Origin: Dacryopinax spathularia
Lineage: Eukaryota > Basidiomycota > Dacrymycetes > Dacrymycetales > Dacrymycetaceae
Direction: 5' to 3'
Assembly: GCA_037974965.1 (NCBI GenBank)
Contig: JBBPFI010000006.1
Span: 1,674,001 to 1,738,000 of the forward strand
Length of the DNA stretch: 64,000 nucleotides
The translations under genes and the position numbers were made by a program. The notes under the pieces were generated by a model that saw only the letters and a program-made list of their open reading frames with translations, did no database searches and was not told the DNA's origin. This document shows, piece by piece, positions 1 through 64,000 of this stretch; position 1 is the stretch's first letter, and each line of letters starts with the position of its first letter.

Positions 1-864
1 TCCACTGGTGCTTACGGAAGCTCGACGAATCAGGGCGCTGACGAGTCTTTCGGCCGGGGCGGAACCGGCGCCGGTGTGGCCGGCGGCTACTCTGGCCAGG
101 GGAACTACCAGGGCGGTGACAGCAACCAATTCGGGTCTGTTAACACTTCTGGCGGAGACTCGGGCTACGGAGGGAACGCCGGAGGGCCCGGGAATACGGG
201 CGCGTTTGGAGGACAGGTGGGGGATGATACGGTTGGTGAGGGGAGGAGGCACGGGCACCATCATCAGGGGCGGGACGAGGCCTTTGGAGGCGGGAACCAG
301 GGTACCGGCGTAGCAGGAGGAGGATACGGAGGAGCCGGTGATTCTGGGTTCGGCGGCGCTGGGGACTCTGGGTTCGGTGGGCAGGGCGGCGGACCCGGGA
401 ATGCTGGTGCCTTTGGCGGGCAGACCGGAGGTGACTCGGGCTTTGGGTCGAGCGGTACTGGCACCGGCGGGTTCGGGAACACCTCTGGAGGAGGGTACGG
501 TGATCGTGCGCAAGGGGGTGGGTTCTCCAGCTCTGGAGGGACTGGGGTTGGCCCTGCTGGGGATGCGGGTGATGGAGGGTACGGCGCCCAGGGCGGGCGA
601 TACGGTACCGGCTCCGGCTTCGGCGATACAACTGCCGCCAGCGGGCAGACGGGCCAGGCGTGGGACACTACGAACGCCACTGGTACCTCTTCCGGTGATC
701 CCACCTATGCGGGCGGCGCTGGTGGTCGTTCCGGAGGATATGGCGGTGACTCCGCTGACGACTCTGGCTATGGAGGCGACTCGGGCTCTGGCCAGCAAGG
801 CGGGAAACCGGGGATTGGGGAGAAGATCAAGCAGAAGGTGCAGGAGGTTAAGGAGAAGTTCTGA
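1..864 (+). CDS. Glycine-rich low-complexity protein (5' partial)
   Basis: An open frame runs from base 1 to a TGA at 862-864, so the N-terminus lies outside the window. The ~287 visible residues are dominated by Gly with Ser, Asp, Phe, Tyr and Gln, in irregular units such as GDSGFGG and GYGG. The last ~17 residues change character to a lysine/glutamate-rich amphipathic stretch beginning GIGEKIKQKV. That tail resembles the K-segment of dehydrin-like stress proteins, but the likeness is short and by eye. No signal peptide can be judged. It could be a hydrophilin-type desiccation/heat protein or a structural Gly-rich protein; I do not assign a function. Antisense and other-frame ORFs here are by-products of the repeat composition. 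Confidence 0.7.
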   Translation, partial: STGAYGSSTNQGADESFGRGGTGAGVAGGYSGQGNYQGGDSNQFGSVNTSGGDSGYGGNAGGPGNTGAFGGQVGDDTVGEGRRHGHHHQGRDEAFGGGNQGTGVAGGGYGGAGDSGFGGAGDSGFGGQGGGPGNAGAFGGQTGGDSGFGSSGTGTGGFGNTSGGGYGDRAQGGGFSSSGGTGVGPAGDAGDGGYGAQGGRYGTGSGFGDTTAASGQTGQAWDTTNATGTSSGDPTYAGGAGGRSGGYGGDSADDSGYGGDSGSGQQGGKPGIGEKIKQKVQEVKEKF

Positions 865-1206
865 GCTGGGGCGAACGCGCCTTTTTGTGGTGTATGGATA
901 TGACTGAGGTAAAAGTGAACGTGTAACAGAGTAGCTGTATGAAATAAGAAGAATGCGCGCCTTGCAGGATATATGCTCCAGTCTCAGATGGCCAGGCTGC
1001 GTCATGAGGTCTGCTGCCCCCAACCCTCCTCCAGGCTTATGGTGCACGGATTATAGTGGGTACATATGCATGCGCGATAAAGTGATGATATAGTACAATG
1101 CCTCGAACAGACTCCTCACACATCATACACCTTCAACCTCCAACCGTCCATCGACGTCCAGCCAGCCCCAGGTCAGCCCAGCCCAGCCCGTTCAGAAAGA
1201 GCCGGC

Positions 1207-1791
1207 CTAGTTCTCCCGCCAATTATGTCCACACATCGAGTTCGTACACCGATAGACTACATCCCAGTCAGCATGTTCCTTTCCACCCGGATCGAAAGGA
1301 GAGAGCTGGTGGGAAAGAATAGGTAGGTTGACACTCACAAGTCGTCATAGGCTCATCCGCACTCCTAATCTGCATCTGCATAAAATACGCCCTATCATTC
1401 CCGCATTTATCGCATTGCGCTACACGCCCAATCAGTCAACTCATCCAACTCATCCAGCCGCCCGTACACCCGGCGGAGGCTACGAGGCGGGAGGTAGAGA
1501 AAGGGGGACGCACCTGATGTCGAGTCGGCGTCTTTCCAGGCCTCTTCACCACCTAGGACGTCGTCCACCTCTTTCCGCTTTAACCGGGTGCGGGAAGACA
1601 TCTGTTTTGTGATGGGGAACTCGTAGGGACAGGTCGGGCAGCGCCATTTGTTTCTCTGCGCGCAAGCATCAGCACATCTGCACCAGTCGCTCCAGGCTGT
1701 AGGAACGGGGACGGATGGGGAAAAGGTAGGGACGTACACCTGTGTCGGCAGCGATGATGAGGATGTTGGCGCAGTTCGGGCAGAAGAGCAT
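1207..1791 (-). CDS. RPC11: RNA polymerase III subunit Rpc11 (POLR3K/TFIIS-like)
   Basis: Small zinc-ribbon subunit of RNA polymerase III, needed for transcript cleavage, termination and reinitiation. Splicing four exons (1738-1791, 1514-1655, 1339-1419, 1207-1256) gives 327 nt, i.e. 108 residues, the same length as human POLR3K. The N-terminal ribbon starts MLFCPNCANIL and its second cysteine pair is in WRCPTCPYEFPI. Then come KEVDDVLGGEEAW and the C-terminal TFIIS-like ribbon with CDKCGNDRAYFMQMQIRSAD, EPMTTFYRC and MCGHNWREN. The acidic hairpin RSADEP, which acts at the polymerase active centre in this family, is intact. The start is the ATG directly before LFCPNC, as in all homologues. 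It is divergent from LSM2, the two start codons being ~200 bp apart, so the promoters are probably shared. Confidence 0.95.
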
Positions 1792-1991
1792 CGTCGTCTG
1801 CCTCGAGAGCAAGGACCGAAAGAGGTTGACCACAGGGAGGACAGAGGGAGAGGACGGGCGCCTAAACTCGAAAAGAGCGCTGGAAAGTGCACGGAGGCAT
1901 TCCCAAGCGCTTCTCAGACGCGCCTCTCCCTCGCGCACGACCATAGCGCGACCATCCGCTCCGCTGAACAGCAGCAGCAAAATCAACAAGG

Positions 1992-2546
1992 ATGGTACGC
2001 CCTCCCATTCATTTGCTAAGGAAGGAGCTCGGCTGATGAGATACGGGACAGTTGATCTTCTCCGTCTTCAAGACTCTTACGGACCAGGTCGTCACCGTCG
2101 AGCTGAAGAACGACCTCTCCATAACAGGGACGTTGAAGTCTGTTGATCAGTGCGTACTTTCCCTACTCCTATCCCAACACCTCCCTGTGCTGGAGGTATA
2201 GGAGGTGAGAAAGACGTCGATGCTGATGATGGGGTTGTAGGTTCCTGAATATCAGGCTGGATAAGATCTCGGTTGTTGATCCGGAGAAGCATCCGCATAT
2301 GGTTCGTTCTCCCTCCCTCCTTGTTTCTACTGTTGGACAGGGATGTTGACTACGTCTTGTGGTAGATGGCTGTCAAGAACTGCTTTATTCGAGGGTCGGT
2401 CGTACGGTACGTCTCGATACCGGCGACGGCGGTCGATACGCAGTTGCTGGAGGATGCGACGAGGCGAGGTACGCCCTGGCTTTGTTCCCTCTCATTACAT
2501 GGTGCTAATTATGGTTGCAGAGCATGCCTCGACACATAAGCGGTAG
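1992..2546 (+). CDS. LSM2: U6 snRNA-associated Sm-like protein Lsm2
   Basis: Sm-fold subunit of the Lsm1-7 (mRNA decay) and Lsm2-8 (U6 snRNA) rings. Exons 1992-1994, 2052-2149, 2241-2301, 2366-2468 and 2521-2546 join in frame to 291 nt (96 residues; human Lsm2 has 95). Sm1 motif: FSVFKTLTDQVVTVELKND, then ITGTLKSVDQFLNIRLDKIS. Sm2 motif: VKNCFIRGSVVRYVSIP, followed by ATAVDTQLLEDATRR. The first coding exon appears to be the ATG alone, with a GTACGC donor directly after it and an ACAG acceptor before TTGATCTTC; every other upstream frame fails to yield the conserved M-L-(I/F)-F start. The gene is head-to-head with RPC11. Confidence 0.93.
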
Positions 2547-2808
2547 TACTCGTCCAGCCACGTATAGTGCCGTAGACGGGGAAGCAGGACAACACGTTGT
2601 AGCATTACTGTTAATATGGATACGATGAAACGACGAGCAAACTGCGCGAGAACTATCTAACGGCTGCGAAGAAGTCGGGAAATGCAAATGCAAGCGAATG
2701 CTCGGGGTATACCTAGGAAGTCCGGTTGGGAATTTTGTGCTACATTACCCGTTTTGAGATGACGAAGCGAAGAGAAAGAAGATGAACGAGGGTATGTATG
2801 TGGAAGCC

Positions 2809-5800
2809 CTATGACCGCCTGCCCCAGCTTAGGGTGCTCAGTGAGCCTAGCCGGGAGAGGCGGGAGGTCGACTTCTTGATCGAGTTGAGTGAAGGGACGG
2901 ACGAGTTGCGGTGCGTTGGTTGGGGCGGGGACTCGATCACGTTGACTGTCGATGCGTCTGGTGAGCTGGGTGCTTCGCTTGTGCGGTCGAGGGGACCTGC
3001 GGACAGGCCTTGGATGCCATTCCTTGACAGATGGGCAACTTGCCGCTGCAAAGGCGTCAAACCAGCTTTGGGAGCCCCGAGCGAGTTCGGATCCTCGGAA
3101 CGGCGAGCATCCATGGATGCTGAGCTACGCGTGTACACCGACGGGTCCAGCGGGATGTGCGACACTGGCTGGATTGGTGGCAACATGACCGGCTGGCCGG
3201 ACGACATGGATCGCTTTCGGGTGCCTTGGCCGAGGCTGGTCATGGACATCCCGTCAAAGACCTCCGAGCTTGGAGAGAACATCTCGCCTGTAGGTGATGC
3301 CACGCCGTTCAGCTCAGCAGCGGTCACCGCGGGCAGCCTCTGGATCTCGTCGTGGAAATTCTTGCGGAAGAGCCTTTCGAGGGTCTGGTGGAATGGCTGC
3401 ATCTCGTAAGGACAGAGACGACCGTGCAGTTGGAGGCAGCGTGCAATGACCCGGACCTGCTCGTCAATGGCATCGCGTAGCCTTTGGATTGCAGCCGCAT
3501 TCTCAGGGTGCAGTTGTAAGTAATCCGGTCCGAGGAACGCCTGACGATAAAGAGCAACTCCTCCATTGACAGGCGAGTCCACAGCGCTGTTGAGAGACAT
3601 CGAAAGTGCGTTGGTAGAGATATGCTGATCCGTTCGTGCCATGTTGTTGTAGCGCACTTCAAGGTTCGACAACTCTTTCGTCTTCTGGAGCACGTCGTTC
3701 AGAGCCACCTCGATAGGCGAGATCTCCTCCACTGGAGAGTCGATAATCTCTGACCGCCTTAGGACAGTAGGGAAGGCGGCCTCGGTGCGGTAGTACGTTT
3801 TCTCGACCCAAAGATCCCTTTCTCTGAACTCGGACGTACTCGAGCTTGCTTCCTTTGCGAAAGGTCGGGAACTGCTGAACAGGTTGATTTCGTTGTGCTC
3901 ATAGTAGTTGCGGACGGCTGGCGGAACTTCGGGATTGAGGAAAACGGCGTGTGATCGGTCCGGCTCGGGCACGACGGTCGTGCACTGGATAAACTGCTCA
4001 GGGCCGTACATGATCTCCTCCGTTGGAGTAATATTGGGCTTCAGTAACTGCGCCGCGGGGTGCTTATTCAGCATGCGTTCGCAGAAGGCCCCAAACTTCT
4101 CCCACTCGTAGCCACGATACTGGACGCATGTCAGAAGGCGTGTTTCTCAGCACAGAAGATCACCTACGATGAAATGCTTGTTCTGCAGGGCAGCTGGGAA
4201 GTTTCCGTAGAAGCCAACACGGAAGTAGTCTGGATAATAGCGCTGATCGTTCACAATGCGATCCAAAAGCGTGGCCTGGTGAGTGAGAATATGGGACAGT
4301 TTTTGACTGGAATCGTCGCTCAGTAACGAGTCGTCAATTCGCAGTAAACGCACTTACTAATCGAAGGTGACGTCCCCGTGCTGGGTTGCGAGCTCCTTGC
4401 AAATTTCGACGCCAATCTCCCATGCTTTTCCCTTTCCAAGGTAGTCGAGAACAAGCAAAGAAAGCGTCTCCTTCCGCTCAAACTGCGATTGTCGCGGTAG
4501 GTCGAGCTCTGGCATGGGGTCGACAATAGTAGTCGTATCCCAATCGTACAGGTCAGCGTGTAGCTTCAATGTCAGGGCAGCTTCCACATAGTTCTGACTC
4601 TGCAAGTGCATCTGCCGCAAGGTTGAGCACACGAGGAAGTTGAACGGTACGAGACACTTACATTGACCAACTGGTGAACGTATTTGATGTAAATCTCGTC
4701 CCTCCCTATCCTCCGTATAAAGTTCATCAGTCGCAGAGTGGCGATGACTCGGTCGTCTTGATACTCGTCTCCGTCAGGCAGCTCTCGAACATTCAGCAGC
4801 AATTCCAGGAACAGGTCCACGGATTCCAGGAAGTCTGCCACCCGTTCCCGCAAAGCATCTTCGACGTTCGAAGACTCGAATAAGTGTCGAAGATGGCCAA
4901 TGAAGAAGTCCCTCGCTATTTGATCCCCTTTGACGTCGGACATGAACAGCTTGTCCAGTGTATTGATGAGCTCATTCTCAATAGCGTTGAAGTGACCTTC
5001 AAGACGGTACGCGGAGATGATCATACTGTACAGAATCTCGACAGCTGTGGTTCGCAGTTGGTCGTGGTGGGACAAACACAAGCCGAGTACTTGATCGACG
5101 AGCCCAGCCAAAGCAACTTGGTAACCGCCGAAACGTCCGATAACGCCGGTCTCGGCGGAAACCTGTTCTGGCCAACCGAGAGCGTCCCACAAACGTGAGA
5201 TAATGGCAGCTCCTTCAACGCGCAGGTCGCCAGCCAGTCTCCATACCGCCCTTCGCTTCTGAGGACTGAAGTCTTCGATGACCAGCTCGGGACTTGACAT
5301 CAGCTTGAACAACATTAGGAAAGCATGCTCCCACATCGTTGAGTTGAACTGGTAAGTTGCATTCTGGTCAGGGATGTATTGTCCAACGAGAACTTCAGCG
5401 ATAGGATCGCATATCTTCAGGATGACTTTGTGTGCGAGGATGTTGACATTCAGCCAAGTGCTGGGGAAGGCTTCGTTGCTCAGGATGGAGGTGGCCACAT
5501 GGAAGAACTGGGACAATAACCTTGCCACATTTTCCTGGCCTTCCACTTCTAGCTCCGTTTCGAAGAACGCCAGCAGGTACCTGGTCGGGGCCGACAGAAT
5601 AAGAACAAGCAGGACCACCGCCGTCTCCGCCAAAGAGGAGTTGAAGAGCGTGCTGAAGTCCGCTCCGATAATGGGGCTTTTATAGCCGGAGGCTTGCGTC
5701 GCAGCTGGACCAGTGGCGACGAGCGGGAAGTGGTATGAGGCTGGGAAAATGACTGGAGGTGAGTTGGCTGTAGATGACATCGATCGACTCCGTGCAATGG

Positions 5801-8800
5801 CTTGCCGAGAAGCAGAGCTTTGTAGCTCTCTGTAAGACTCCAAAAGCCTGAAAAGTATATCAGCAGGAATCGCACGAGGTGATATCTGCAAAACTGACTT
5901 AGGTAGAAGTGGCAACATATACTCCACATTATCCTGTTCCTGTCGGTATGCTTTCCTGTCTGCTCGGACCTCGGGATCGACGAGACTCAGGCTGATCTTG
6001 TCCAGCATGACGGCGAGGATGGTTACACAAAGCCTTGTGCTCTCTAACCACTGGATTCGCGCTTTGTCTTTGACGCTCTCCGAATCTCCGCTTTGAACAT
6101 GGACATATTCATCGTACTTGCCGAAGTGAGGCCGGATCCAGCTAACCATGGACTCGATAAGAGGCGTGCGAGACTGAGGATCGTCGAACAGAAAGCTTTG
6201 GACGAGGTGGAGGTACATGAGCAGTTTCCAGTTGACATTCGGTCCGCGCGAGGCAACGATTGAGTTGGCGAAGCTCGTGGCGAGACTGACAAGCTCGACG
6301 CTACTAAAACTTTCGGCCAAGTCCGGCAAGATCGAGGAGAAATTTTGAATAGCGAAAGACTGGGTTCCAATGGAGGCTGGTGATGGAAGAGACATAAGGC
6401 GATTGACTTCTGACAGGTGCTGGCGCAGCTCCTTTTTGAACTGCGACTCAAGGTGCTCGGCCGTCGCCCCCATACCTACTTCCTTGCTCTTTTGCAGCGC
6501 ACGTGCCCGCATGATGAAGCGGAACAGATAATGCCAGACTTTGAACGCCGATCGAAGTTTGACGGCGGTTTCTCCTCCGGAAGGATTGGCCAAAAGACGG
6601 TTCATAGAGTGCACAAGATGAGACGACGCCGGTGCGCACGTGAAATGCTCCTCGATGTAGACCTCCAAGACCGGCTGGAAGTTGGTGAATCGTCTATCCT
6701 GAATGATGCCCAGGACGGTCACAAGGGCGTTGAAAACAGCGTCGTCCAAATCACCTTGTTGGTTATGGGAAGAAACCAGAATAGCGAACAGTGAGTCAAA
6801 GATGTCGCGCAGGAACTTGACGATTTCTCCCTCCCCGCCGAATGTGAATTTCGAAAGGACAGCGTGAATTTGGGCCGTGCTTGACAGTCTTTCCCAATCC
6901 AAGAGCTCGAGGAGTACGGAGTTCTGGGTGAAACGAGTTGAGCAGAGGTATGATCGAATGATCAGCGAGTCTTTGCTCAAGGTTGCCGATTTCGCAAGGT
7001 TCGCGGGTAGCGCGACCTGGTCCAGCTTGCTTCTGTCCGCCAAAGACCAAGGTGCGTCAAGGTAATCGGGCGCCATGATTTGCTGCATCTTCTCCGCCTT
7101 GAAGAGAAGGAGATTGTGCTCGCCATCCTTCACAAACGCCTTGCCGTCGGGGAAGAGAGGCAGGAAGGCGAAGGCGAAAGGACGATCGCTCCCATCCAGT
7201 GTCGACGAGCGGGATGAAGAAACGCTCTGGCGATCTCCACTCTTGCGGTTTCGGAAAGTGAAGAACAAGTGGCATGTCTGCAGTAGGTCCGGAGGCAGCT
7301 GTAGCTTGAGGAGTTCGCCGAAGGTAGGGGAGTTATTCTTGTAGAACACCAAGGAATGGAAGTACGTCAATGGCGGCTCGCCACTTCCTTTGATGATGGC
7401 GCCTTCCACGGTTGCCCCTGCTGCAGTGCGCACTTCCACGGTGACTTGAATATTACCGTTCCGCCCTCCAGAGATTGAGTTGCGGAAGGCTGCCACTCCA
7501 CCATTATTCGTCGTTACCCCTGCAAGGAATTCGCCGGACCAGAGCTTGATATAAACATCATTTCGGACGTCGCTTGGGAACACAACATCTGGGAAACCTA
7601 GTCGGCACGTAATCGGGGTCCCATACAGTAGTGACGGGTTCTCCGCGATAATGGTTTTTGCATCGCCGTAGAACACCTTGATGTTCACGCCTAGCCGTTC
7701 CGCCCTGCGAATACATGAGATAAGGCAGCAATGCGATAAGTCACACAGCTTACCGTGGTGATCTGTCGAACTCCTTCGTCCGGCTGGCAATGATCTCCTG
7801 ATGAAGAGTGCTGAAGGCACTCTCGTTCGTCGGCACGAAAATCGGCATGACATGCTCCCTCATATTGCTCGCATCGCTCCTGTCCGCGCTCATCTTCGTT
7901 AGCTGGCTAAGCTCTAGCACAGCGCAGCCAAACGGTCTCCGGAAGTACGATGGTTGGCCCTCTGCGGTACGCAGTCCCATAGGGGTCACGGCACGACCGC
8001 CGACTGTGTTCGTTCCGGGCTGCAGACCATTCATCAAGGTTGTGCTGTCATCTTGAGCGGTGCCGGGCCCCAGCATGCTCGTGATGTCGGAACTACCTCT
8101 CCTTCCGCTAGCACCTGACGAGCTGGCTTCTTGTCCGCTCTTCAGCGACCCGCATCTCACAATCCGACAGACGAGGAAAATCGATTCCTGGACATCGTGC
8201 TCGCTGAGCTCGGTGAACAATGTTTGTAGTCGACCCATCCTGCCTTGCTCGTTCCACTCCCTCGCAGCCACTCCACGGTGGTTCAGGACGGCGCAATATT
8301 CTTCCGTCAAGAACCGTGGTGGATTTGCTGACTTGTCGTACAGGCTGAAATAGAGCTCGACGGTCTCGCCAGGAGCGCATATGCTGGCGACGAAAGCACG
8401 TAACTCGAGGTAGACATGGTAGAACTTGGCGCCGCTTTGTGGTGTCTTGCCCTTGAGATCCAGCATCTTAGCGGCCGGACTGCGCACATCGTCGGACCGC
8501 TGTCGGCTATGCTGTCCAGGTACGGGAGAGGAAAAGACACTGCTTGGAAGGGCGGATGCTGCTGCAGGAGGGACGCTTATGGCATTGGCGAGAGCAGAGC
8601 CTTTGAAGTTGTACGACAGACCGCCGCTGGGCGAGGCGTCGATGTAGGCGAGCGAAGCTTGCATGGCATACATTCGGACTGCGGAAACCCAGGATCGCGA
8701 ATCGACATCTCCTTCCACGTCGACGGTTACAAGTCCACCCCACGCCGGATGGCGAACGATGACGTCCAGACCTTGGACAACATTGCCCCTGACAAGGCGA

Positions 8801-10157
8801 GCGACGCATTCTCTTCGCAGGTTGAGGGTCTCTTCCATTCCGAGTGTGTTGGCCAGCAATTGTCGTCGACCCAAGTGCAGAGCCTCGATATGTCCCTGGA
8901 CAGTGTGAAATAGGCGATAGTCGCGTCTGCTGAGGTAGACGTATAGGAGCGCATGCCACTCACGCAGAGCAGCTGCGATCTCGTCGACCAATGGCTGCTC
9001 AGCGCCAGACGATGTTTCATCCTGAATTTTAAAGCTTGGTAGGGGTCGAGGTGGTTTTTCGAGTCCATCGGACTGATGCCGGATTGCCGATGGATGATTG
9101 GTCCGCACTAATGTGCCGTTCGGCGCATGGTTCGTGAATCGAGAGCTGACGCTCGCACGCATACGTCTTCTGTCTGCCTGGCTCGATCCTTCAGCATTTT
9201 CATCCTCCTCCGCAAGCGTCTCCATAGGTCGACCGGCGAGTCCAGGAATTGACCCGCCGGGGGCGTCCATACCAGCTCGCAGGGAGCGATATGCGTCCGC
9301 GAGCTTGCCTTCGTCGTAATCATTCAATTCGTCCCGGATGTGGATGATGTTGGCAGGAAAGAGCGTAACAAAGACTTGAGGATCCTCCAGAGCGCTGGTT
9401 GGCACCGTGCGCGTAGACTGCCCGTCCAGCAGCATGGAGCTGCTGGTGGATATGGGCGGGACTGTCGGATATCTCGCAACATAGCTGCATATATGCGTCA
9501 GTAAATGCGCAAGATACGATGCAGCGGATGAACGCACGCTCGATACCAAACACTCGCTCCCTCTGCTTTCTGATATTTCTCAAACGCATACACTTCGTCC
9601 CCCACCTCCACGCCCTGCCAGTCACTCCAGTCTCGACCTTCCCGCTCGCCAACGTCATCTTCCGTCAGAGGCGCCAGATGGGGGTCTTGGTCACTCGAAC
9701 CGGCGCCATTGACCGCTCTCCTCACGCCGGCGCCGTTCACACGCGCAGTCGACTTGCGCATGGAAGCGGAACGTCCAAGATTTTGGGACTGTTGCGCGAT
9801 GCTGAACGGGTACGACACCACGCCGTAGATGATGCATGACAAAGGCTCCCATCTTCCATACGTGGCATTAGACGCTGTTGTTGCGCCCGGCGGGTTCGTA
9901 CGCTGCGGCGGAGGTTGCGAAAGAAATGCGGGTGGTGGGTTGCCCGTCGTTGCAGTATAAGGATGGTATGTGTTGCTTGTCGACGGTCCGGCGGCAGAGG
10001 ACATGACACTCGTATCGTATGTGATTGTGCTGGGTCCCGCAGTGAGGCTCGAGGAAGGTACAGTCGAGGGGGTTGAAGAGGAGGCCGACGCCGCCTGGGA
10101 GGCGCCTGCTAATGACCCCTTGGATCCCGCAGGGCGGGGTCCACGGGGCAGTGACAT
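2809..10157 (-). CDS. DCK1: DOCK-family (CZH) guanine nucleotide exchange factor, Dck1/DOCK180-like
   Basis: Multi-exon gene for a protein of roughly 2,200 residues, predicted to activate Rac/Rho-type GTPases at the membrane with an ELMO partner. Order seen: a Ser/Pro-rich N-terminus; an SH3-like region spanning the first intron (IIYGVVSYPF ... VGDEVYAFEKYQK ... WYR); the DOCK N-terminal helical region with FVTLFPANIIHIRDEL; the DHR-1/C2 domain around 7.3-7.7 kb (RNDVYIKLWSGEF); a long helical arm; and the DHR-2 catalytic domain at ~2.9-4.7 kb with YVEAALTLKLHADLYDW, YYPDYFRVGFYG, EEIMYGPEQFIQ and the FRKNFHDEI helix. The C-terminal ~100 residues are Ser/Pro-rich and probably disordered. Introns are seen near 9.49, 7.75, 5.85, 4.65, 4.35 and 4.10 kb. 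The chosen start gives a longer Ser/Thr-rich leader; a later ATG is possible. Confidence 0.9.
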
Positions 10158-10599
10158 GGTCGATTCGCTCCTATGGTCTTCGTCGTTTCAAGCTGGACTC
10201 CGTCGTGTGCAACGCCCCTCGCCAATGGGTGCGTGCACAAGTCTGCACCTCTTTTTGTTACAGCAATGCCTGCTGAGCAGTGGTACGGAATGCCGGGACC
10301 GCCGCTCGACCCTTGCGCGCCCGCGTCGAGGAGTGCTCAACTGGCGTCTGGCGTCTAACGCTCGATGCCAGCAGGATGCAGTGAAGCAGTTGTTGAAACG
10401 AAGGTAGAGAGGGGTAATAAGTACTGCTGGGCTGCTCGTCGAGAATACGGCCAGCGTCCTGGACGTTGGCTGTGGCGCCCGAGTTCGTAGGGTCGACCTT
10501 ACAGCGTCTGCAGCCTATGCCCGCACCGCCCTCGACTTCTCTCTCTCACAGCGACGAGACCGCAACTTCCCCGCGACATGCCTCCGCTTTTTGCCTCCG
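10158..10599. other. Intergenic, upstream of the DOCK gene
   Basis: About 440 bp between the start of the DOCK gene and the 33-bp repeat that marks the edge of the insertion. It should hold the DOCK promoter. Open frames here show no recognisable protein. Confidence 0.5.
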
Positions 10600-10632
10600 A
10601 GGAACGCTAGCGTGCAGCGCACGCGATGATAT
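10600..10632 (+). repeat. Left copy of 33-bp terminal direct repeat with hairpin
   Basis: Identical over 33 bp to 30,969-31,001, same orientation. It contains the perfect inverted repeat GCGTGC-AGC-GCACGC (10,610-10,624; 6-bp stem, 3-nt loop) followed by GATGATAT. The sequences on either side of the two copies differ, so the match ends sharply. Relative to Rep-helicase transcription this would be the 3' terminal hairpin of the element. Confidence 0.9.
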
Positions 10633-10653
10633 AGGGAAAACGCTCCGCGCAAG

Positions 10654-10673
10654 TCCTGGGCCCTTGGGACTGG
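10654..10673 (+). repeat. Left inverted repeat of the element
   Basis: TCCTGGGCCCTTGGGAC and the following TGG match the reverse complement of 30,948-30,968 with one mismatch in the first 17 bases. It lies 21 bp inside the left 33-bp repeat, whereas the right partner directly abuts its 33-bp repeat, so the termini are asymmetric. Confidence 0.75.
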
Positions 10674-10799
10674 TGACGTAAGGTCAATTACGTAATCCAT
10701 ATCGATAGCGTCCAGTCTAAGCCGTGGTACGATTACTATACTAATATTACAGGAAGGTACTCGATGTCCCATTAGAGTGTCGCGGTAGGAAGGAACGGT

Positions 10800-11680
10800 T
10801 CAGTGAGTCGTGCAGTCCGATTCTTGTTTCTCGAGGGCCATATGTAAGGCGTAAGTGTCGGCGAGCATTCTTATTCTGTAGGACAGGTTAGTCAAGTTCC
10901 GCGTCAATGAAAATATTAGGTACGTACTCGTCATACGGAAGAGGCTTTCCCGTTCCCAGATAAGGACCGGTGAGGTACGTTGCGCCTGAAGGACGACGGA
11001 CTGTGATCGGTTTTTCGGGACGCTTTCCCTACAGTTTGTCGTCAGGATTAGAATGAAGACTTTATGGTACACGTACCAATGCCTTTTCAGACGGTTTCGG
11101 TACGCCCGTTGTACGTTTCTCGGGAGTGACTGGGACCATTACTTGAATGTCGTCGTCTATAATTTCAGTGACGCGTAATTTAGTTGGTCGAGCCGGTGTC
11201 GAGTTCTGGTCCGTGACCGGAGGTGTTTTACGTTTGAGCGGGTTACTGACGGCGGAAGGAACTGTCGGAGGATTGGCGGACGCGGTTGGAGGATTGGTGG
11301 TCGCGGTCGGGGTATCGGTGGGTTGGACGGTCGGACGAGCGGGGTCGTTTAACAGACTGGGGTCTGTCTGTGTCCATTGGGAGACGAGGACGGGAACTTC
11401 GAAGCCGGTAGGTGAATTAGGGTCATACAGGTCGGTCGATACTGTTGATTTCTGACGGCTAGGGGACGGAGAAGTACGTGTAATCGCTGGCGGTTCGTGT
11501 CTGAGAGGGTCGTTAATCGTGTTCTTGTCGTGCCCTGACATGTCGATGTTGAGGGTCGGACGAGCAGCGGTCGGTACCGTGGACTGCATGTTGGAACCCG
11601 ACGTAGTGGATGTGCCTGTCTGTCAGATAATTAGTACCGCGCGTAAGTAAAGGTAAATGTATGCGTACCGTAACCGTCAT
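10800..11680 (-). CDS. Element orphan A: Pro/Thr/Ser-rich protein
   Basis: Four exons (11,669-11,680; 11,077-11,619; 10,928-11,028; 10,800-10,875) join in frame to 732 nt, a 243-residue protein starting MTVTTGTSTTSG. All junctions have GTACG-type donors and CAG/TAG acceptors. The middle is disordered and rich in Pro, Thr and Ala (TDTPTATTNPPTASANPPT), with a basic KRK cluster that could be a nuclear localisation signal. The C-terminal exons carry a more ordered stretch (RRPSGATYLTGPYLG ... LADTYALHMALEKQ). No known domain recognised. It sits next to the 3' end of the element, the first gene inside the inverted repeat. Function unknown. Confidence 0.6.
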
Positions 11681-12258
11681 GTTGAAGTTATGTCTAGGAT
11701 TCGTGATTGTCGCCGACGTGCTCGTGGTACCGGTCTAGTACTTTGTAAGCATTCGTACAGTCTGAAAGACGGGTTCCGGACATTACTCGAAGACGTTTTC
11801 ATGACTATCCGCACACTATGTCCTCCGTCGTTGATCAAGTCAGGCGCCATATCTTCCCACGACATTGTTGGATTCCGCTAGAGGTGGACGCGTCGGACGT
11901 GATGAACAGCGTTAAAGGCCGTAAGCGATTGACAATATCTGTAAAAGAGTTTTAGTTAATCAGACAGACTAAGCCTTTATATTGTAAGGTATGAAAGACT
12001 TACTAGAACTGGACTGTTATCGGCGTGAAGTGATGACGGCGGAAAGGAAGAGTAAAGTGGTAATGAAAGGCGACGGACTGTAAGATCTAGACAAGGGACC
12101 TGTGAGTCACGTGGAGTCTTTAATATTGAGCGTTTCAGTCAGTTGGTGTGGCTGAGTCATTTTCACGTGTCGTTGCTTCCGACGCGCGTCGGGTCAGCTC
12201 ATATATGAAGAGTCTTCCCTGACGCGATTGACTCTGTACGTTTCTGTCTTTAACAACC
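11681..12258. other. Element intergenic region between orphan A and RPA70-like gene 1
   Basis: Divergent spacer of ~580 bp. A minus-strand frame at 11,677-11,865 is open but ends at a TGA overlapping the ATG of orphan A, so it may be 5' leader or an unmodelled exon. An AT-rich ATATAT patch lies near 12,200, ~55 bp before the ATG of the RPA70-like gene. Nothing else recognised. Confidence 0.35.
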
Positions 12259-14777
12259 ATGACGAACCTCATCAATTGCCTGACGAAGAACTACTGTCGT
12301 GAACTTCTGACGGATGCCGTCCTTCCTGACGAAGCCATGGTGCAAGTCTTGGCGATCAAGAAGGTCGAACTGCACGGACGGGAACTTGAGCCTCGCCGAT
12401 ACAAGTAAGGCGTTTGAGCATATATGCGTTGAACTTGTACTGACTCTATATAGATTTGTCATTAGCGACGGCTCTCATGCTCTGCCTGTCATGCTTTCGA
12501 CATATCAGAACGGTAAAGTGGATGGTGGAGCGATGGCGGTCTACGATATTGTGAAGATCCGTACGGTTGTCCGGCATATATCTGGTGGTTATATGTGAGT
12601 TCGTTTTATTGGTATGTGACACCCGTCTAAGTATATGCGTAGTGTTCCTATACTCTGTGTTGTGGATGTCGTCCATCCGTGTAAGGAAAAGCTACTGGAC
12701 CCAGTACAAGTCGACGCTCTTGTCGATAATGTTTCGAGGCACTTCCCCGGCTACCAACCTTTCGCCACAGTCTCCCCGGTTGCTGTCGAGCAACAGGGTG
12801 AACCGTCTATGGGCCCTATTCGAACGATACCTACGAACAGTCATCGTAGGCAGACCTCCCGACCGTGCGTGTTGCCGTTTCCTCGTAAAGACGAGGACGG
12901 TTACTATCGCGTCGCGGACTTGCGTCCAGCTCTTAACGCGTAAGTCATACATTCCATGTACGAGGCGGTGATTTGCTTAGTATTATCAGGATCAAAATTC
13001 GAGTCCGAGTCATCAGGAATACGGGTTCTACAGAGTTGAAGTCGAAGCCGGGTTGTTTCGTCTCCAACTTGACCTTGATGGACGCATCCGTGTGTATGTT
13101 TACAGGATGTATCGATTGGTACTGACAAAAACTCCATGTATAGGGAAAGATAAGTGCGGTTGCATGGAGACCAGAGGCGATCCGTAAGACCGATCTGTTA
13201 TTGTCTGGCAAGGTGAGTTCGCGTAATGTACTGGTGAACTACGGGGTTGACGTGAAGTCAGGTATATGCTATCACTGGCGGACAAGTCGTTCAGCCGCCG
13301 TCGCAGTTTGCTGTCGGGTCGCCTTTTCAGATCAAGTACGAGACTAGGTTCGAGGCGGTAGAGGTATGTTATTTTATTTACCGAGGTGACCTATGCCTGA
13401 TATGTGTTTTAGTTACCTGAAGATGGCAAAGTGCCGGACATGACGTATGATTTTGTACGGCTGAAAGACTTGGTATCTGTCAAGACAGGTAGTTGCGGTG
13501 AGTGCTGGATGTCGTGTACCTTGACAGGTCCTTACTGTAACTTAGATGTCCTGGTCGTCGTCAACCTTGTCGGAGAAGAAGTCCGGATGCATCTCAGGAA
13601 CAAGACCGGTATTGTTACGAACTTGACTGGGTCGTTCCAGCCGGCGTCTCAGTTGACTACTCGAGTGGATGACGGATCGGTCTTACGCGAGATTCAAGTT
13701 GTCGACTCTTCCGGGCACGCCTGTCGTGTTGTCGTGTGGGGAGAAGATGCGGTCAAGTTCAATGCTATCGTCGGGGATGTCGTCCTCATTCAAGCAGCGA
13801 GGATTTGTCAGTTCGGAGGACTGAGCTTGTCGGTGGAAACTGGAGCAAAAATTGTTTATGACCCAGACATTCCCGCAGCAGCGCAGTTACAGTCTTGGTA
13901 AGTGTGCTTGTGTACGTTATAGTGTAACTGACACGGTGCTAGGTTCGAACAAGGAGGACGTAACGAAACATTTATCGAGCTGTCGGACGCGGCGTTCAGT
14001 GCTTCGGCTTGTCAAAGACTGTATATGACGACGGGTCGTGAAGGTCTTACCAGCATAACCGATGCCGTTATGAATGAGATCGGATCTGACGGGGGAAAGG
14101 CTGTATTCAAGACTCGCGCATACTTGCACTCTATCAGGACGGATAGGGTCTCGTATAACGCTTGCCGTCTTCCTGGATGCAATGGACTCGCGACAGCTTT
14201 CATGGCTGAAGTTCCTGTCCTACGCGGGAATGGGAGGGGTGTTGTTGACGGTAACGAAGGCGACGCGGACGAGAAACCGTTGATAGAAAACAAGGAGTTA
14301 TGGGAATGTCGCGTTTGCGGGAAAAGTTTTGAAGATGCTCGTTATTGGTATGTACTGGAAGTACGGTTAAGTGTTTGACTGACTTGTTCTTAGTTATCGA
14401 CTTGAAGTGGAGATTACGGACGGGAACGAGACGATTCACGCTACTATGTTCGACCGTGTTGCCGAAAGTGTCCTGGGTATGCCTGTTACCAGACTGGAAA
14501 AGTTGAAGGTCGGCTTTTCAGTTAATATTCGGCGTCCTGTACTTGACCTTTGCCTGTGTAGGCCGATGAGGATTTGCAGTTTGAAGAGACCATTACGGCG
14601 GCCAAGAAATGGTATACGTTCACCGTACTGGCTCGTACCAGTTCTGTAAGTCGTTATCGTTCAACTTGACGGGTCTATTAACAGTTTCGATAGACCACAT
14701 CCCTCGTCGTGTATAATATTACTCGTGCGGATGCTCTTCCTCAAGTTGTGGAGTTTGGGGACGTTATTAGAACCTAG
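12259..14777 (+). CDS. RPA70-like single-strand DNA-binding protein 1 (four OB-fold layout)
   Basis: Homologue of the large subunit of replication protein A, carried inside the Helitron. At least eleven exons with consistent splice signals give ~650 residues (human RPA1 616). RPA70N-like domain: VQVLAIKKVELHG, FVISDGSHALPVMLS. DBD-A: IKIRVRVIRNTGSTELKS ... KISAVAWRPEA ... GKVYAITGGQVVQPPSQF. DBD-B: VVDSSGHACRVVVWGEDAV, FGGLSLSVETGAKIVYDPDI. DBD-C with zinc ligands in CRLPGCNG and WECRVCGKSF, then YRLEVEITDGNETIHATMFD. The key layout is complete, so the product could bind ssDNA made during rolling-circle replication. The last exon (VVYNITRADALPQ, stop 14,775-14,777) rests on an acceptor at ~14,690. 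RPA-like genes are known in some plant and animal Helitrons; the full four-domain form here in a fungal element is notable. Confidence 0.85.
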
Positions 14778-15102
14778 TCAATGACTGTCGTATCCATCAT
14801 GCATCCGTGACTGTATTGAAGGGTAGAGTACTAGTTCCGATGGAATGTACTGTATTGGACTCTTGCTTTGTACCGGTACGGAAGGAAAGTATACACAGAA
14901 AAGGAAGGGTGACTGTCCTGACGTGTCGAGAAAAGGTGAAGTACGTATAGCATATATTTCGGGTACATCACGTTGACAGGTCACGGTTTGTACCCTTCAG
15001 GCAGTACACGGTTTACAGTACAAGTGATTTCCCCGACCTTCTGTTGGACTTGTTAGACTGGTATATGTCAGCAAGTCAAGTAATGACTGACTTTTCCCGC
15101 AA
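14778..15102. other. Spacer between convergent RPA70-like genes
   Basis: 325 bp between the stop codons of the two RPA70-like genes, which converge. Probably holds both 3' ends; no gene seen. Confidence 0.4.
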
Positions 15103-16968
15103 CTATCGTACATAAGAAAGTTCGTCGCCTGTTCGGTATCCTGTCCAGTATCTCTTGATATTCTTGAGGACGAGAAGCCTATACATGACGGTCAGGACTG
15201 GTAGCTTAAAGGACTGATCTTTAGTTACCTTCATATCCCATAAAGAGGCAGCAGGTACACCTATAAGTTGACGGCCTGCATCGTTCCAGAAGACACAATG
15301 TAGAGTACGATGTCGGTCTCGTAAGTTCCCGTGAATCACGTAACTGGTCGATGTCAGATACAGGCAGATAACGAGCCTGAACTCGACGTACCGAATGTCC
15401 GACGGGCGACCTTGATATGAACACTTTCTGCAGCGGAAGGTACCAGAACCAGGAATGTGTTGAAGATTGCCGCTACAGAGACGTGCAGGACAGGGAAAGT
15501 AGAAAATACTGGTTTGGTTGAGGCTAGCTACGTTGGCGACGATCGTGACTTTCACGGGCTTTGAAGTCAGTTCGAAATTTGCGACTTGTTGTAACGTCAA
15601 GGTATGTTCGCTGGTCGAGGCATGCCACGCGGAATAAGCCATCGAATACGTCGGAAGAGGATCAAATTCTTCCAAGACGGGACCGGTCATCTAAGAAAGT
15701 TAGAGAAGACGATTACAATATGCTGAACAGAACGTACCAAGTCGACGTCTGAAAATTCATTTAGTACGATTGACTGATCTGCTCCGTAACTATAACGAAG
15801 ATCCGGTACTTCGACCGTAGCACGAGAAATACGATAAATCTAGGTATTGGTAAGTAAGGAGACAGACAGGTTTTTGTTTACGTACGTTGCCTTCTTGGCA
15901 GGATTCTAGCCTTGTACGTTCCGGTTCGTTCCAAGCCACGACTGGTATAAACGACTACGAGTTCGGTCAGTTATGTCATGTTACGAGTTCAGACGACATG
16001 GACGTACCGTGTAGTCTACAAAGATGGCAGTCACTGGAGCCGATTTTCCATTGGGAACGATTTTGTCGATAACGCGCCCCACTATGTACCAGCTTAGACA
16101 GTATTAGATAGACGTCGTAAATGTGCATTAAAGTTGCGTACTTTTCCATGTCCAGGCCGAGACGTAAGATATCTACGTGCTCATAGCCTTCCGGTGCCGG
16201 TGGAGTTACGTAGGTTCGTGTCGGACGGGGGGGACCGGGACGAATCACGGCCGGTAAGGTACTTGTTGCAGGACGTGTAACATGTCGAAGATCGGACGTT
16301 GACGAAGGTTGAGCCGTTAAAAGACCTGCTGTTGTAGATGTACCGGATGCATGTTGGTGAATGTCAGAGTGACCAGTAAGTTGTCTGTCCAGGTCCTCGC
16401 GAGTCGGTTCTGATGGGAGGTCTTCGACAGTCAAGTTTTCTTTTCCGTGTTGGACGATACCGTCGAGAATACGTAGAGGTACGCCCGTCCATTGGACAGT
16501 ATTCTTGGTTGAGAGGTGACGAGGATTGCCGTATATGACGTCCGTTGAATATGGTTTAGTGGTCTGTTTAAGTATCACGACGCTGATAGACGGATTTAGA
16601 AACGTCGGGACAGGAGTGCGAATATGGACGTACCGATAATGTCCGTAAAGATAGACCTCGTAATCCTTGATCTGGATCACGTCCTTTTCGTGTAATTGGT
16701 CGTCCGTTATAGTTTTTCCTAAGAGCAGACTGCAGGTGACAGGAATGGCATGGACACCATCATGGAGAGTTACGCTAATAAGATCGATCAATAACGCGTA
16801 TGACGGTACTTTTAGAGTTACGGACATGTATCGTGTCGGACCGGGCTTTCCGCTAGAGCCAATTGCGGATACGATAGAGAGTACTTGTACCTGGTTATCT
16901 TCGGTAATGTCTTCGCCTTGAAGGATTCGTTCGCAGATATAGGGTGTCAGCGGACTTGGAGTGGACAT
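15103..16968 (-). CDS. RPA70-like single-strand DNA-binding protein 2 (divergent, shorter)
   Basis: A second RPA large-subunit homologue, only distantly like the first. It starts MSTPSPLTPYICERILQGED, with an RPA70N-like domain (VQVLSIVSAIG ... ISVTLHDGVHAIPVTCSLLL ... VIQIKDYEVYLYG). A Thr/Ser/Pro-rich linker follows to about residue 270. Next is a DBD-A-like OB fold crossing introns at ~16.1 and ~15.98 kb (WYIVGRVIDKIVPNGKSAPV ... FVDYT ... IYRISRATVEVPDLRYSYG). The C-terminal part is DBD-C-like with zinc ligands CPARLCSG and FRCRKCSYQG, ending near CVFWNDAGRQLIGV. I see no clear DBD-B between them, giving ~560 residues. One acceptor (~16.09 kb) would be AAG. The gene is convergent with RPA70-like 1 and divergent from orphan C. 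Confidence 0.78.
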
Positions 16969-17360
16969 ATTAACGGACGTAACAGTCAGACGTAAAGGTA
17001 TCAGGAGAGAGGTCAGGTACAGTCACTTCGAGAACCATCCTTTATGCACGGATGCATTTCGGGCATGGTCAGAAAGATTCCCGAGTTTGGCTGAATAAGG
17101 TAAGTGGCTGATTAGGCCTTCCATCAGTAGGACGATGTGGTCGGACTTGTTCTGGAAAGTCGCGTAAGTGGAAGAAGAATAAAAGTTAACCTGCATAGTT
17201 ACTTCTAATATAGTCGCGTGTACAAACGAATGTGACGTATATTTTGGGCTGAAACCGTGTCACACGTGATCTATCTAGTCAGCTTCCGTGTATATAACTT
17301 GTCATTGGGATCCGTGACGCGTCTTTGCGCTCGACCATCACTGCCAGTTCCCAGTTCAAG
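16969..17360. promoter_or_regulatory. Divergent promoter region, RPA70-like 2 / orphan C
   Basis: About 390 bp between two divergent starts. A TATATAA box at 17,291-17,297 lies ~65 bp upstream of the ATG at 17,361, a plausible TATA element for the rightward gene. No other motif identified. Confidence 0.4.
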
Positions 17361-18052
17361 ATGACCACTTCCGTCATTTACAGTACGTATGAATAGTTTT
17401 CGAGGCTTTTACCGTACTAAACGACCTATTAGCCGCGATCCAGACAGTAACCTTACCGCGTACGTGGGCCTGAATGTGTCAAGTGAATCGACACTTAATT
17501 CCTTATATAGAATATGTTGGATATGACCGTCGCTATTTGCACGATAAGACGAGCGTATACGAGAAAGAGATTGTACTGGACCAGTACGATGCGGAGGTAG
17601 AGAAACTGTTCAGTGGTCCGGGGAAAGTAGATGGATTTGAAGAAGCAGGTACGTACTCGTCATAGTCTCTGTTCGGTCTAAGTGTTGACATGTCCTAGGT
17701 TTTTCCGACGATACGCCAGTCGTGGTACGACATCGTTCAACAATTCTAGGTGTAGGGTTGACGTTGTGTACAGTTTGTTGGCTTTAACCGCAACGAGGCT
17801 GTCGACAGTTCGGTCCCGAAGGAAGATATTCCAATGATTTCCGACGATTCCGACTCCACGTCCAGTGTTATAACGGACTTTGATGTTAACAGCCAGGACG
17901 GTTGGAACTCTGACAGTTCCTTCGGTGAAGTCGACAGTTCGGTGGCGGAGTATCGGGTCGGGGGTAATGTATCGTCCTGGGAGTTATATCATCATATACT
18001 TCTGGTGAACGCATATATCTTCGATGAGGTTCAAAACACGTACAATCAGTAA
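17361..18052 (+). CDS. Element orphan C: acidic protein
   Basis: ATG at 17,361 follows a TATA box. Exons of 22 nt and ~28 nt, then 17,513-17,671 and ~17,700-17,750, read in frame: MTTSVIYTAIQTVTLPQ, YVGYDRRYLHDKTSVYEKEI, VLDQYDAEVEKLFSGPGK, FSDDTPVVVRHRSTIL. The last part (about 17,830-18,052) is a strongly acidic, Ser/Asp-rich tail (ISDDSDSTSSVITDFDVN) ending in a hydrophobic helix-like segment before TAA. The splice joining the last two exons could not be fixed in frame by hand, so the C-terminus may belong to an alternative exon. No family recognised. Confidence 0.5.
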
Positions 18053-18193
18053 ACATTTTTCGATACAATTGCGTCTTCATGGATTAGAACTTGTACACAG
18101 TATGATTTTCTGCGAATGTTATTATTACTATGCGCTGTCTAGTTTGCGATACAGTCCTGACGACTACAATATCAATAACTGAGGACACGGCAG

Positions 18194-19781
18194 TTAGGTA
18201 TAGGTGAATCGGGGAATGACATTTGAAGATATATACGCTTGCAGGAGAGGGCAGACAAAGATCTCGTGGATGCGAGTTCGCAGGTATATCGTTTGTTCTT
18301 GTATGCGACGACGTTGGTCGAGATCATGCGTCGTATTGACGAGTATCTGTAGATTCGGCCATATGATGGTCTCAGTAATAGATACCAGACACTCGTCGTA
18401 TAACGGAATGTGGGATAGACATAGACGAAGAGGATACGGTAACGACCCTTGTGGTTGGACGAGGAACGTGATCGACGTGAAAGAACATGTTCGCAATGAT
18501 GGACAGGTCATTACCAGTCTTGGTAAGCAGTTGACTGTAAAGGCGTTCGGTAGAGCGAGACCTAGACATTGTTCATTCGGTAGATCATCTTGTAGAGGTA
18601 ACCAGTGAATCGATAGGTCTTCTAAGGCGGTCCAGTCGCGAACAAGGTCGAGGAGAGTATCGTCACGGAGCGGGAAGTGGCTTTTAAGCGAGTATTGTAG
18701 GTGGAAGGAACGGACGAGATTGCAGTTCGGTAGGTGTATGCGCATTTCCTCGAATGGGAGTGGATGGATTACATGTTGATGGGGACCGTGCAGATAAATG
18801 CTCAGTTGTTTGACAGACGCGTGATTACGAGCTATATGCTTGAACATTGCGAAAGTATCGATACCGCCTTCAGTAAAAGCACAATCGATGTCGATAACAT
18901 CGACCAGGGACGTGAACGATGAAAGCAAGTCAGCGACGAGACCAGACGAAGTCCGGATGTACAGCTCTTTCAAGTTATAGGCAGGCGTCGTGACCGTGCC
19001 ATGACCGACGACGTCAGCGTGACGGTTGAGAGGAAGAGATCCAGTAAGCGTCAATTTCCGAACGCTTGACCGCGTAAGGATATCGACAAAACCGGCGTAA
19101 CATAGACTGCGAACGTCAAGGGTCAATTCCTGGACCGAAAGTGCGGTCGACGCGTAACCGATCCGAGTATTGAAGCGTTCTTGTACCTCCTGCGATAAAC
19201 TGAAAATGAAGGTGAACTTCTTTATCGTCCGATTTTGAGTTGGTAAAAGGCGGAAGAAATCGTTTAGTCGGTCTAGTCCGACCAGTTGGAACGACCCATC
19301 GCTTATAGTATGAATATCGAGGTTGTCCAGGTCCGTTGGGAGATAGGATAGAGAAGCCGGGAGGACGTATCCTTGTCTGTGTTGTATGCGGACACCTTTC
19401 AGTCGCGAAAATGTACCGTGTGTTTCTGTCGAGTACCATGAACAGTACATGTTATATCGCGACTCGTCTTGATTCGTGAGTAAGACAAGGTCGAGACATC
19501 GAACGTTGTGGATCCAGTAAAGTTGGGCAGGCGTTGCCTGCCATGTCTTTTGTAAGTATCAGAATGTAGATATATGCTATATAATATGCATGAAATGGAC
19601 TGACCATAAGTATAACTTTCCGAAACCCGCTTTCCGTCATGTATCGTCGCAGCCGTGACAGTGTAGGATACATCGAACGACAGGTCATTCCAAATGCTGA
19701 TACCGTTCCGAACTGTCTTTCCTCCAGGAGAACGTCCGCGACTTCTGTTAGTAATTCGGCGATGGTAAAGAACCGATGCAT
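18194..19781 (-). CDS. F-box / leucine-rich-repeat-like protein on the element
   Basis: First exon begins MHRFFTIAELLTEVADVLLE and continues FGTVSAFGMTCRSMYPTLSR, the shape of a fungal F-box (helix-helix, 'T-CR-MYP' end). After an intron at ~19.56-19.61 kb a ~400-residue frame follows with recurrent leucine-rich segments (LTLDVRSLCYAGFVDIL, LVDVIDIDCAFTEGG, TALEDLSIHWLPL, CPSLRTCSFTSITF), as in the irregular LRR tails of fungal F-box proteins. An intron near 19.40 kb is likely. F-box proteins recruit substrates to SCF ubiquitin ligases, so this could alter host protein turnover, but that is inference and the F-box match is by eye. An upstream in-frame ATG at 19,859 would add 26 residues. Confidence 0.62.
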
Positions 19782-20083
19782 GTTGATGGTGATGTTGACA
19801 GTATAGTTCCTTGCCGATAACCGTAAGCTAGTCGGGAGAGTGTTAAATAAAAGGATCAAAGGAACTGTGAGAGAAGGGATGATGACAGAAAAGATGAAAG
19901 TAATGTATATGGGTAAACGCGCCGAGTCCTGTACGGGAAGGTGATGTGATTACGTCACGTGACGGTAGACCATAGCGTACTTGGATCTTATCAGGACCGG
20001 TTAATGCAACAGGAATAGACCAGCCAATCTGATTCAAGCACGTGTATTACGAGGAGCTATACCCGACATGTCAAGGCGATGTA
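19782..20083. other. Element spacer
   Basis: About 300 bp between the start of the F-box-like gene and the stop of orphan E. Likely carries the F-box-like gene's promoter; nothing recognisable. Confidence 0.3.
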
Positions 20084-21544
20084 CTAGATCTCGTACGTTT
20101 CCTCGTCCGACTGTTCATTCGCGTCACTTCCAGTGTCGGCCTCGTCTGTTTCAGCGGAATGAAGTACACTTAACGATCGAAGTATAAAAGTCGCTCTCCA
20201 TTTGATGTCCGATTTAGTCGCAGACGCACGACTGTAACGCGAATTGGGTTTAGAAGGCGAAGAATAGTCATCCGTTATCAACTTGTCGCGGAAATGGCTT
20301 AGCTGAACCTCGGCCAATACTAGATCATTTCGGACAAGGTCTTCCGGAGGGATCTTGTCCATCTTGGACTTCGCTTGGAAAATTACTGTGGCGTCATAGA
20401 TGGCTGTAAAAGGTTCCACCTAAGACTAAGTCAGACAAATTCAGAACAGTTGCAGGATCGACGGACGGTTTCGGCTGCTTCTCGAGGAACGCGTTTTGTC
20501 ATCCACCTTCCGACCTTAATGCAGTCACGACCTCCGGCAGGAACGTACACTGTACAGTTCACACGGGCTGTCAGATAACGATACAGACTGAAAGAGGAAA
20601 GAGAACGTACATTTATCAGTCGTATGCTTTTTCAGTAAAGACTTGGCAGCGACCAAGTCCTGGTCCCTCAGCGGCTTTAACAGTACGTTGGCCTGACGCT
20701 CGGGAAGTCCGGCACTCGTCAACAGGAAGATGCCTGCCAATTTGCCTACGATCCAAAAGGTGACAGGAACATGACGTTCCGGATCGAAGAGGTACTCGTT
20801 AAAGTCAGAACCGGAAGTGGTCTTGTTCGCCCAGTATAGACCGGTCGGGATATTCGCAATGGAGTACGTGGCGGAACGCGGATTACGCCAGGTAACAAGC
20901 TGATTGATGCGACTAAACCAGTATGAGATTGATACCTTATGATAGACACAGGACGTACCGGTTCAATTCAGTTGAATAACCCCACTCGGCGTTCATATCA
21001 AAGTCACCATGCTAAAACAGCGTAAATACCTTTACGAGCACGGAATTTCGAAAGACATACAAAAGGACCCAGAGTGTTCTGCCGATCTTTATGGTCTTGG
21101 TCTGCCCTATACAGTATAGTGAGTTCACGCGTACCTTTCTGCGTAGGATGAAAGAGGAACGTACCGGGATGCCGATTGTTTCCCTTTAGAGGACTGAGCA
21201 GGTGTAGAACCTGTTCCCATCTGTGGAGACACATACGATACCGCGGTCGGACCCGTTTCGGGGAGGTCCGGTCGCGTACCGGTACCTTCGTGCTCGGTTA
21301 CGGACTGAGCGACTTCAAACGGGGTACCGAGTTGAACGGGATCAATCACAGACGAGGTCGGAGTCTCCGACGGAGTCGACAAACGGACAGCAACCATGTC
21401 AGTGGAAGGACGAGGATCGAAGGGTTCGAGTAGCTGTATATGGTCCGGAACGTCATGCGCCAGATCGGTGGGTTCGTTCAAAATACCGAGAATGTCGGTA
21501 TCGGAAGGAGCACCGGACGAGACCTCTGTTGGTGAGACACTCAA
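20084..21544 (-). CDS. Element orphan E: multi-exon protein of unknown function
   Basis: Minus-strand frames with protein-like composition and GTACG donors chain from ~21,544 to the stop at 20,084. Pieces in order: a Pro/Thr/Asp-rich N-terminal part starting MSVSPTEVSSGAPSDTDILG; a short exon (ADQDHKDRQNTLGPFVCLS); a region with ISYWFSRINQLVTWRNPR and IPTGLYWANKTTSG; then VPVTFWIVGKLAGIFLLTSA, with LLKPLRDQDLVAAKSLLKK; and a C-terminal exon beginning near 20,419 that ends in a Glu/Asp-rich tail (TGSDANEQSDEETYEI). Exact exon borders at ~21.0, 20.95 and 20.6 kb are unresolved. No family recognised. The layout, a disordered start and ordered middle with an acidic tail, is all that can be said. 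Confidence 0.5.
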
Positions 21545-22180
21545 TGCCCTAGTAATAGTGTCAGTATATGATAACTCGCTGTGTACAGGGCTTACCGTCG
21601 AGACCGCTTGTTAACTGTTAACTGGCTGGCGCCGTTTCCGTCCTTTACAGTGGACGACCTCCGCTTCATACCGCTGTCAGTAACGGTTTACGGGACTAGA
21701 CTTGTTTATATAGGTCGAAACATGTCTGGTGGAAGAGGAAGAGAACGGCGATGCGTGCCCGAAGGGTAGACAGAAGAGTACATGAAGTGACGCTTATCGA
21801 GTACCGTGCCGAGTAAAAGAACACTTCGCGGACTACTGGAAACATTTCACGGAATTCGTAACCATCATCTGAATATTGTGAGATGCTCCAGAAGGTTCTG
21901 TATGTGCGGGCTTACGTATCAGAGACATATCATGGAACTGATAAGCCTTAAAATGGACTTGCATCAAGTTCTGAACGGAAACGGAATCGGACGACGACCT
22001 GAATTGACTGACTCGACCAGGTGGAGGCTGGTCACCTGTTCATGAATGGGGCAAGGTAAACGCGATGGAAGCTGAAGAAGTTGATGTACATGAAACCAGC
22101 ATGTGCGGTGATCGCCGTGAAAATCGTCACAAGACGTTATGGAACGTTTTTTGCTTTTCTGTCCCTGACGGAGTCAATAC
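21545..22180. other. Element region with uncertain 5' exons
   Basis: Between the presumed starts of orphans E (minus) and F (plus). A TATATAGG patch lies at ~21,708. Short plus-strand frames (from ATGs at 21,806 and 22,065) could be 5' exons of orphan F but could not be joined with confidence. Confidence 0.3.
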
Positions 22181-23635
22181 ATGCACGTTACAGGACCAAT
22201 CACATTTGACGAACGGGTCACGGAACTTCAGGTTCTTCATTATTGGACCGGCATAGTTTTCCAGACTGACGATAGTGAATGTGTCGAAGATAAGAAAGAG
22301 AATATTAATTGGTCAGGCGGTACGGTGAGTGACAGATCATGTCACACGTCCCATACGGACCGAACAGAACCCCAAAACTGTCACCTATACGTGACCCGAA
22401 TCAATGTATTTGCCGACAAACTCGTTTTACGAGTCATTACTAAGATACATCCTGTCAGCATAGTGAGGGACAGTGTTCGTCAAAAGGAAACCAGTGACGG
22501 GACAAGATCAACCAACCCAGTACACGTCTATAACTTGGAATCAGTTCAACTTGACGGAAAGGACAGATGGCATTCTTTACAGGTACGTTACGTCTTAACG
22601 TCGAGCACGTTACACCATATGACTGTTTCGTACAGACCGAGAAGAGCTTTTACGGGACACGTGGCAACATCCGCAAGCCATACTCGTTATGGACTCAGAT
22701 GTCAAGACAATAATCGACCAGAAGCCGGATCTCGATGAGCAGTTCGATGTCCGTGTAATCGAACAGTACCGTGTTCGTCGAAAACGCGCATGGCAGATAA
22801 CTTGGAAGATGAATTCGAAAGGAATACGAACGAACTCGATCGCTCACTTTCGTATTCAGGGGCATGTAAAAACATTCCGACTGGCACGTCTCGGTAACTG
22901 GAATGGGTAAGTAAGGCATCCGGTAGGGGACACTACCAGTCTAATCACCTTTACAAGACTGGAAAAAGATGCCTGTCGGGCTACCCAGTTCGTGACCCTT
23001 TCGGGGTACGGTCATGATGAAACATGGAAGAAGACAATCAAGTACATTAACGTCATACGGCAATATCTGTTTATGGCAACCGGTAACGAACAGATCAATA
23101 AACCGTTTTCAGACTCTGCAACATCGTCACTATCCTTTTATCGTCTGGTATTCTTTAAGGTGAGCCCGGATATCAAACAACCTCCACGTGGACTGATGCG
23201 GTCATGACGAGAATCTGACGGGAAAAGAACGCACGCTTGAACCCCGAGACGATCCGAAAGGTGATGCTCGTCGCATTCGAAACAAGTGGACACCCGGAAC
23301 ACCTGTCAAATTAGGAGTACGAACCAGTACAGGAAGCGTCAGACCAGCGACAGAAATGGCGTTTCGAGAAGGAGACTTTGCCGACGTGGCTTTCACAGTA
23401 CAACTACTACATCTCGAACGCGGACCGGTCATGAATCTTGTGCTACATCATGTCATTCGGTTAGGGACGTGGTCTGATACGCACCAAGTAAGTCAACCGT
23501 CAATCGTAAAAGGTAACAACTGTTAACAGTATAAATCAGGACTCGCCTTTAGAAGAAAGCCGCGTAAGACAAGAATCAGAGGAAGGAGAAGGTGAAGAAG
23601 AGCCATGCACAGTAACCTTCGAGTACGAGGAATAA
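22181..23635 (+). CDS. Element orphan F: multi-exon protein of unknown function
   Basis: Plus-strand exons with consistent coding character end at TAA 23,633-23,635. Segments: ITFDERVTELQVLHYWTGIV; CHLYVTRINVFADKLVLRVI; a long exon to ~22,910 with DVKTIIDQKPDLDEQFDVRV and TWKMNSKGIRTNSIAHFRIQ; after an intron, RATQFVTLSGYGHDETWKK and IKYINVIRQYLFMATGNEQ; a basic stretch with GKERTLEPRDDPKGD; then FREGDFADVAFTVQLLHLER and LGTWSDTHQ; and a Glu-rich final exon (~23,539-23,635) ending CTVTFEYEE. Introns resemble host ones. The true start may lie upstream. I recognise no domain; the beta-rich look is not enough to call it an OB fold. Confidence 0.5.
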
Positions 23636-23994
23636 ATGATTGCCGACCATGTTGAGTTTATAGATCTCTTATTGAACGCGAAATGATCAATCATCATCGT
23701 TCCGTCGATGGAATGAAGCCAAAGAATCGAGCGCGTGCTGTAGCTGTTGCAAGCGAAGTACGCTGACAATACAGTACTCGGTCGAACACGACGAGTTGTA
23801 TCCGTCGGTCTTTGAACGCTGAAGATTTAAGGAACAGAACCGTCAGAGTCAGGACGCGTCAGCCATGAGATAAAGTGGACAGACCGCGTTCGGTTTGCCA
23901 TGTAACGTATCATCGTCATATCGAGAACTGTCTTTGAAAGACAAGACATGAACCTGAACTAGGCATCAGAACCGATACTGCCGGGACAAATCCG
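23636..23994. other. Element spacer
   Basis: About 360 bp between the convergent ends of orphans F and G. No supported gene; a minus-strand 77-codon frame at 23,536-23,769 overlaps the end of orphan F and looks like a shadow. Confidence 0.3.
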
Positions 23995-24420
23995 TTACTT
24001 TACCGCGTGGTCAGACCAGTCTCCCTCAACAGAACTGGCCGTTACGATTCCATCAATTACCCTATCGGAGCTTTGAGATGCCTGGAAGTGACGGTGAGAC
24101 CGGCAACGAACCAGATCAAGACGGCTTACTTGACATGAAAGTTGTTGTTCACGCCAACGTCGTCTTAACGGTTTCTGTCCTTTGACCCAGGTCGGTACTT
24201 TACAAGTAGACAGATAGTAACCCTCCCGACGAGGACACGTTAAGCCTTCGTATCCTTTGACCCACATAGACGCTTTGCCGTCCCAGTACCAACATTCATG
24301 AGATCCCAACTCGTCTAGTTCATCGAAATAGAAGATAGACAGGTCTGAAAGGAAAGGGCGTATGTTGGATTCTGGTGCCGGCGGCGAGTGACAGCGCTTG
24401 CTCCGACGAGACCGGTACAC
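23995..24420 (-). CDS. Element orphan G: small basic, Cys/Trp-containing protein
   Basis: Single open frame of 141 residues starting MYRSRRSKRCHSPPAP. It has an aromatic, acidic part (LSIFYFDELDELGSHECWYW) and two copies of a W-V-K-G motif (ASMWVKGYEGLTCPRREGYY and VPTWVKGQKPLRRRW), which suggests a small internal duplication. The tail is basic then mixed. No family recognised. It lies between orphan F and the Rep-helicase gene, same strand as Rep-helicase. Confidence 0.42.
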   Translation of the reverse strand: MYRSRRSKRCHSPPAPESNIRPFLSDLSIFYFDELDELGSHECWYWDGKASMWVKGYEGLTCPRREGYYLSTCKVPTWVKGQKPLRRRWREQQLSCQVSRLDLVRCRSHRHFQASQSSDRVIDGIVTASSVEGDWSDHAVK

Positions 24421-24700
24421 AGTGAAGTCGCGGTATAGCGTAATGTGAACGATGGTGTCGTTTACTGATACATGCGTTCGTAAGACGGCGCGGACTGTAT
24501 TTGCGTTATAGTAGGACTTTCAAGGATTAATGATGGACGTACTGGGCGGCATGTTGAGTACAGTAAGCGTAGAGGAAAGCAGAATGTCGACCAGAACAGT
24601 ACACGACGAACAACGATACGAGAGGAAGAACGAGTTTCAGGATACTGACAGGTACAGTCACTGCCACTTCCGGGCCGAATTTAGAACCGTAATCAGATCA

Positions 24701-27700
24701 TCATGTCTGATTACATAATCCTTCTAATCGTCTGAACTCTTCTCGCAACTCACCAGATAAGGCCGAATACAGTACCGTAGGTCTGAAATCCCGTAAGACT
24801 AGTAATCCGTCCAACGTCTTGACTCTGGATAACATTACATACATGCTCTGTAGAGTACTGCAACTGCTAAGGTCGACAATAGCACGCGACAACGAACGAC
24901 CTTGTGCCTTATAGTCGGTATATGCATAACAAGGAAGTAAGGGTAACTGTCGTCTCTTAACTGTAAACCGAGTGTTTGAACGGGGATGTTTGTAAGTGAA
25001 ACTTGTCTTAACTGGAAGAATAGGAACGACATCATCCTGTAATCCGAGACCCGACATATTCGATTCCGGTATGTGAACTAGCACCATGACAGCTACACGG
25101 ATACCATCTACGACCTCGTATTTAATGTCCCGGACTGTACCTTCCGCTCCATTAACAACTCTGTACCGTAACGCGACATTTTCAGTAACCATTACTCGCA
25201 TACCCAAAACCAAAGGAAGAGCACCCAACGCATCACCGGTTACACTCGAAGGCAATTTTTGTAAATGGGATTGGAGTTTGCCTTTCAGTAACCGTTGTCC
25301 GATATAATCCTGAGCGTAATAACAATGAACGTCCTGCTTCGTTACCGTCGCGAACCTATTTACAGCTCGTCGATTCAGTTCGTCACGAACAGACCGAGTT
25401 GTCACTATAAATGGAACGTCCTTAAAATGTTTTAAGGCATCTCGTCCGTCGTCCTGCTGCATAATTACAGATATACATCTTGACCGTAAAGTCTCATAAT
25501 CAGAACAAGAATAATTTCCGTATTCTTCTATACCTTTTTGAGCTTCAGTCAAAGGGTTGATACCGTTCCAAGCGATACCTTGGCGTACGCGAGCCAACAA
25601 ATTACAATACCTTCGATCACCTTCCTGCCGCACGTTCGTTTTCAACAAGACAACCGTCTTCACCTGACGCCATAAGCAGGCACCATAAAGGTCAGACTGT
25701 CCATGACAAGACTCCGATACGGATTGTGGTATGTTCCGAACGAGTTTATAATCAAAAAGCGACTTAGCCCGTACGGGACGCAGTTGACCGAAATCGCCAG
25801 TAAATATAACATTCAAACCTCCGAACGGTTTAGACAAGCCTTGACGGTTACGACTACTACAAGCTATACACAACTTCTGAGATATACGACTCAACAAGCC
25901 AGCCCCTATCATAGAGATCTCGTCGATAACGAGGTAAGAAATGTCCTTCCACATAACTTGTAATGTACCTGCAGAACCGCGATCATAACCCGGACGAGTA
26001 CCGTTACCTATACAAGTCACAGAATGAATCGTAAAACCTCCGATATTCACGGCTGCGATACCGGTAGGAGCGGTCAGCATTAAACTGGACCGCCTTCCCA
26101 GACGGTCGAAGAGCTCGACTAGCGTTTCGATCACATAACTTTTACCCGTTCCAGCTACACCGCCAACATACATCAATAACTGATCGTCTGCATCATTTCG
26201 TTCAAGATGAGAACCAACTGTACGAATTACAGCAGATTGTTCCGGATTGTTCAACATATTTCTTCGAGACAGAATGTCCTCTACAATGTCTGTAATACCC
26301 AGTACGACCCGACCGCCTGAGATCAATGCCTCCGATGACAATGAATCGTCTCTGACTGAAATGTCCAAAAGGGGCTGTTGATTTACTGTCAGACGCGGTC
26401 TTTGCCGAGGTCTGTTTTCATTCAGATCGTCCTGAATCTCATCCCTTACACGTTTCCGGGCGTTCACCATGACAGCTGATAACTGAAGGATATCTGATCG
26501 TTCTTCACTTGTAACGTCCCGTATAGAACCAGTCACGCACATCGACCGGTCCGCTACGCTATCCGAATCCACAAATAAGGACGCAGAATTTGCAGCTGCA
26601 ACCGCAGACAGTACGTCAGAAGGAACCGCTGAAACCGACTCCACCATACCTGATTCCGTACTCTCATCCCTCATTATAAGAGATTCCAAACTGTCTACGT
26701 TTTCTATATCGTGCACACTTAACGGATCCACATTGAACATCGAAGTACGCTTACGTCGACGACGAGAAGCTTGAAGTTCGTCCCTAACAGATTGACAATC
26801 ACGTTGTATAACGATATTGTCCATTACTTGCTGTAAATGGTCAGGAAATTCAGTTCTTTCAAATACAGAAGACCACGTCTCGTCCATTCCCTTTAAGTCG
26901 CAAGGCTTCCTCCATGGACTAAAAAGAATCAACATCGCCCTACACCAGATTTCGTACTGGTCCACAGAGCCATCAAGACGCGGAATCGTCGGTCCCAATA
27001 AAACGGGAAATACAGAACGCTCACGGAAACGAACGAAATGACTTTCCGACTGCCTGTGACTAGGTTCAAACATACCACGTTGCTGTAACCGACGACCACG
27101 GTTAGAGTACGGTGACGTATCGCGAGCCAGTCTTCGCTGATCATGCGATAAAGGTACCTTAACGGTTCGCGCGACAAAATCCCATAAAGATAACTCTTCA
27201 AATACAGGATCTACCGGTCTATACATATAATCGTATTGTTGATTAGACGCCGTAACACTTTCAGATCCTATAACGATATCCTCTACCGAATCCGGTTCCA
27301 AGATGTCAGAACCATGACCATCCATGTTTCCAGTCACCGCACAGCGACATAAAAGTCGCGTAGGGCATAGATTGTCACCTTCTATCACGTTACTTACATC
27401 GTTCTCTTCCCGAAGATGATATCTGAAAAGACGATCAAACGAGCCCCATAACAAGTTAGCAAACGTACCGCTAGTATAGTGATCTTCATAACCAAGTAAA
27501 TCCGCCATTACCTGAGCTTGCGAAACCTCTCTACGAGACATGATTGCGTTCACCAATCTCGTTACTAACTTCCAAGACTGATCATCGTCGACAGGAACGA
27601 CGTCAATGTCGGAACCGATCGAGTCCAGTAAGTATCCGAGAGCTGAGAGCCCTTCGTAAACAGGCAAGTCCGTCTTCGTAACGTAATCCGTCACGTAGTA

Positions 27701-30565
27701 CATCAGAGCTTTGGCCGCCTGACCCGAACCAATAAATTTTATATCCATGTTACAGCGAAATAAAAATAAACAGACGTCATTATAATTGCAAATCCTAGGA
27801 TGAAGACGCCGAAGGTTCAATGTACCTGTCACAGGATCGAAAATCGTTCTTGGGCATGTACTTCCGTCCATCCGCATCCGACAGGTCTTATCGTCACGTT
27901 TCTCAAAAGGGGACAGATACTTCCAACAAGTAGCACTATGTACATGCCAATTACATTGTACAGCAAGGGACTCGACCTCACCCGCAAACAACGTCCTGAA
28001 CTGGTCAGTCGGTAAGTTATCGATAACAGGAACTGACTGCGTCCTACAGTCCACACGACCGGTCAGATTCGGTCTTGTAACGGGTAACTCAACCACGGCC
28101 GACCCGGTAGACGGCAACTCAGACTTGATGATGTCCTCTAACCAACTCGTCAGACGATCCTTATAATCATTATCCATCACCAATCGTTCCCTCATAGACT
28201 GAGGAGGTAAATGACCTTCTAACCATATAATAAAATGACAGTGCAACGTTCCTCGAGCCTGTGCTTCTACCATACCGTAATAGCCTGAACATTTACCAAA
28301 CAAACCAGCTTCGTCACGACCGTACCGTAAAACATTTTCTACAAATGCAGTCATTATGATATTGAAAAAGGTAGCACAGGCGACAGGATTCTTGGCAGCA
28401 AGGACAGCACGTCTGAACGAGTTCAATTCAATATCACCACGAGCTGCGTCCTCCATAGATATGTCTTCTCCCGACAATAACCGTACCAAAGGATGTCCTC
28501 GATCAAAAGGGTTAATCGTAATATATAACGCAGGCGTAGACAGGACAAGCGACATACTGCGCATTTCATTCCGACACTTCATCTTATGACCCGGTGAACC
28601 AGGTAAAGACATACAAGACAAGTTTAAACGTCTTAAAATAGACTGAATCGACCTTTCGCCATCATTACTAGGACGATAAGCCGGATTAGAACGCGTCTTG
28701 AATTCGAAAGCCGTCAGCACGTCTACAGAAATGGACTGTAACTTCCTTAAAATGTACGACCGTTCGGCGGACTTGACACGAAATCGAATAGTTCGATAGA
28801 CTTCTCGCTTTCGAATAATATTGTAACAAATAAAAGCAAAAGTCGGATCGACGGCAAACGGCGACTTGTACAGTGACAGTAGATGTCTCACTTGTTTCCT
28901 GAGATCGACAGTCTTACCAAACCGATCCTTTCCAAAACGGAAAAGACCAAATGGGTCCAAATGTGGCCACATCCAAGTTAACAAGTAAGGACAGTCAAAG
29001 TCATTTATAGATACAGTACCGGGTACACTTCGAACAAACGGCTTACCTTGTAAACACCACGACAAGGCGGACAGTTTCATACGATCATAGTTCGAATTCG
29101 TCACATCTGTTTCTGTCCAACCCACCGTATCAATCAGAACACCGTTCGGATCCTGTCCATCTGAAACAACGTATTCCCGATTATCATAAGAAGAACCAAC
29201 AGTCCCAGCCGGATCGGTCTCTCGCAAATGTCCGACAGACACTGACGGCGGCAAGTCCGACTCACTTTCCAACGACACAGACGGAGGAAATAAAGCATTC
29301 CAATTACTTTCACTGAAACGACAAGGACCATCAAATCCGTAACCGCCTATCGAATAAGCAGGATTATGAACAAGAAGGAACTGTATCAATGTCCGAACGA
29401 TACCCGGAGTGACCATAACAGGTCGAAAATGCCGAATGGTTCTTTCATTACGGGACCGCGAAGGGCTGAAAAGTACAACGACCGACTTATTGATCTCGTC
29501 TGGAGGAGGAGGTAAAACCGTATTTAACGACAAGAAGTCCTGAGGTAGAACCATCACATTGCCTTTGGTGTAACTCTGAGAGGTTGACCGCGGACCACCG
29601 GGAACAGTCGAAAACAGTTTATCACTATACTTGAAAGTCACTGTACTACCCCTAACTCGAGACACCAACAAGCGATCAAATACAGATGAAGAGTTCAGTG
29701 CCAACTGTACAGACGACGGCACTCGTTCCATTGCAAAATAATAACCATTAGCAAATGCGAATTCAGGAACTCTACCTTCACGTAAAGACATTGCACATGT
29801 CCGACATAAACGAACTGTACCCTCACGTCGATCACGACATGACAGACTTTCAGGATGTAATAGAGCACCATCATATGCAGATACGTTATAGGATAGAGGA
29901 AGTAGATGCGAAGGTAAACCGTGGGCGACAAGCAGCGAAAGATCTAGTTCGGTAACATTTCTCAATACTAGATCTGTACCTACACAACCGCGGCCACAAG
30001 TACCACACGGAAACCGTCTTTGCGTGTCCACCGACAGAACTTGACTCGTCTCCTCAATCAAACGACGTTTAGATTCCATATCCATAATAGAAGGACCCGG
30101 TTCAACGACTCCAGACAGATGCGGAACACGACGACCGCTATCAGTAGTCGCGTTCATAAACATGTCCGGTATCGGTAAAGGTACGTCGCCAGTCCGCCGC
30201 CGCGTCCATCTAAGTCTGAAAACAAAACAAGCCTGAAAGCATTCTCGACAGGTACAATCGCGACATTGCAAACGTGTCAACATATCCGACTTCGTCATTA
30301 ATAAAGAGAACGAATCTTGATAGTGACCCATACTGCTAATACGTGACATCTCGGCCTTTGTGAAGTACGGATACACCAGAACTAGATCTTTCACAGTAAT
30401 ACCCTGCAAGAAGACATCACGTACGTCACGCTGAAATGTACGCTCACACATGTCCTCTTTACTAACGAAACAGCCCAAGAGATCGTACCACATCCGTAAC
30501 TCAGCAGTACTAAGAAACCACTGACCATTTTCTTCCCTTAACGGTCCGACAGCACCCTCCACCAA
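24701..30565 (-). CDS. Helitron Rep-helicase (RepHel) transposase, uninterrupted
   Basis: One intronless frame of 1,954 codons. N-terminal Cys-rich part (CRDCTCRECFQAC) and a second cluster (CGTCGRGC), then the region typical of fungal Helitron proteins (LCRTCAMSLREGRVP, VLPPPPDEI). The Helitron N-terminal/Rep nuclease domain has the HUH metal motif as H775-C-H777 in GTLHCHFIIWLEG. The catalytic tyrosine motif YYVTDYVTK holds tyrosines 956, 957 and 961 with K964. A Pif1-type SF1 helicase fills the C-terminus: Walker A GVAGTGKS (lysine 1475), Walker B LVIDEISMIG, FTGDFGQLRPV, LGMRVMVTENVA and the closing AYTDYKAQGRSL / YVMLSRVKTLDGL. No APE endonuclease or OTU domain seen. All hallmark residues are present, so the protein looks functional. 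The start is the first ATG of the frame; an upstream spliced leader (~30.6-30.9 kb) is possible. Confidence 0.95.
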   Translation of the reverse strand: MVEGAVGPLREENGQWFLSTAELRMWYDLLGCFVSKEDMCERTFQRDVRDVFLQGITVKDLVLVYPYFTKAEMSRISSMGHYQDSFSLLMTKSDMLTRLQCRDCTCRECFQACFVFRLRWTRRRTGDVPLPIPDMFMNATTDSGRRVPHLSGVVEPGPSIMDMESKRRLIEETSQVLSVDTQRRFPCGTCGRGCVGTDLVLRNVTELDLSLLVAHGLPSHLLPLSYNVSAYDGALLHPESLSCRDRREGTVRLCRTCAMSLREGRVPEFAFANGYYFAMERVPSSVQLALNSSSVFDRLLVSRVRGSTVTFKYSDKLFSTVPGGPRSTSQSYTKGNVMVLPQDFLSLNTVLPPPPDEINKSVVVLFSPSRSRNERTIRHFRPVMVTPGIVRTLIQFLLVHNPAYSIGGYGFDGPCRFSESNWNALFPPSVSLESESDLPPSVSVGHLRETDPAGTVGSSYDNREYVVSDGQDPNGVLIDTVGWTETDVTNSNYDRMKLSALSWCLQGKPFVRSVPGTVSINDFDCPYLLTWMWPHLDPFGLFRFGKDRFGKTVDLRKQVRHLLSLYKSPFAVDPTFAFICYNIIRKREVYRTIRFRVKSAERSYILRKLQSISVDVLTAFEFKTRSNPAYRPSNDGERSIQSILRRLNLSCMSLPGSPGHKMKCRNEMRSMSLVLSTPALYITINPFDRGHPLVRLLSGEDISMEDAARGDIELNSFRRAVLAAKNPVACATFFNIIMTAFVENVLRYGRDEAGLFGKCSGYYGMVEAQARGTLHCHFIIWLEGHLPPQSMRERLVMDNDYKDRLTSWLEDIIKSELPSTGSAVVELPVTRPNLTGRVDCRTQSVPVIDNLPTDQFRTLFAGEVESLAVQCNWHVHSATCWKYLSPFEKRDDKTCRMRMDGSTCPRTIFDPVTGTLNLRRLHPRICNYNDVCLFLFRCNMDIKFIGSGQAAKALMYYVTDYVTKTDLPVYEGLSALGYLLDSIGSDIDVVPVDDDQSWKLVTRLVNAIMSRREVSQAQVMADLLGYEDHYTSGTFANLLWGSFDRLFRYHLREENDVSNVIEGDNLCPTRLLCRCAVTGNMDGHGSDILEPDSVEDIVIGSESVTASNQQYDYMYRPVDPVFEELSLWDFVARTVKVPLSHDQRRLARDTSPYSNRGRRLQQRGMFEPSHRQSESHFVRFRERSVFPVLLGPTIPRLDGSVDQYEIWCRAMLILFSPWRKPCDLKGMDETWSSVFERTEFPDHLQQVMDNIVIQRDCQSVRDELQASRRRRKRTSMFNVDPLSVHDIENVDSLESLIMRDESTESGMVESVSAVPSDVLSAVAAANSASLFVDSDSVADRSMCVTGSIRDVTSEERSDILQLSAVMVNARKRVRDEIQDDLNENRPRQRPRLTVNQQPLLDISVRDDSLSSEALISGGRVVLGITDIVEDILSRRNMLNNPEQSAVIRTVGSHLERNDADDQLLMYVGGVAGTGKSYVIETLVELFDRLGRRSSLMLTAPTGIAAVNIGGFTIHSVTCIGNGTRPGYDRGSAGTLQVMWKDISYLVIDEISMIGAGLLSRISQKLCIACSSRNRQGLSKPFGGLNVIFTGDFGQLRPVRAKSLFDYKLVRNIPQSVSESCHGQSDLYGACLWRQVKTVVLLKTNVRQEGDRRYCNLLARVRQGIAWNGINPLTEAQKGIEEYGNYSCSDYETLRSRCISVIMQQDDGRDALKHFKDVPFIVTTRSVRDELNRRAVNRFATVTKQDVHCYYAQDYIGQRLLKGKLQSHLQKLPSSVTGDALGALPLVLGMRVMVTENVALRYRVVNGAEGTVRDIKYEVVDGIRVAVMVLVHIPESNMSGLGLQDDVVPILPVKTSFTYKHPRSNTRFTVKRRQLPLLPCYAYTDYKAQGRSLSRAIVDLSSCSTLQSMYVMLSRVKTLDGLLVLRDFRPTVLYSALSGELREEFRRLEGLCNQT

Positions 30566-30947
30566 GTAAACCTGCCGGATACCGGCTAAAACCCGACATC
30601 AATCGTAACGTCAACAGAACAGACAACAGACAAGGCAGAAGCCAAAGGTTATGGAAAAGAAAAAGATTCCGTCAGAAACAACAACTGCAGTCTGAAACAG
30701 ACACGTACCAGAACGACCATCCTCGACAGGCATCACGCTCGACGACAACATACTGGTTAACATGAACGACTCGATAAGCACTACTGAAAAACTGATGACG
30801 CGTTCGACTAAACATGTTATGACGGACACAAATTGCCGACCATGTGATTTCCTCTACAGACTGATTTCCATTACCTTTCCTTTCCATATCCGACATGGTC
30901 CCTATTCATCGAACGGATGCAAAGTACGTTGCTTTTTACCCCTCAGA
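30566..30947. promoter_or_regulatory. 5' leader region of the Rep-helicase gene
   Basis: About 380 bp between the Rep-helicase ATG and the right inverted repeat. It should hold the transposase promoter. A minus-strand open frame at 30,672-30,896, with a GTACGT donor near 30,706, could be a 5' leader exon; this is not established. Confidence 0.35.
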
Positions 30948-30968
30948 CCTGGTCCCAAGGTCCCAGGA
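30948..30968 (-). repeat. Right inverted repeat of the element
   Basis: On the minus strand this reads TCCTGGGACCTTGGGAC then CAGG, pairing with 10,654-10,673. It starts with TC, as Helitron 5' ends do, and directly abuts the right 33-bp repeat. Confidence 0.75.
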
Positions 30969-31001
30969 AGGAACGCTAGCGTGCAGCGCACGCGATGATA
31001 T
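30969..31001 (+). repeat. Right copy of 33-bp terminal direct repeat with hairpin
   Basis: Perfect copy of 10,600-10,632 in the same orientation, with the GCGTGC-AGC-GCACGC hairpin and GATGATAT. Relative to Rep-helicase this copy lies just outside the element's presumed 5' end. Confidence 0.9.
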
Positions 31002-32076
31002 GATCCCCTGCTCTTCCACGTGCAACAATGCGGCTTGTGCGGATCAATGCGAAGCAAAACGTCTACTTGTCTCTTTCCCACTCTAGTCTTGCCACCATGT
31101 GCACTCTATCATCATATCCAGGGAGGAGGATGGGATGTACAGGAGCTCCTCATGCTTCTCCGCATTATACGACAATGATGTCGACGCATTCCGCCTGCTC
31201 TGACGGTCGTGCACCGCTTGTCCGGTCAGCCTGCACAGCTCTGATGGCAGGATTAGCAACAGCCCGATCCAGCCTTGTCGCATCAGCGAGCCTCTGGTTT
31301 TATTCGAAACTGCTCGTACCTGGCTGAGCAGCTGAAAAAGAGACCGGCTGTGGAGCGTTCTATGCGAAAGCTCTCGTATGGCTGCGAGAAAACCAATACT
31401 GCGTCGTCCATCCTTTGTGAGGAGCCTGTAACTTCTTGCGACCATCTTGATTATTGGTCGATCGCGTCAATTTTCCTGGTGTGACTGTTTTCCTTGAAGA
31501 TGAAGCACCGAAACGCTGGCGGTCCCACCACTCGGGCCGAATATGCGCAAATACTTCAGTACCTGTACGAACAAACGCAGTCCATCATATCTGCTGGGAC
31601 GTCAGTCGGTCTCTTGCCCGTGAAAGATCTTCCCTGTGATGCGAAGGGAGTCTTCTGCCTAAGTCTGCTTCACATAGTCTATCTCGAGCAAGTGACGAGG
31701 GTGCCCATTGGCGCATCGGTCTCGCGTTTGGATTGCCTGATACTACGACCACATCTTCCATGTCTTCATTACTATCCAGTAGTAGGCGCACTCGTCATAT
31801 TATTTAGTAGGCGCAGTCGCCATCGATAATAGGCGCTCAGCCTTGCACGAAAACCATCTAACGCAGTACTCGTCACCTCGGTATCTCCGCGTCATCCGCG
31901 GGATCTCCGATCCCTTGAATTTCACGATCGGCGCATCATCGCGCTGGAAATATCGGCAAGAGCGACACGTACCTAGCATAATACCCTGCCTTTTCATAAC
32001 CTACTAGAGAGCTCTCACAGCACCTTTCCTTTCTCCCTGCTACACTTGTCGACTTAGAGGTGCAGGAGGGAAGATC
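31002..32076. other. Intergenic between the element and ferrochelatase
   Basis: About 1.1 kb. Several short open frames on both strands (e.g. 31,494-31,829 plus, 31,083-31,445 minus) show no recognisable protein and no convincing splice chain. Probably holds the ferrochelatase promoter in its last part. No repeat or RNA gene identified. Confidence 0.4.
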
Positions 32077-33539
32077 ATGGCGAACTGCATGGCGAGCTGC
32101 TCCAGAGCGTTATCGGCCGTGGGCAAGCCGGGATCGCGGGGAATGGCTACCTTAACAGGACGAAAACCGTACGTATGAACTATCGAATGTTAAAGGAATT
32201 GTGAAACTGACCGAGCTGCAGTCCAACAGGTATGTTCGCTGCGCATAGAGTTGAGGATATGTGTTGATGCGTGATATAGCCATCGTGCTAATGAACATGG
32301 GTGGGCCATCAACCGTGGGTCCTGCACCTTTGTCCCATATGAACGAGGGTTGATCATCACCTAGCTACCCGAAGTACACGATTTCCTCTCCCGCCTCTTT
32401 CATGACCGCGACCTCATCCCCCTCCCCTTTCAAAGCTTCATCGCTCCGTGGATCGCAAAACGCCGTACGCCTCAGATCGAAAAACAATACGCAGAGATTG
32501 GCGGCGGCTCGCCCATTCTTCGATGGACACGACATCAAGGGCAGGCCATGATCCCCTTGCTGGACGAGCTTTCGCCGGAGACGGCACCGCACAAGGCTTA
32601 TGTGGCGTTCCGGTATGCCCAGCCATATACGGAGGATTGTGTCGATGAGATGAGGCGGGATGGCGTCAAGCGCGCTGTGGCTTTCACGCAGTACCCACAG
32701 TATTCGTGTTCAACTACCGGAAGCAGCCTGAATGAGATGTGGAGATGGGCCACAGGGGTTAAGAGGAGGCCAAAGGTTGGGGATGAGGAGGTGAAGGTCG
32801 GCTTAGAAGGGGTCGAGTGGAGTGTGATTGACCGATGGTTTTCGCATCCTGGCTTGGTCGAGGTACGCCGTGCCTTTTGCCCCGCATACATGCATCTGAT
32901 ATGCCAGCTAGGCCTTCGCCCGCAACATCGAAGCTGCTCTAGAGCACTACGACCCCTCTGAGCGAGACAAAGTCGTCCTCCTCTTCTCCGCCCACTCCCT
33001 CCCCATGTCCGTCGTCAACCGAGGCGACCCCTACATCCTCGAAGTTTCCTCCACCGTGAGCGCAGTCATGGCCCGTCTCGGGAACCGCAACCCCTACAGG
33101 CTGGTATGGCAGAGTCAGGTTGGGCCGAGCGCGTGGATGGGTCCGCAGACGAATGACGCGCTGAAGGGACTGGCGAGGCTGGGGCACAAGAAAGTATGCT
33201 TGGTGCCGATCGCGTTTACGAGTGATCATATAGAGACGCTGTTTGAGCTCGATCATGAGTATGGAAGAGAGGCGAGGGAGGTGCGCCCTGACTCTTTCTC
33301 CTATCCGACCGCGCTGACTAGGGCGGGACGAACAGCTTGGGATTGACATCACTCGCGCTGAGTCGCTCAACGGCTCGCCCGTGTTTGCACGCGCCATAGC
33401 AGACATAGCCGCTGCCCACCTGAAGGACGTGAAAGCTACAGGAAAGTACACGAGCGTACAAATGGGACTGCGCTGCCCAGGTTGCAAGTTCGAGCACTGC
33501 GGCAAGCAAAAGGAGTGGTTCGCCAGAGGAGGGCGATGA
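32077..33539 (+). CDS. HEM15: Ferrochelatase, mitochondrial, with [2Fe-2S] motif
   Basis: Last enzyme of haem synthesis, inserting Fe2+ into protoporphyrin IX at the mitochondrial inner membrane. The first exon starts [19 protein letters not shown], a basic, Ser/Ala-rich presequence. Further exons give [65 protein letters not shown] (family active-site His in SAHSLP), [16 protein letters not shown] and [20 protein letters not shown]. The C-terminus has CPGCKFEHC, the Cys-x2-Cys-x4-Cys cluster seen in animal and fission-yeast ferrochelatases and absent from S. cerevisiae Hem15. Introns are at ~32.16-32.28, 32.31-32.37, 32.86-32.91 and 33.28-33.33 kb. It is the first host gene right of the insertion. 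Confidence 0.95.
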
Positions 33540-34055
33540 TGTACCTAGTCGAGGATGTAAAAGCTGGCTTAATGCAGGCAGTTAGGAACCGGCGACTCTG
33601 ACGCCATGGAAAAGAGAACGGCACATATATGCGCGCGTGCAACAGGCTACCCGGCCAGTCTACGGGGCCAGTCTACTCCGCCAATTTACCGGGTCACTCT
33701 ACCCAGCCACTCCTCCCGAACGACTTACCAGGTCAACCGTGGCTGGCGCACGTTCAATTCACTGCTCCGGAACAAAGTTAACACCCGCTCGTCCGCTCTC
33801 CATCCCATCACCGCTCTGTTTCTTAAACCTGTGTGCGCGAGCAAACGTCTGGAATTAGGCATTACGAACGAGTATAATCTACGCCGCGGCATACATCAGG
33901 CTGCGCGTCTCGTTCTCTAGTACTAACTATATCATATCGGGTCGCAATGGTCCAATATTAGGACCGCCCAATCATACCGAAGAAAAATCAACCGAAAAAA
34001 TCAAGCCAAAGGCAAGGAGGGATCGCGCTACTCGTACACTCTAGATCTACGCATT
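33540..34055. other. Intergenic between ferrochelatase and the repeat protein
   Basis: About 515 bp between convergent genes, presumably both 3' ends. Short plus frames (33,606-33,920) have no recognisable content. Confidence 0.4.
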
Positions 34056-35093
34056 CTAGTTCTTTCTCCTGGATCTTTTGGGTTGGTCCACCCCGACGCC
34101 TTCGACATCACGGACGCCCTCCCTCCCTCCGAGCGCACCGAGCATAGAGGGGGTCATAGCGAACGCGAGCATCGCTTCCAACTGCTTGACATTGGCGCTC
34201 GTGCCTATCGGTACGACGGGGCTCGGGCCGAGGAAAGGGAGGGAGTCAAACGGGAAATGAGGGGAGTATTTCGTTTCTGGCGGACGGGTAGGGTCGCCCG
34301 TGATGGGGACGGTGGCGCTGGACAGACCTGTAGACGGACGGGAGGAAGGGTGGGGCAGGGACGTCGGTTTCTTGCTGCGGTGGATGGGAGAGGGGGTCTT
34401 GCTTTTCGAGCTGTGTGAGGCAGGCGGGGTGGAGGTCGGGGCGAGCGGCATGAGGAAGCGGGGTGAAGCTGGGTAAGCGAGCCTTGTGTGCCCGTCTGAG
34501 GACACCATGGACTGTACGACCTTGGAAGCAGGCGGGGTAGACGGGGGAGTCGGAGGGGTGAGGAAGCGTGGTGAAGCGGGGTACGGGAGCCTTCTTTCGC
34601 CTTCGGAGGTCGCGAAGGCCTTGGAGGCCGGTGGGGTGGAGACGGGAGTGAGAGGGGTGAGGAAGCGCCTCGAAGTGGGGAAGACGAGCCTTGTGCAGCC
34701 CTCTGAGGTCAGAGTGGGACGACCGACCTGGCAGGCAGGCTGGGTAGAGACGGGAGTGAGAGGGGCGAGGAAACGTCGGGAAGTCGGGAACACGAGCCTT
34801 GTATGCCCGTCTCTGGCGGTGCTGTCGGATGGCCGAGAGATTCCGGGCTTGGGAGTGCTGGGGGGCGTGAGCGTCGCGGCGGCTGGGGTCGACATCGCTG
34901 GGTATATGCGGGGCGCGTGGGGACGCGAGTGTCCAACTGAGAACGCGGGCGCGGGCGCGCGGGGCAGAGAGATGCTCCTATCCTCCCCTGGGTTCCGTCC
35001 AGAATATATGCGCCTGGAGAGGAGAGCCTGTATGCAGCACAGGTGAAAATCCAGGCACTGCCTTTGGACGTGGTCTTCGATCTTGGAGGCCAT
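34056..35093 (-). CDS. Hypothetical Pro/Ser/Thr-rich protein with ~38-residue tandem repeats
   Basis: Open frame of 345 residues. After a leader (MASKIEDHVQRQCLDFHLCC) come four imperfect tandem units built on R-L-(V/P/A)-(F/Y)-P-(T/A)-S-(R/P)-R-F-L-x-P-L-x-P-x-S-T-x-P-A, each ~35-40 residues, roughly at nt 34,430-34,840. Disordered Ser/Pro/Lys-rich sequence follows, then a helix-like patch (NVKQLEAMLAFAMTPSMLG) and a basic end (QPKRSRRKN) that could be a nuclear signal. The repeated (S/T)-P pairs are candidate proline-directed kinase sites. An intron in the leader and a different start are possible. No family recognised. Confidence 0.55.
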   Translation of the reverse strand: MASKIEDHVQRQCLDFHLCCIQALLSRRIYSGRNPGEDRSISLPRAPAPAFSVGHSRPHAPRIYPAMSTPAAATLTPPSTPKPGISRPSDSTARDGHTRLVFPTSRRFLAPLTPVSTQPACQVGRPTLTSEGCTRLVFPTSRRFLTPLTPVSTPPASKAFATSEGERRLPYPASPRFLTPPTPPSTPPASKVVQSMVSSDGHTRLAYPASPRFLMPLAPTSTPPASHSSKSKTPSPIHRSKKPTSLPHPSSRPSTGLSSATVPITGDPTRPPETKYSPHFPFDSLPFLGPSPVVPIGTSANVKQLEAMLAFAMTPSMLGALGGREGVRDVEGVGVDQPKRSRRKN

Positions 35094-36222
35094 TGTCCAG
35101 GAGGAGCTGCCCTGAGAGGACTGCTGTACGTGATAGATAAGGAGGATCTCTGGGAAACGTGTGCGGTTGATGGTGGGGAGTCCAGATGCTTGGGAAGTTG
35201 GCTGTGCAGGTTGAAAGGGACGTGCCTGGTACAGCTATGTGCCAAGAGCGACAACGAGGTCGAGGTGAGATGGTCTACATGTCCATCCTGAAGTTTTCAG
35301 GGAAGATGCCCTCACGAGAGGCAGATACAGCCATTCAAGACAATACGGAAAATGGTAAGACATGACAGAGACTTGAGCAGCGAGTCCAGGAGCAGAGAAG
35401 AAGTCGAGCGCAGAGACTTCTTCCCGAGTTTCCGGGTTTTAAGGGACCTGAGCTGAACGCAGTAGGATCGACGGTAGCCTGACCATCGCTGTCGTTCTGG
35501 GGGATCGAGCACATGGAAGATCCTGGAGAGGGGAAGTCATGTTCCGGAGACGGTCGCGAGCTTTGCGAGACAGAAACGAGCAAGCGTTGAATGACGAGGG
35601 ATAGACAGACTTCAGAACGTCATTGGCGTTTGCTGTCCAGTTTGTTGAATTAGTTCCTTGTCGAGATATGCGCCTTCCATGAAGAGTCTGCCCTGCGTAT
35701 ACCGGTGAGAAATGTACGGTCGCCATAGCTGTTCTCCACATTCCCTGCGGGGCTCATCAACACTACAGCACTTGTCGACAGTTGCATTCCAACGATGAAG
35801 CAAGGACTCGACCCCTGACCCATCTCTCGCGACACATCTGACGTGCCCTCTTCACTCACGTGACGTGACGCGCCTCGCGCCGCGCACCCGTTTCATTACG
35901 GTTCATTACAACGGAAGCGGATGAACGCGGGCGGTGTGTGTGTGTGTGTGGTGGTCTTCTGCTGCGATGTCACATTATTCCGTGATGGATCCGGACTACT
36001 TAGCACGCACAAACTCTGCTTGATCATTTCCCTCCCTCCACTCCCAATACCATCCTCATCGTCTATCAAGCACGGCGACATCCAACGCGAAGACGACGAC
36101 GATAACCAGCGATATCCAACCTACCGAAGACGGAGACGACGACAACGACGAAGCTGCTAATAGCGATACCACCACCACCAACCGACCGCAAGTACCGCTC
36201 ACCCACCTAGTGAAAACCAATC
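35094..36222. other. Intergenic upstream of CDC6, with (GT)8 microsatellite
   Basis: About 1.1 kb. Minus-strand frames at 35,335-35,860 are open for 60-100 codons but show no homology signal or consistent splicing. A short GT repeat lies at 35,934-35,950. The last ~300 bp presumably form the CDC6 promoter. Confidence 0.4.
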
Positions 36223-38143
36223 ATGCCTCTAGGCAAACGCAGCCGTACTCTCCCCGTAATCACCAACAAACCTCTCACCGTACCCGCCCCAAAACGCGCA
36301 CGTACATCTCTCTCCCCCTTACCCGACTGGGATCCCAATGCCAATAAGGAGAACATCCCACCGTCTATGCTGGCACCGCCTTCGCCTATCCCCAGCGTAG
36401 TGAGCATACATGATGAGCTCGATATACCCGAGCCACCACGCGTCACGCGCAGTAGGACGCGCTCCGGTGAGCAACGTGCCCAGCGACCAACAGCAACACG
36501 TCGAGCAAGCAGGAAGGCTGACACGGCACCCGAACGCACACCAAGCACGCGTCGCGCCAACATGGGCCTCGGACTCAGCATCCCCCTCCTTGCGCCTACA
36601 CCTCCTCTTACCCCCGGATCCGATGGCGACCTTTCAGTCGATACGCCGCTCTTGACGCCATCGCTCGACATGGGCCGGCTTCAGCTCAGCTCAGACGAGG
36701 ACGTCAAGCCCCTCCTATCGCCTTCACTCAGCCCCTATACAGCTGCCCGCACCGCGCTCAAGGCTTCCCCGAAAGAGCTCGCAGGTAGGGAGGATGAGCG
36801 TGTGGAGCTCCTTGCCTTTCTGGCGCCCTTTCTCAGCGGTGATGCGGGCGCTGAAGACAGCAGAGTGCTGTACATCTCCGGTACACCCGGCACAGGCAAG
36901 ACTGCCGTCGTCAAGAAGGTCCTAGCCGAGCTGGAGGCCGATGCAGGGAAGGGAGTAAGGATAGGGATGATCAACTGCATGGGGCTTGCGAGCGCAAAGG
37001 AGGTGTGGGATGCCGTCTGGGCTGCAGTGGGCGAGGAGAAGGTGAAGGACTCGAAGGCGAGCCTGGAGAATGTGCTGCAGACGGAAGGGTGCAAATTGTG
37101 TGTCCCTTTTCATTCCTACCTGCCATCCGCTGACGTCGGGTAGTGTACTCGTGCTCGACGAGATTGATACCCTCCTGCGCCTTCCAGCTGTGCTCTCCAC
37201 CATCCTCGCCCTTCCTTCCCAGCATGCCAACCTCCGCTTGATCACCATCGCCAACTCCCTCTCCTTGCCCTCCCAACTTCCGGCATCTATCTCCCTCACC
37301 CATATCAGCTTCGCCCCGTATACCTGGGAGCAGATGACCGCCATCGTTCGCTCCAAGCTGTCAACCACGACCGATACCCTAATCGACGAGAAGGCTCTAG
37401 AGCTTGCAGCTCGCCGTGTAGGCGGCAGAACCGGAGACTTGCGTGTGCTTGTCGAGGTGCTGAGGAAGGCTCTCGATGCCGCAGAAAAGGACTGGAGGAA
37501 GCGTACCGCCGAGAACCCATTCATCTCCTGTGACCTCGTGAAAGTCGGACCGGCGCATATACTTGCCGCCATCAAGACCGTTACCTTCCCGAACACCGCG
37601 GCAACCCCTGCTGCTACTGCAAGCAGCCCGACAACTGTGCTCATCCGGACCCTGCCTGTGCACACTAGACTGATCCTTCTTGCCATCCTCATTGCTTCCT
37701 ACCGTTCCTCCCTCGGTCTTTTCTTTGCTCCCGGCGCATCGCCCAGCAAGAGTGCCAAGCCCTCCCTCACTCCCGCCCTCCTGTTCGCAAGCTACACCGC
37801 CCTTCTCGCAAAATACGGCAGCACCCTACCTCCCGCGTTAGGCTCAAACGACTTCCACGACGTCCTCAACATGCTCGAAGCCTCCTCCCTCGTCTCGTTC
37901 AGCTCTGTCCACTCAGGCAGCAGGAAACGCGCCTCCGCCGAACGTGGCGTCGCCCTCGTCCCGGCGGAGGAAGACGTCAAGCGAGCCATGTACCTCGAGC
38001 AGGACCAGACTGCCGAAGGCCTCGAGGGCGCGCTCAAGGCCGTCTGGTCCAAAGCGGGCAAAGATGCGCGTAACGAAGTCGTCCGGCGCGGCAAGAAAGC
38101 AGAACGTGAAGCCGCCGAGTGCCCACTCGAAGAGCGTCTCTAG
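36223..38143 (+). CDS. CDC6: Cdc6/Cdc18 DNA replication licensing ATPase
   Basis: AAA+ protein that binds ORC at origins and helps load the Mcm2-7 helicase in G1. Two exons (36,223-37,097 and 37,144-38,143; intron 46 nt) join in frame to 624 residues. The N-terminal ~180 residues are disordered, with basic KRART and (S/T)-P sites expected for CDK control, and a KEN box (residues 42-44, in NANKENIPPS), a known APC/C degron. Walker A is GTPGTGKT (220-227). Walker B is LVLDEID just after the splice (D297, E298). Sensor 1 is LRLITIANSL. Box VII-like text is ISFAPYTWEQMTAIV, and sensor 2 is near ARRVGGRTGDLRVLVEVLRK. A winged-helix domain follows (LLFASYTALLAKYG ... DFHDVLNMLEASSLVSF). Confidence 0.93.
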
Positions 38144-39060
38144 TCCCCAGCGCACGTCAGACAAGCCTAACGACAGCAACGACAAAATCCTCAACACCCA
38201 AGCAAACTATTTATCGGATCACTGCGGACTTTTCTCGTCACAACCACTTTCTCTCGCAACAAACACTTGAAGCTCAACCCACTCGATGACGCTCGTTCCA
38301 ATTCCTTGTGTATCCATACCCCGCCCTTTCCCTCGCCTCGTTCTCCTACACCTTGCCCTCAACCAACCTTGAATCAATGTACACCTACTGTATTCTACCC
38401 TCTTCAACAAACCCTCCGGAGGCTCGCTTTCGGCAGACAACAACTTTTTGACAACCCAAACACCAAACCCGCCTCCGCGGTGGTATTCTCATTCCCGCTC
38501 ATGCCTTCCCATTACCCCATTACCCCCCAATTTCAGAAGATTTCAGTATCATACTTACTTATACTTAGAGAGAGAGAGTGCGTGGTTTTTTTTACGTTAC
38601 ATATTTCGTGCGTGGTCGTACATAGTTTTTTCGAGAGAATGATCAGCTTTTTCAGTTCATGAAGTGTGTGGGGGGCGGTGGTTGCGCGCCTAAGACGTAG
38701 GTCTGCGCTCACTGAGGGGGATCAGTTGCGCCTTGAGAGCTCGGACAGCCGTGCCTCTTGTAGTGAGAACCGTTAGTACAGCCTCAGGGTTGTGAAGAGA
38801 GTTCTTGCAGTAGAGGACGACCAACACATTTTCAGTCACGTGACTTATGCTCCACCTGCTCCAATGCCTTCCTCCAGATCGACACTCCGACATCGTCGTC
38901 TTCACTTGTCTTTCTCAACCTAAACTCCCCACCCGCACGAGCACCGGCAGTCACAGTTTTTTTCCGCTAACCCTGGAGAAAACCATTTATTTACACAATT
39001 CAACCCCTTCATCCGGTGGATGAAAAGGTGGAAGAAGGAAAAAGGAAAGAAAAAGAAGTT
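38144..39060. other. Intergenic between CDC6 and tRNA-Ala
   Basis: About 900 bp with no supported gene. Frames at 38,267-38,662 are low-complexity (Pro/Ser then Phe-rich) and lie in the CDC6 3' region. A (GA)n-like stretch is near 38,569-38,579. Confidence 0.4.
39050..39054 (-). terminator. Pol III terminator of tRNA-Ala
   Basis: Five T residues on the minus strand, six bases after the mature 3' end of the tRNA; the usual RNA polymerase III stop signal. Confidence 0.6.
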
Positions 39061-39151
39061 GGACGAGTTGGGATTTGAACCCAAGACTTCATGCATGCGA
39101 GGCCATCCTGGCCCATGCGAAGCAAGCACTCTACCCCTGAGTTACACGCCC
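39061..39151 (-). tRNA. tRNA-Ala (anticodon CGC) with 20-nt intron
   Basis: On the minus strand the acceptor GGGCGTG pairs with CTCGTCC (one mismatch and one G-U). The D arm is ACTC-AGGGGTA-GAGT. The anticodon arm is CTTGC-TTCGCA with the CGC anticodon, interrupted one base 3' of the anticodon by a ~20-nt intron and resuming TGCATG. The T arm is TTGGG-TTCAAAT-CCCAA. Mature length without CCA is 71 nt. The anticodon stem has one U-U mismatch and the acceptor one U-U pair, slightly irregular, but A- and B-box positions are good. Reads codon GCG. Confidence 0.85.
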
Positions 39152-39557
39152 AGTTGATGAAAGGTTGTCTCCTCTAGACAATATACCCACATCACAGCCT
39201 CTGCAAGCCGACTTCGTTCAGAACAATACGATGTCCTTTGGAGGCAGTGACCATGGAAGGTATGCCCTTTTGCACAAGGCAATTTGGCGATTTTCGTTTG
39301 GTAGAATGTATCAACACGATGCTGCGTGGAGCTGTCATACACCGACCAAGGAATGCCTCTGCAGCCAGCGTCTTATACCTGGCGGGGCAAACGTACTACG
39401 AGCCGGAAAAGACTATATATCGTGTACAGCCAGTAGACATACATACAAGAATCAGATGGTTAGAGATCTAATGATACAACCCGCAGTACCCCTCTGCCCT
39501 GCAGGTCCACGTGCAAGTCAAAGTCCACCAGCGGCAGCAGGGCTTCAAGGCTTGGCT
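39152..39557. other. Intergenic, tRNA-Ala to F-box/WD gene
   Basis: About 400 bp. It holds the tRNA 5' flank and the 3' end of the F-box/WD gene. A plus frame at 39,165-39,620 is a shadow with no recognisable content. Confidence 0.35.
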
Positions 39558-41785
39558 TCAGCAGTCAAAGTCCCAAACAACGAGCCGCTCCTCTTCGTCA
39601 GCCCGCTCGGATCCCAATGACGTATCGATATCCCCAGGCAGCGGGGCGACAGACCGCCAGAGACCGACGACGCGCCCTTCGTCGAACCTCACTTCCTCGA
39701 CCCTGCCCTTTTTCTCCCCCACCTGCCCGGCCTTCTCCGGTCCCACATCTGCGCTGTCGACACCGTCCGCGCCATCCACCCCATCCTCAAAAGGCAAAGG
39801 CAGCCTCACCCCCTCCCCCCTCCCATCCAAATCAAATACCGCCACACCCCCATCCTCCATAGCTACCACACACCGTCCAGAATGCGGGTCCGTCGCCAGC
39901 GCAGTCGCTTTCAGCATGCCTGCTCTACCACCCTGGGCCGGGAAGGGAAGGGGGAATGAGGTGGAGGGCCGGAGATGAGGTGAGGAGGGGCGGAGTTTGT
40001 ATACCTACAAATAGTGCGCGGGTCAGCCGTTATCCTGCACAAACGGAGAGAAAGGGCGGGCGTACGTGTAAGAGGCCATCCCCCACGACTAGGACGTTCC
40101 TCCCATCCCCGCCCAACGCTCCGACACTCGCTAACTTTCTCACTCCTTGCCCTCTTCCACTCCCACTCCCACTCCCTACGGCCCGAGCACTAGGGACGAA
40201 AGAGTCGTCCTCCGAGCTCTCTCTCTCCTGCCCATAAGGCGAAGGCAGCCAACCAGCTACGTTCCAGCTCTGCGAGGCTTTGATCTCGTACTCTGCTTTC
40301 CCTCTCTCCTGGAGATCTTCTCGTGCCCGTGCGCCGGTAGGAAGAGGGGGAGGGAGTGAGAGTGTGAATTGGTGTGAGCTGGGTACCCAGTGGGAAGGGT
40401 AGGCGGGGAGGAGGTGGTGGAGCGTTATTTTAGCTTGTGATGATTTGGGCCTTGCGGATCCTCCAGGTGCTGGGGTTGGTTGGGACGCTGAAGCAGAAGC
40501 AGAAGATGGAGGAGGAAGGGTGATGGACAGCGCCGCAGGAGGGAAATTCGTAAAACTATACAGCGAGTGCAGCAGCCTCAACTGCCCTGATTCTTCGTCC
40601 CCCACCGGCTGGGGAGGGACATGCCACACCTGAAGTGTGAAGTTCGTACTGAGCGTCACTAACAACTCGCCCGCAAAAGCAGCGACACGGATAGGTCGGG
40701 CAACTCCTCCAGGTGGGGTGTAGAGGTGCGTTCGTCTGGCGCCTAGTACTTCCGCACCTGCCGAGGAGGCGCTACTGGAAGGGAGAGCAGGAAGGGGTGG
40801 AAGGGGAAGGGACCAGATGGAGATACTTCCTCGGGCGGAGAAGGCTGCGAACCGACCCTTTCCTGCTCCTCCTGTTGGAGGTTGCTGGTCGATTGCTAGG
40901 CATGTGAGCCCTCCAGCTGAGAAGTCAGACCCCTCGAACGCCCGCACTGTACCCAGTATCCGGCTCTCCCGGTCGGAAGAAGGAAGGAGGACGCGTACCT
41001 CCGCCCTCCTGGAGGATGAGAGGAGGATATATGGCCCCAAGAGCTGGAGCCTTGAAGGAGCAAAAGGGAGCGCCTTCCCCGAATCTGGTGGTCTGAGGAG
41101 GTGGGTTGCTCCTGCTGGTGTCGCTGCCGATTCGGAGGAGGAGGATGATGATGATGACGAGAGCGAGGAGGGGAGCGGGAAGGAAGAGACTCGGCAGAAG
41201 CCTGTGGACCAGTTTTGAGATAAGCGGTAGATCCATCTCCAGTCGAGCGGTCCTTCTTCCCTCTCTCCGTCTCTCGTCCTGGCAGGCTCTGTTAAGTCAA
41301 GGTCGACGTCCGCTTGATGAGTCGCTGAGGAGGCGGTCGTAGTCGGCGGAGGCCGAGCCCGGCTAGGAAGAGCGGCAAGGGGTCTGAAGGGATCATGCGC
41401 CCTCCTTCTCCCTTGTCCCGAGTGCGACACACTCCTTAGATGCGCCGGTGAATGATCCCTCAAGAAAAGGGCTTTCCATAACTGCCCCAAACCACCAAAT
41501 CAGCATCCGTGCTCGTCTCACTAAGAGGGAAGGGAAGGGGCGTACCTGGTTATCCCGGGCTAGACGATACCAGTCGTGTGAGACTTGTTGGGCTGCTGCG
41601 AGGGAGGGTGAGGGGAGATAGGCGAGGATATGGAGGAAGAGTTCGTCTGATAGTCTGGCGATTGAAGCTTTTGCTCGTTGCTGGACTTGGCTTGCGGCTG
41701 GGGGAGATGTGCTTGCGGTGGTGTGGCTGATGTGAGCACGTTTTGAGGGTGGCTCGTCGGTTGATGCTGGGGCTGAACGCTTCAT
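39558..41785 (-). CDS. F-box protein with WD40-like propeller
   Basis: The first exon starts MKRSAPASTDEPPSKRAH and carries the F-box IARLSDELFLHILAYLPS, then AAQQVSHDWYRLARDNQ. After an intron at ~41.49-41.55 kb it continues LWKALFLRDHSPAHLR and the linker DWRWIYRLSQNWSTG, which matches the NW-x-G step before the propeller in fungal F-box/WD proteins. Degenerate WD-type blades follow (LLGPYILLSSSRRAEVRVLL, ALTCLAID-like, FAAFSARGSISIWSLPLPP, LLVTLSTNFTLQVWHVPP), with Ser/Pro insertions. After an intron at ~40.0-40.07 kb come VVAMEDGGVAVFDLDG and the end LVVWDFDC. Probably an SCF substrate adaptor. An upstream in-frame ATG at 41,824 is possible. Divergent from DAD2. Confidence 0.8.
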
Positions 41786-42077
41786 CGTCCCTTCCTTGAA
41801 CCCTCTGGTGGTCGGACAGAACAAAGCAAGTCCAGCAAAGTAAGTCCAGCCTAACTAAGCAAGCAAGCAGCTAGGCAAAGCAGCAAAGCGATTAGCTTGT
41901 CGGGGAGTCACCACACGAAGCGAAGGGATCCCACCACTCGGCAACTCTCGGCATCCACGTGCATTAGTAAGCACAGCCACCTAGATATCGCGTTCCTCTT
42001 TCCAGGCGCGTCGGGCATTCACGCGTCGTCCTCGACCTCATCGTCCCCCGTCCTCCAGCTCAACGACGACGACAACC

Positions 42078-42741
42078 ATGTCCCTCCTCCCACGCCCCTC
42101 GACCTTTACTTCCTCTGCCCACACCTCATCCAGCTCCGCCCCACCAACCAACCAATCCCAATCCCAAACAGCTCAACACCAACTAGCGACGATCTCACCC
42201 AACCCTCTCCCTCCGAACACGTACGGCTCCACCCGCCTGCTCGAAAAACAGCATGAGTGGCAAGGCGTCGCCCTCCTACGCCAAGCGAGCGAAGGGATGT
42301 TAAACCAGGTTGAAGCGCTCGCAAAAGAGGGGGACGTGATGGCTGATGGGGGGAAGGGTGCGTCCTCGTTGTTTCCCTGCCTGTTTCCTGTTCTCTTCCC
42401 TCGTTCTTCCTTGCGAGAGGGAGAGCGAAGGGAGGAAGGCAGGAATGGTGTTCGTGTGAAACGAGGCTGATGTTTGGGTTGTAGCTATTGGGAGCGTACT
42501 AGCTAACTGGCCAAACGTGTTCCGTATCATCTCGCTTTGCTGTACGTCTTCCCCGTTTCCTTCTTTCTTCCCCAAACCACTAACGTGCGTACGTCCAGCA
42601 ACACCCTCTTCTGCCCAAGCGAACGCTACTACCGAGTCTGGGGATCCGGAAGAGCAGGAGGAGGAAGAGGAAGAGCCCAAGGTGCTGCCTAGGCTTGTGA
42701 GGCTGCAAGTGGACGGTTTGGCTGAGAGTGAGGGTTCGTGA
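42078..42741 (+). CDS. DAD2: DASH/Dam1 complex subunit Dad2
   Basis: Small coiled-coil subunit of the DASH/Dam1 ring that couples kinetochores to spindle microtubules in fungi. Three exons (42,078-42,357; ~42,484-42,540; ~42,598-42,741) give 159 residues. Conserved core: LLEKQHEWQGVALLRQAS then MLNQVEALAKEGDVMADGG, and across the first splice AIGSVLANWPNVFRIISL, a Dad2 signature; the end LPRLVRLQVDGL is also typical. The N-terminal ~50 residues are Ser/Pro/Gln-rich and the segment before the C-terminal motif is a run of glutamates, both probably disordered. Longer than the yeast protein because of these two regions. Confidence 0.9.
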
Positions 42742-43062
42742 GTACGGGCCGACTGGTGTTATTGTATGGAATTAGGTTGTTTGGGTCCATTGGTCTTTGA
42801 TGCGGGTCATCGTGTACGGTAGCCGCTGGGAAAATGTATCTTAGTCTTAGTTATATGGCGATGGATATGTTGGTCGCGGTACAGCCGAGTGAGCGGACCA
42901 GTGTCGCACCTATCGATATGCGCATATCTCCGCCCCACCCAGGGCAACGTGCAAGCTACCGAAGCACAGTCCAATGCAAGAACAACACATGTCGTTCCGT
43001 GTCCATATTATTAAATAATATTACATTCCCCCTTTCCCTCCTGGTCCTCCTAACCACGACGC
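42742..43062. other. Intergenic between DAD2 and ATG22
   Basis: 320 bp between convergent genes. An AT-rich patch near 43,008-43,024 (TATTATTAAATAATATTA) is a likely part of the 3' processing region. No gene seen. Confidence 0.4.
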
Positions 43063-44951
43063 TCAAACCCCCTCTTCGTCCTCCAACTCTCTCCCATCAA
43101 CCCCCTCCCCTTCCTCCCCATCCGCTGCTCCCTCCCCACCCAACACCCCCACCTCCCTCTCATAAGCCCTCACCTCCTCCCTCCCCCTCCCCACATCCAC
43201 CCCCCAAAGCACAGGCCCCGCCACCCCCACCAGCGCCAACAAAAACCAAAACGCGCCCCTAATCTCCCCCGTCCTATCGCTCACCACACCCACCACAAGC
43301 GGGCCCAAAAAGCTCGAGCTCTTATCCGTAATACTGTACAGCCCGAACCACCGAGCTTCCTCGCCCCTGGGCACGAGCTCGGAGAATACGGCCCGGGCGT
43401 AGGACTGGAAAGCGCCCATTATGCTGCCGTAGTAGATTGCTAGCGCGTACATTTCTCCGGGCTTGCGTAGACCGAGAGGGATGCTGGGGGGGAGGAAGAA
43501 GCCCAGGCAGCCGTATAGCGGGACGAGGGCGACTGCGCATACGAGGGTGATGAGGATCCGCAGGTTCGTCCATCCGTATCGGTGCTGGAGGGCGTTGCAC
43601 GCCAGTGCACCCGCTACGCCCGAGAGAGGAGCGAGGACCGCAACGAGGATCAGAGAGCTGGAAGGCATGTGCAGAGCCGTCTTCCCGAACAGGATCGCCG
43701 TGCTGGATATAGTGGTGAACGCGTCCGAGAGGAGGAACCAAGCGCACAGGAACCGGAATGTGCTCTTCAGCCGGCGGATATTGGACGGGTGAAGAAGGCG
43801 GAATAGCTCGCGCCACGAGCGGGCGATCTCCTGCGCTGCTGAGCGCGGGGGGTGTTTTGCTGCTGATGAGGGGGCTGGTGTGTGGGTGTGGGTGTGGGCA
43901 GAGGGGAGCCAGAGTGCTGCTGGGAGGGTGAATGCCGCCCACCAGATACCTGTGAGACCGACACATAGGCGGAGGGAGAACGTTGACCCGTGTAAGAGTG
44001 TGCTCGGTATGAGCAGGAAAAGGAGGACGAGGATACCAGCCGCGTAGCCCAGCCCAATCCCCCGCGAGGAGATACGTGCCGTTGCTCTTGAAGTGGTCTC
44101 GTGTAGCTTCATCCGCGCCTCGACGAGCGAAGCCTGCAGCGCGTCGTCTTCCAGCTCTGGCCAGCGTTTGACCAGGTCGTCGACTTCTTGTTGCGCTGCG
44201 AGTGGGTCTGGCGAGTCCCGAGCGAGGGAGGGGAGGTAGGCGTTGAGCGCTACGATCGAGGCGCCAAAGGCGACGTTGGCGAGGATGGCAAGGAGTGCAC
44301 AGGCGGGCCAGATGATGGACCGTGAGGGCAGGAGGAGGAAGAGGGTCGCACTGAGGGAGCCGATGGCCGCGAACGAGAGGAGAAGAGGTTTGCGCAGAGT
44401 AGCTGCAGTCATGATGTATCAGCATATTGTGCTGACGGAAGGGCTGGCCAACGACGCACGTCGGTCTGCTAATCCTCCCATGGATATGACGGTCAAGGCC
44501 TGGATGGCCACACTTGTCGAGTAAACATACAAGCTGTCCTGGGCGTAAGAACTCTCTTTCCCGTCTGATCTGCTTGGGACACGCACCTGAAGCTAGCAGT
44601 ATCGACCCACGCCCATCCAAGCCTGACAACACATCTCGCATCCTCCATCACCTCCATCCCTCCATCTGTCCCGCTCGTCCCTATGGGCGGAGGCACACAA
44701 GGCACCAGCCGATCCGGCATGAGCACACCATTATCCCTCGCAAACTGCTCCAACAATATAGGCAGGAAGAGCCCTAACGAACAGACGGCAAACGCTTCGG
44801 ATGCGAAAGCATAGGTGAGCCATCCTCGCAGGTGTCGGGTGTATGTCGACGTCGTGGGTTGCCGGGAATCTGACGGCCCCGTGGATTGGCCTGGGAGGAG
44901 GGGGAGGAGCGAGTCGGGCGACGCCAACAGAGGTGCGGCGGATTCGTCCAT
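43063..44951 (-). CDS. ATG22: Atg22-like vacuolar amino-acid exporter (MFS)
   Basis: Major-facilitator membrane protein of the Atg22 family, which returns amino acids from the vacuole to the cytosol after autophagy. The N-terminus starts MDESAAPLLASPDSLLPLLP, then RGWLTYAFASEAFAVCSLGL (first helix) and LPILLEQFARDNG, a family hallmark. After introns at ~44.59 and ~44.53 kb it runs through about twelve hydrophobic segments, with GASIVALNAYLPSLAR, GLGYAAGILVLLFLL, FLCAWFLLSDAFTTISSTA, MGAFQSYARAVFSELVPRG and ARWFGLYSITDKSSSFLGP, all typical of Atg22. The ~50-residue acidic C-terminal tail (Glu/Gly/Asp) is cytosolic by inference. Confidence 0.9.
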
Positions 44952-46014
44952 GGTTTCGCCTTAATTCGACCAATGTTCTAGCTTTGTCGGCGAGAGACTA
45001 TAAGGAAAACATCAAGGAATAGAAAGTTAGTTGGCGAGTAAATAATATCCTAGTTGAATGGACATTAATATTCAATTCATGCCTGTAACAGCATGGACAG
45101 CCTACGCATACGCTAGGGCTTCTCGGACTCACGTGACCCCTGATCTTCCGCTTCTGGCTGGGATCGCCCACGGCCATTTTTAGGGAAAATCAGCTATTTC
45201 TGCTTCTTTTCTCCGTGCATCGAAGAAGGGACCGGCATGACAGCTCTTCCCCTGACTCCTACCTCCTTCATTGTCTTTGTAAAAGTCGACGAGGACTGCA
45301 ACGCACGGAGGCGACGCCGCAGGACGGATGGGGATCGGGTTTTGATGCGGCGACGCTTGTGATCGCTTTTCAGTGAATGACACAAAAGCCGCTTCTGGTT
45401 GCTTATGGAAACACCTCGAGCTCTTCCCCCTAAATCAGTCAATCAGGAGCATCGATTGATTCATGAAAGCTGTCCAGAAAAAATCCAGTTCGTCGGCCGT
45501 TGCCGTGGCAAATTGCAGCGAGGCCGCCAAGGTCAGACTGTGGTTCCGCTCAAACCCCGTCAAAGCAGTTTCTCGAAATACCCGCTCTAAGAGCGATCCG
45601 CTGTGGATTGGAGCTGTCAGCACCCTGCGTGGGTGTAGAGCGGCTTTTGCGGGGGGCTGCGTCATTTATCGTCTACAAGGGTTGTCTACCAGGCCTTGGA
45701 TCGTTCTCGGGTTGAAGATGGCATGGTATCCAAACCTAGTAAGTTCTGCAAAATGGTCGCACAAGATCTGCAATCTGAATAATGTCCTTTAGCAACGACT
45801 TGAGTGGGACTGAGGTAGCCGAGTGGATATTGGAAGTTCCGGTTTGGGGATGGATATATTGTGTGGCGGATAGGTGGTAGGTGGTTATACTAGCCTCGGC
45901 ACAGCAGAATCAGCACCGTCCTCCCACTTGCGGCGTTCGGCGGACTTACTAGATCGTTTACGTTCTACTCCATTGTTCATCTCCTCCCCAGCGGCCTCTT
46001 CCTGGATCCAGTGG
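44952..46014. other. Intergenic, upstream of ATG22
   Basis: About 1.06 kb; the ATG22 promoter should lie in the first few hundred bases. Plus frames at 45,463-45,792 and others show no recognisable content. I see no RNA gene or repeat. Confidence 0.35.
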
Positions 46015-46299
46015 CTACCGCTTCAAGGCCTTGCGAGCGTCTGACCACTTTTTTCGAATCGCACTCAGCAGGCCGTCAACTCGATCTCGCCTCCTGACCG
46101 CAGAATACGTCGGCGGAACCGCATGCGCCGCTGTCGAGGCCTTGTGCATTGCTATAACATTCGAGAGGTCGCCAAGAACAGTGCGGCTACGCGGGTCTTT
46201 CGGTCCTGGCGGATCTGTGGCCGAACTCGTCGAGGCGGGCAAAGGCGTCGGGCCTGACCCACTCGGTTGCATGCTGGCATAGGCGTAGCGAACCGTCAT
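46015..46299 (-). CDS. Possible small hypothetical protein
   Basis: Open frame of 94 residues starting MTVRYAYASMQPSGSGPTPL. It has a Pro/Ser/Thr-rich first half and a basic end (VDGLLSAIRKKWSDARKALK) that could form an amphipathic helix. No family recognised and no flanking exons found. Composition is plausible for a real protein, but chance cannot be excluded in GC-rich DNA. Confidence 0.3.
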   Translation of the reverse strand: MTVRYAYASMQPSGSGPTPLPASTSSATDPPGPKDPRSRTVLGDLSNVIAMHKASTAAHAVPPTYSAVRRRDRVDGLLSAIRKKWSDARKALKR

Positions 46300-47276
46300 G
46301 AGATAGAGGGAAGCAACTGCCGCGAAATTTCGTGTATAGCGCAGTTCGTGCTCGCTGAAGGACGGCGGCGACGGTCATTTTAGCCAGGTGTCTCAGCTAT
46401 ATAACGTGAAACAGAGTTGAAAGAGGCAACAGTCGACACGAGGCCTCGGCGTGCGGATGCTATGAATTTCCCGCGCAATCACCCGCCCAGAGTTACACAG
46501 GCAGGCAGGATCCTCGCGAATCCGCGCCGCCCACCAGTGTCGGGAATAGGAGCTAGAAGCCGCACGAGCGGAAGCGGTGCCCCAAGATGGAAGCTAGGGT
46601 AGCAGAGGGGATCGAGATTCGCTATTGTTCCTTGCCAGGCGGCTTCTGCGCTGCTTAATTGGGTTCCGGACGTCGGCGGAGTTCCCATGCGGTTACTCGC
46701 TTATCGCCGGCAAAATCTTTGCCTATCTGGGCTATCGCCGAACCTTCCGATCGCCGCGATTGTCCCTGGTTTTGATGGACATGTTATTTCCTCGGGCAAT
46801 AGGATACCCTCGCGGCTTCGACCAGAGTTTGAGGCGTATTTGGGCGAGGCGAGTTCTTCTGTCTCACGGCTGCGCGACTGAAACTCCGTGCTGTGGATAT
46901 CACCGCCGGCCCCATCACTCCGCGTCGAGCTTATAGGCAATGCGATGTGCTGTCATCGGTTTATTGTCCTGGTCCGGTGCTGGAGGGAGCCATGGCGTTT
47001 CCCGGTTGCGCTTAGAAATGATGTCTGATTCTGCATCGAACCTTGGAATCCCAGCAGCGTTTTGATTGTCAAGAATGCCGGCAGTTCGGCCAAACGCGAA
47101 CCTCGGCGGTGTTACGGCACGACGTCGAAATTCGCGAATCTCGGCGGTGTACCGAGCTCGGGGCTAGAAACGATCATACAAAGTCGTTCATTAAGCCGGA
47201 GATAGGAAATTACAAATACATACGCCGCCGCTAGCAGAACCCCAGGGAATAAAGCCGAGAAGACAGCAGAGTCTCG
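46300..47276. other. Intergenic, no gene recognised
   Basis: About 980 bp between the possible small gene and the MED14 stop. Frames on both strands up to ~100 codons (e.g. 46,625-46,936) have no recognisable domain. Composition looks more mixed than in neighbouring coding DNA; could be old degenerate sequence. Confidence 0.35.
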
Positions 47277-50200
47277 TCATGCCGGATTTGTGGGCGCCTC
47301 CTCCTTTTCTGGTGGCTTAGCGGCCTCCTTTTCTAGCACTTTGAGCATCCCCTCGTGTACAAAACGTACAACCGACCGCACGGCATCTTGATGGCATATC
47401 AGTCCAGCGTCAAGCGGGATCACATCGGGCATCTTGGCTTTCCCGGGTTGGGTCGAAGCTGCACCAGTGCGCTCCTTCGCGACGCTACGTGTCACGTCCA
47501 GCAGAAGCTCGGGAAGGCCATCGATGATTTGGTACGTGCCCGAGAACTTAGCGGACGACTCGCGCATGAGGTTGATGACAGGATGTTGCGGGAAAAGCAC
47601 CTTGCCGACGGGGTTGAAGAGGTGGATAGCGCCGTCCACCACAAGCACGCGTGAGTTGGGAAGTAATCGGAAGTCGAGTGCATGTGGCGCATCGCCGTAA
47701 ACGGCGCGAACCCAGCCTGCTTCCCGCAGCATCCAGCGCATCTTCACTTCTGCTGGCTTCTCGAGCTGGTCGAATTCCAGCAAGAGCGGCAAGGTATCCC
47801 GTAGAATTTCGATGAGCTTGCGCGGTCCACTTTCCTCGAAGACGCGGGAATAGTGTTCGACGCCTTCTTCATGCGGATTACGACGTCCGGGAGTGCCATG
47901 GTAGGAAAAGACGAGGGATGTGGAGCCATGAGAGGATATCGTGAGTGCGAAGGACTGCAGCGGATTAGCCAGAGCCTGCTGGGGACGGGAGGATTACGCA
48001 CATTCTGGTATAACAAGGAAACTGACGATAACGTGAAGGACAAAAGCTGCACGCCGGCATAGCGCGGCTCTTGTGACATCGTCCGCACTGTAAACGAAAT
48101 CAGTACCCCAAACAGGCTCTTCTCGGAAGGCGGCTCACCTTCCCTCGCCACACTAACAGCCTTGCTCACACCCTCCCACGCCCTCAAGAATGCCCGAATA
48201 GCCCCATGCACGCTCTCCAAATGAAAATCGATCACGCCGGTCTTACTATCCAACTTGACCCTCACGCCCGCATACTCCCCCGTCGTACTCTTCTCATCCG
48301 CAAGCGGAACGAAGAACTCGCTCCTCAGCGCAACAGAGACAATAACGCCCACTGGCCCATAGAGGCGCGTCCAGTTTATAGCGCGGAAAGCGATATACGC
48401 GCACCACGCGTCGGCCGACATCGTACTTGCGTCCGAGGACATCGCCCCCAGGAAAGCGGACGACTCGATCCGGATTGTAGGGACTTCTTTTTGCAGTAAG
48501 GGGGGCGCAACTGGGAGAGTCTCGATCCTGCTTGCTCCTGCGGAGGGGGAGTCGAACACCGACCAGTAGGCGATCTTGCCGTCCCTCAGCTGCTGCTCGA
48601 GCTCCGCATGCGCGACACGAGCGCGACAGAACGCGTACAGGTCGCATAGCGCATCCTGGGTGATTGACCACCTGCTATCTTGCGCCCCGGGTGCGGACGG
48701 GTCTGAACCGGTTATTCGACGGATATCGAGCCAGGCACATTCGAGGATCTGGAACTCGGGCGCGATCTCTTCGTTCACGAGGGCGACTTTGAGCATCGCG
48801 TACTGCAGCCCCGAGTCGGCGAGGACGAGGACGAGGTAGTGCGATGGGAAGGAGGCGAGGGCGATGTACAGGAAGAGACGGGCGGTGGGGCCGAAGTGGG
48901 GCATGTCCTGTGCGCGGACGAGACGGGTCTTGGTGACGTTTGTGCGGAGGACGGCGGCTGTCTTCTCCAGGTCCTCTAACAATATCTAAACCGCCTTATG
49001 AGCAATCTCCTTTCTCCGCGTGGAAGATGAAGGCTTACGTTGAACCGGGTCATACAAACCGCATCGACGAACGCAGTAGGCCGCTCATTGATCCTCCTCA
49101 CAAGCGCAGCAATCTTCTCATTCCTACTCGAGCTCGGCAAGACCCCCCTCTCCCGGACAACAAACATGCCCGACCTAATATCAAGCGTGATGGTCGTCAG
49201 CTCTCCAGGTCGGAAATGCAGCTGCAGCGCAGGGGTGCCATCTGTCTCCAAAAGTCAGTAGAGAATCATCAGAGGGGGGACTGGGGGTACGCACCTTCGC
49301 CCTCGACGAGCGATACCTCCCCCTCCCGCCAAACGATCCCCGCACTCCCGCCCCTCAGCATCCCCCATATCCACCCCCACAGCCTCCTAACATGCACCCC
49401 CACCACCCGTCTCAAAACAGCCTCAAAATCCAGATCCCTCGGGTCAACATCAAACTCTTCCCCCACTAGCGCAGCGGGAGGAAGAGAGATACCGGACCAA
49501 GAGCGCGCCGGCTGCCAGATCACACGCAGGCGGAGTCCGTCCACTTTGTCTTTTGTTTTTACGGTCGTTTCCCTTGCTGAGGAGGAGGAGGAGGAGGAGA
49601 GGAGGAGGAGGCCGGACTTGGAGCGGTCTTCCATCTCTGCTAATACTCGCCCGAGCGCTGACCGGCCCTGTCGGGGCCGGGACTCAAGGGAGATGGATAC
49701 GCTCCCGCCGTAGACTTTGCTCTGCGATGCCGGCCAGGGCGGGTTCCCGGCAGGGGGAGGCGGACGAGGGCGCTGCCAGTATTGTGCGCTGAGCGTGCGC
49801 CTGTCACGGGAGAAGGTGAGGTGGAGATGGGCGGACCAGCCGAGAGTGCGGACGAGGGTTTGGGCTTGATGGTAAAGGATCTCGAGTTGGTAGGAGAGGG
49901 CGAACATCTCTGTTCAATTTCAATTTCAACGCGCTCTTGATTAGCCGTGCGAAGCGCAGTGGGGGGTAGGAGGAGGACGTACGGAGGAAATTGTAGGCCC
50001 GAACAAGGGGAGCGTCGACCGTCACCACCCGGGGACATCGTTTTTTCCTCCCTTGCTGCTGCGCTTGCTCTTCCTCCGCTGTGGCAGGAGGAGGACCATT
50101 GGGATCATGTCCCAGCGCGAGCTGCTGGTTAACAAGCGCGATGATCTGTTCCCTTAGCGCGCCCTGTGGTTTCCTCGGGAAGCCTGCATAAGCCGTCAGC

Positions 50201-51457
50201 CTCATTCCCGCATCCACTCTCCATCCTGGCCGTCCGCCGGCGGTGCGAGCAGCAGCCGCTGGAGGACTTGGGGCAGGGCAGAGTGTGCAGATGGAAGAAC
50301 GCACGTTCGAACACCCTCGTCGGGTCCCTCGCCCCGATCAACCACTCCACCCCCAAAAGATACCAGACCTGCCATCCCTCCGCCCCGCCCGTGACGAAGC
50401 TCGCCCTGAACAGGTTCGGGACGGTGAACGTCACTCTTCCATCGTGTACTCTGTAGGTCGACATCTCGATAGGCAGGATCTCGGATGTGCGCAGGCGCAG
50501 GCGGAGGGTTCGGTCCATTGCTTGGAGGGTGCGGATCGCCTCTGCTGGGGAGGGGCGAGCGGGGGGGCGGAACCATTCCTTTTCACCTTGTCTGTTAGCT
50601 GGTGTGCAGAGATGGGAGGTGAGATGGGAAGGGGAAGGGAGACGGACCTGGATACATTTGGGCAGGCGGAGGTACGTGCCGCTGCTTAGCACGTCTAGGG
50701 CGGTCAGGATGTCCCATTGTCTGCTCCGGGCGGAGACGAGCGCGCGCTTGACGTTGTAGAGCCGCTCGGTCGCTTCCCTAAACTGGCCGTTCTGGACTTG
50801 GAGGAAGAATCGCACGTCCTGCGCGGCGTGTCAGCTCAATGTCCACCAGGGACGTTCAGTCATGCTTCCTGGCTCATGAGGAGCACAGGACCTGGGGGAG
50901 CTGGGGATGTGAACATGAGAGTGGGGACGTACTTGACACTTTTGGACTACGGCGGCGTCCCTTGCCCAGCGCGCTAAGACCAGTACCTTGACCACCTGCT
51001 TGCGTGTTTGGCTGCCGTACTCCCGAATAGCGTGCTTCCGCTCCGTATCAGACTTGCTAGGTAGCCTATCCAAAAGCGTCAGATATATCGCCCTCCCCAG
51101 CAACCCAGCACAGGAGATGCAAAAGTGATAGACGGGAGGAGGAAGGAGGACGGAAGAAGAGGAGCAGAGATGAACGCGCACGCACACTTCGACCAGATTC
51201 TGCAAGTCCTCAAACGCCTTCTGCACCAGCCGTCCCACGACCTCACTAAGCGGTATCATATCCGTCAACTCATGCGGCAACGGTGGCGGGCTCGGTATCC
51301 TTCCCGCAGCCTGACCCGCCGGGGGAGGAGGAAGCTTGCTGACTTGCAGGGCATTGCTGTTTGTGGGCTGAGCCGGGGGTGGTAGGAGCCCGTTCTTTTG
51401 AGGCTGTGGTTGAGAGGGATGGGAGGGCGAGAGGAGACCGTTGGGCGTGCTGGCCAT
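47277..51457 (-). CDS. MED14: Mediator complex subunit 14 (Med14/Rgr1)
   Basis: Backbone subunit of the Mediator coactivator, linking head, middle and tail modules. The N-terminus is Pro/Gln-rich, then LPHELTDMIPLSEVVGRLVQ with the Med14 N-terminal domain: YLTLLDRLPSKSDTERKHAI, VVKVLVLARWARDAAVVQKC, and FREATERLYNVKRALVSARS. Then come the central repeats: VTFTVPNLFRASF, GWQVWYLLGVEWLIG, REQIIALVNQQLA, LSYQLEILYHQAQTL. After ~49.0 kb, PTARLFLYIALASFPSHYLV, DFHLESVHGAIRAFLRAWEG and a C-terminal part with FDQLEKPAEVKMRWMLREAG. At least eight introns are implied (near 51.15, 50.87, 50.6, 50.2, 49.93, 49.27, 49.0 and 48.1 kb). Total ~1,150-1,200 residues, normal for fungal Rgr1. Divergent from the JmjC-like gene. 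Confidence 0.88.
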
Positions 51458-51905
51458 CTTTTGGTGTTATGGCTGAGGAGAGGGGACTGAGCGGCGGGAG
51501 AAGGGCATGGGCCGCCACTGGTTGTCGTCAACAGCCTCTCCTCTCTACAGTCTCTCCAAGGTATAGTCGACAGTATTAGCTCAGTTAATACAAGTATTAG
51601 CTCAGTAGTGTACCAGTTAGGATTCTAGTAAAGCAGGTGTATGCGCCTATGAATGGGGAGAGAGGTGCGTGTCCGGGATTGTCGTGGTCGTTCGAGCTGG
51701 ACAACGAGCGCTCTAACTGCCCTGGGTGGCGGTGTAGAATGATTACCTAAGCTATGTACGTAATTCAGGGAAGTTACTGCGTCTTCTTCAGTGCGCGTCT
51801 TTTGCTGTTCCGGCCGTACAACCGTGGCAACTGTACTGTTACTTGGAGAGTTGTACGCTGCTTCATCTCCAGTACGTGTACAGTATCTGAAGGATTATCT
51901 AATAG
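51458..51905. promoter_or_regulatory. Divergent promoter region, MED14 / JmjC-like gene
   Basis: About 450 bp between divergent starts. It includes two near-identical short repeats TATTAGCTCAGTTA/TATTAGCTCAGTAG at ~51,575 and ~51,596. No clear core-promoter motif. Confidence 0.35.
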
Positions 51906-53061
51906 ATGGTCATCCATTTCATACGCCCACAAGCACAGTTATGCAAACAGCGATGCGCATTCCCCACCCACCGTCACCCGCACAGATGGACATCCTCCTC
52001 GACCTCCCCCCCTGAACTCCCCCCAATCCCTCAGCTCGACCGCCCAACCCTCCAACAAATCTCCAACCACATCCTCACCTCCTCCACTCCGCTCCTCATA
52101 CACAACCTCGTTGACACCCACAAACTGACCGGATGGACCTCCGCCGGTCGATGGGCATCGCTGGCGGACCCACCGGCTGGACTGCTGGATGTCAGAGTCG
52201 AGCTCTGCACCCCTGGAAGGGGGTATAACTCCGCCACTGGGTATAGACCTTCCCTCCCCTCCTCCTCCTCCTCCGCATCCGCACCCTCGCACACCCAGTC
52301 AGACCAAGCCGACTTCGCCCAACTCCGCATGCCCCTCGCCCTGTTCATAGAAGCCTTCCTCCTCCGCCAGATCCCCTGGTCTTCCCCTTCTTCCGGTACG
52401 CAGCAGCGGCCAATAGGTTATGTTGCGCAATCCGACCTCCTCTCGTCTTGCCCCTCCCTCCTCGCAGAAGTCAAGAGCTGGGGCCCTCCTCTGCCCACGG
52501 CCGAGTCCAACAACGACGACCCACACGAGGGTGGTACGGCAGGAGGCAGTCAGAAGCAGAAGCAGAAGCACGGGAACTGGCTCGACTCCCTCCTCTCACT
52601 GGCGAGGGACAGATGGGGCAGCAGTCTCTGGCTCGGACCGGCGGGGACGTACACGCCGCCGCATACCGATCCGTATCATAATTTCTACTTGCAAGGTACT
52701 GTCCCTTTCCCCTCCCCCTCCCCCTTCTTCCCCTCCCTCTCTGCCCATAGAATCAGTCAGCTGACTCCGACCGTGATCGCCCACAGTAGACGGCACCAAA
52801 CGTCTCCTCCTCTTCCCCCCCACCTCCCAAACCCTTCACGCACTCGGCCTCCCCCCTTCCTCCACGGGCATGCAAAACACCAGCCCCATTCCCACAGAAG
52901 CACCTTTCTTGGCACATGACCCCCACTGGCCGCTCGCTAGCCGAGTGGAGAGGTGGACGGTCGAGCTGAGCCCGGGGGAGGTGTTGTGGATCCCTAAGGG
53001 GGTTTGGCACGCTGTTAGTGGAGTGGGGGATAGCTGTAGTTTGAATTGGTGGTTTCTCTAG
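51906..53061 (+). CDS. JmjC/cupin_8-type Fe(II)/2-oxoglutarate dioxygenase
   Basis: Predicted soluble oxygenase of the JMJD5/JMJD7/FIH-like group, hydroxylating proteins or RNA-linked substrates; the substrate cannot be told. Core: IPQLDRPTLQQISNHIL ... TPLLIHNLV, DVRVELCTPGRGYNSATG, LALFIEAFLLRQIPW, then WGSSLWLGPAGTYTPPHTD, where H-x-D gives two iron ligands (HTD) followed by YHNFYLQ. After an intron (~52,695-52,788) the frame continues VDGTKRLLLFPPTSQTLHAL, VELSPGEVLWIPKGVWHAV (third iron ligand His) and LNWWFL at the end. The N-terminus is uncertain: the listed ATG opens the frame, but a spliced start is likely because the neighbouring ATGs are out of frame. Confidence 0.8.
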
Positions 53062-53298
53062 CCTTTTGGCTATGAACTTCAGCCGGTGCGGATCCGCGAG
53101 GCGGAGGGTGAGAGTGGCTGCGGGGTCGAGCGGTGTGATTGCGAGCCGAGTGGGAGAAGCGGTCTAAAGGATTATATACCATACAAACATATACCTACCA
53201 TTACCATAAGATACAAATCCTCTATCTCTAAACTAAAACATCAATCCTCCTGCCCCTTCTTTCCGCGCCTCCATACCCCCAACCAGTAAAGAGGAAGC

Positions 53299-55365
53299 TC
53301 ATCCTCGCAATAACGGATCCTCCTCCTCCTCCCCAACCCCCACCCCAGCCTCAGCAACCTTATACCGCCTCACCAAGCGCGTATGCCTCGCCCCGTCCGG
53401 AAGGTCCTCGATCTCTTCTACGATCTCATATCCTCCTCGCTTGGGGAGGACGATTATGTAGACGTAGTAGAACAGGGCGGAGAACTGAGGTGCGACCTAT
53501 TAGAGCCAGCCAAGAAAAACAGAAGGTAAGGGGAAGGGACGTACGAGGAGGACACCTAGGCCTACTACGCAGTATGTGCCGTACCAGAAGGAGACGTCGC
53601 CTTGGCCTCCTTCGGGTGGTATCCTACCCCTCGCTATGAGTATACGAGCTGGTGCGTGGCAAAGCAGGCGCGAAACTCACAGCGGCATAACGAGCAAGAA
53701 CACATGCCACAAAACATACACCACAATAAACACATCCAGCATCTCATACCTGCTCCTCTCCAGCCCCTGTTTCCTCCTCCTAGCTCTCAGAGGCCATATC
53801 CCCACTGTAAACAGCATCCCAAACACGAGGAACGGATAGCTCGCCAGATCGAGGAGGAATGAGAATGCGTCCCGCGCGGGGAGGGCGAGGATGACGAGGA
53901 TGCTGAGTGCCCATTTGAACAGGATTGGGATTGTGGGTGTGCCGAAGGGGCGGGAGGTTGTCCAGAATGCTGGCCAGGGGAGGAGACCTTGTCGGGCGAT
54001 CTCGCGTTGCACGCGGGCAGAGCCGACGACGACGGCGATCTGTTTATGCTGTCAGTCGGGGCGAGGTGAGGAGAGGTAAGGAGGAAGAGGCGCACCATGT
54101 TGCCGAAACAGCTGGCGGTGACCATGATAGGCAGGATCTTGGCCGCCGCGCTGTCCCCGAAGACGTACTTGAAGAACAACGCACCCACGAGCTGTCCACT
54201 CGCTTTGATCTCCTCCGGCGGGACGACAGCGATGTACGCCACGTTGGTGAGGAGATAGAGCACAATCACGACAGTGAGGGAGATGTACCCGGCACGGGAA
54301 ACGACGCGGACCGGGTCAGCCGCTCGGACTTCAGCAAGCACGTAGAACGCGTTGTGCCAGCCGGCGAAGGCGGTGTTCGTCTTGATCAACGTGTTGGCGA
54401 GTCCATTGAGGTCCCAGTTCGAGCCGGACCAGGGATGCTGGAAGTGCGCCCATGGATCTTTAATGTGCGTCAGGCCAGTGAGGACGACGATACCGGTCAC
54501 TACGACGCTGAGCGAGATTGATCAGAGAGGGATTGCGGGTATGGACAATGGGCATACAAGGCGAGTGAGAGGACCTTGAATATTGAGAAAACGTTCACGA
54601 TCCTCAGACTCCACTTTGTCGAGAGCAAGGCAACTGGCCCACAACGTCAGCATCTCATGTAACTCGCAAGAACAACCCACTCACTCGCACTAGTGACGGT
54701 GGTTGCGACTATCGCCACGAGTGTCTGATTGGCCGAGGTGATCGGGAGGTCGAACGCGACGAGCCAATACTGTGCGAACACGATCGACGTGACGGCATGA
54801 TAACTATATGCAGCGTCAGCTCCATCCCAACCCGTGCATGGATATGCTCACGCCAGAAGAGTTGAAGTAATGGAAAACACGATGGGAACGAAGAACTTTG
54901 GCCTGGGGAATTCTTGCTCGAGGTAAACCACAGGTCCGCCGGACCGCTTCGGAAAGTAGGAAGATAACTCGGAGTAGACCATCAACCCGACTGGAGACGG
55001 ATAAGTGACCTAACCGTATATCACGACAGGGGGGATACGCACCATACGCGAGTAATGGCGCTAGTATCCAGGCTGCAAAGTACAGCCCGACCGAGCCGAC
55101 TGACAGCAGCACGGGCCCGCCAATGCTGAAGATGCCATGTCCCAGGATCTGGCCGAAGTTGAGGTTGATCGCGCTGAGCAGAGTGACATTGTGTCCTAGT
55201 GGGTTGTGCTATGGGCCGAGTCAGCGCTAGGTAGTGGTAATATCAGCATAGACTGGTACACACTCGCTCGACAGGTGCGCCTGGGACGACAGCCAACTCG
55301 GCTTCCTCCTCTGCCTCGTCGACAGGGGTCTCGGGAGGCGACTCATAGTCGTCCTCAGCTGTCAT
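53299..55365 (-). CDS. Amino-acid permease (APC superfamily, LAT/Mup1-like)
   Basis: Plasma-membrane amino-acid transporter with about twelve hydrophobic segments over at least seven exons. Start MTAEDDYESPPETPVDEAEE (acidic cytosolic tail). The first helix is LLSAINLNFGQILGHGIFSI, with the G-x-G-I-F pattern of APC substrate binding. Others: VGLYFAAWILAPLLAYG, FVPIVFSITSILL, IVVLTGLTHIKDPWAHFQH, NTAFAGWHNAFYVLAEVR, VIVLYLLTNVAYIAVVPPEE, ILPIMVTASCFGNM, AIVVGSARVQREIARQGLLP-type loop, LLDLASYPFLVFGMLFTVG and VFIVVYVLWHVFLLV. It ends with a Glu-rich cytosolic tail (VEEIEDLPDGARHTRLV ... EEEDPLLRG, stop at 53,299). The helix-1 pattern NLNFGQILGHGIFSI is close to fungal methionine permease-type proteins; substrate not determinable. 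Confidence 0.82.
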
Positions 55366-55809
55366 CGCTCACGCTTTCGACGTTTCGTGTTGCCAGTCCA
55401 GCACGATGTAAGTCAAGCTATGGTATATCGACGACAGCAGAGAGCAGAGGTGCACACGACATCCGCAGCGTCGTGTTTGTAGACATTTGCTCGCTGGTTG
55501 GGTTGCTGATGGATGAATGGATTACGGGTTTGAGCCGGTTGCGCGAGACTGACGCGAGCGCGCGACACGAAGATAAGGAGTTTACCGCGGCGACGGTGGT
55601 CTGCATTTGATCGCCAATAATACACTCTGACACAGAACAATCATTACGACCTACGTGAACCGGGTTCTTACGTCTCTACTTATACCCGCACATCTCCAGG
55701 CTAATGTCGCTGACACCACAAGCTTTGTGATGATACGAAAGCCACGGAACAACGAAGATACTTCATTCCCGATGTTCACGTCATTTGACTGTGATCACAA
55801 ATGCGCGGA
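55366..55809. other. Intergenic between permease and glycosyltransferase
   Basis: About 440 bp holding the permease promoter and the glycosyltransferase 3' end. Open frames on both strands here have no recognisable content. Confidence 0.4.
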
Positions 55810-57799
55810 CTATAAGATGAAGTCGAGTTCAGCAATGGCCCTGTCGGCACTCCCGCCCTTCTTGACCGCACTCAAAATGGTCTCCTTCACCTTCTTCGCA
55901 TTCTCCCTCTTCCTCAAGCCGTCCTTCCCCTGCGCGCGGGAGAACACGTCCCTCAGTTCCTCCCGGACGGCCTCATCCGTCCCGAGCACAGGTGTGCCGC
56001 CAGCTGCGAGGTCCCCACGGAGCGCCGGCAAGCCAGGTACGCCACACCGGACCTGAATGAGGTCGAAGCCCGTGTCAAGCACCTGGGAGACCCAGAGTGC
56101 GTGCTGGGGTTGGTCGCCCATGAATGGCCAGCCGATAACGGGCACACCGGAAGAGAGGGATTCAAAGGTGCCACCGCCGCCGCAGTGGGTCAGCATCCAT
56201 CCCAGAGCCTAGCTAAACAGTCAGTTCTCGCTATCAGAGCCTATGTAGCTTGACATACGGGATGGGCAAGGATCGCCTGCTGAGGCGCCCAGGCCACGAC
56301 AAGCCCGCGCCCGCTGCCTTCAAGGGCAGCTTTCATTTCAGTCGGCAGAGTGCCGATGGACATGGTGAAGATGAACGGCATAGGTTTCTCCAGGGTCAAC
56401 AGCGTCTCGAACAGAATCTGGATGTGTTCCACTTTCGGAAAGAAGACGGACCCGAACGAGATATAGATAGCGCTGTTCGGACCGTGTTCTTCGAGCGCCT
56501 TGTCGAGGAACGCGATGGCCGGGTCGACTGGCGCAGCGCCGTTCGTAGTTCCATTCGCGTGGCCGTTCGTGGCGCCGTTGGAATCACCGTTCGTATGTCC
56601 GTTCGAGGCTGCTTGGGCCGCCAGATTGGCGTGGTAGTTCACGTCCAGCTCGGCGAGGGCTTTGGCCGCCTCTTGCGCATCCTCGGAGAGCAGCGCTGGT
56701 GGGAGCTGTGGTCCGAGGGCAAGTACGCGGCGGGGACGCGCCCATTGAATCATGTCCCTGTGGCCTTCTCGCTCCTGAACACCCATCCATTGTCAGCAGT
56801 AGGCTCCGCGAGCCACTATGAGGACGCACGAGTTCCACCAGCGTGGTCATCATGAACCCATCTGCAGCAGCCACGGTCTTGATGCCAAGCGCGAGAGACT
56901 GATAGATCGTCGGGAACCAGAACTGCTGGGGGAAGTCCTCCCACTGGAAGTACGGCGGCATCCCAGACAGGCGGACAATATCGCCTTCGACGCGATGGTC
57001 GCGTACCCACATCTAGTATACTCTGTTAGCAATGTGACTTGCAGACTAGTGGAATCCGCACATCTCGGGCAATGTCTCCGAACGAGCGACCATTGCGGCG
57101 CGTTTCGTCTGCGAAGATAGCCTCGCACTCCTCCGCATAACCCTCGGCTCTGCCTCCATGCTTGAGAGGCGCGTACATCCTATATGATGTTGAGCAGGAT
57201 TCTCTTCCAGGAGATGAGAGGACCCACCTCGTGAACGACGCTGTATTGCCGACCCACCACAAGAATACCCAGATGTTGAATTTCTCCTTGACAGGCAAAA
57301 CAACATTGCCCATCATCACGTCGGCGATCATCACTTGAGGCACAGCGCCAACCGGTCCCCAGTCCTGACCCAGCTTATCGAGGAACACTCTCTCCCCCAT
57401 GAGCTTCCCGATAATCTCTACCGCGTCGCCGCACGACTCGAGTGTCGGGTTATGCAGCTGCCGCGGGTCCATGGACAGCATCATCTGGACCAGCTCGGGC
57501 GTCATCGCTGGCTGTGGGAAACCATAGGCGATTACGCGGATACGGGAGAGGAGCTCTTTGCGTTCCTCGTCGGTCGCGCATTGGCGGGCCATCTCGTCCT
57601 TTGCACGCTTGACAAAGTCGACTTCGCATAGAAAAGCTAGGAGGCGACGTCAAGTGGGCGTTCTGGTCAGGAAACGGGGGGGAAGCGACATACAGATGAC
57701 AAGGTCGGTGAACCGCCGCACGAGCGTGACGGCCACACCGCACTCCGGCCTCAAGTGGCCCCAAGCATAGAACGGGACGAGGATAGCGTGGCGGACCAT
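55810..57799 (-). CDS. GT1-family UDP-glycosyltransferase
   Basis: Cytosolic enzyme predicted to glycosylate small lipophilic acceptors from a UDP-sugar. It starts MVRHAILVPFYAWGHLRPEC, where the N-terminal H (in WGH) is in the position of the catalytic His of GT1 enzymes. The acceptor half has MIADVMMGNVVLPVKEKFNI and IWVFLWWVGNTASF. The C-terminal half has ALGPQLPPALL, AIYISFGSVFFPKVEHIQIL, VVAWAPQQAILAHP and the donor motif LTHCGGGGTFESLSSGVPVI-GWPFMGDQPQHA (HCG, DQ). The family end 'D/E-Q' is intact. Unusual is an Asn/Gly/Thr-rich run of GHTNG/GDSNG/GATNG-type units between the two halves (~56,530-56,620), probably a flexible linker. At least four introns (57.64, 57.2, 57.03, 56.8, 56.2 kb). 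Confidence 0.85.
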
Positions 57800-58679
57800 G
57801 TTTGTTTTCCTTGGGTTGTCGTAGCCGCGTTCGCGCCTGCGTCCCCTACCCCCTCGTCCTTATGTATCTGCGTATCAGAGAAAGAGACTCCCGCACAGGC
57901 ACCGCCGGGCCCGCTCTGGGTAATGGATGCTCAGGGGCGGGGCAGAGCGTGGGACGTCGCCGCATATCAGGTACAGGCCTGCAGGTCCCAGAACAGAAGG
58001 GAAAGCATGATGACCGCTGGCAGAGCTCGAGCCAGAAGCCTGGAAGGTTGGCTGCGGTTGCGAAGCTGTGAAGGCTGGTATCCAGCGAGAGTAGGGTAGC
58101 GAGGGACTGATAAGCGTTTTGCAGTCTTTGTTTGACGACCGGCAGAACTGCACCTTTCAGCTGTACGCATAGCGAGCAGAATATGCGATGATTACGGGCG
58201 GCGAGATGCCGCTACAATTCGAAGCCATCTTTAGATTTTGACTGAGAACCATGATGATCCTCGGCATGCGGGAACGATACACTGCGCCGTATTGTCCGTA
58301 TTCACCAGCCTCATTTGATGGGTTGGGCGAGCAGCATCAGCACTATTGGACGAAGACAGCAGATGGGAGGAAAGAAGAAGACGGAGCCGGGAAGATAAGC
58401 CTCGGACCCGCAGAAGATCAACGGCACGTCCCATTCAGGGTCAGCACTGCTTGCGATGTTGGCTATATGCTGCTCTGAAGTTTGGCACTTTATCAGGTAA
58501 CGAAAAGAGAAGATTGCAGCGCTGTCTGGGTCAGAAGTTCAGGTACAGTAATGAGAACTCGAATATCTCGCTCAATTAATGGCGAGAGCTTCCCACCAAG
58601 ACCTCTTGCCACGGGTGATGGCGCTACAACCCAGCACCGCACGGACCAATACCGAATAAGACAAGTCCCATTACATCTC
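57800..58679. other. Intergenic between glycosyltransferase and MRPS16
   Basis: About 880 bp. Includes the glycosyltransferase promoter and the MRPS16 3' region. Plus frames at 57,755-58,099 and 58,251-58,579 show no recognisable protein. No RNA gene or repeat seen. Confidence 0.35.
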
Positions 58680-59371
58680 TCATACAGTAGCGCTCTCCTG
58701 TCCTCCTGCCTGCTCAGGCGGCGGCGGCGGGGGCTGCATGTCATCCCCTGCTGCCTGCGCCTTCCGAGCAGCCTCCTCCCGCGCAACATTCGCCAACTGG
58801 TTTCGGTCTAGCTTCACCGTCTTCGGCACACCACCCTTCGCCCCCTTCTCCAGCAGATGTCGATCATGTGTCCACTGCCTGGTGATCTCCAGCTGCTTCT
58901 TCCTAGGATTCTTTTCGGGACGGTGTGCAAACACGTTGTAAAGCTCTGGATTTTCCGCTCGTGCAACGGCCTCCTTGTGCGCCTCTGTTTCTGCGGGGTA
59001 GTAGGACGTTGGCTCGAACTTCGGTTTTGGATCCCATGGTTTCGGTGCTCGGGGTACGACTCCACCCTAAACACATTGGTGCATAGGTCAGCACTAAACT
59101 ACCAGCTGGCCCCGGCTATAAAACAGCGTACCCGCTCCAGCAAGCTCAGTACTGTGTCGCTCGGCTGAGCACCAACACCGAGCCAATATCGTATTCTCTC
59201 CACACTCCACTCGACTGTCTTCTCGTTGGTAAGTGGGTCAGCCCGCGGGTTGTATATGCCTAATGTCTCGAGAGGCTTTGCGTTGCGTGCTTTGCCGGCA
59301 TGGGACGCGACGATGTGGAAGATACGTGCATTGCGAGTGCCGTGGACTGCTATTCGTAGACGGACAGGCAT
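58680..59371 (-). CDS. MRPS16: Mitochondrial small-subunit ribosomal protein bS16m, extended
   Basis: Two exons. The first (from 59,371) is the bacterial-type S16 fold: MPVRLRIAVHGTRNARIFHI, then ETLGIYNPRADP, WSVERIRYWLGVGAQPSDTV and LSLLER. After an intron (~59,068-59,133) the frame continues VPRAPKPWDPKPKFEPTSYY, YNVFAHRPEKNPRKKQLEIT and a Pro/Gln-rich end (stop at 58,680). The S16 core is ~85 residues, so about 110 residues are a fungal C-terminal extension, usual in kind for basidiomycete mitoribosomal proteins. Divergent from SKI3 with a ~280-bp shared upstream region. Confidence 0.9.
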
Positions 59372-59655
59372 GCTTGAATGACGTTTGGGATTATTCTAGG
59401 CAGCCGTGATGCTCTTCGTCTATAGAGTGTCCGAGCAACGTTATTGGTACAGAATGCTGGTGAAATGCAGTTGTTGTTGTCGTCGTCGTCGTCAAACACC
59501 AGAAATCTTCAATCGCGTTCTCCCGACATTTACGCCACTCATTTCAGCAAGGGTCCATCCAGCATCATCATACCAACACAACTCTCGACAATATCGAAAA
59601 TAAAATGCTTCGAATATGATATAGTATCCTCAAAGTCCAACCTGAAGATAATAGG
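59372..59655. promoter_or_regulatory. Divergent promoter region, MRPS16 / SKI3
   Basis: 284 bp between two divergent start codons. It contains a (TTG/TCG)n-like triplet run at ~59,470-59,494 and an AT-rich stretch near 59,600-59,625. No defined motif. Confidence 0.4.
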
Positions 59656-62600
59656 ATGTCCTCGTTCAGCAAGAGCAAGCTAAAGGCGGCGAGGGATGCG
59701 ATACAGAAGAAGGACTGGCCTGGTGCGAAGGCTGCCGCAGAGCAGGTCCTCGAGTACGAGCAAGCCAACTACAATGCGTACGCCTTTTGTGGGCGCTATC
59801 TGCGGTTATCGCTAACAGAGAAATAGTCTTGTCTTTCTCGGTCTTGCTCTCCTAGAACTTGGCGAAGGTGACGAGGCCGAAAAGGTGTGTCCTCTCCTGC
59901 CAGGTTCGTGGCATAACGCTGGCGCTAAACAGCTCTAGGCGTACCAACGCGCCATTAATGAACAACCGTCGAACCCCCTGGCGCACCAAGGCCTCTCTAA
60001 ACTCTATGAACGTTTATCCCGATGGAAGGAGTACCGTACCTCCCTCGAACAACTCGCCGAGGTCTTCTCAGCAGCGGGCGATGCGCAACGATGTGCCGAA
60101 TCGCTGCAGAAGCTCATCGAGCTCTCCCGTTCTCGAGGAACGAGGAAGGAGCTCATCGATGCTCTCTCCCTGCTCCTCCCTACGAGCCCGTACTACGACA
60201 CGCTCAGCCAACTACCACCCCCGGAGCCGACCGCGCCGCTAGCATCAGGCGTCCACGACATCCAATTGTCCATGGCCGACAGCCTCCCCACGCTGCTCGA
60301 AGTTGTCCAGCTTACTGAGCGGGAAGAGGAGGATACCATCAAGCGCGAAGTGGACAAGCGACGTATGCGGCTAGGCGCCGGTACAGCAGATGAGATCCGC
60401 CGAGCTGTCACACGGGAAGTGGCAGCCTCGTCCCGCCTGCCAGAGCTGTACGGCGAAGTGCTCAACCATCCGAACACGCCAGACGACCTGCGCCGAGAGG
60501 TGGAACGCAAGCTCCTTCGGTTGAAGCTGGGTGCACTGGTAGCGCTGCCTCCCCCTGGCCAGGCTGAGGAGAAAGCGACTAAGACGAAGCTGAGGGAGGA
60601 AGTGCTGGATATGGCTAAGGGGCAGGTCTTGCTCGGCATCCCGGACGAGCTCGCCTGGACTATCTGCATAGAGTGGCGAGATGTGGGGGACTTGGAAGGG
60701 TACGACTGGGGCTTGTTGAGGAGGTTTAGAGCTATGTTTGCTACGACTGGGTTGAGCAGAGTCGTGAAGGGGTATTTCCTCTACATGGGCATCGATCTGG
60801 AAGAAGAAGAGGACGTGGAGGATGCGGAGAAGCAGAATGATGGGAATCAGGAAGATGAAGAGGAGGACGGGTATGAAATTCTCCTGGTACGTGCACCCGC
60901 GCCACTGCATGTGAGGGACTGGCCAACGGTTCTACATAGGAAGCGGCCGAGAGCTGTCCGGAGAGTATCCTCGCTCAGCGTATGCTGGCCGAAGCTCAGC
61001 GGCTTGAAGCGGATTGGCAAATCCTGGTCAACACAGCAGAAGCGGCCCTAGCTCTTGTCAAGAAGCATGAACTTGATACAGGCCAACCGATACCACTGTA
61101 CGTCTTGGTTCGTCCTCCTTACCTTTACAGAACTCAACCAGGCGTGCAGAACAACAAAATCGTTGAATACGGAACTTGCTACGGCGCTGGTCCATCTTCA
61201 TCCGCCGAAACATCATCCACGAGCGTTGCGGTTGCTTGATCAGGTCCTTGCTCAGGATCCGAATTGCGTACCCGCTCTCATCGGGAGGGGGTACGTCCTG
61301 CAAGCGTTGGGCAAATGGGGTGAAGCGGCCTTGTTGTTCAACAAGGTTGTGGGCCTAGAACAGGCACGACGAGAGCAGACGGCGCCAGCAGAACAGGAGA
61401 CCGATGAGGAGACGGAGGAAGCGGCACAGATGGGAGTGACGGAGCTGGAGGCACGGGAGGAGAGAGCGTGGTGCTGGGTCCGGAATGGGCTTGCAGAGAA
61501 AGGCGAAGCCGGGTTACGGGAGTCCGTTCATTTCTGGGATGCGTCTTCCCTCTCCGGCATCGAGCACCAGCGCGCACGAGCATGGTGGCGGCTTGGCAGA
61601 TGCCTATGGGAGAACGGCGCACGCTACGAAGAGGCGTACAAGGCGTTCATCACTGCTCTGAAGCGGGATCCTGCTTTCGCACCTGCATTTACGAGCCTCG
61701 GTATTTACTATGCGGACGTGGCGAACCCGCCTGATCCGCTTCGCGCGAGTAAGTGCTTCCAGAAGGCGTTCGAACTGGACGCCAGGGAAGGCGAGGCAGC
61801 ACGTCGGTTAGCTGAAGGCTTTGCCGAGGAGGGAGAGTGGGACCTGACGGAGGTGGTTGCGCGCCGGACAATTGAGGGTGAGGGAGAGACGCTCGCTCCA
61901 CCTGGCTCGCAACAAGCGCAGGTGCAGACGGCAAAGCGATATCTGCCGCAAAATGCCTGGGCGTGGAAGGCCGTCGGTGCTGTCGAGCTCAATCGGCGAG
62001 CATTTGCTCCTGCTATTCACGCGTTCCAAGTCGCCCTCCGTGCGGATCAGAATGATGCTGGCTCATGGCTTCGCCTTGGAGAGGCATACGCTCGCTCTGG
62101 TCGGCAAGTAGCGGCAATCAAGGCTCTCTCCCGGGCGCAAGAACTCGATCTCGAGAACTGGACATGTGCCTTCCTTATGGCGGAGGTGGAATGCGAAATC
62201 GGAAGGTTCGACGCAGCCATCACCGTTTTCGAAGAGCTTGTCGAAAAGCGGCCAGATGATCCCGGCTTGCTGGATGCACTCGCTGGCGCATATCTGTCGT
62301 ACGGACGTGCACAGGTCGAGGGTGGTTATCTGGGAAGATCAGAAGATAGTTTCTGGAAGGCGCTCGCTGTCTCAAGGCGTCTCATCAGTGGACAGAGCAG
62401 TTTCCGCCGGCTAGGCTGGAAGACGCTTTGCGATGCCTTATACGAGCTGGCAGGATGTACGTCATTCGAAGACTCAGATGCGGCCTATGCTGCCCTCAAG
62501 TCTGTGGAGGACATGCTGAAGGCGAGCGACGTCGGAAAAGGCGAAATCTTGCATAGCCTATCCAATGTCGCCGGAGTCACCAAGGGTTTAGGACAAGGCT

Positions 62601-64000
62601 CCGACGGACTGGTTGCTCTGAAGCTCTCGCTCCTGGGTTGTGAGCACCGCGTTTCCCTCGCGAAGATTGCCAACACCGGCCTCAGCAGCGCGTGGTTCGA
62701 TCTCGCTGTTGGTCTGCGCAAATTGGCGGCGCTCCTTCCTGTGACCGAAGACCGGGAGCCGTACCTGAAGGAGGCCCTACGATGCGTGAAGGAGGCTGTA
62801 CGAGCAGACCCACGGGATCCCTCGTACTGGAATGCGCTCGGCGTGATGAGCTTCGAGAAGAGCCCAAGACTAGCTCAACATGCATTCCTCTCTGCACTCC
62901 AGATCGATAACAAAGTGCGTTTGCTCGTCATGGCCCCCGTAATTGTGCACTGCTGATTGAGCCATTACGCCCAGGATCCCATAACCTGGTCCAATCTTGG
63001 CCTGCTGTATCTGTTCCACGAAGATATCGAGCTGGCCAATCAAGCATTCCTACGCGCGCAGACGCTTGACCCTGATCAACCATTGGCTTGGGTTGGTCAA
63101 GCACTGCTGGCCGCTCGAAATGGTGATGAGGCGGATGCAAGCGCACTCTTCGAGCACGCCGTCATCATCTCCTCTGGTTCCATGGTCTGTCGCCTCCTGC
63201 TATGTCATTGCGCCTGCTGACTCTGCATACAGCTCGAAGCCAGCCATATCTTTGCAACGCGCCTCCTGAACGCCCGAGAAACCCAGAAATCACAAGCCCG
63301 TACCGACCGGCTCTTCCTAGCCTTCTCCGCACTCGATCGCTACTGCCGCGAATGCCCGACCTCCTCCACCGTACTACACCTCCACGGCCTAATCTGCGAG
63401 CAACTTGGTCAGACCGATTTGGCCGAAAGAAGAATACAGGAAGCGATCGTCCTGCTCGAAAAAGAGTATGAGACGAGCGAGAACAAGGCGATTGCGCGAC
63501 ATTATGCGGTTGCGCAGGGGAACCTTGGTCGGCTGCTCGTCGCGAATGGCAGGTACGAAGCGGCGATACAAGCGTTCAGCACGGCTACAAACCTCCTGCC
63601 CACTGAGATGGACGACTCCGATCGGGAAGTGATCGTTCTCAAGACCGGTGCAGCTCTGGGGACGGGACTTGCATATTTCTTGTTGAATGATCTGGAGAAG
63701 GCGCTCGCGACGCTTGAGGAGGCCCAGCAAGCAGTGCCTGAGTCGTATGCCGGCATACGGGGTCATGTGACACTCACACTGGCAAAGGTGCTGTGGGCTC
63801 TCGGTTCAGAGGAGGCCCGAGAAACAGCGAAGAGCCTCCTACTGGAATGGTTCGTCTTTCCCCCCATCTTCCCGCTTGCTGCCAATTCTGACAAAACCAT
63901 ACAGCATCTCAGCCGACCCACGCAACCTATCCGCCATAACAGCCCTAGCCTCAATCGGCACCCTCACCGCCGACAGCGACCTCCTCACTGCCGCTCTAGC
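59656..64000 (+). CDS. SKI3: Superkiller complex TPR protein Ski3 (3' partial)
   Basis: Scaffold of the Ski2-Ski3-Ski8 complex that feeds mRNA to the cytoplasmic exosome. The ATG at 59,656 opens MSSFSKSKLKAARDAIQKKD, followed by TPR units (VFLGLALLELGEGDEAEK, NPLAHQGLSKLYERLSRWKE, LAEVFSAAGDAQRCAESLQK). A long middle with ADSLPTLLEVVQLTEREEED and GYDWGLLRRFRAMFA precedes a superhelical TPR array: ALIGRGYVLQALGKWGEAAL, AWWRLGRCLWENGARYEEAY, AFTSLGIYYADVANPPDPLR, AWKAVGAVELNRRAFAPAIH and more, past 63.9 kb. Introns are seen near 59.78-59.82, 59.88-59.94, 60.89-60.94, 61.10-61.15, 62.91-62.97, 63.19-63.23 and 63.85-63.90 kb. The gene continues beyond the window. Confidence 0.9.

Follow-up and report, generated by a model that had tools for sequence, protein, structure and literature searches.

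Helitrons are usually viewed as transposons with a single main gene and a tendency to acquire fragments of others. Between two host genes of the basidiomycete Dacryopinax spathularia, however, a Rep-helicase (RepHel) gene is accompanied by about eight others, which raises the question of whether these are resident genes of a single mobile unit, recently captured passengers, or members of an ordinary host cluster. Here, we compared the copy in the analyzed stretch of 64,000 nucleotides (contig JBBPFI010000006.1, positions 1,674,001 to 1,738,000; hereafter, the window) with related loci across the assembly (29.2 Mb in 24 contigs). A RepHel protein search of the genome pointed to at least 25 places, of which seven further loci were compared first, followed by C7b and flanking or short pieces; W denotes the window copy, and C1a, C4a, C2a, C2b, C11a, C7b, C17a, and C18a are loci on other contigs. 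We put at roughly 0.85 the probability that the locus is a large autonomous rolling-circle transposon of the Helitron2 type, a 20-kb unit in which, as sequence comparison suggests, the accessory genes are inherited.

Extent, copies, and ends of the element

The element spans positions 10632..30968 of the window (20,337 bp) and, in RepHel orientation, lies on the minus strand, with the 5′ end at 30968 and the 3′ end at 10632. It is inserted between divergent DOCK (minus strand) and ferrochelatase (plus strand) genes, the host flanks named in the initial annotation, and comprises, as anticipated there, a block of about 20 kb with the RepHel and eight modelled cargo genes. A GC plot bears out the further claim that the composition of the block is unlike that of the flanks: in 1-kb windows, GC content is 44.5-50.9% across 11-31 kb and 50.9-64.4% elsewhere in the window.

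The loci C1a and C4a show 100% identity over a shared 20,326 bp, and the sequences flanking them are unrelated (self-comparison and 80-bp flanks). W is collinear with both: its positions 10631 to 30685 can be aligned with C1a in four blocks, at 65-76% identity and separated by short gaps, and its ends match. A second pair, C2b and C11a, shows 98.6% identity over 21.4 kb. These copies document, at the level of sequence, the mobility of the unit and its exact ends. The complete identity of C1a and C4a could also reflect segmental duplication rather than transposition, but in both pairs the identity ends at the same two terminal sequences and the 80-bp flanks are unrelated, which makes this origin of the copies very unlikely. 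The same comparison bears on the possibility of an ordinary host gene cluster with a chance Helitron insertion. The modelled genes do contain introns with ordinary splice signals, as host genes would, but the whole block is copied elsewhere, with breaks at the Helitron ends, its composition departs from that of the flanks, and C1a/C4a refute a host cluster unless both arose by segmental duplication with breakpoints that coincide by chance; we consider the probability of this scenario negligible. One additional copy is incomplete: contig C7 opens inside it (C7:1-15027), the RepHel is cut by the contig start, and the matches score like those of C1a, so that an assembly break or contig end falls within the element.

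The termini were resolved in five copies (W, C1a, C4a, C2b, and C11a), which share the 5′ terminus TCCTGGGACC and all have a T on each flank; in RepHel orientation, they start with TCCTGGGACCTTGGGACCAGG directly after the flanking T and finish with CCCTA or CTCTA directly before it. An asymmetric terminal inverted repeat, TCCTGGGACCTTGGGAC (30952..30968, minus strand), is located at the very 5′ terminus and is the same in all five. Its 3′ counterpart (10654..10670, minus strand), with a 16/17-bp match in W, C1a, and C4a and a 12-bp match in C2b and C11a, is set back 22 nt from the 3′ terminus and precedes a mini-hairpin (CGC-GGA-GCG; 10641..10649, minus strand) that reads CCC-GGA-GGG, with one compensatory change, in C2b/C11a. 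This arrangement is the Helitron2 layout as given in the available text of PMC3627910, in which the 5′ repeat sits at the terminus and the 3′ repeat, 20-30 bp from its own end, precedes the hairpin. It is by these ends, with the 5′ repeat at the very terminus (0-2 bp in the definition of the group) and the 3′ one, here at 22 nt, within the 20-30 bp range, that the sequence assigns the element to Helitron2. A canonical Helitron1, with a CTRR 3′ end, A/T insertion, and no terminal inverted repeats, was rejected on account of the CCCTA/CTCTA ends and T flanks in 5/5 copies. When the terminal motifs of the resolved copies were looked for in C2a, C7b, C17a, and C18a, they were not found. The single-strand folding energies of the terminal hairpins, including a possible 5′ hairpin of the kind that involves the inverted repeat in Helitron2, in which TCCTGG is able to pair with CCAGG, indicate no more stability than in shuffled DNA, so that the case for these hairpins consists of their position and the one compensatory change.

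The initial annotation placed the block inside matching terminal repeats. The repeats are real but lie outside the termini: two identical 33-bp direct repeats (10600..10632, the last base of which is possibly shared with the element, and 30969..31001) flank W, and the true ends are just inside, at 10632 and 30968. The repeat could fold into a hairpin with a stem of 6 bp, and a 24-mer from it, sought across the 29.2-Mb genome at a tolerance of up to 3 mismatches, occurs at these two sites only. Terminal or recombination sites were rejected as an interpretation because the four other resolved copies (C1a, C4a, C2b, and C11a) are without the repeat (0/4 in self-comparison and 80-bp flanks). Given that some Helitron2 elements have been described with target duplications that vary in length, we regard the 33-bp repeats as an oddity with precedent rather than as a terminal repeat; the described cases, in the available text, are CRe-1, 2, and 3, mostly at 5′-truncated copies (PMC3627910).

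An intact RepHel and eight modelled companions

The nine gene models were obtained from the comparison of W with C1a, using our own script with a score that favors synonymous change. Gene finding in the single genome, trained on the RepHel alone, missed most of the cargo genes, and tblastx between W and C1a was too noisy for use alone. Among the 18 W models scoring at least 5, 11 were kept and 7 were dropped because they overlie stronger genes. Dropped antisense models reach scores of up to 25.6, compared to 16.4 and 13.8 for the kept pieces of G4, 15.2 for the extra exons of G6, and 33 for G1; the G4 pieces and extra G6 exons, being outscored by dropped models, are in doubt unless backed by other evidence. 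The models of G1 and G4 are the weakest of the nine, that of G1 above all. An independent check comes from C2a, which played no part in building the W models and yet yields protein matches for 7 of the 8 cargo genes, the exception being G1.

Across the nine genes, dN/dS is 0.03-0.20 and dS 1.0-2.1 (RPAb and G4 were compared in pieces); the dN/dS values lean low, since the model score rewards synonymous change, and pertain to the retained models only. Mismatches by codon position amount to 0.38-0.50 at the third, 0.06-0.25 at the first, and 0.03-0.15 at the second. Thus, all nine genes display, in their sequences, a pattern of purifying selection with similar synonymous divergence, which, together with the whole-unit copies in different flanks, agrees with the earlier view of these genes as residents of one mobile unit.

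The RepHel (24701..30585, minus strand; alternative starts at 30493 or in an upstream exon, 30709-30751), identified by Pfam and motifs, had been described as unbroken, and it is intact in sequence: its 1,954 aa are in frame and include Helitron_like_N (PF14214) and PIF1 (PF05970) domains, and all motifs are present (HUH, two-tyrosine, and Walker A/B). The combination of an HUH/two-tyrosine Rep with a PIF1 helicase is that of the Helitron superfamily. The motifs are intact in 7/7 proteins read, and dN/dS between W and C1a is 0.09. An AP endonuclease domain, the criterion for Helentrons, was absent from the Pfam matches to the 1,954-aa protein at E values up to 1, so that the element does not classify as a Helentron. 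No relatives of the RepHel were confirmed in viral_contigs by a single-protein search, which reaches close relatives only. The same genome probably harbors a second Helitron class, represented by six RepHel matches (C5:590421, C1:2180410, C2:2052622, C15:89827, C2:1468288, and C8:683744) that are far nearer the Pfam consensus (E 1e-61 to 2e-64, vs 2.6e-28 for W).

Both RPA70-like genes of the initial annotation were recognized by Pfam, RPAa being tested as the C1a protein. RPAa (G2; 12259..14777, plus strand; about 660-675 aa, 11-12 exons) contains four OB regions with zinc-ribbon cysteines, one OB match being below the cut-off. It aligns with human RPA70 (E 8.7e-32), with which it shares the zinc-ribbon cysteines as well as the WGEDA and FGG-SLSV motifs, and its dN/dS of 0.03 indicates stronger constraint than that on the RepHel (0.09). 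RPAb (G3; 14981..16968, minus strand; 497 aa, 11 exons) matches Rep_fac-A_C (E 1.2e-13) and, below the cut-off, Rep-A_N (E 4.6e-5). The host RPA1 (C2:1634929, L040) is a separate canonical gene that scores 536 bits to the PDB chain 4gnx_C, which we take to be Ustilago maydis RPA, and 383 bits to human RPA70, compared to 91 and 114 bits, respectively, for RPAa. RPA-like sequences with no RepHel within 17 kb were observed at C5:1769335, C9:168733, C2:96959, C1:2277783, C8:1125508, C5:1636928, C13:394350, and C15:371974.

The F-box/LRR-like gene, G5 (18172..19781, minus strand; 494 aa), was modelled as expected, but the product has no Pfam match of its own; it is the C17a homolog that passes the F-box threshold, with 21.2 bits against the required 20.5. 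Eighteen G5-related loci lie away from any RepHel found (for example, C7:117540, C2:2964717, C1:2517358, and C8:331217), with some pairs scoring nearly equal, as if duplicated; these may be host genes or RepHel-less elements.

The five intron-bearing orphans, too, could be modelled, with the reservations on G1 and G4 stated above, and none has a Pfam match (G1 and G4 were tested as C1a proteins). G1 (10800..11865, minus strand) encodes about 250-270 aa and has the highest dN/dS, 0.20. G4 (17361..18052, plus strand; about 163 aa) consists of two model pieces in W and one gene in C1a, and matches C2a with E 4e-6. G6 (20084..20996, minus strand; 252 aa, 4 exons, with an uncertain upstream extension to 21669) is under tighter constraint than the RepHel (dN/dS 0.03 vs 0.09). 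G7 (22567..23635, plus strand) encodes 286 aa in 5 exons. G8 (23687..24552, minus strand; about 140 aa) is conserved in 24103-24552, the remainder of the model being doubtful, and has homologs in C2a and C2b and a similar stretch in C18a. PDB profile searches of G6, G7, and G8 returned nothing credible, and a PHROGs search with G7 gave one non-significant match (E 0.025, 1/4 members). For the C-terminal exon of the C18a G7, for which a structure was predicted (pLDDT 70.5, pTM 0.53), the top PDB hits of the fold search were DUF2815 and the phage Enc34 and T7 gp2.5 ssDNA-binding proteins, at E 0.2-2, phage OB folds being among these neighbors; there were no matches at E ≤ 0.001, unrelated proteins were mixed in, and the viral library gave a similar result. 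The predicted fold offers a weak lead, namely, that G7 is possibly an OB-fold ssDNA-binding protein.

The 20-kb size and the many genes on both strands would also befit another kind of giant element (a Starship, a Polinton/Maverick, or a DNA-virus-like element) that gained a RepHel. Pfam, however, detects no recombinase, integrase, PolB, or capsid protein among the nine proteins, six of which match nothing, no relatives of G7 or, in a search that reaches close relatives only, of the RepHel were confirmed in viral_contigs, and the ends are Helitron2-like, so that we find such an origin highly improbable.

Linkage of the cargo to divergent RepHels

Downstream of the W RepHel, the order is G8, G7 (opposite strand), G6, G5, G4 (opposite), RPAb, RPAa (opposite), and G1. 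C2a, the RepHel of which is 55% identical, retains G8, G7, G6, G4, RPAb, and RPAa in the W order and orientation, with an F-box-like gene upstream of the RepHel. C2b (RepHel 48%) carries G8, G7, G6, the N-terminal domain of RPAb, and RPAa, along with two G5 relatives and a third gene, whose match to LRR is weak (E 0.066). The more distant loci encode reduced sets: G7, G6, and an F-box gene in C17a (39%), G7, G6, and the G8-like stretch in C18a (40%), and G6 and an RPA in C7b (38%). G7 was not found in C7b, nor G8 in C17a or C7b, and W and C1a were the only loci to yield G1. Thus, the notion of a resident gene set holds in that most genes, with their order and orientation, are kept beside RepHels of 48-55% identity and a reduced set is kept at 38-40%. 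The set is not complete in every lineage: RPA was not detected in C17a and C18a, in which about 20 and 18 kb past the RepHel, respectively, were covered (2 of the 7 distinct lineages read).

The evidence on linkage comes from within this one genome. The genome-wide count took in 45/45 RepHel profile matches and the cut RepHel of contig C7, all 30 G7 and all 23 G6 matches, all 22 RPA-like matches of one search and 14/58 of another (one per locus), and 30/32 F-box/LRR-like matches, two second exons being left out; the resulting counts are lower bounds. Genes within 17 kb were considered to be near a RepHel, and at most 5.5% of the genome is that close to any RepHel. Among the matches listed, G7 is near a RepHel at 16 of 17 loci, never on the RepHel strand (0/16), and G6 at 11/11 loci, always on that strand (11/11). 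RPA-like genes are near a RepHel at 21/30 loci among the matches listed, the host RPA1 being one of the other nine, and F-box/LRR-like genes at 11 of the 29 listed. These loci include near-identical, non-independent copies, with about ten G7 lineages by our own grouping on identity and spacing. The sole G7 locus without a RepHel within 17 kb (C5:1825777-1826013, L038) is a solo remnant or a RepHel-less derivative. The identity of the cargo tracks that of the RepHel (Spearman 0.88 for G7, 15 pairs; 0.73 for G6, 21 pairs; 0.96 for RPAa, 10 pairs), and the gene trees agree with the RepHel tree save for C2a and C2b, the positions of which are exchanged in those of G6 and G7. The linkage of G6 and G7, including that to RepHels only about 38-55% identical, indicates that, in the sequence of this genome, the core is an inherited gene set rather than the result of random capture.

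Extra genes in Helitrons are usually explained by gene capture (PMC4289320, PMC6431247, in the text available), and recently captured host genes or fragments carried as passive cargo would be compatible with the restriction of G1 to one lineage and with the 18 of 29 listed F-box/LRR-like loci outside RepHel neighborhoods, which imply that G5 may indeed have been captured. For the unit as a whole, however, we judge this explanation to be unlikely: the genes are full-length, with the purifying-selection pattern and a synonymous divergence like that of the RepHel, their order and orientation are kept beside divergent RepHels, and the element RPA is far from the host RPA1.

Proposed mechanism and relation to known systems

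By the mechanism we propose for the Helitron2-type unit, the RepHel would nick the element at the 5′ terminus, unwind it, and peel off one strand of about 20 kb; base pairing between the 3′ and 5′ inverted repeats would mark the stopping point, and the released strand would be joined to a T-flanked target. A 20-kb single strand would need much ssDNA-binding protein; the two RPA70-like proteins, and perhaps G7, would supply the coating, protecting the strand and lessening the demand on host RPA or taking its place. At a guess, the role of the F-box/LRR-like protein could be to steer the host ubiquitin machinery, and G1, G4, G6, and G8 would be helpers. The accessory proteins, then, probably coat and manage the long single-stranded intermediate.

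As to the initial suggestion of a new class of large rolling-circle element, the large, gene-rich unit is there, but by its ends it is of the Helitron2 type. We lean towards the view that it represents an undescribed, ancient lineage of giant fungal Helitron2 replicons that is nearly self-sufficient, possibly has a sustained circular phase, and carries a fixed, inherited replication and accessory module (two RPA70 paralogs, the OB-fold-like G7, the orphans G6 and G8, and F-box/LRR proteins). If so, the element would be a nearly self-sufficient replicon and not a single-gene transposon that happened to pick up cargo. In the open-access literature searched, a scope outside which most subscription papers and preprints fall, we found no report of a conserved nine-gene fungal Helitron set. 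A 2019 review, in its available text, characterizes full-length gene capture by Helitrons as exceptionally rare and gives sizes of 6-7 to 14 kb for fungal Helitrons and up to 39 kb, with captured fragments, for those of maize (PMC6431247).

Among the known systems, Helitron2 shares with the present element the inverted-repeat layout, the RepHel, and the T-type 5′ end (Bao and Jurka 2013, PMC3627910), but a single RepHel ORF is described for it in the available text of PMC4067079, as opposed to nine genes in 20 kb here. The FoHeli elements of Fusarium oxysporum resemble it in being fungal and in having asymmetric inverted repeats; FoHeli1 and 2 start with TC, and FoHeli1 has two identical copies, but these elements are about 5-11 kb in size and the authors, in the part available, found no RPA-like gene (PMC5148889). 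HELPO1 of Pleurotus ostreatus carries one to four cap genes downstream of the RepHel, and its capB is found with RepHels in other basidiomycetes; it differs, according to the accessible sections, in a RepHel ORF without an RPA domain and in the few cap genes, treated as captured (PMC4289320). The comparison with HELPO1 was made on this description.

RPA in Helitrons is already known from plants and animals. An RPA70-like gene is aboard plant Helitrons, such as Mothra, where the plant RPA falls outside core RPA (PMC4683698), and Helentrons, which are likewise rolling-circle transposons (PMC4067079), but the hosts are plants and animals and no comparable nine-gene set is reported in the available text of either source. 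Closer in size is proto-Helentron-Pi of Phytophthora infestans, at about 14 kb with a SET-domain protein and two hypothetical proteins beside the RepHel, but it differs in the oomycete host, other cargo, A/T insertion, and Helitron-like ends (PMC4067079, as far as available). Given that identical copies of the present element exist, the role of RPA for Helitrons becomes testable. A 20-kb element with nine genes, most of which are inherited together and under selection, would be evidence that rolling-circle transposons are able to become complex replicons, as Polintons have.
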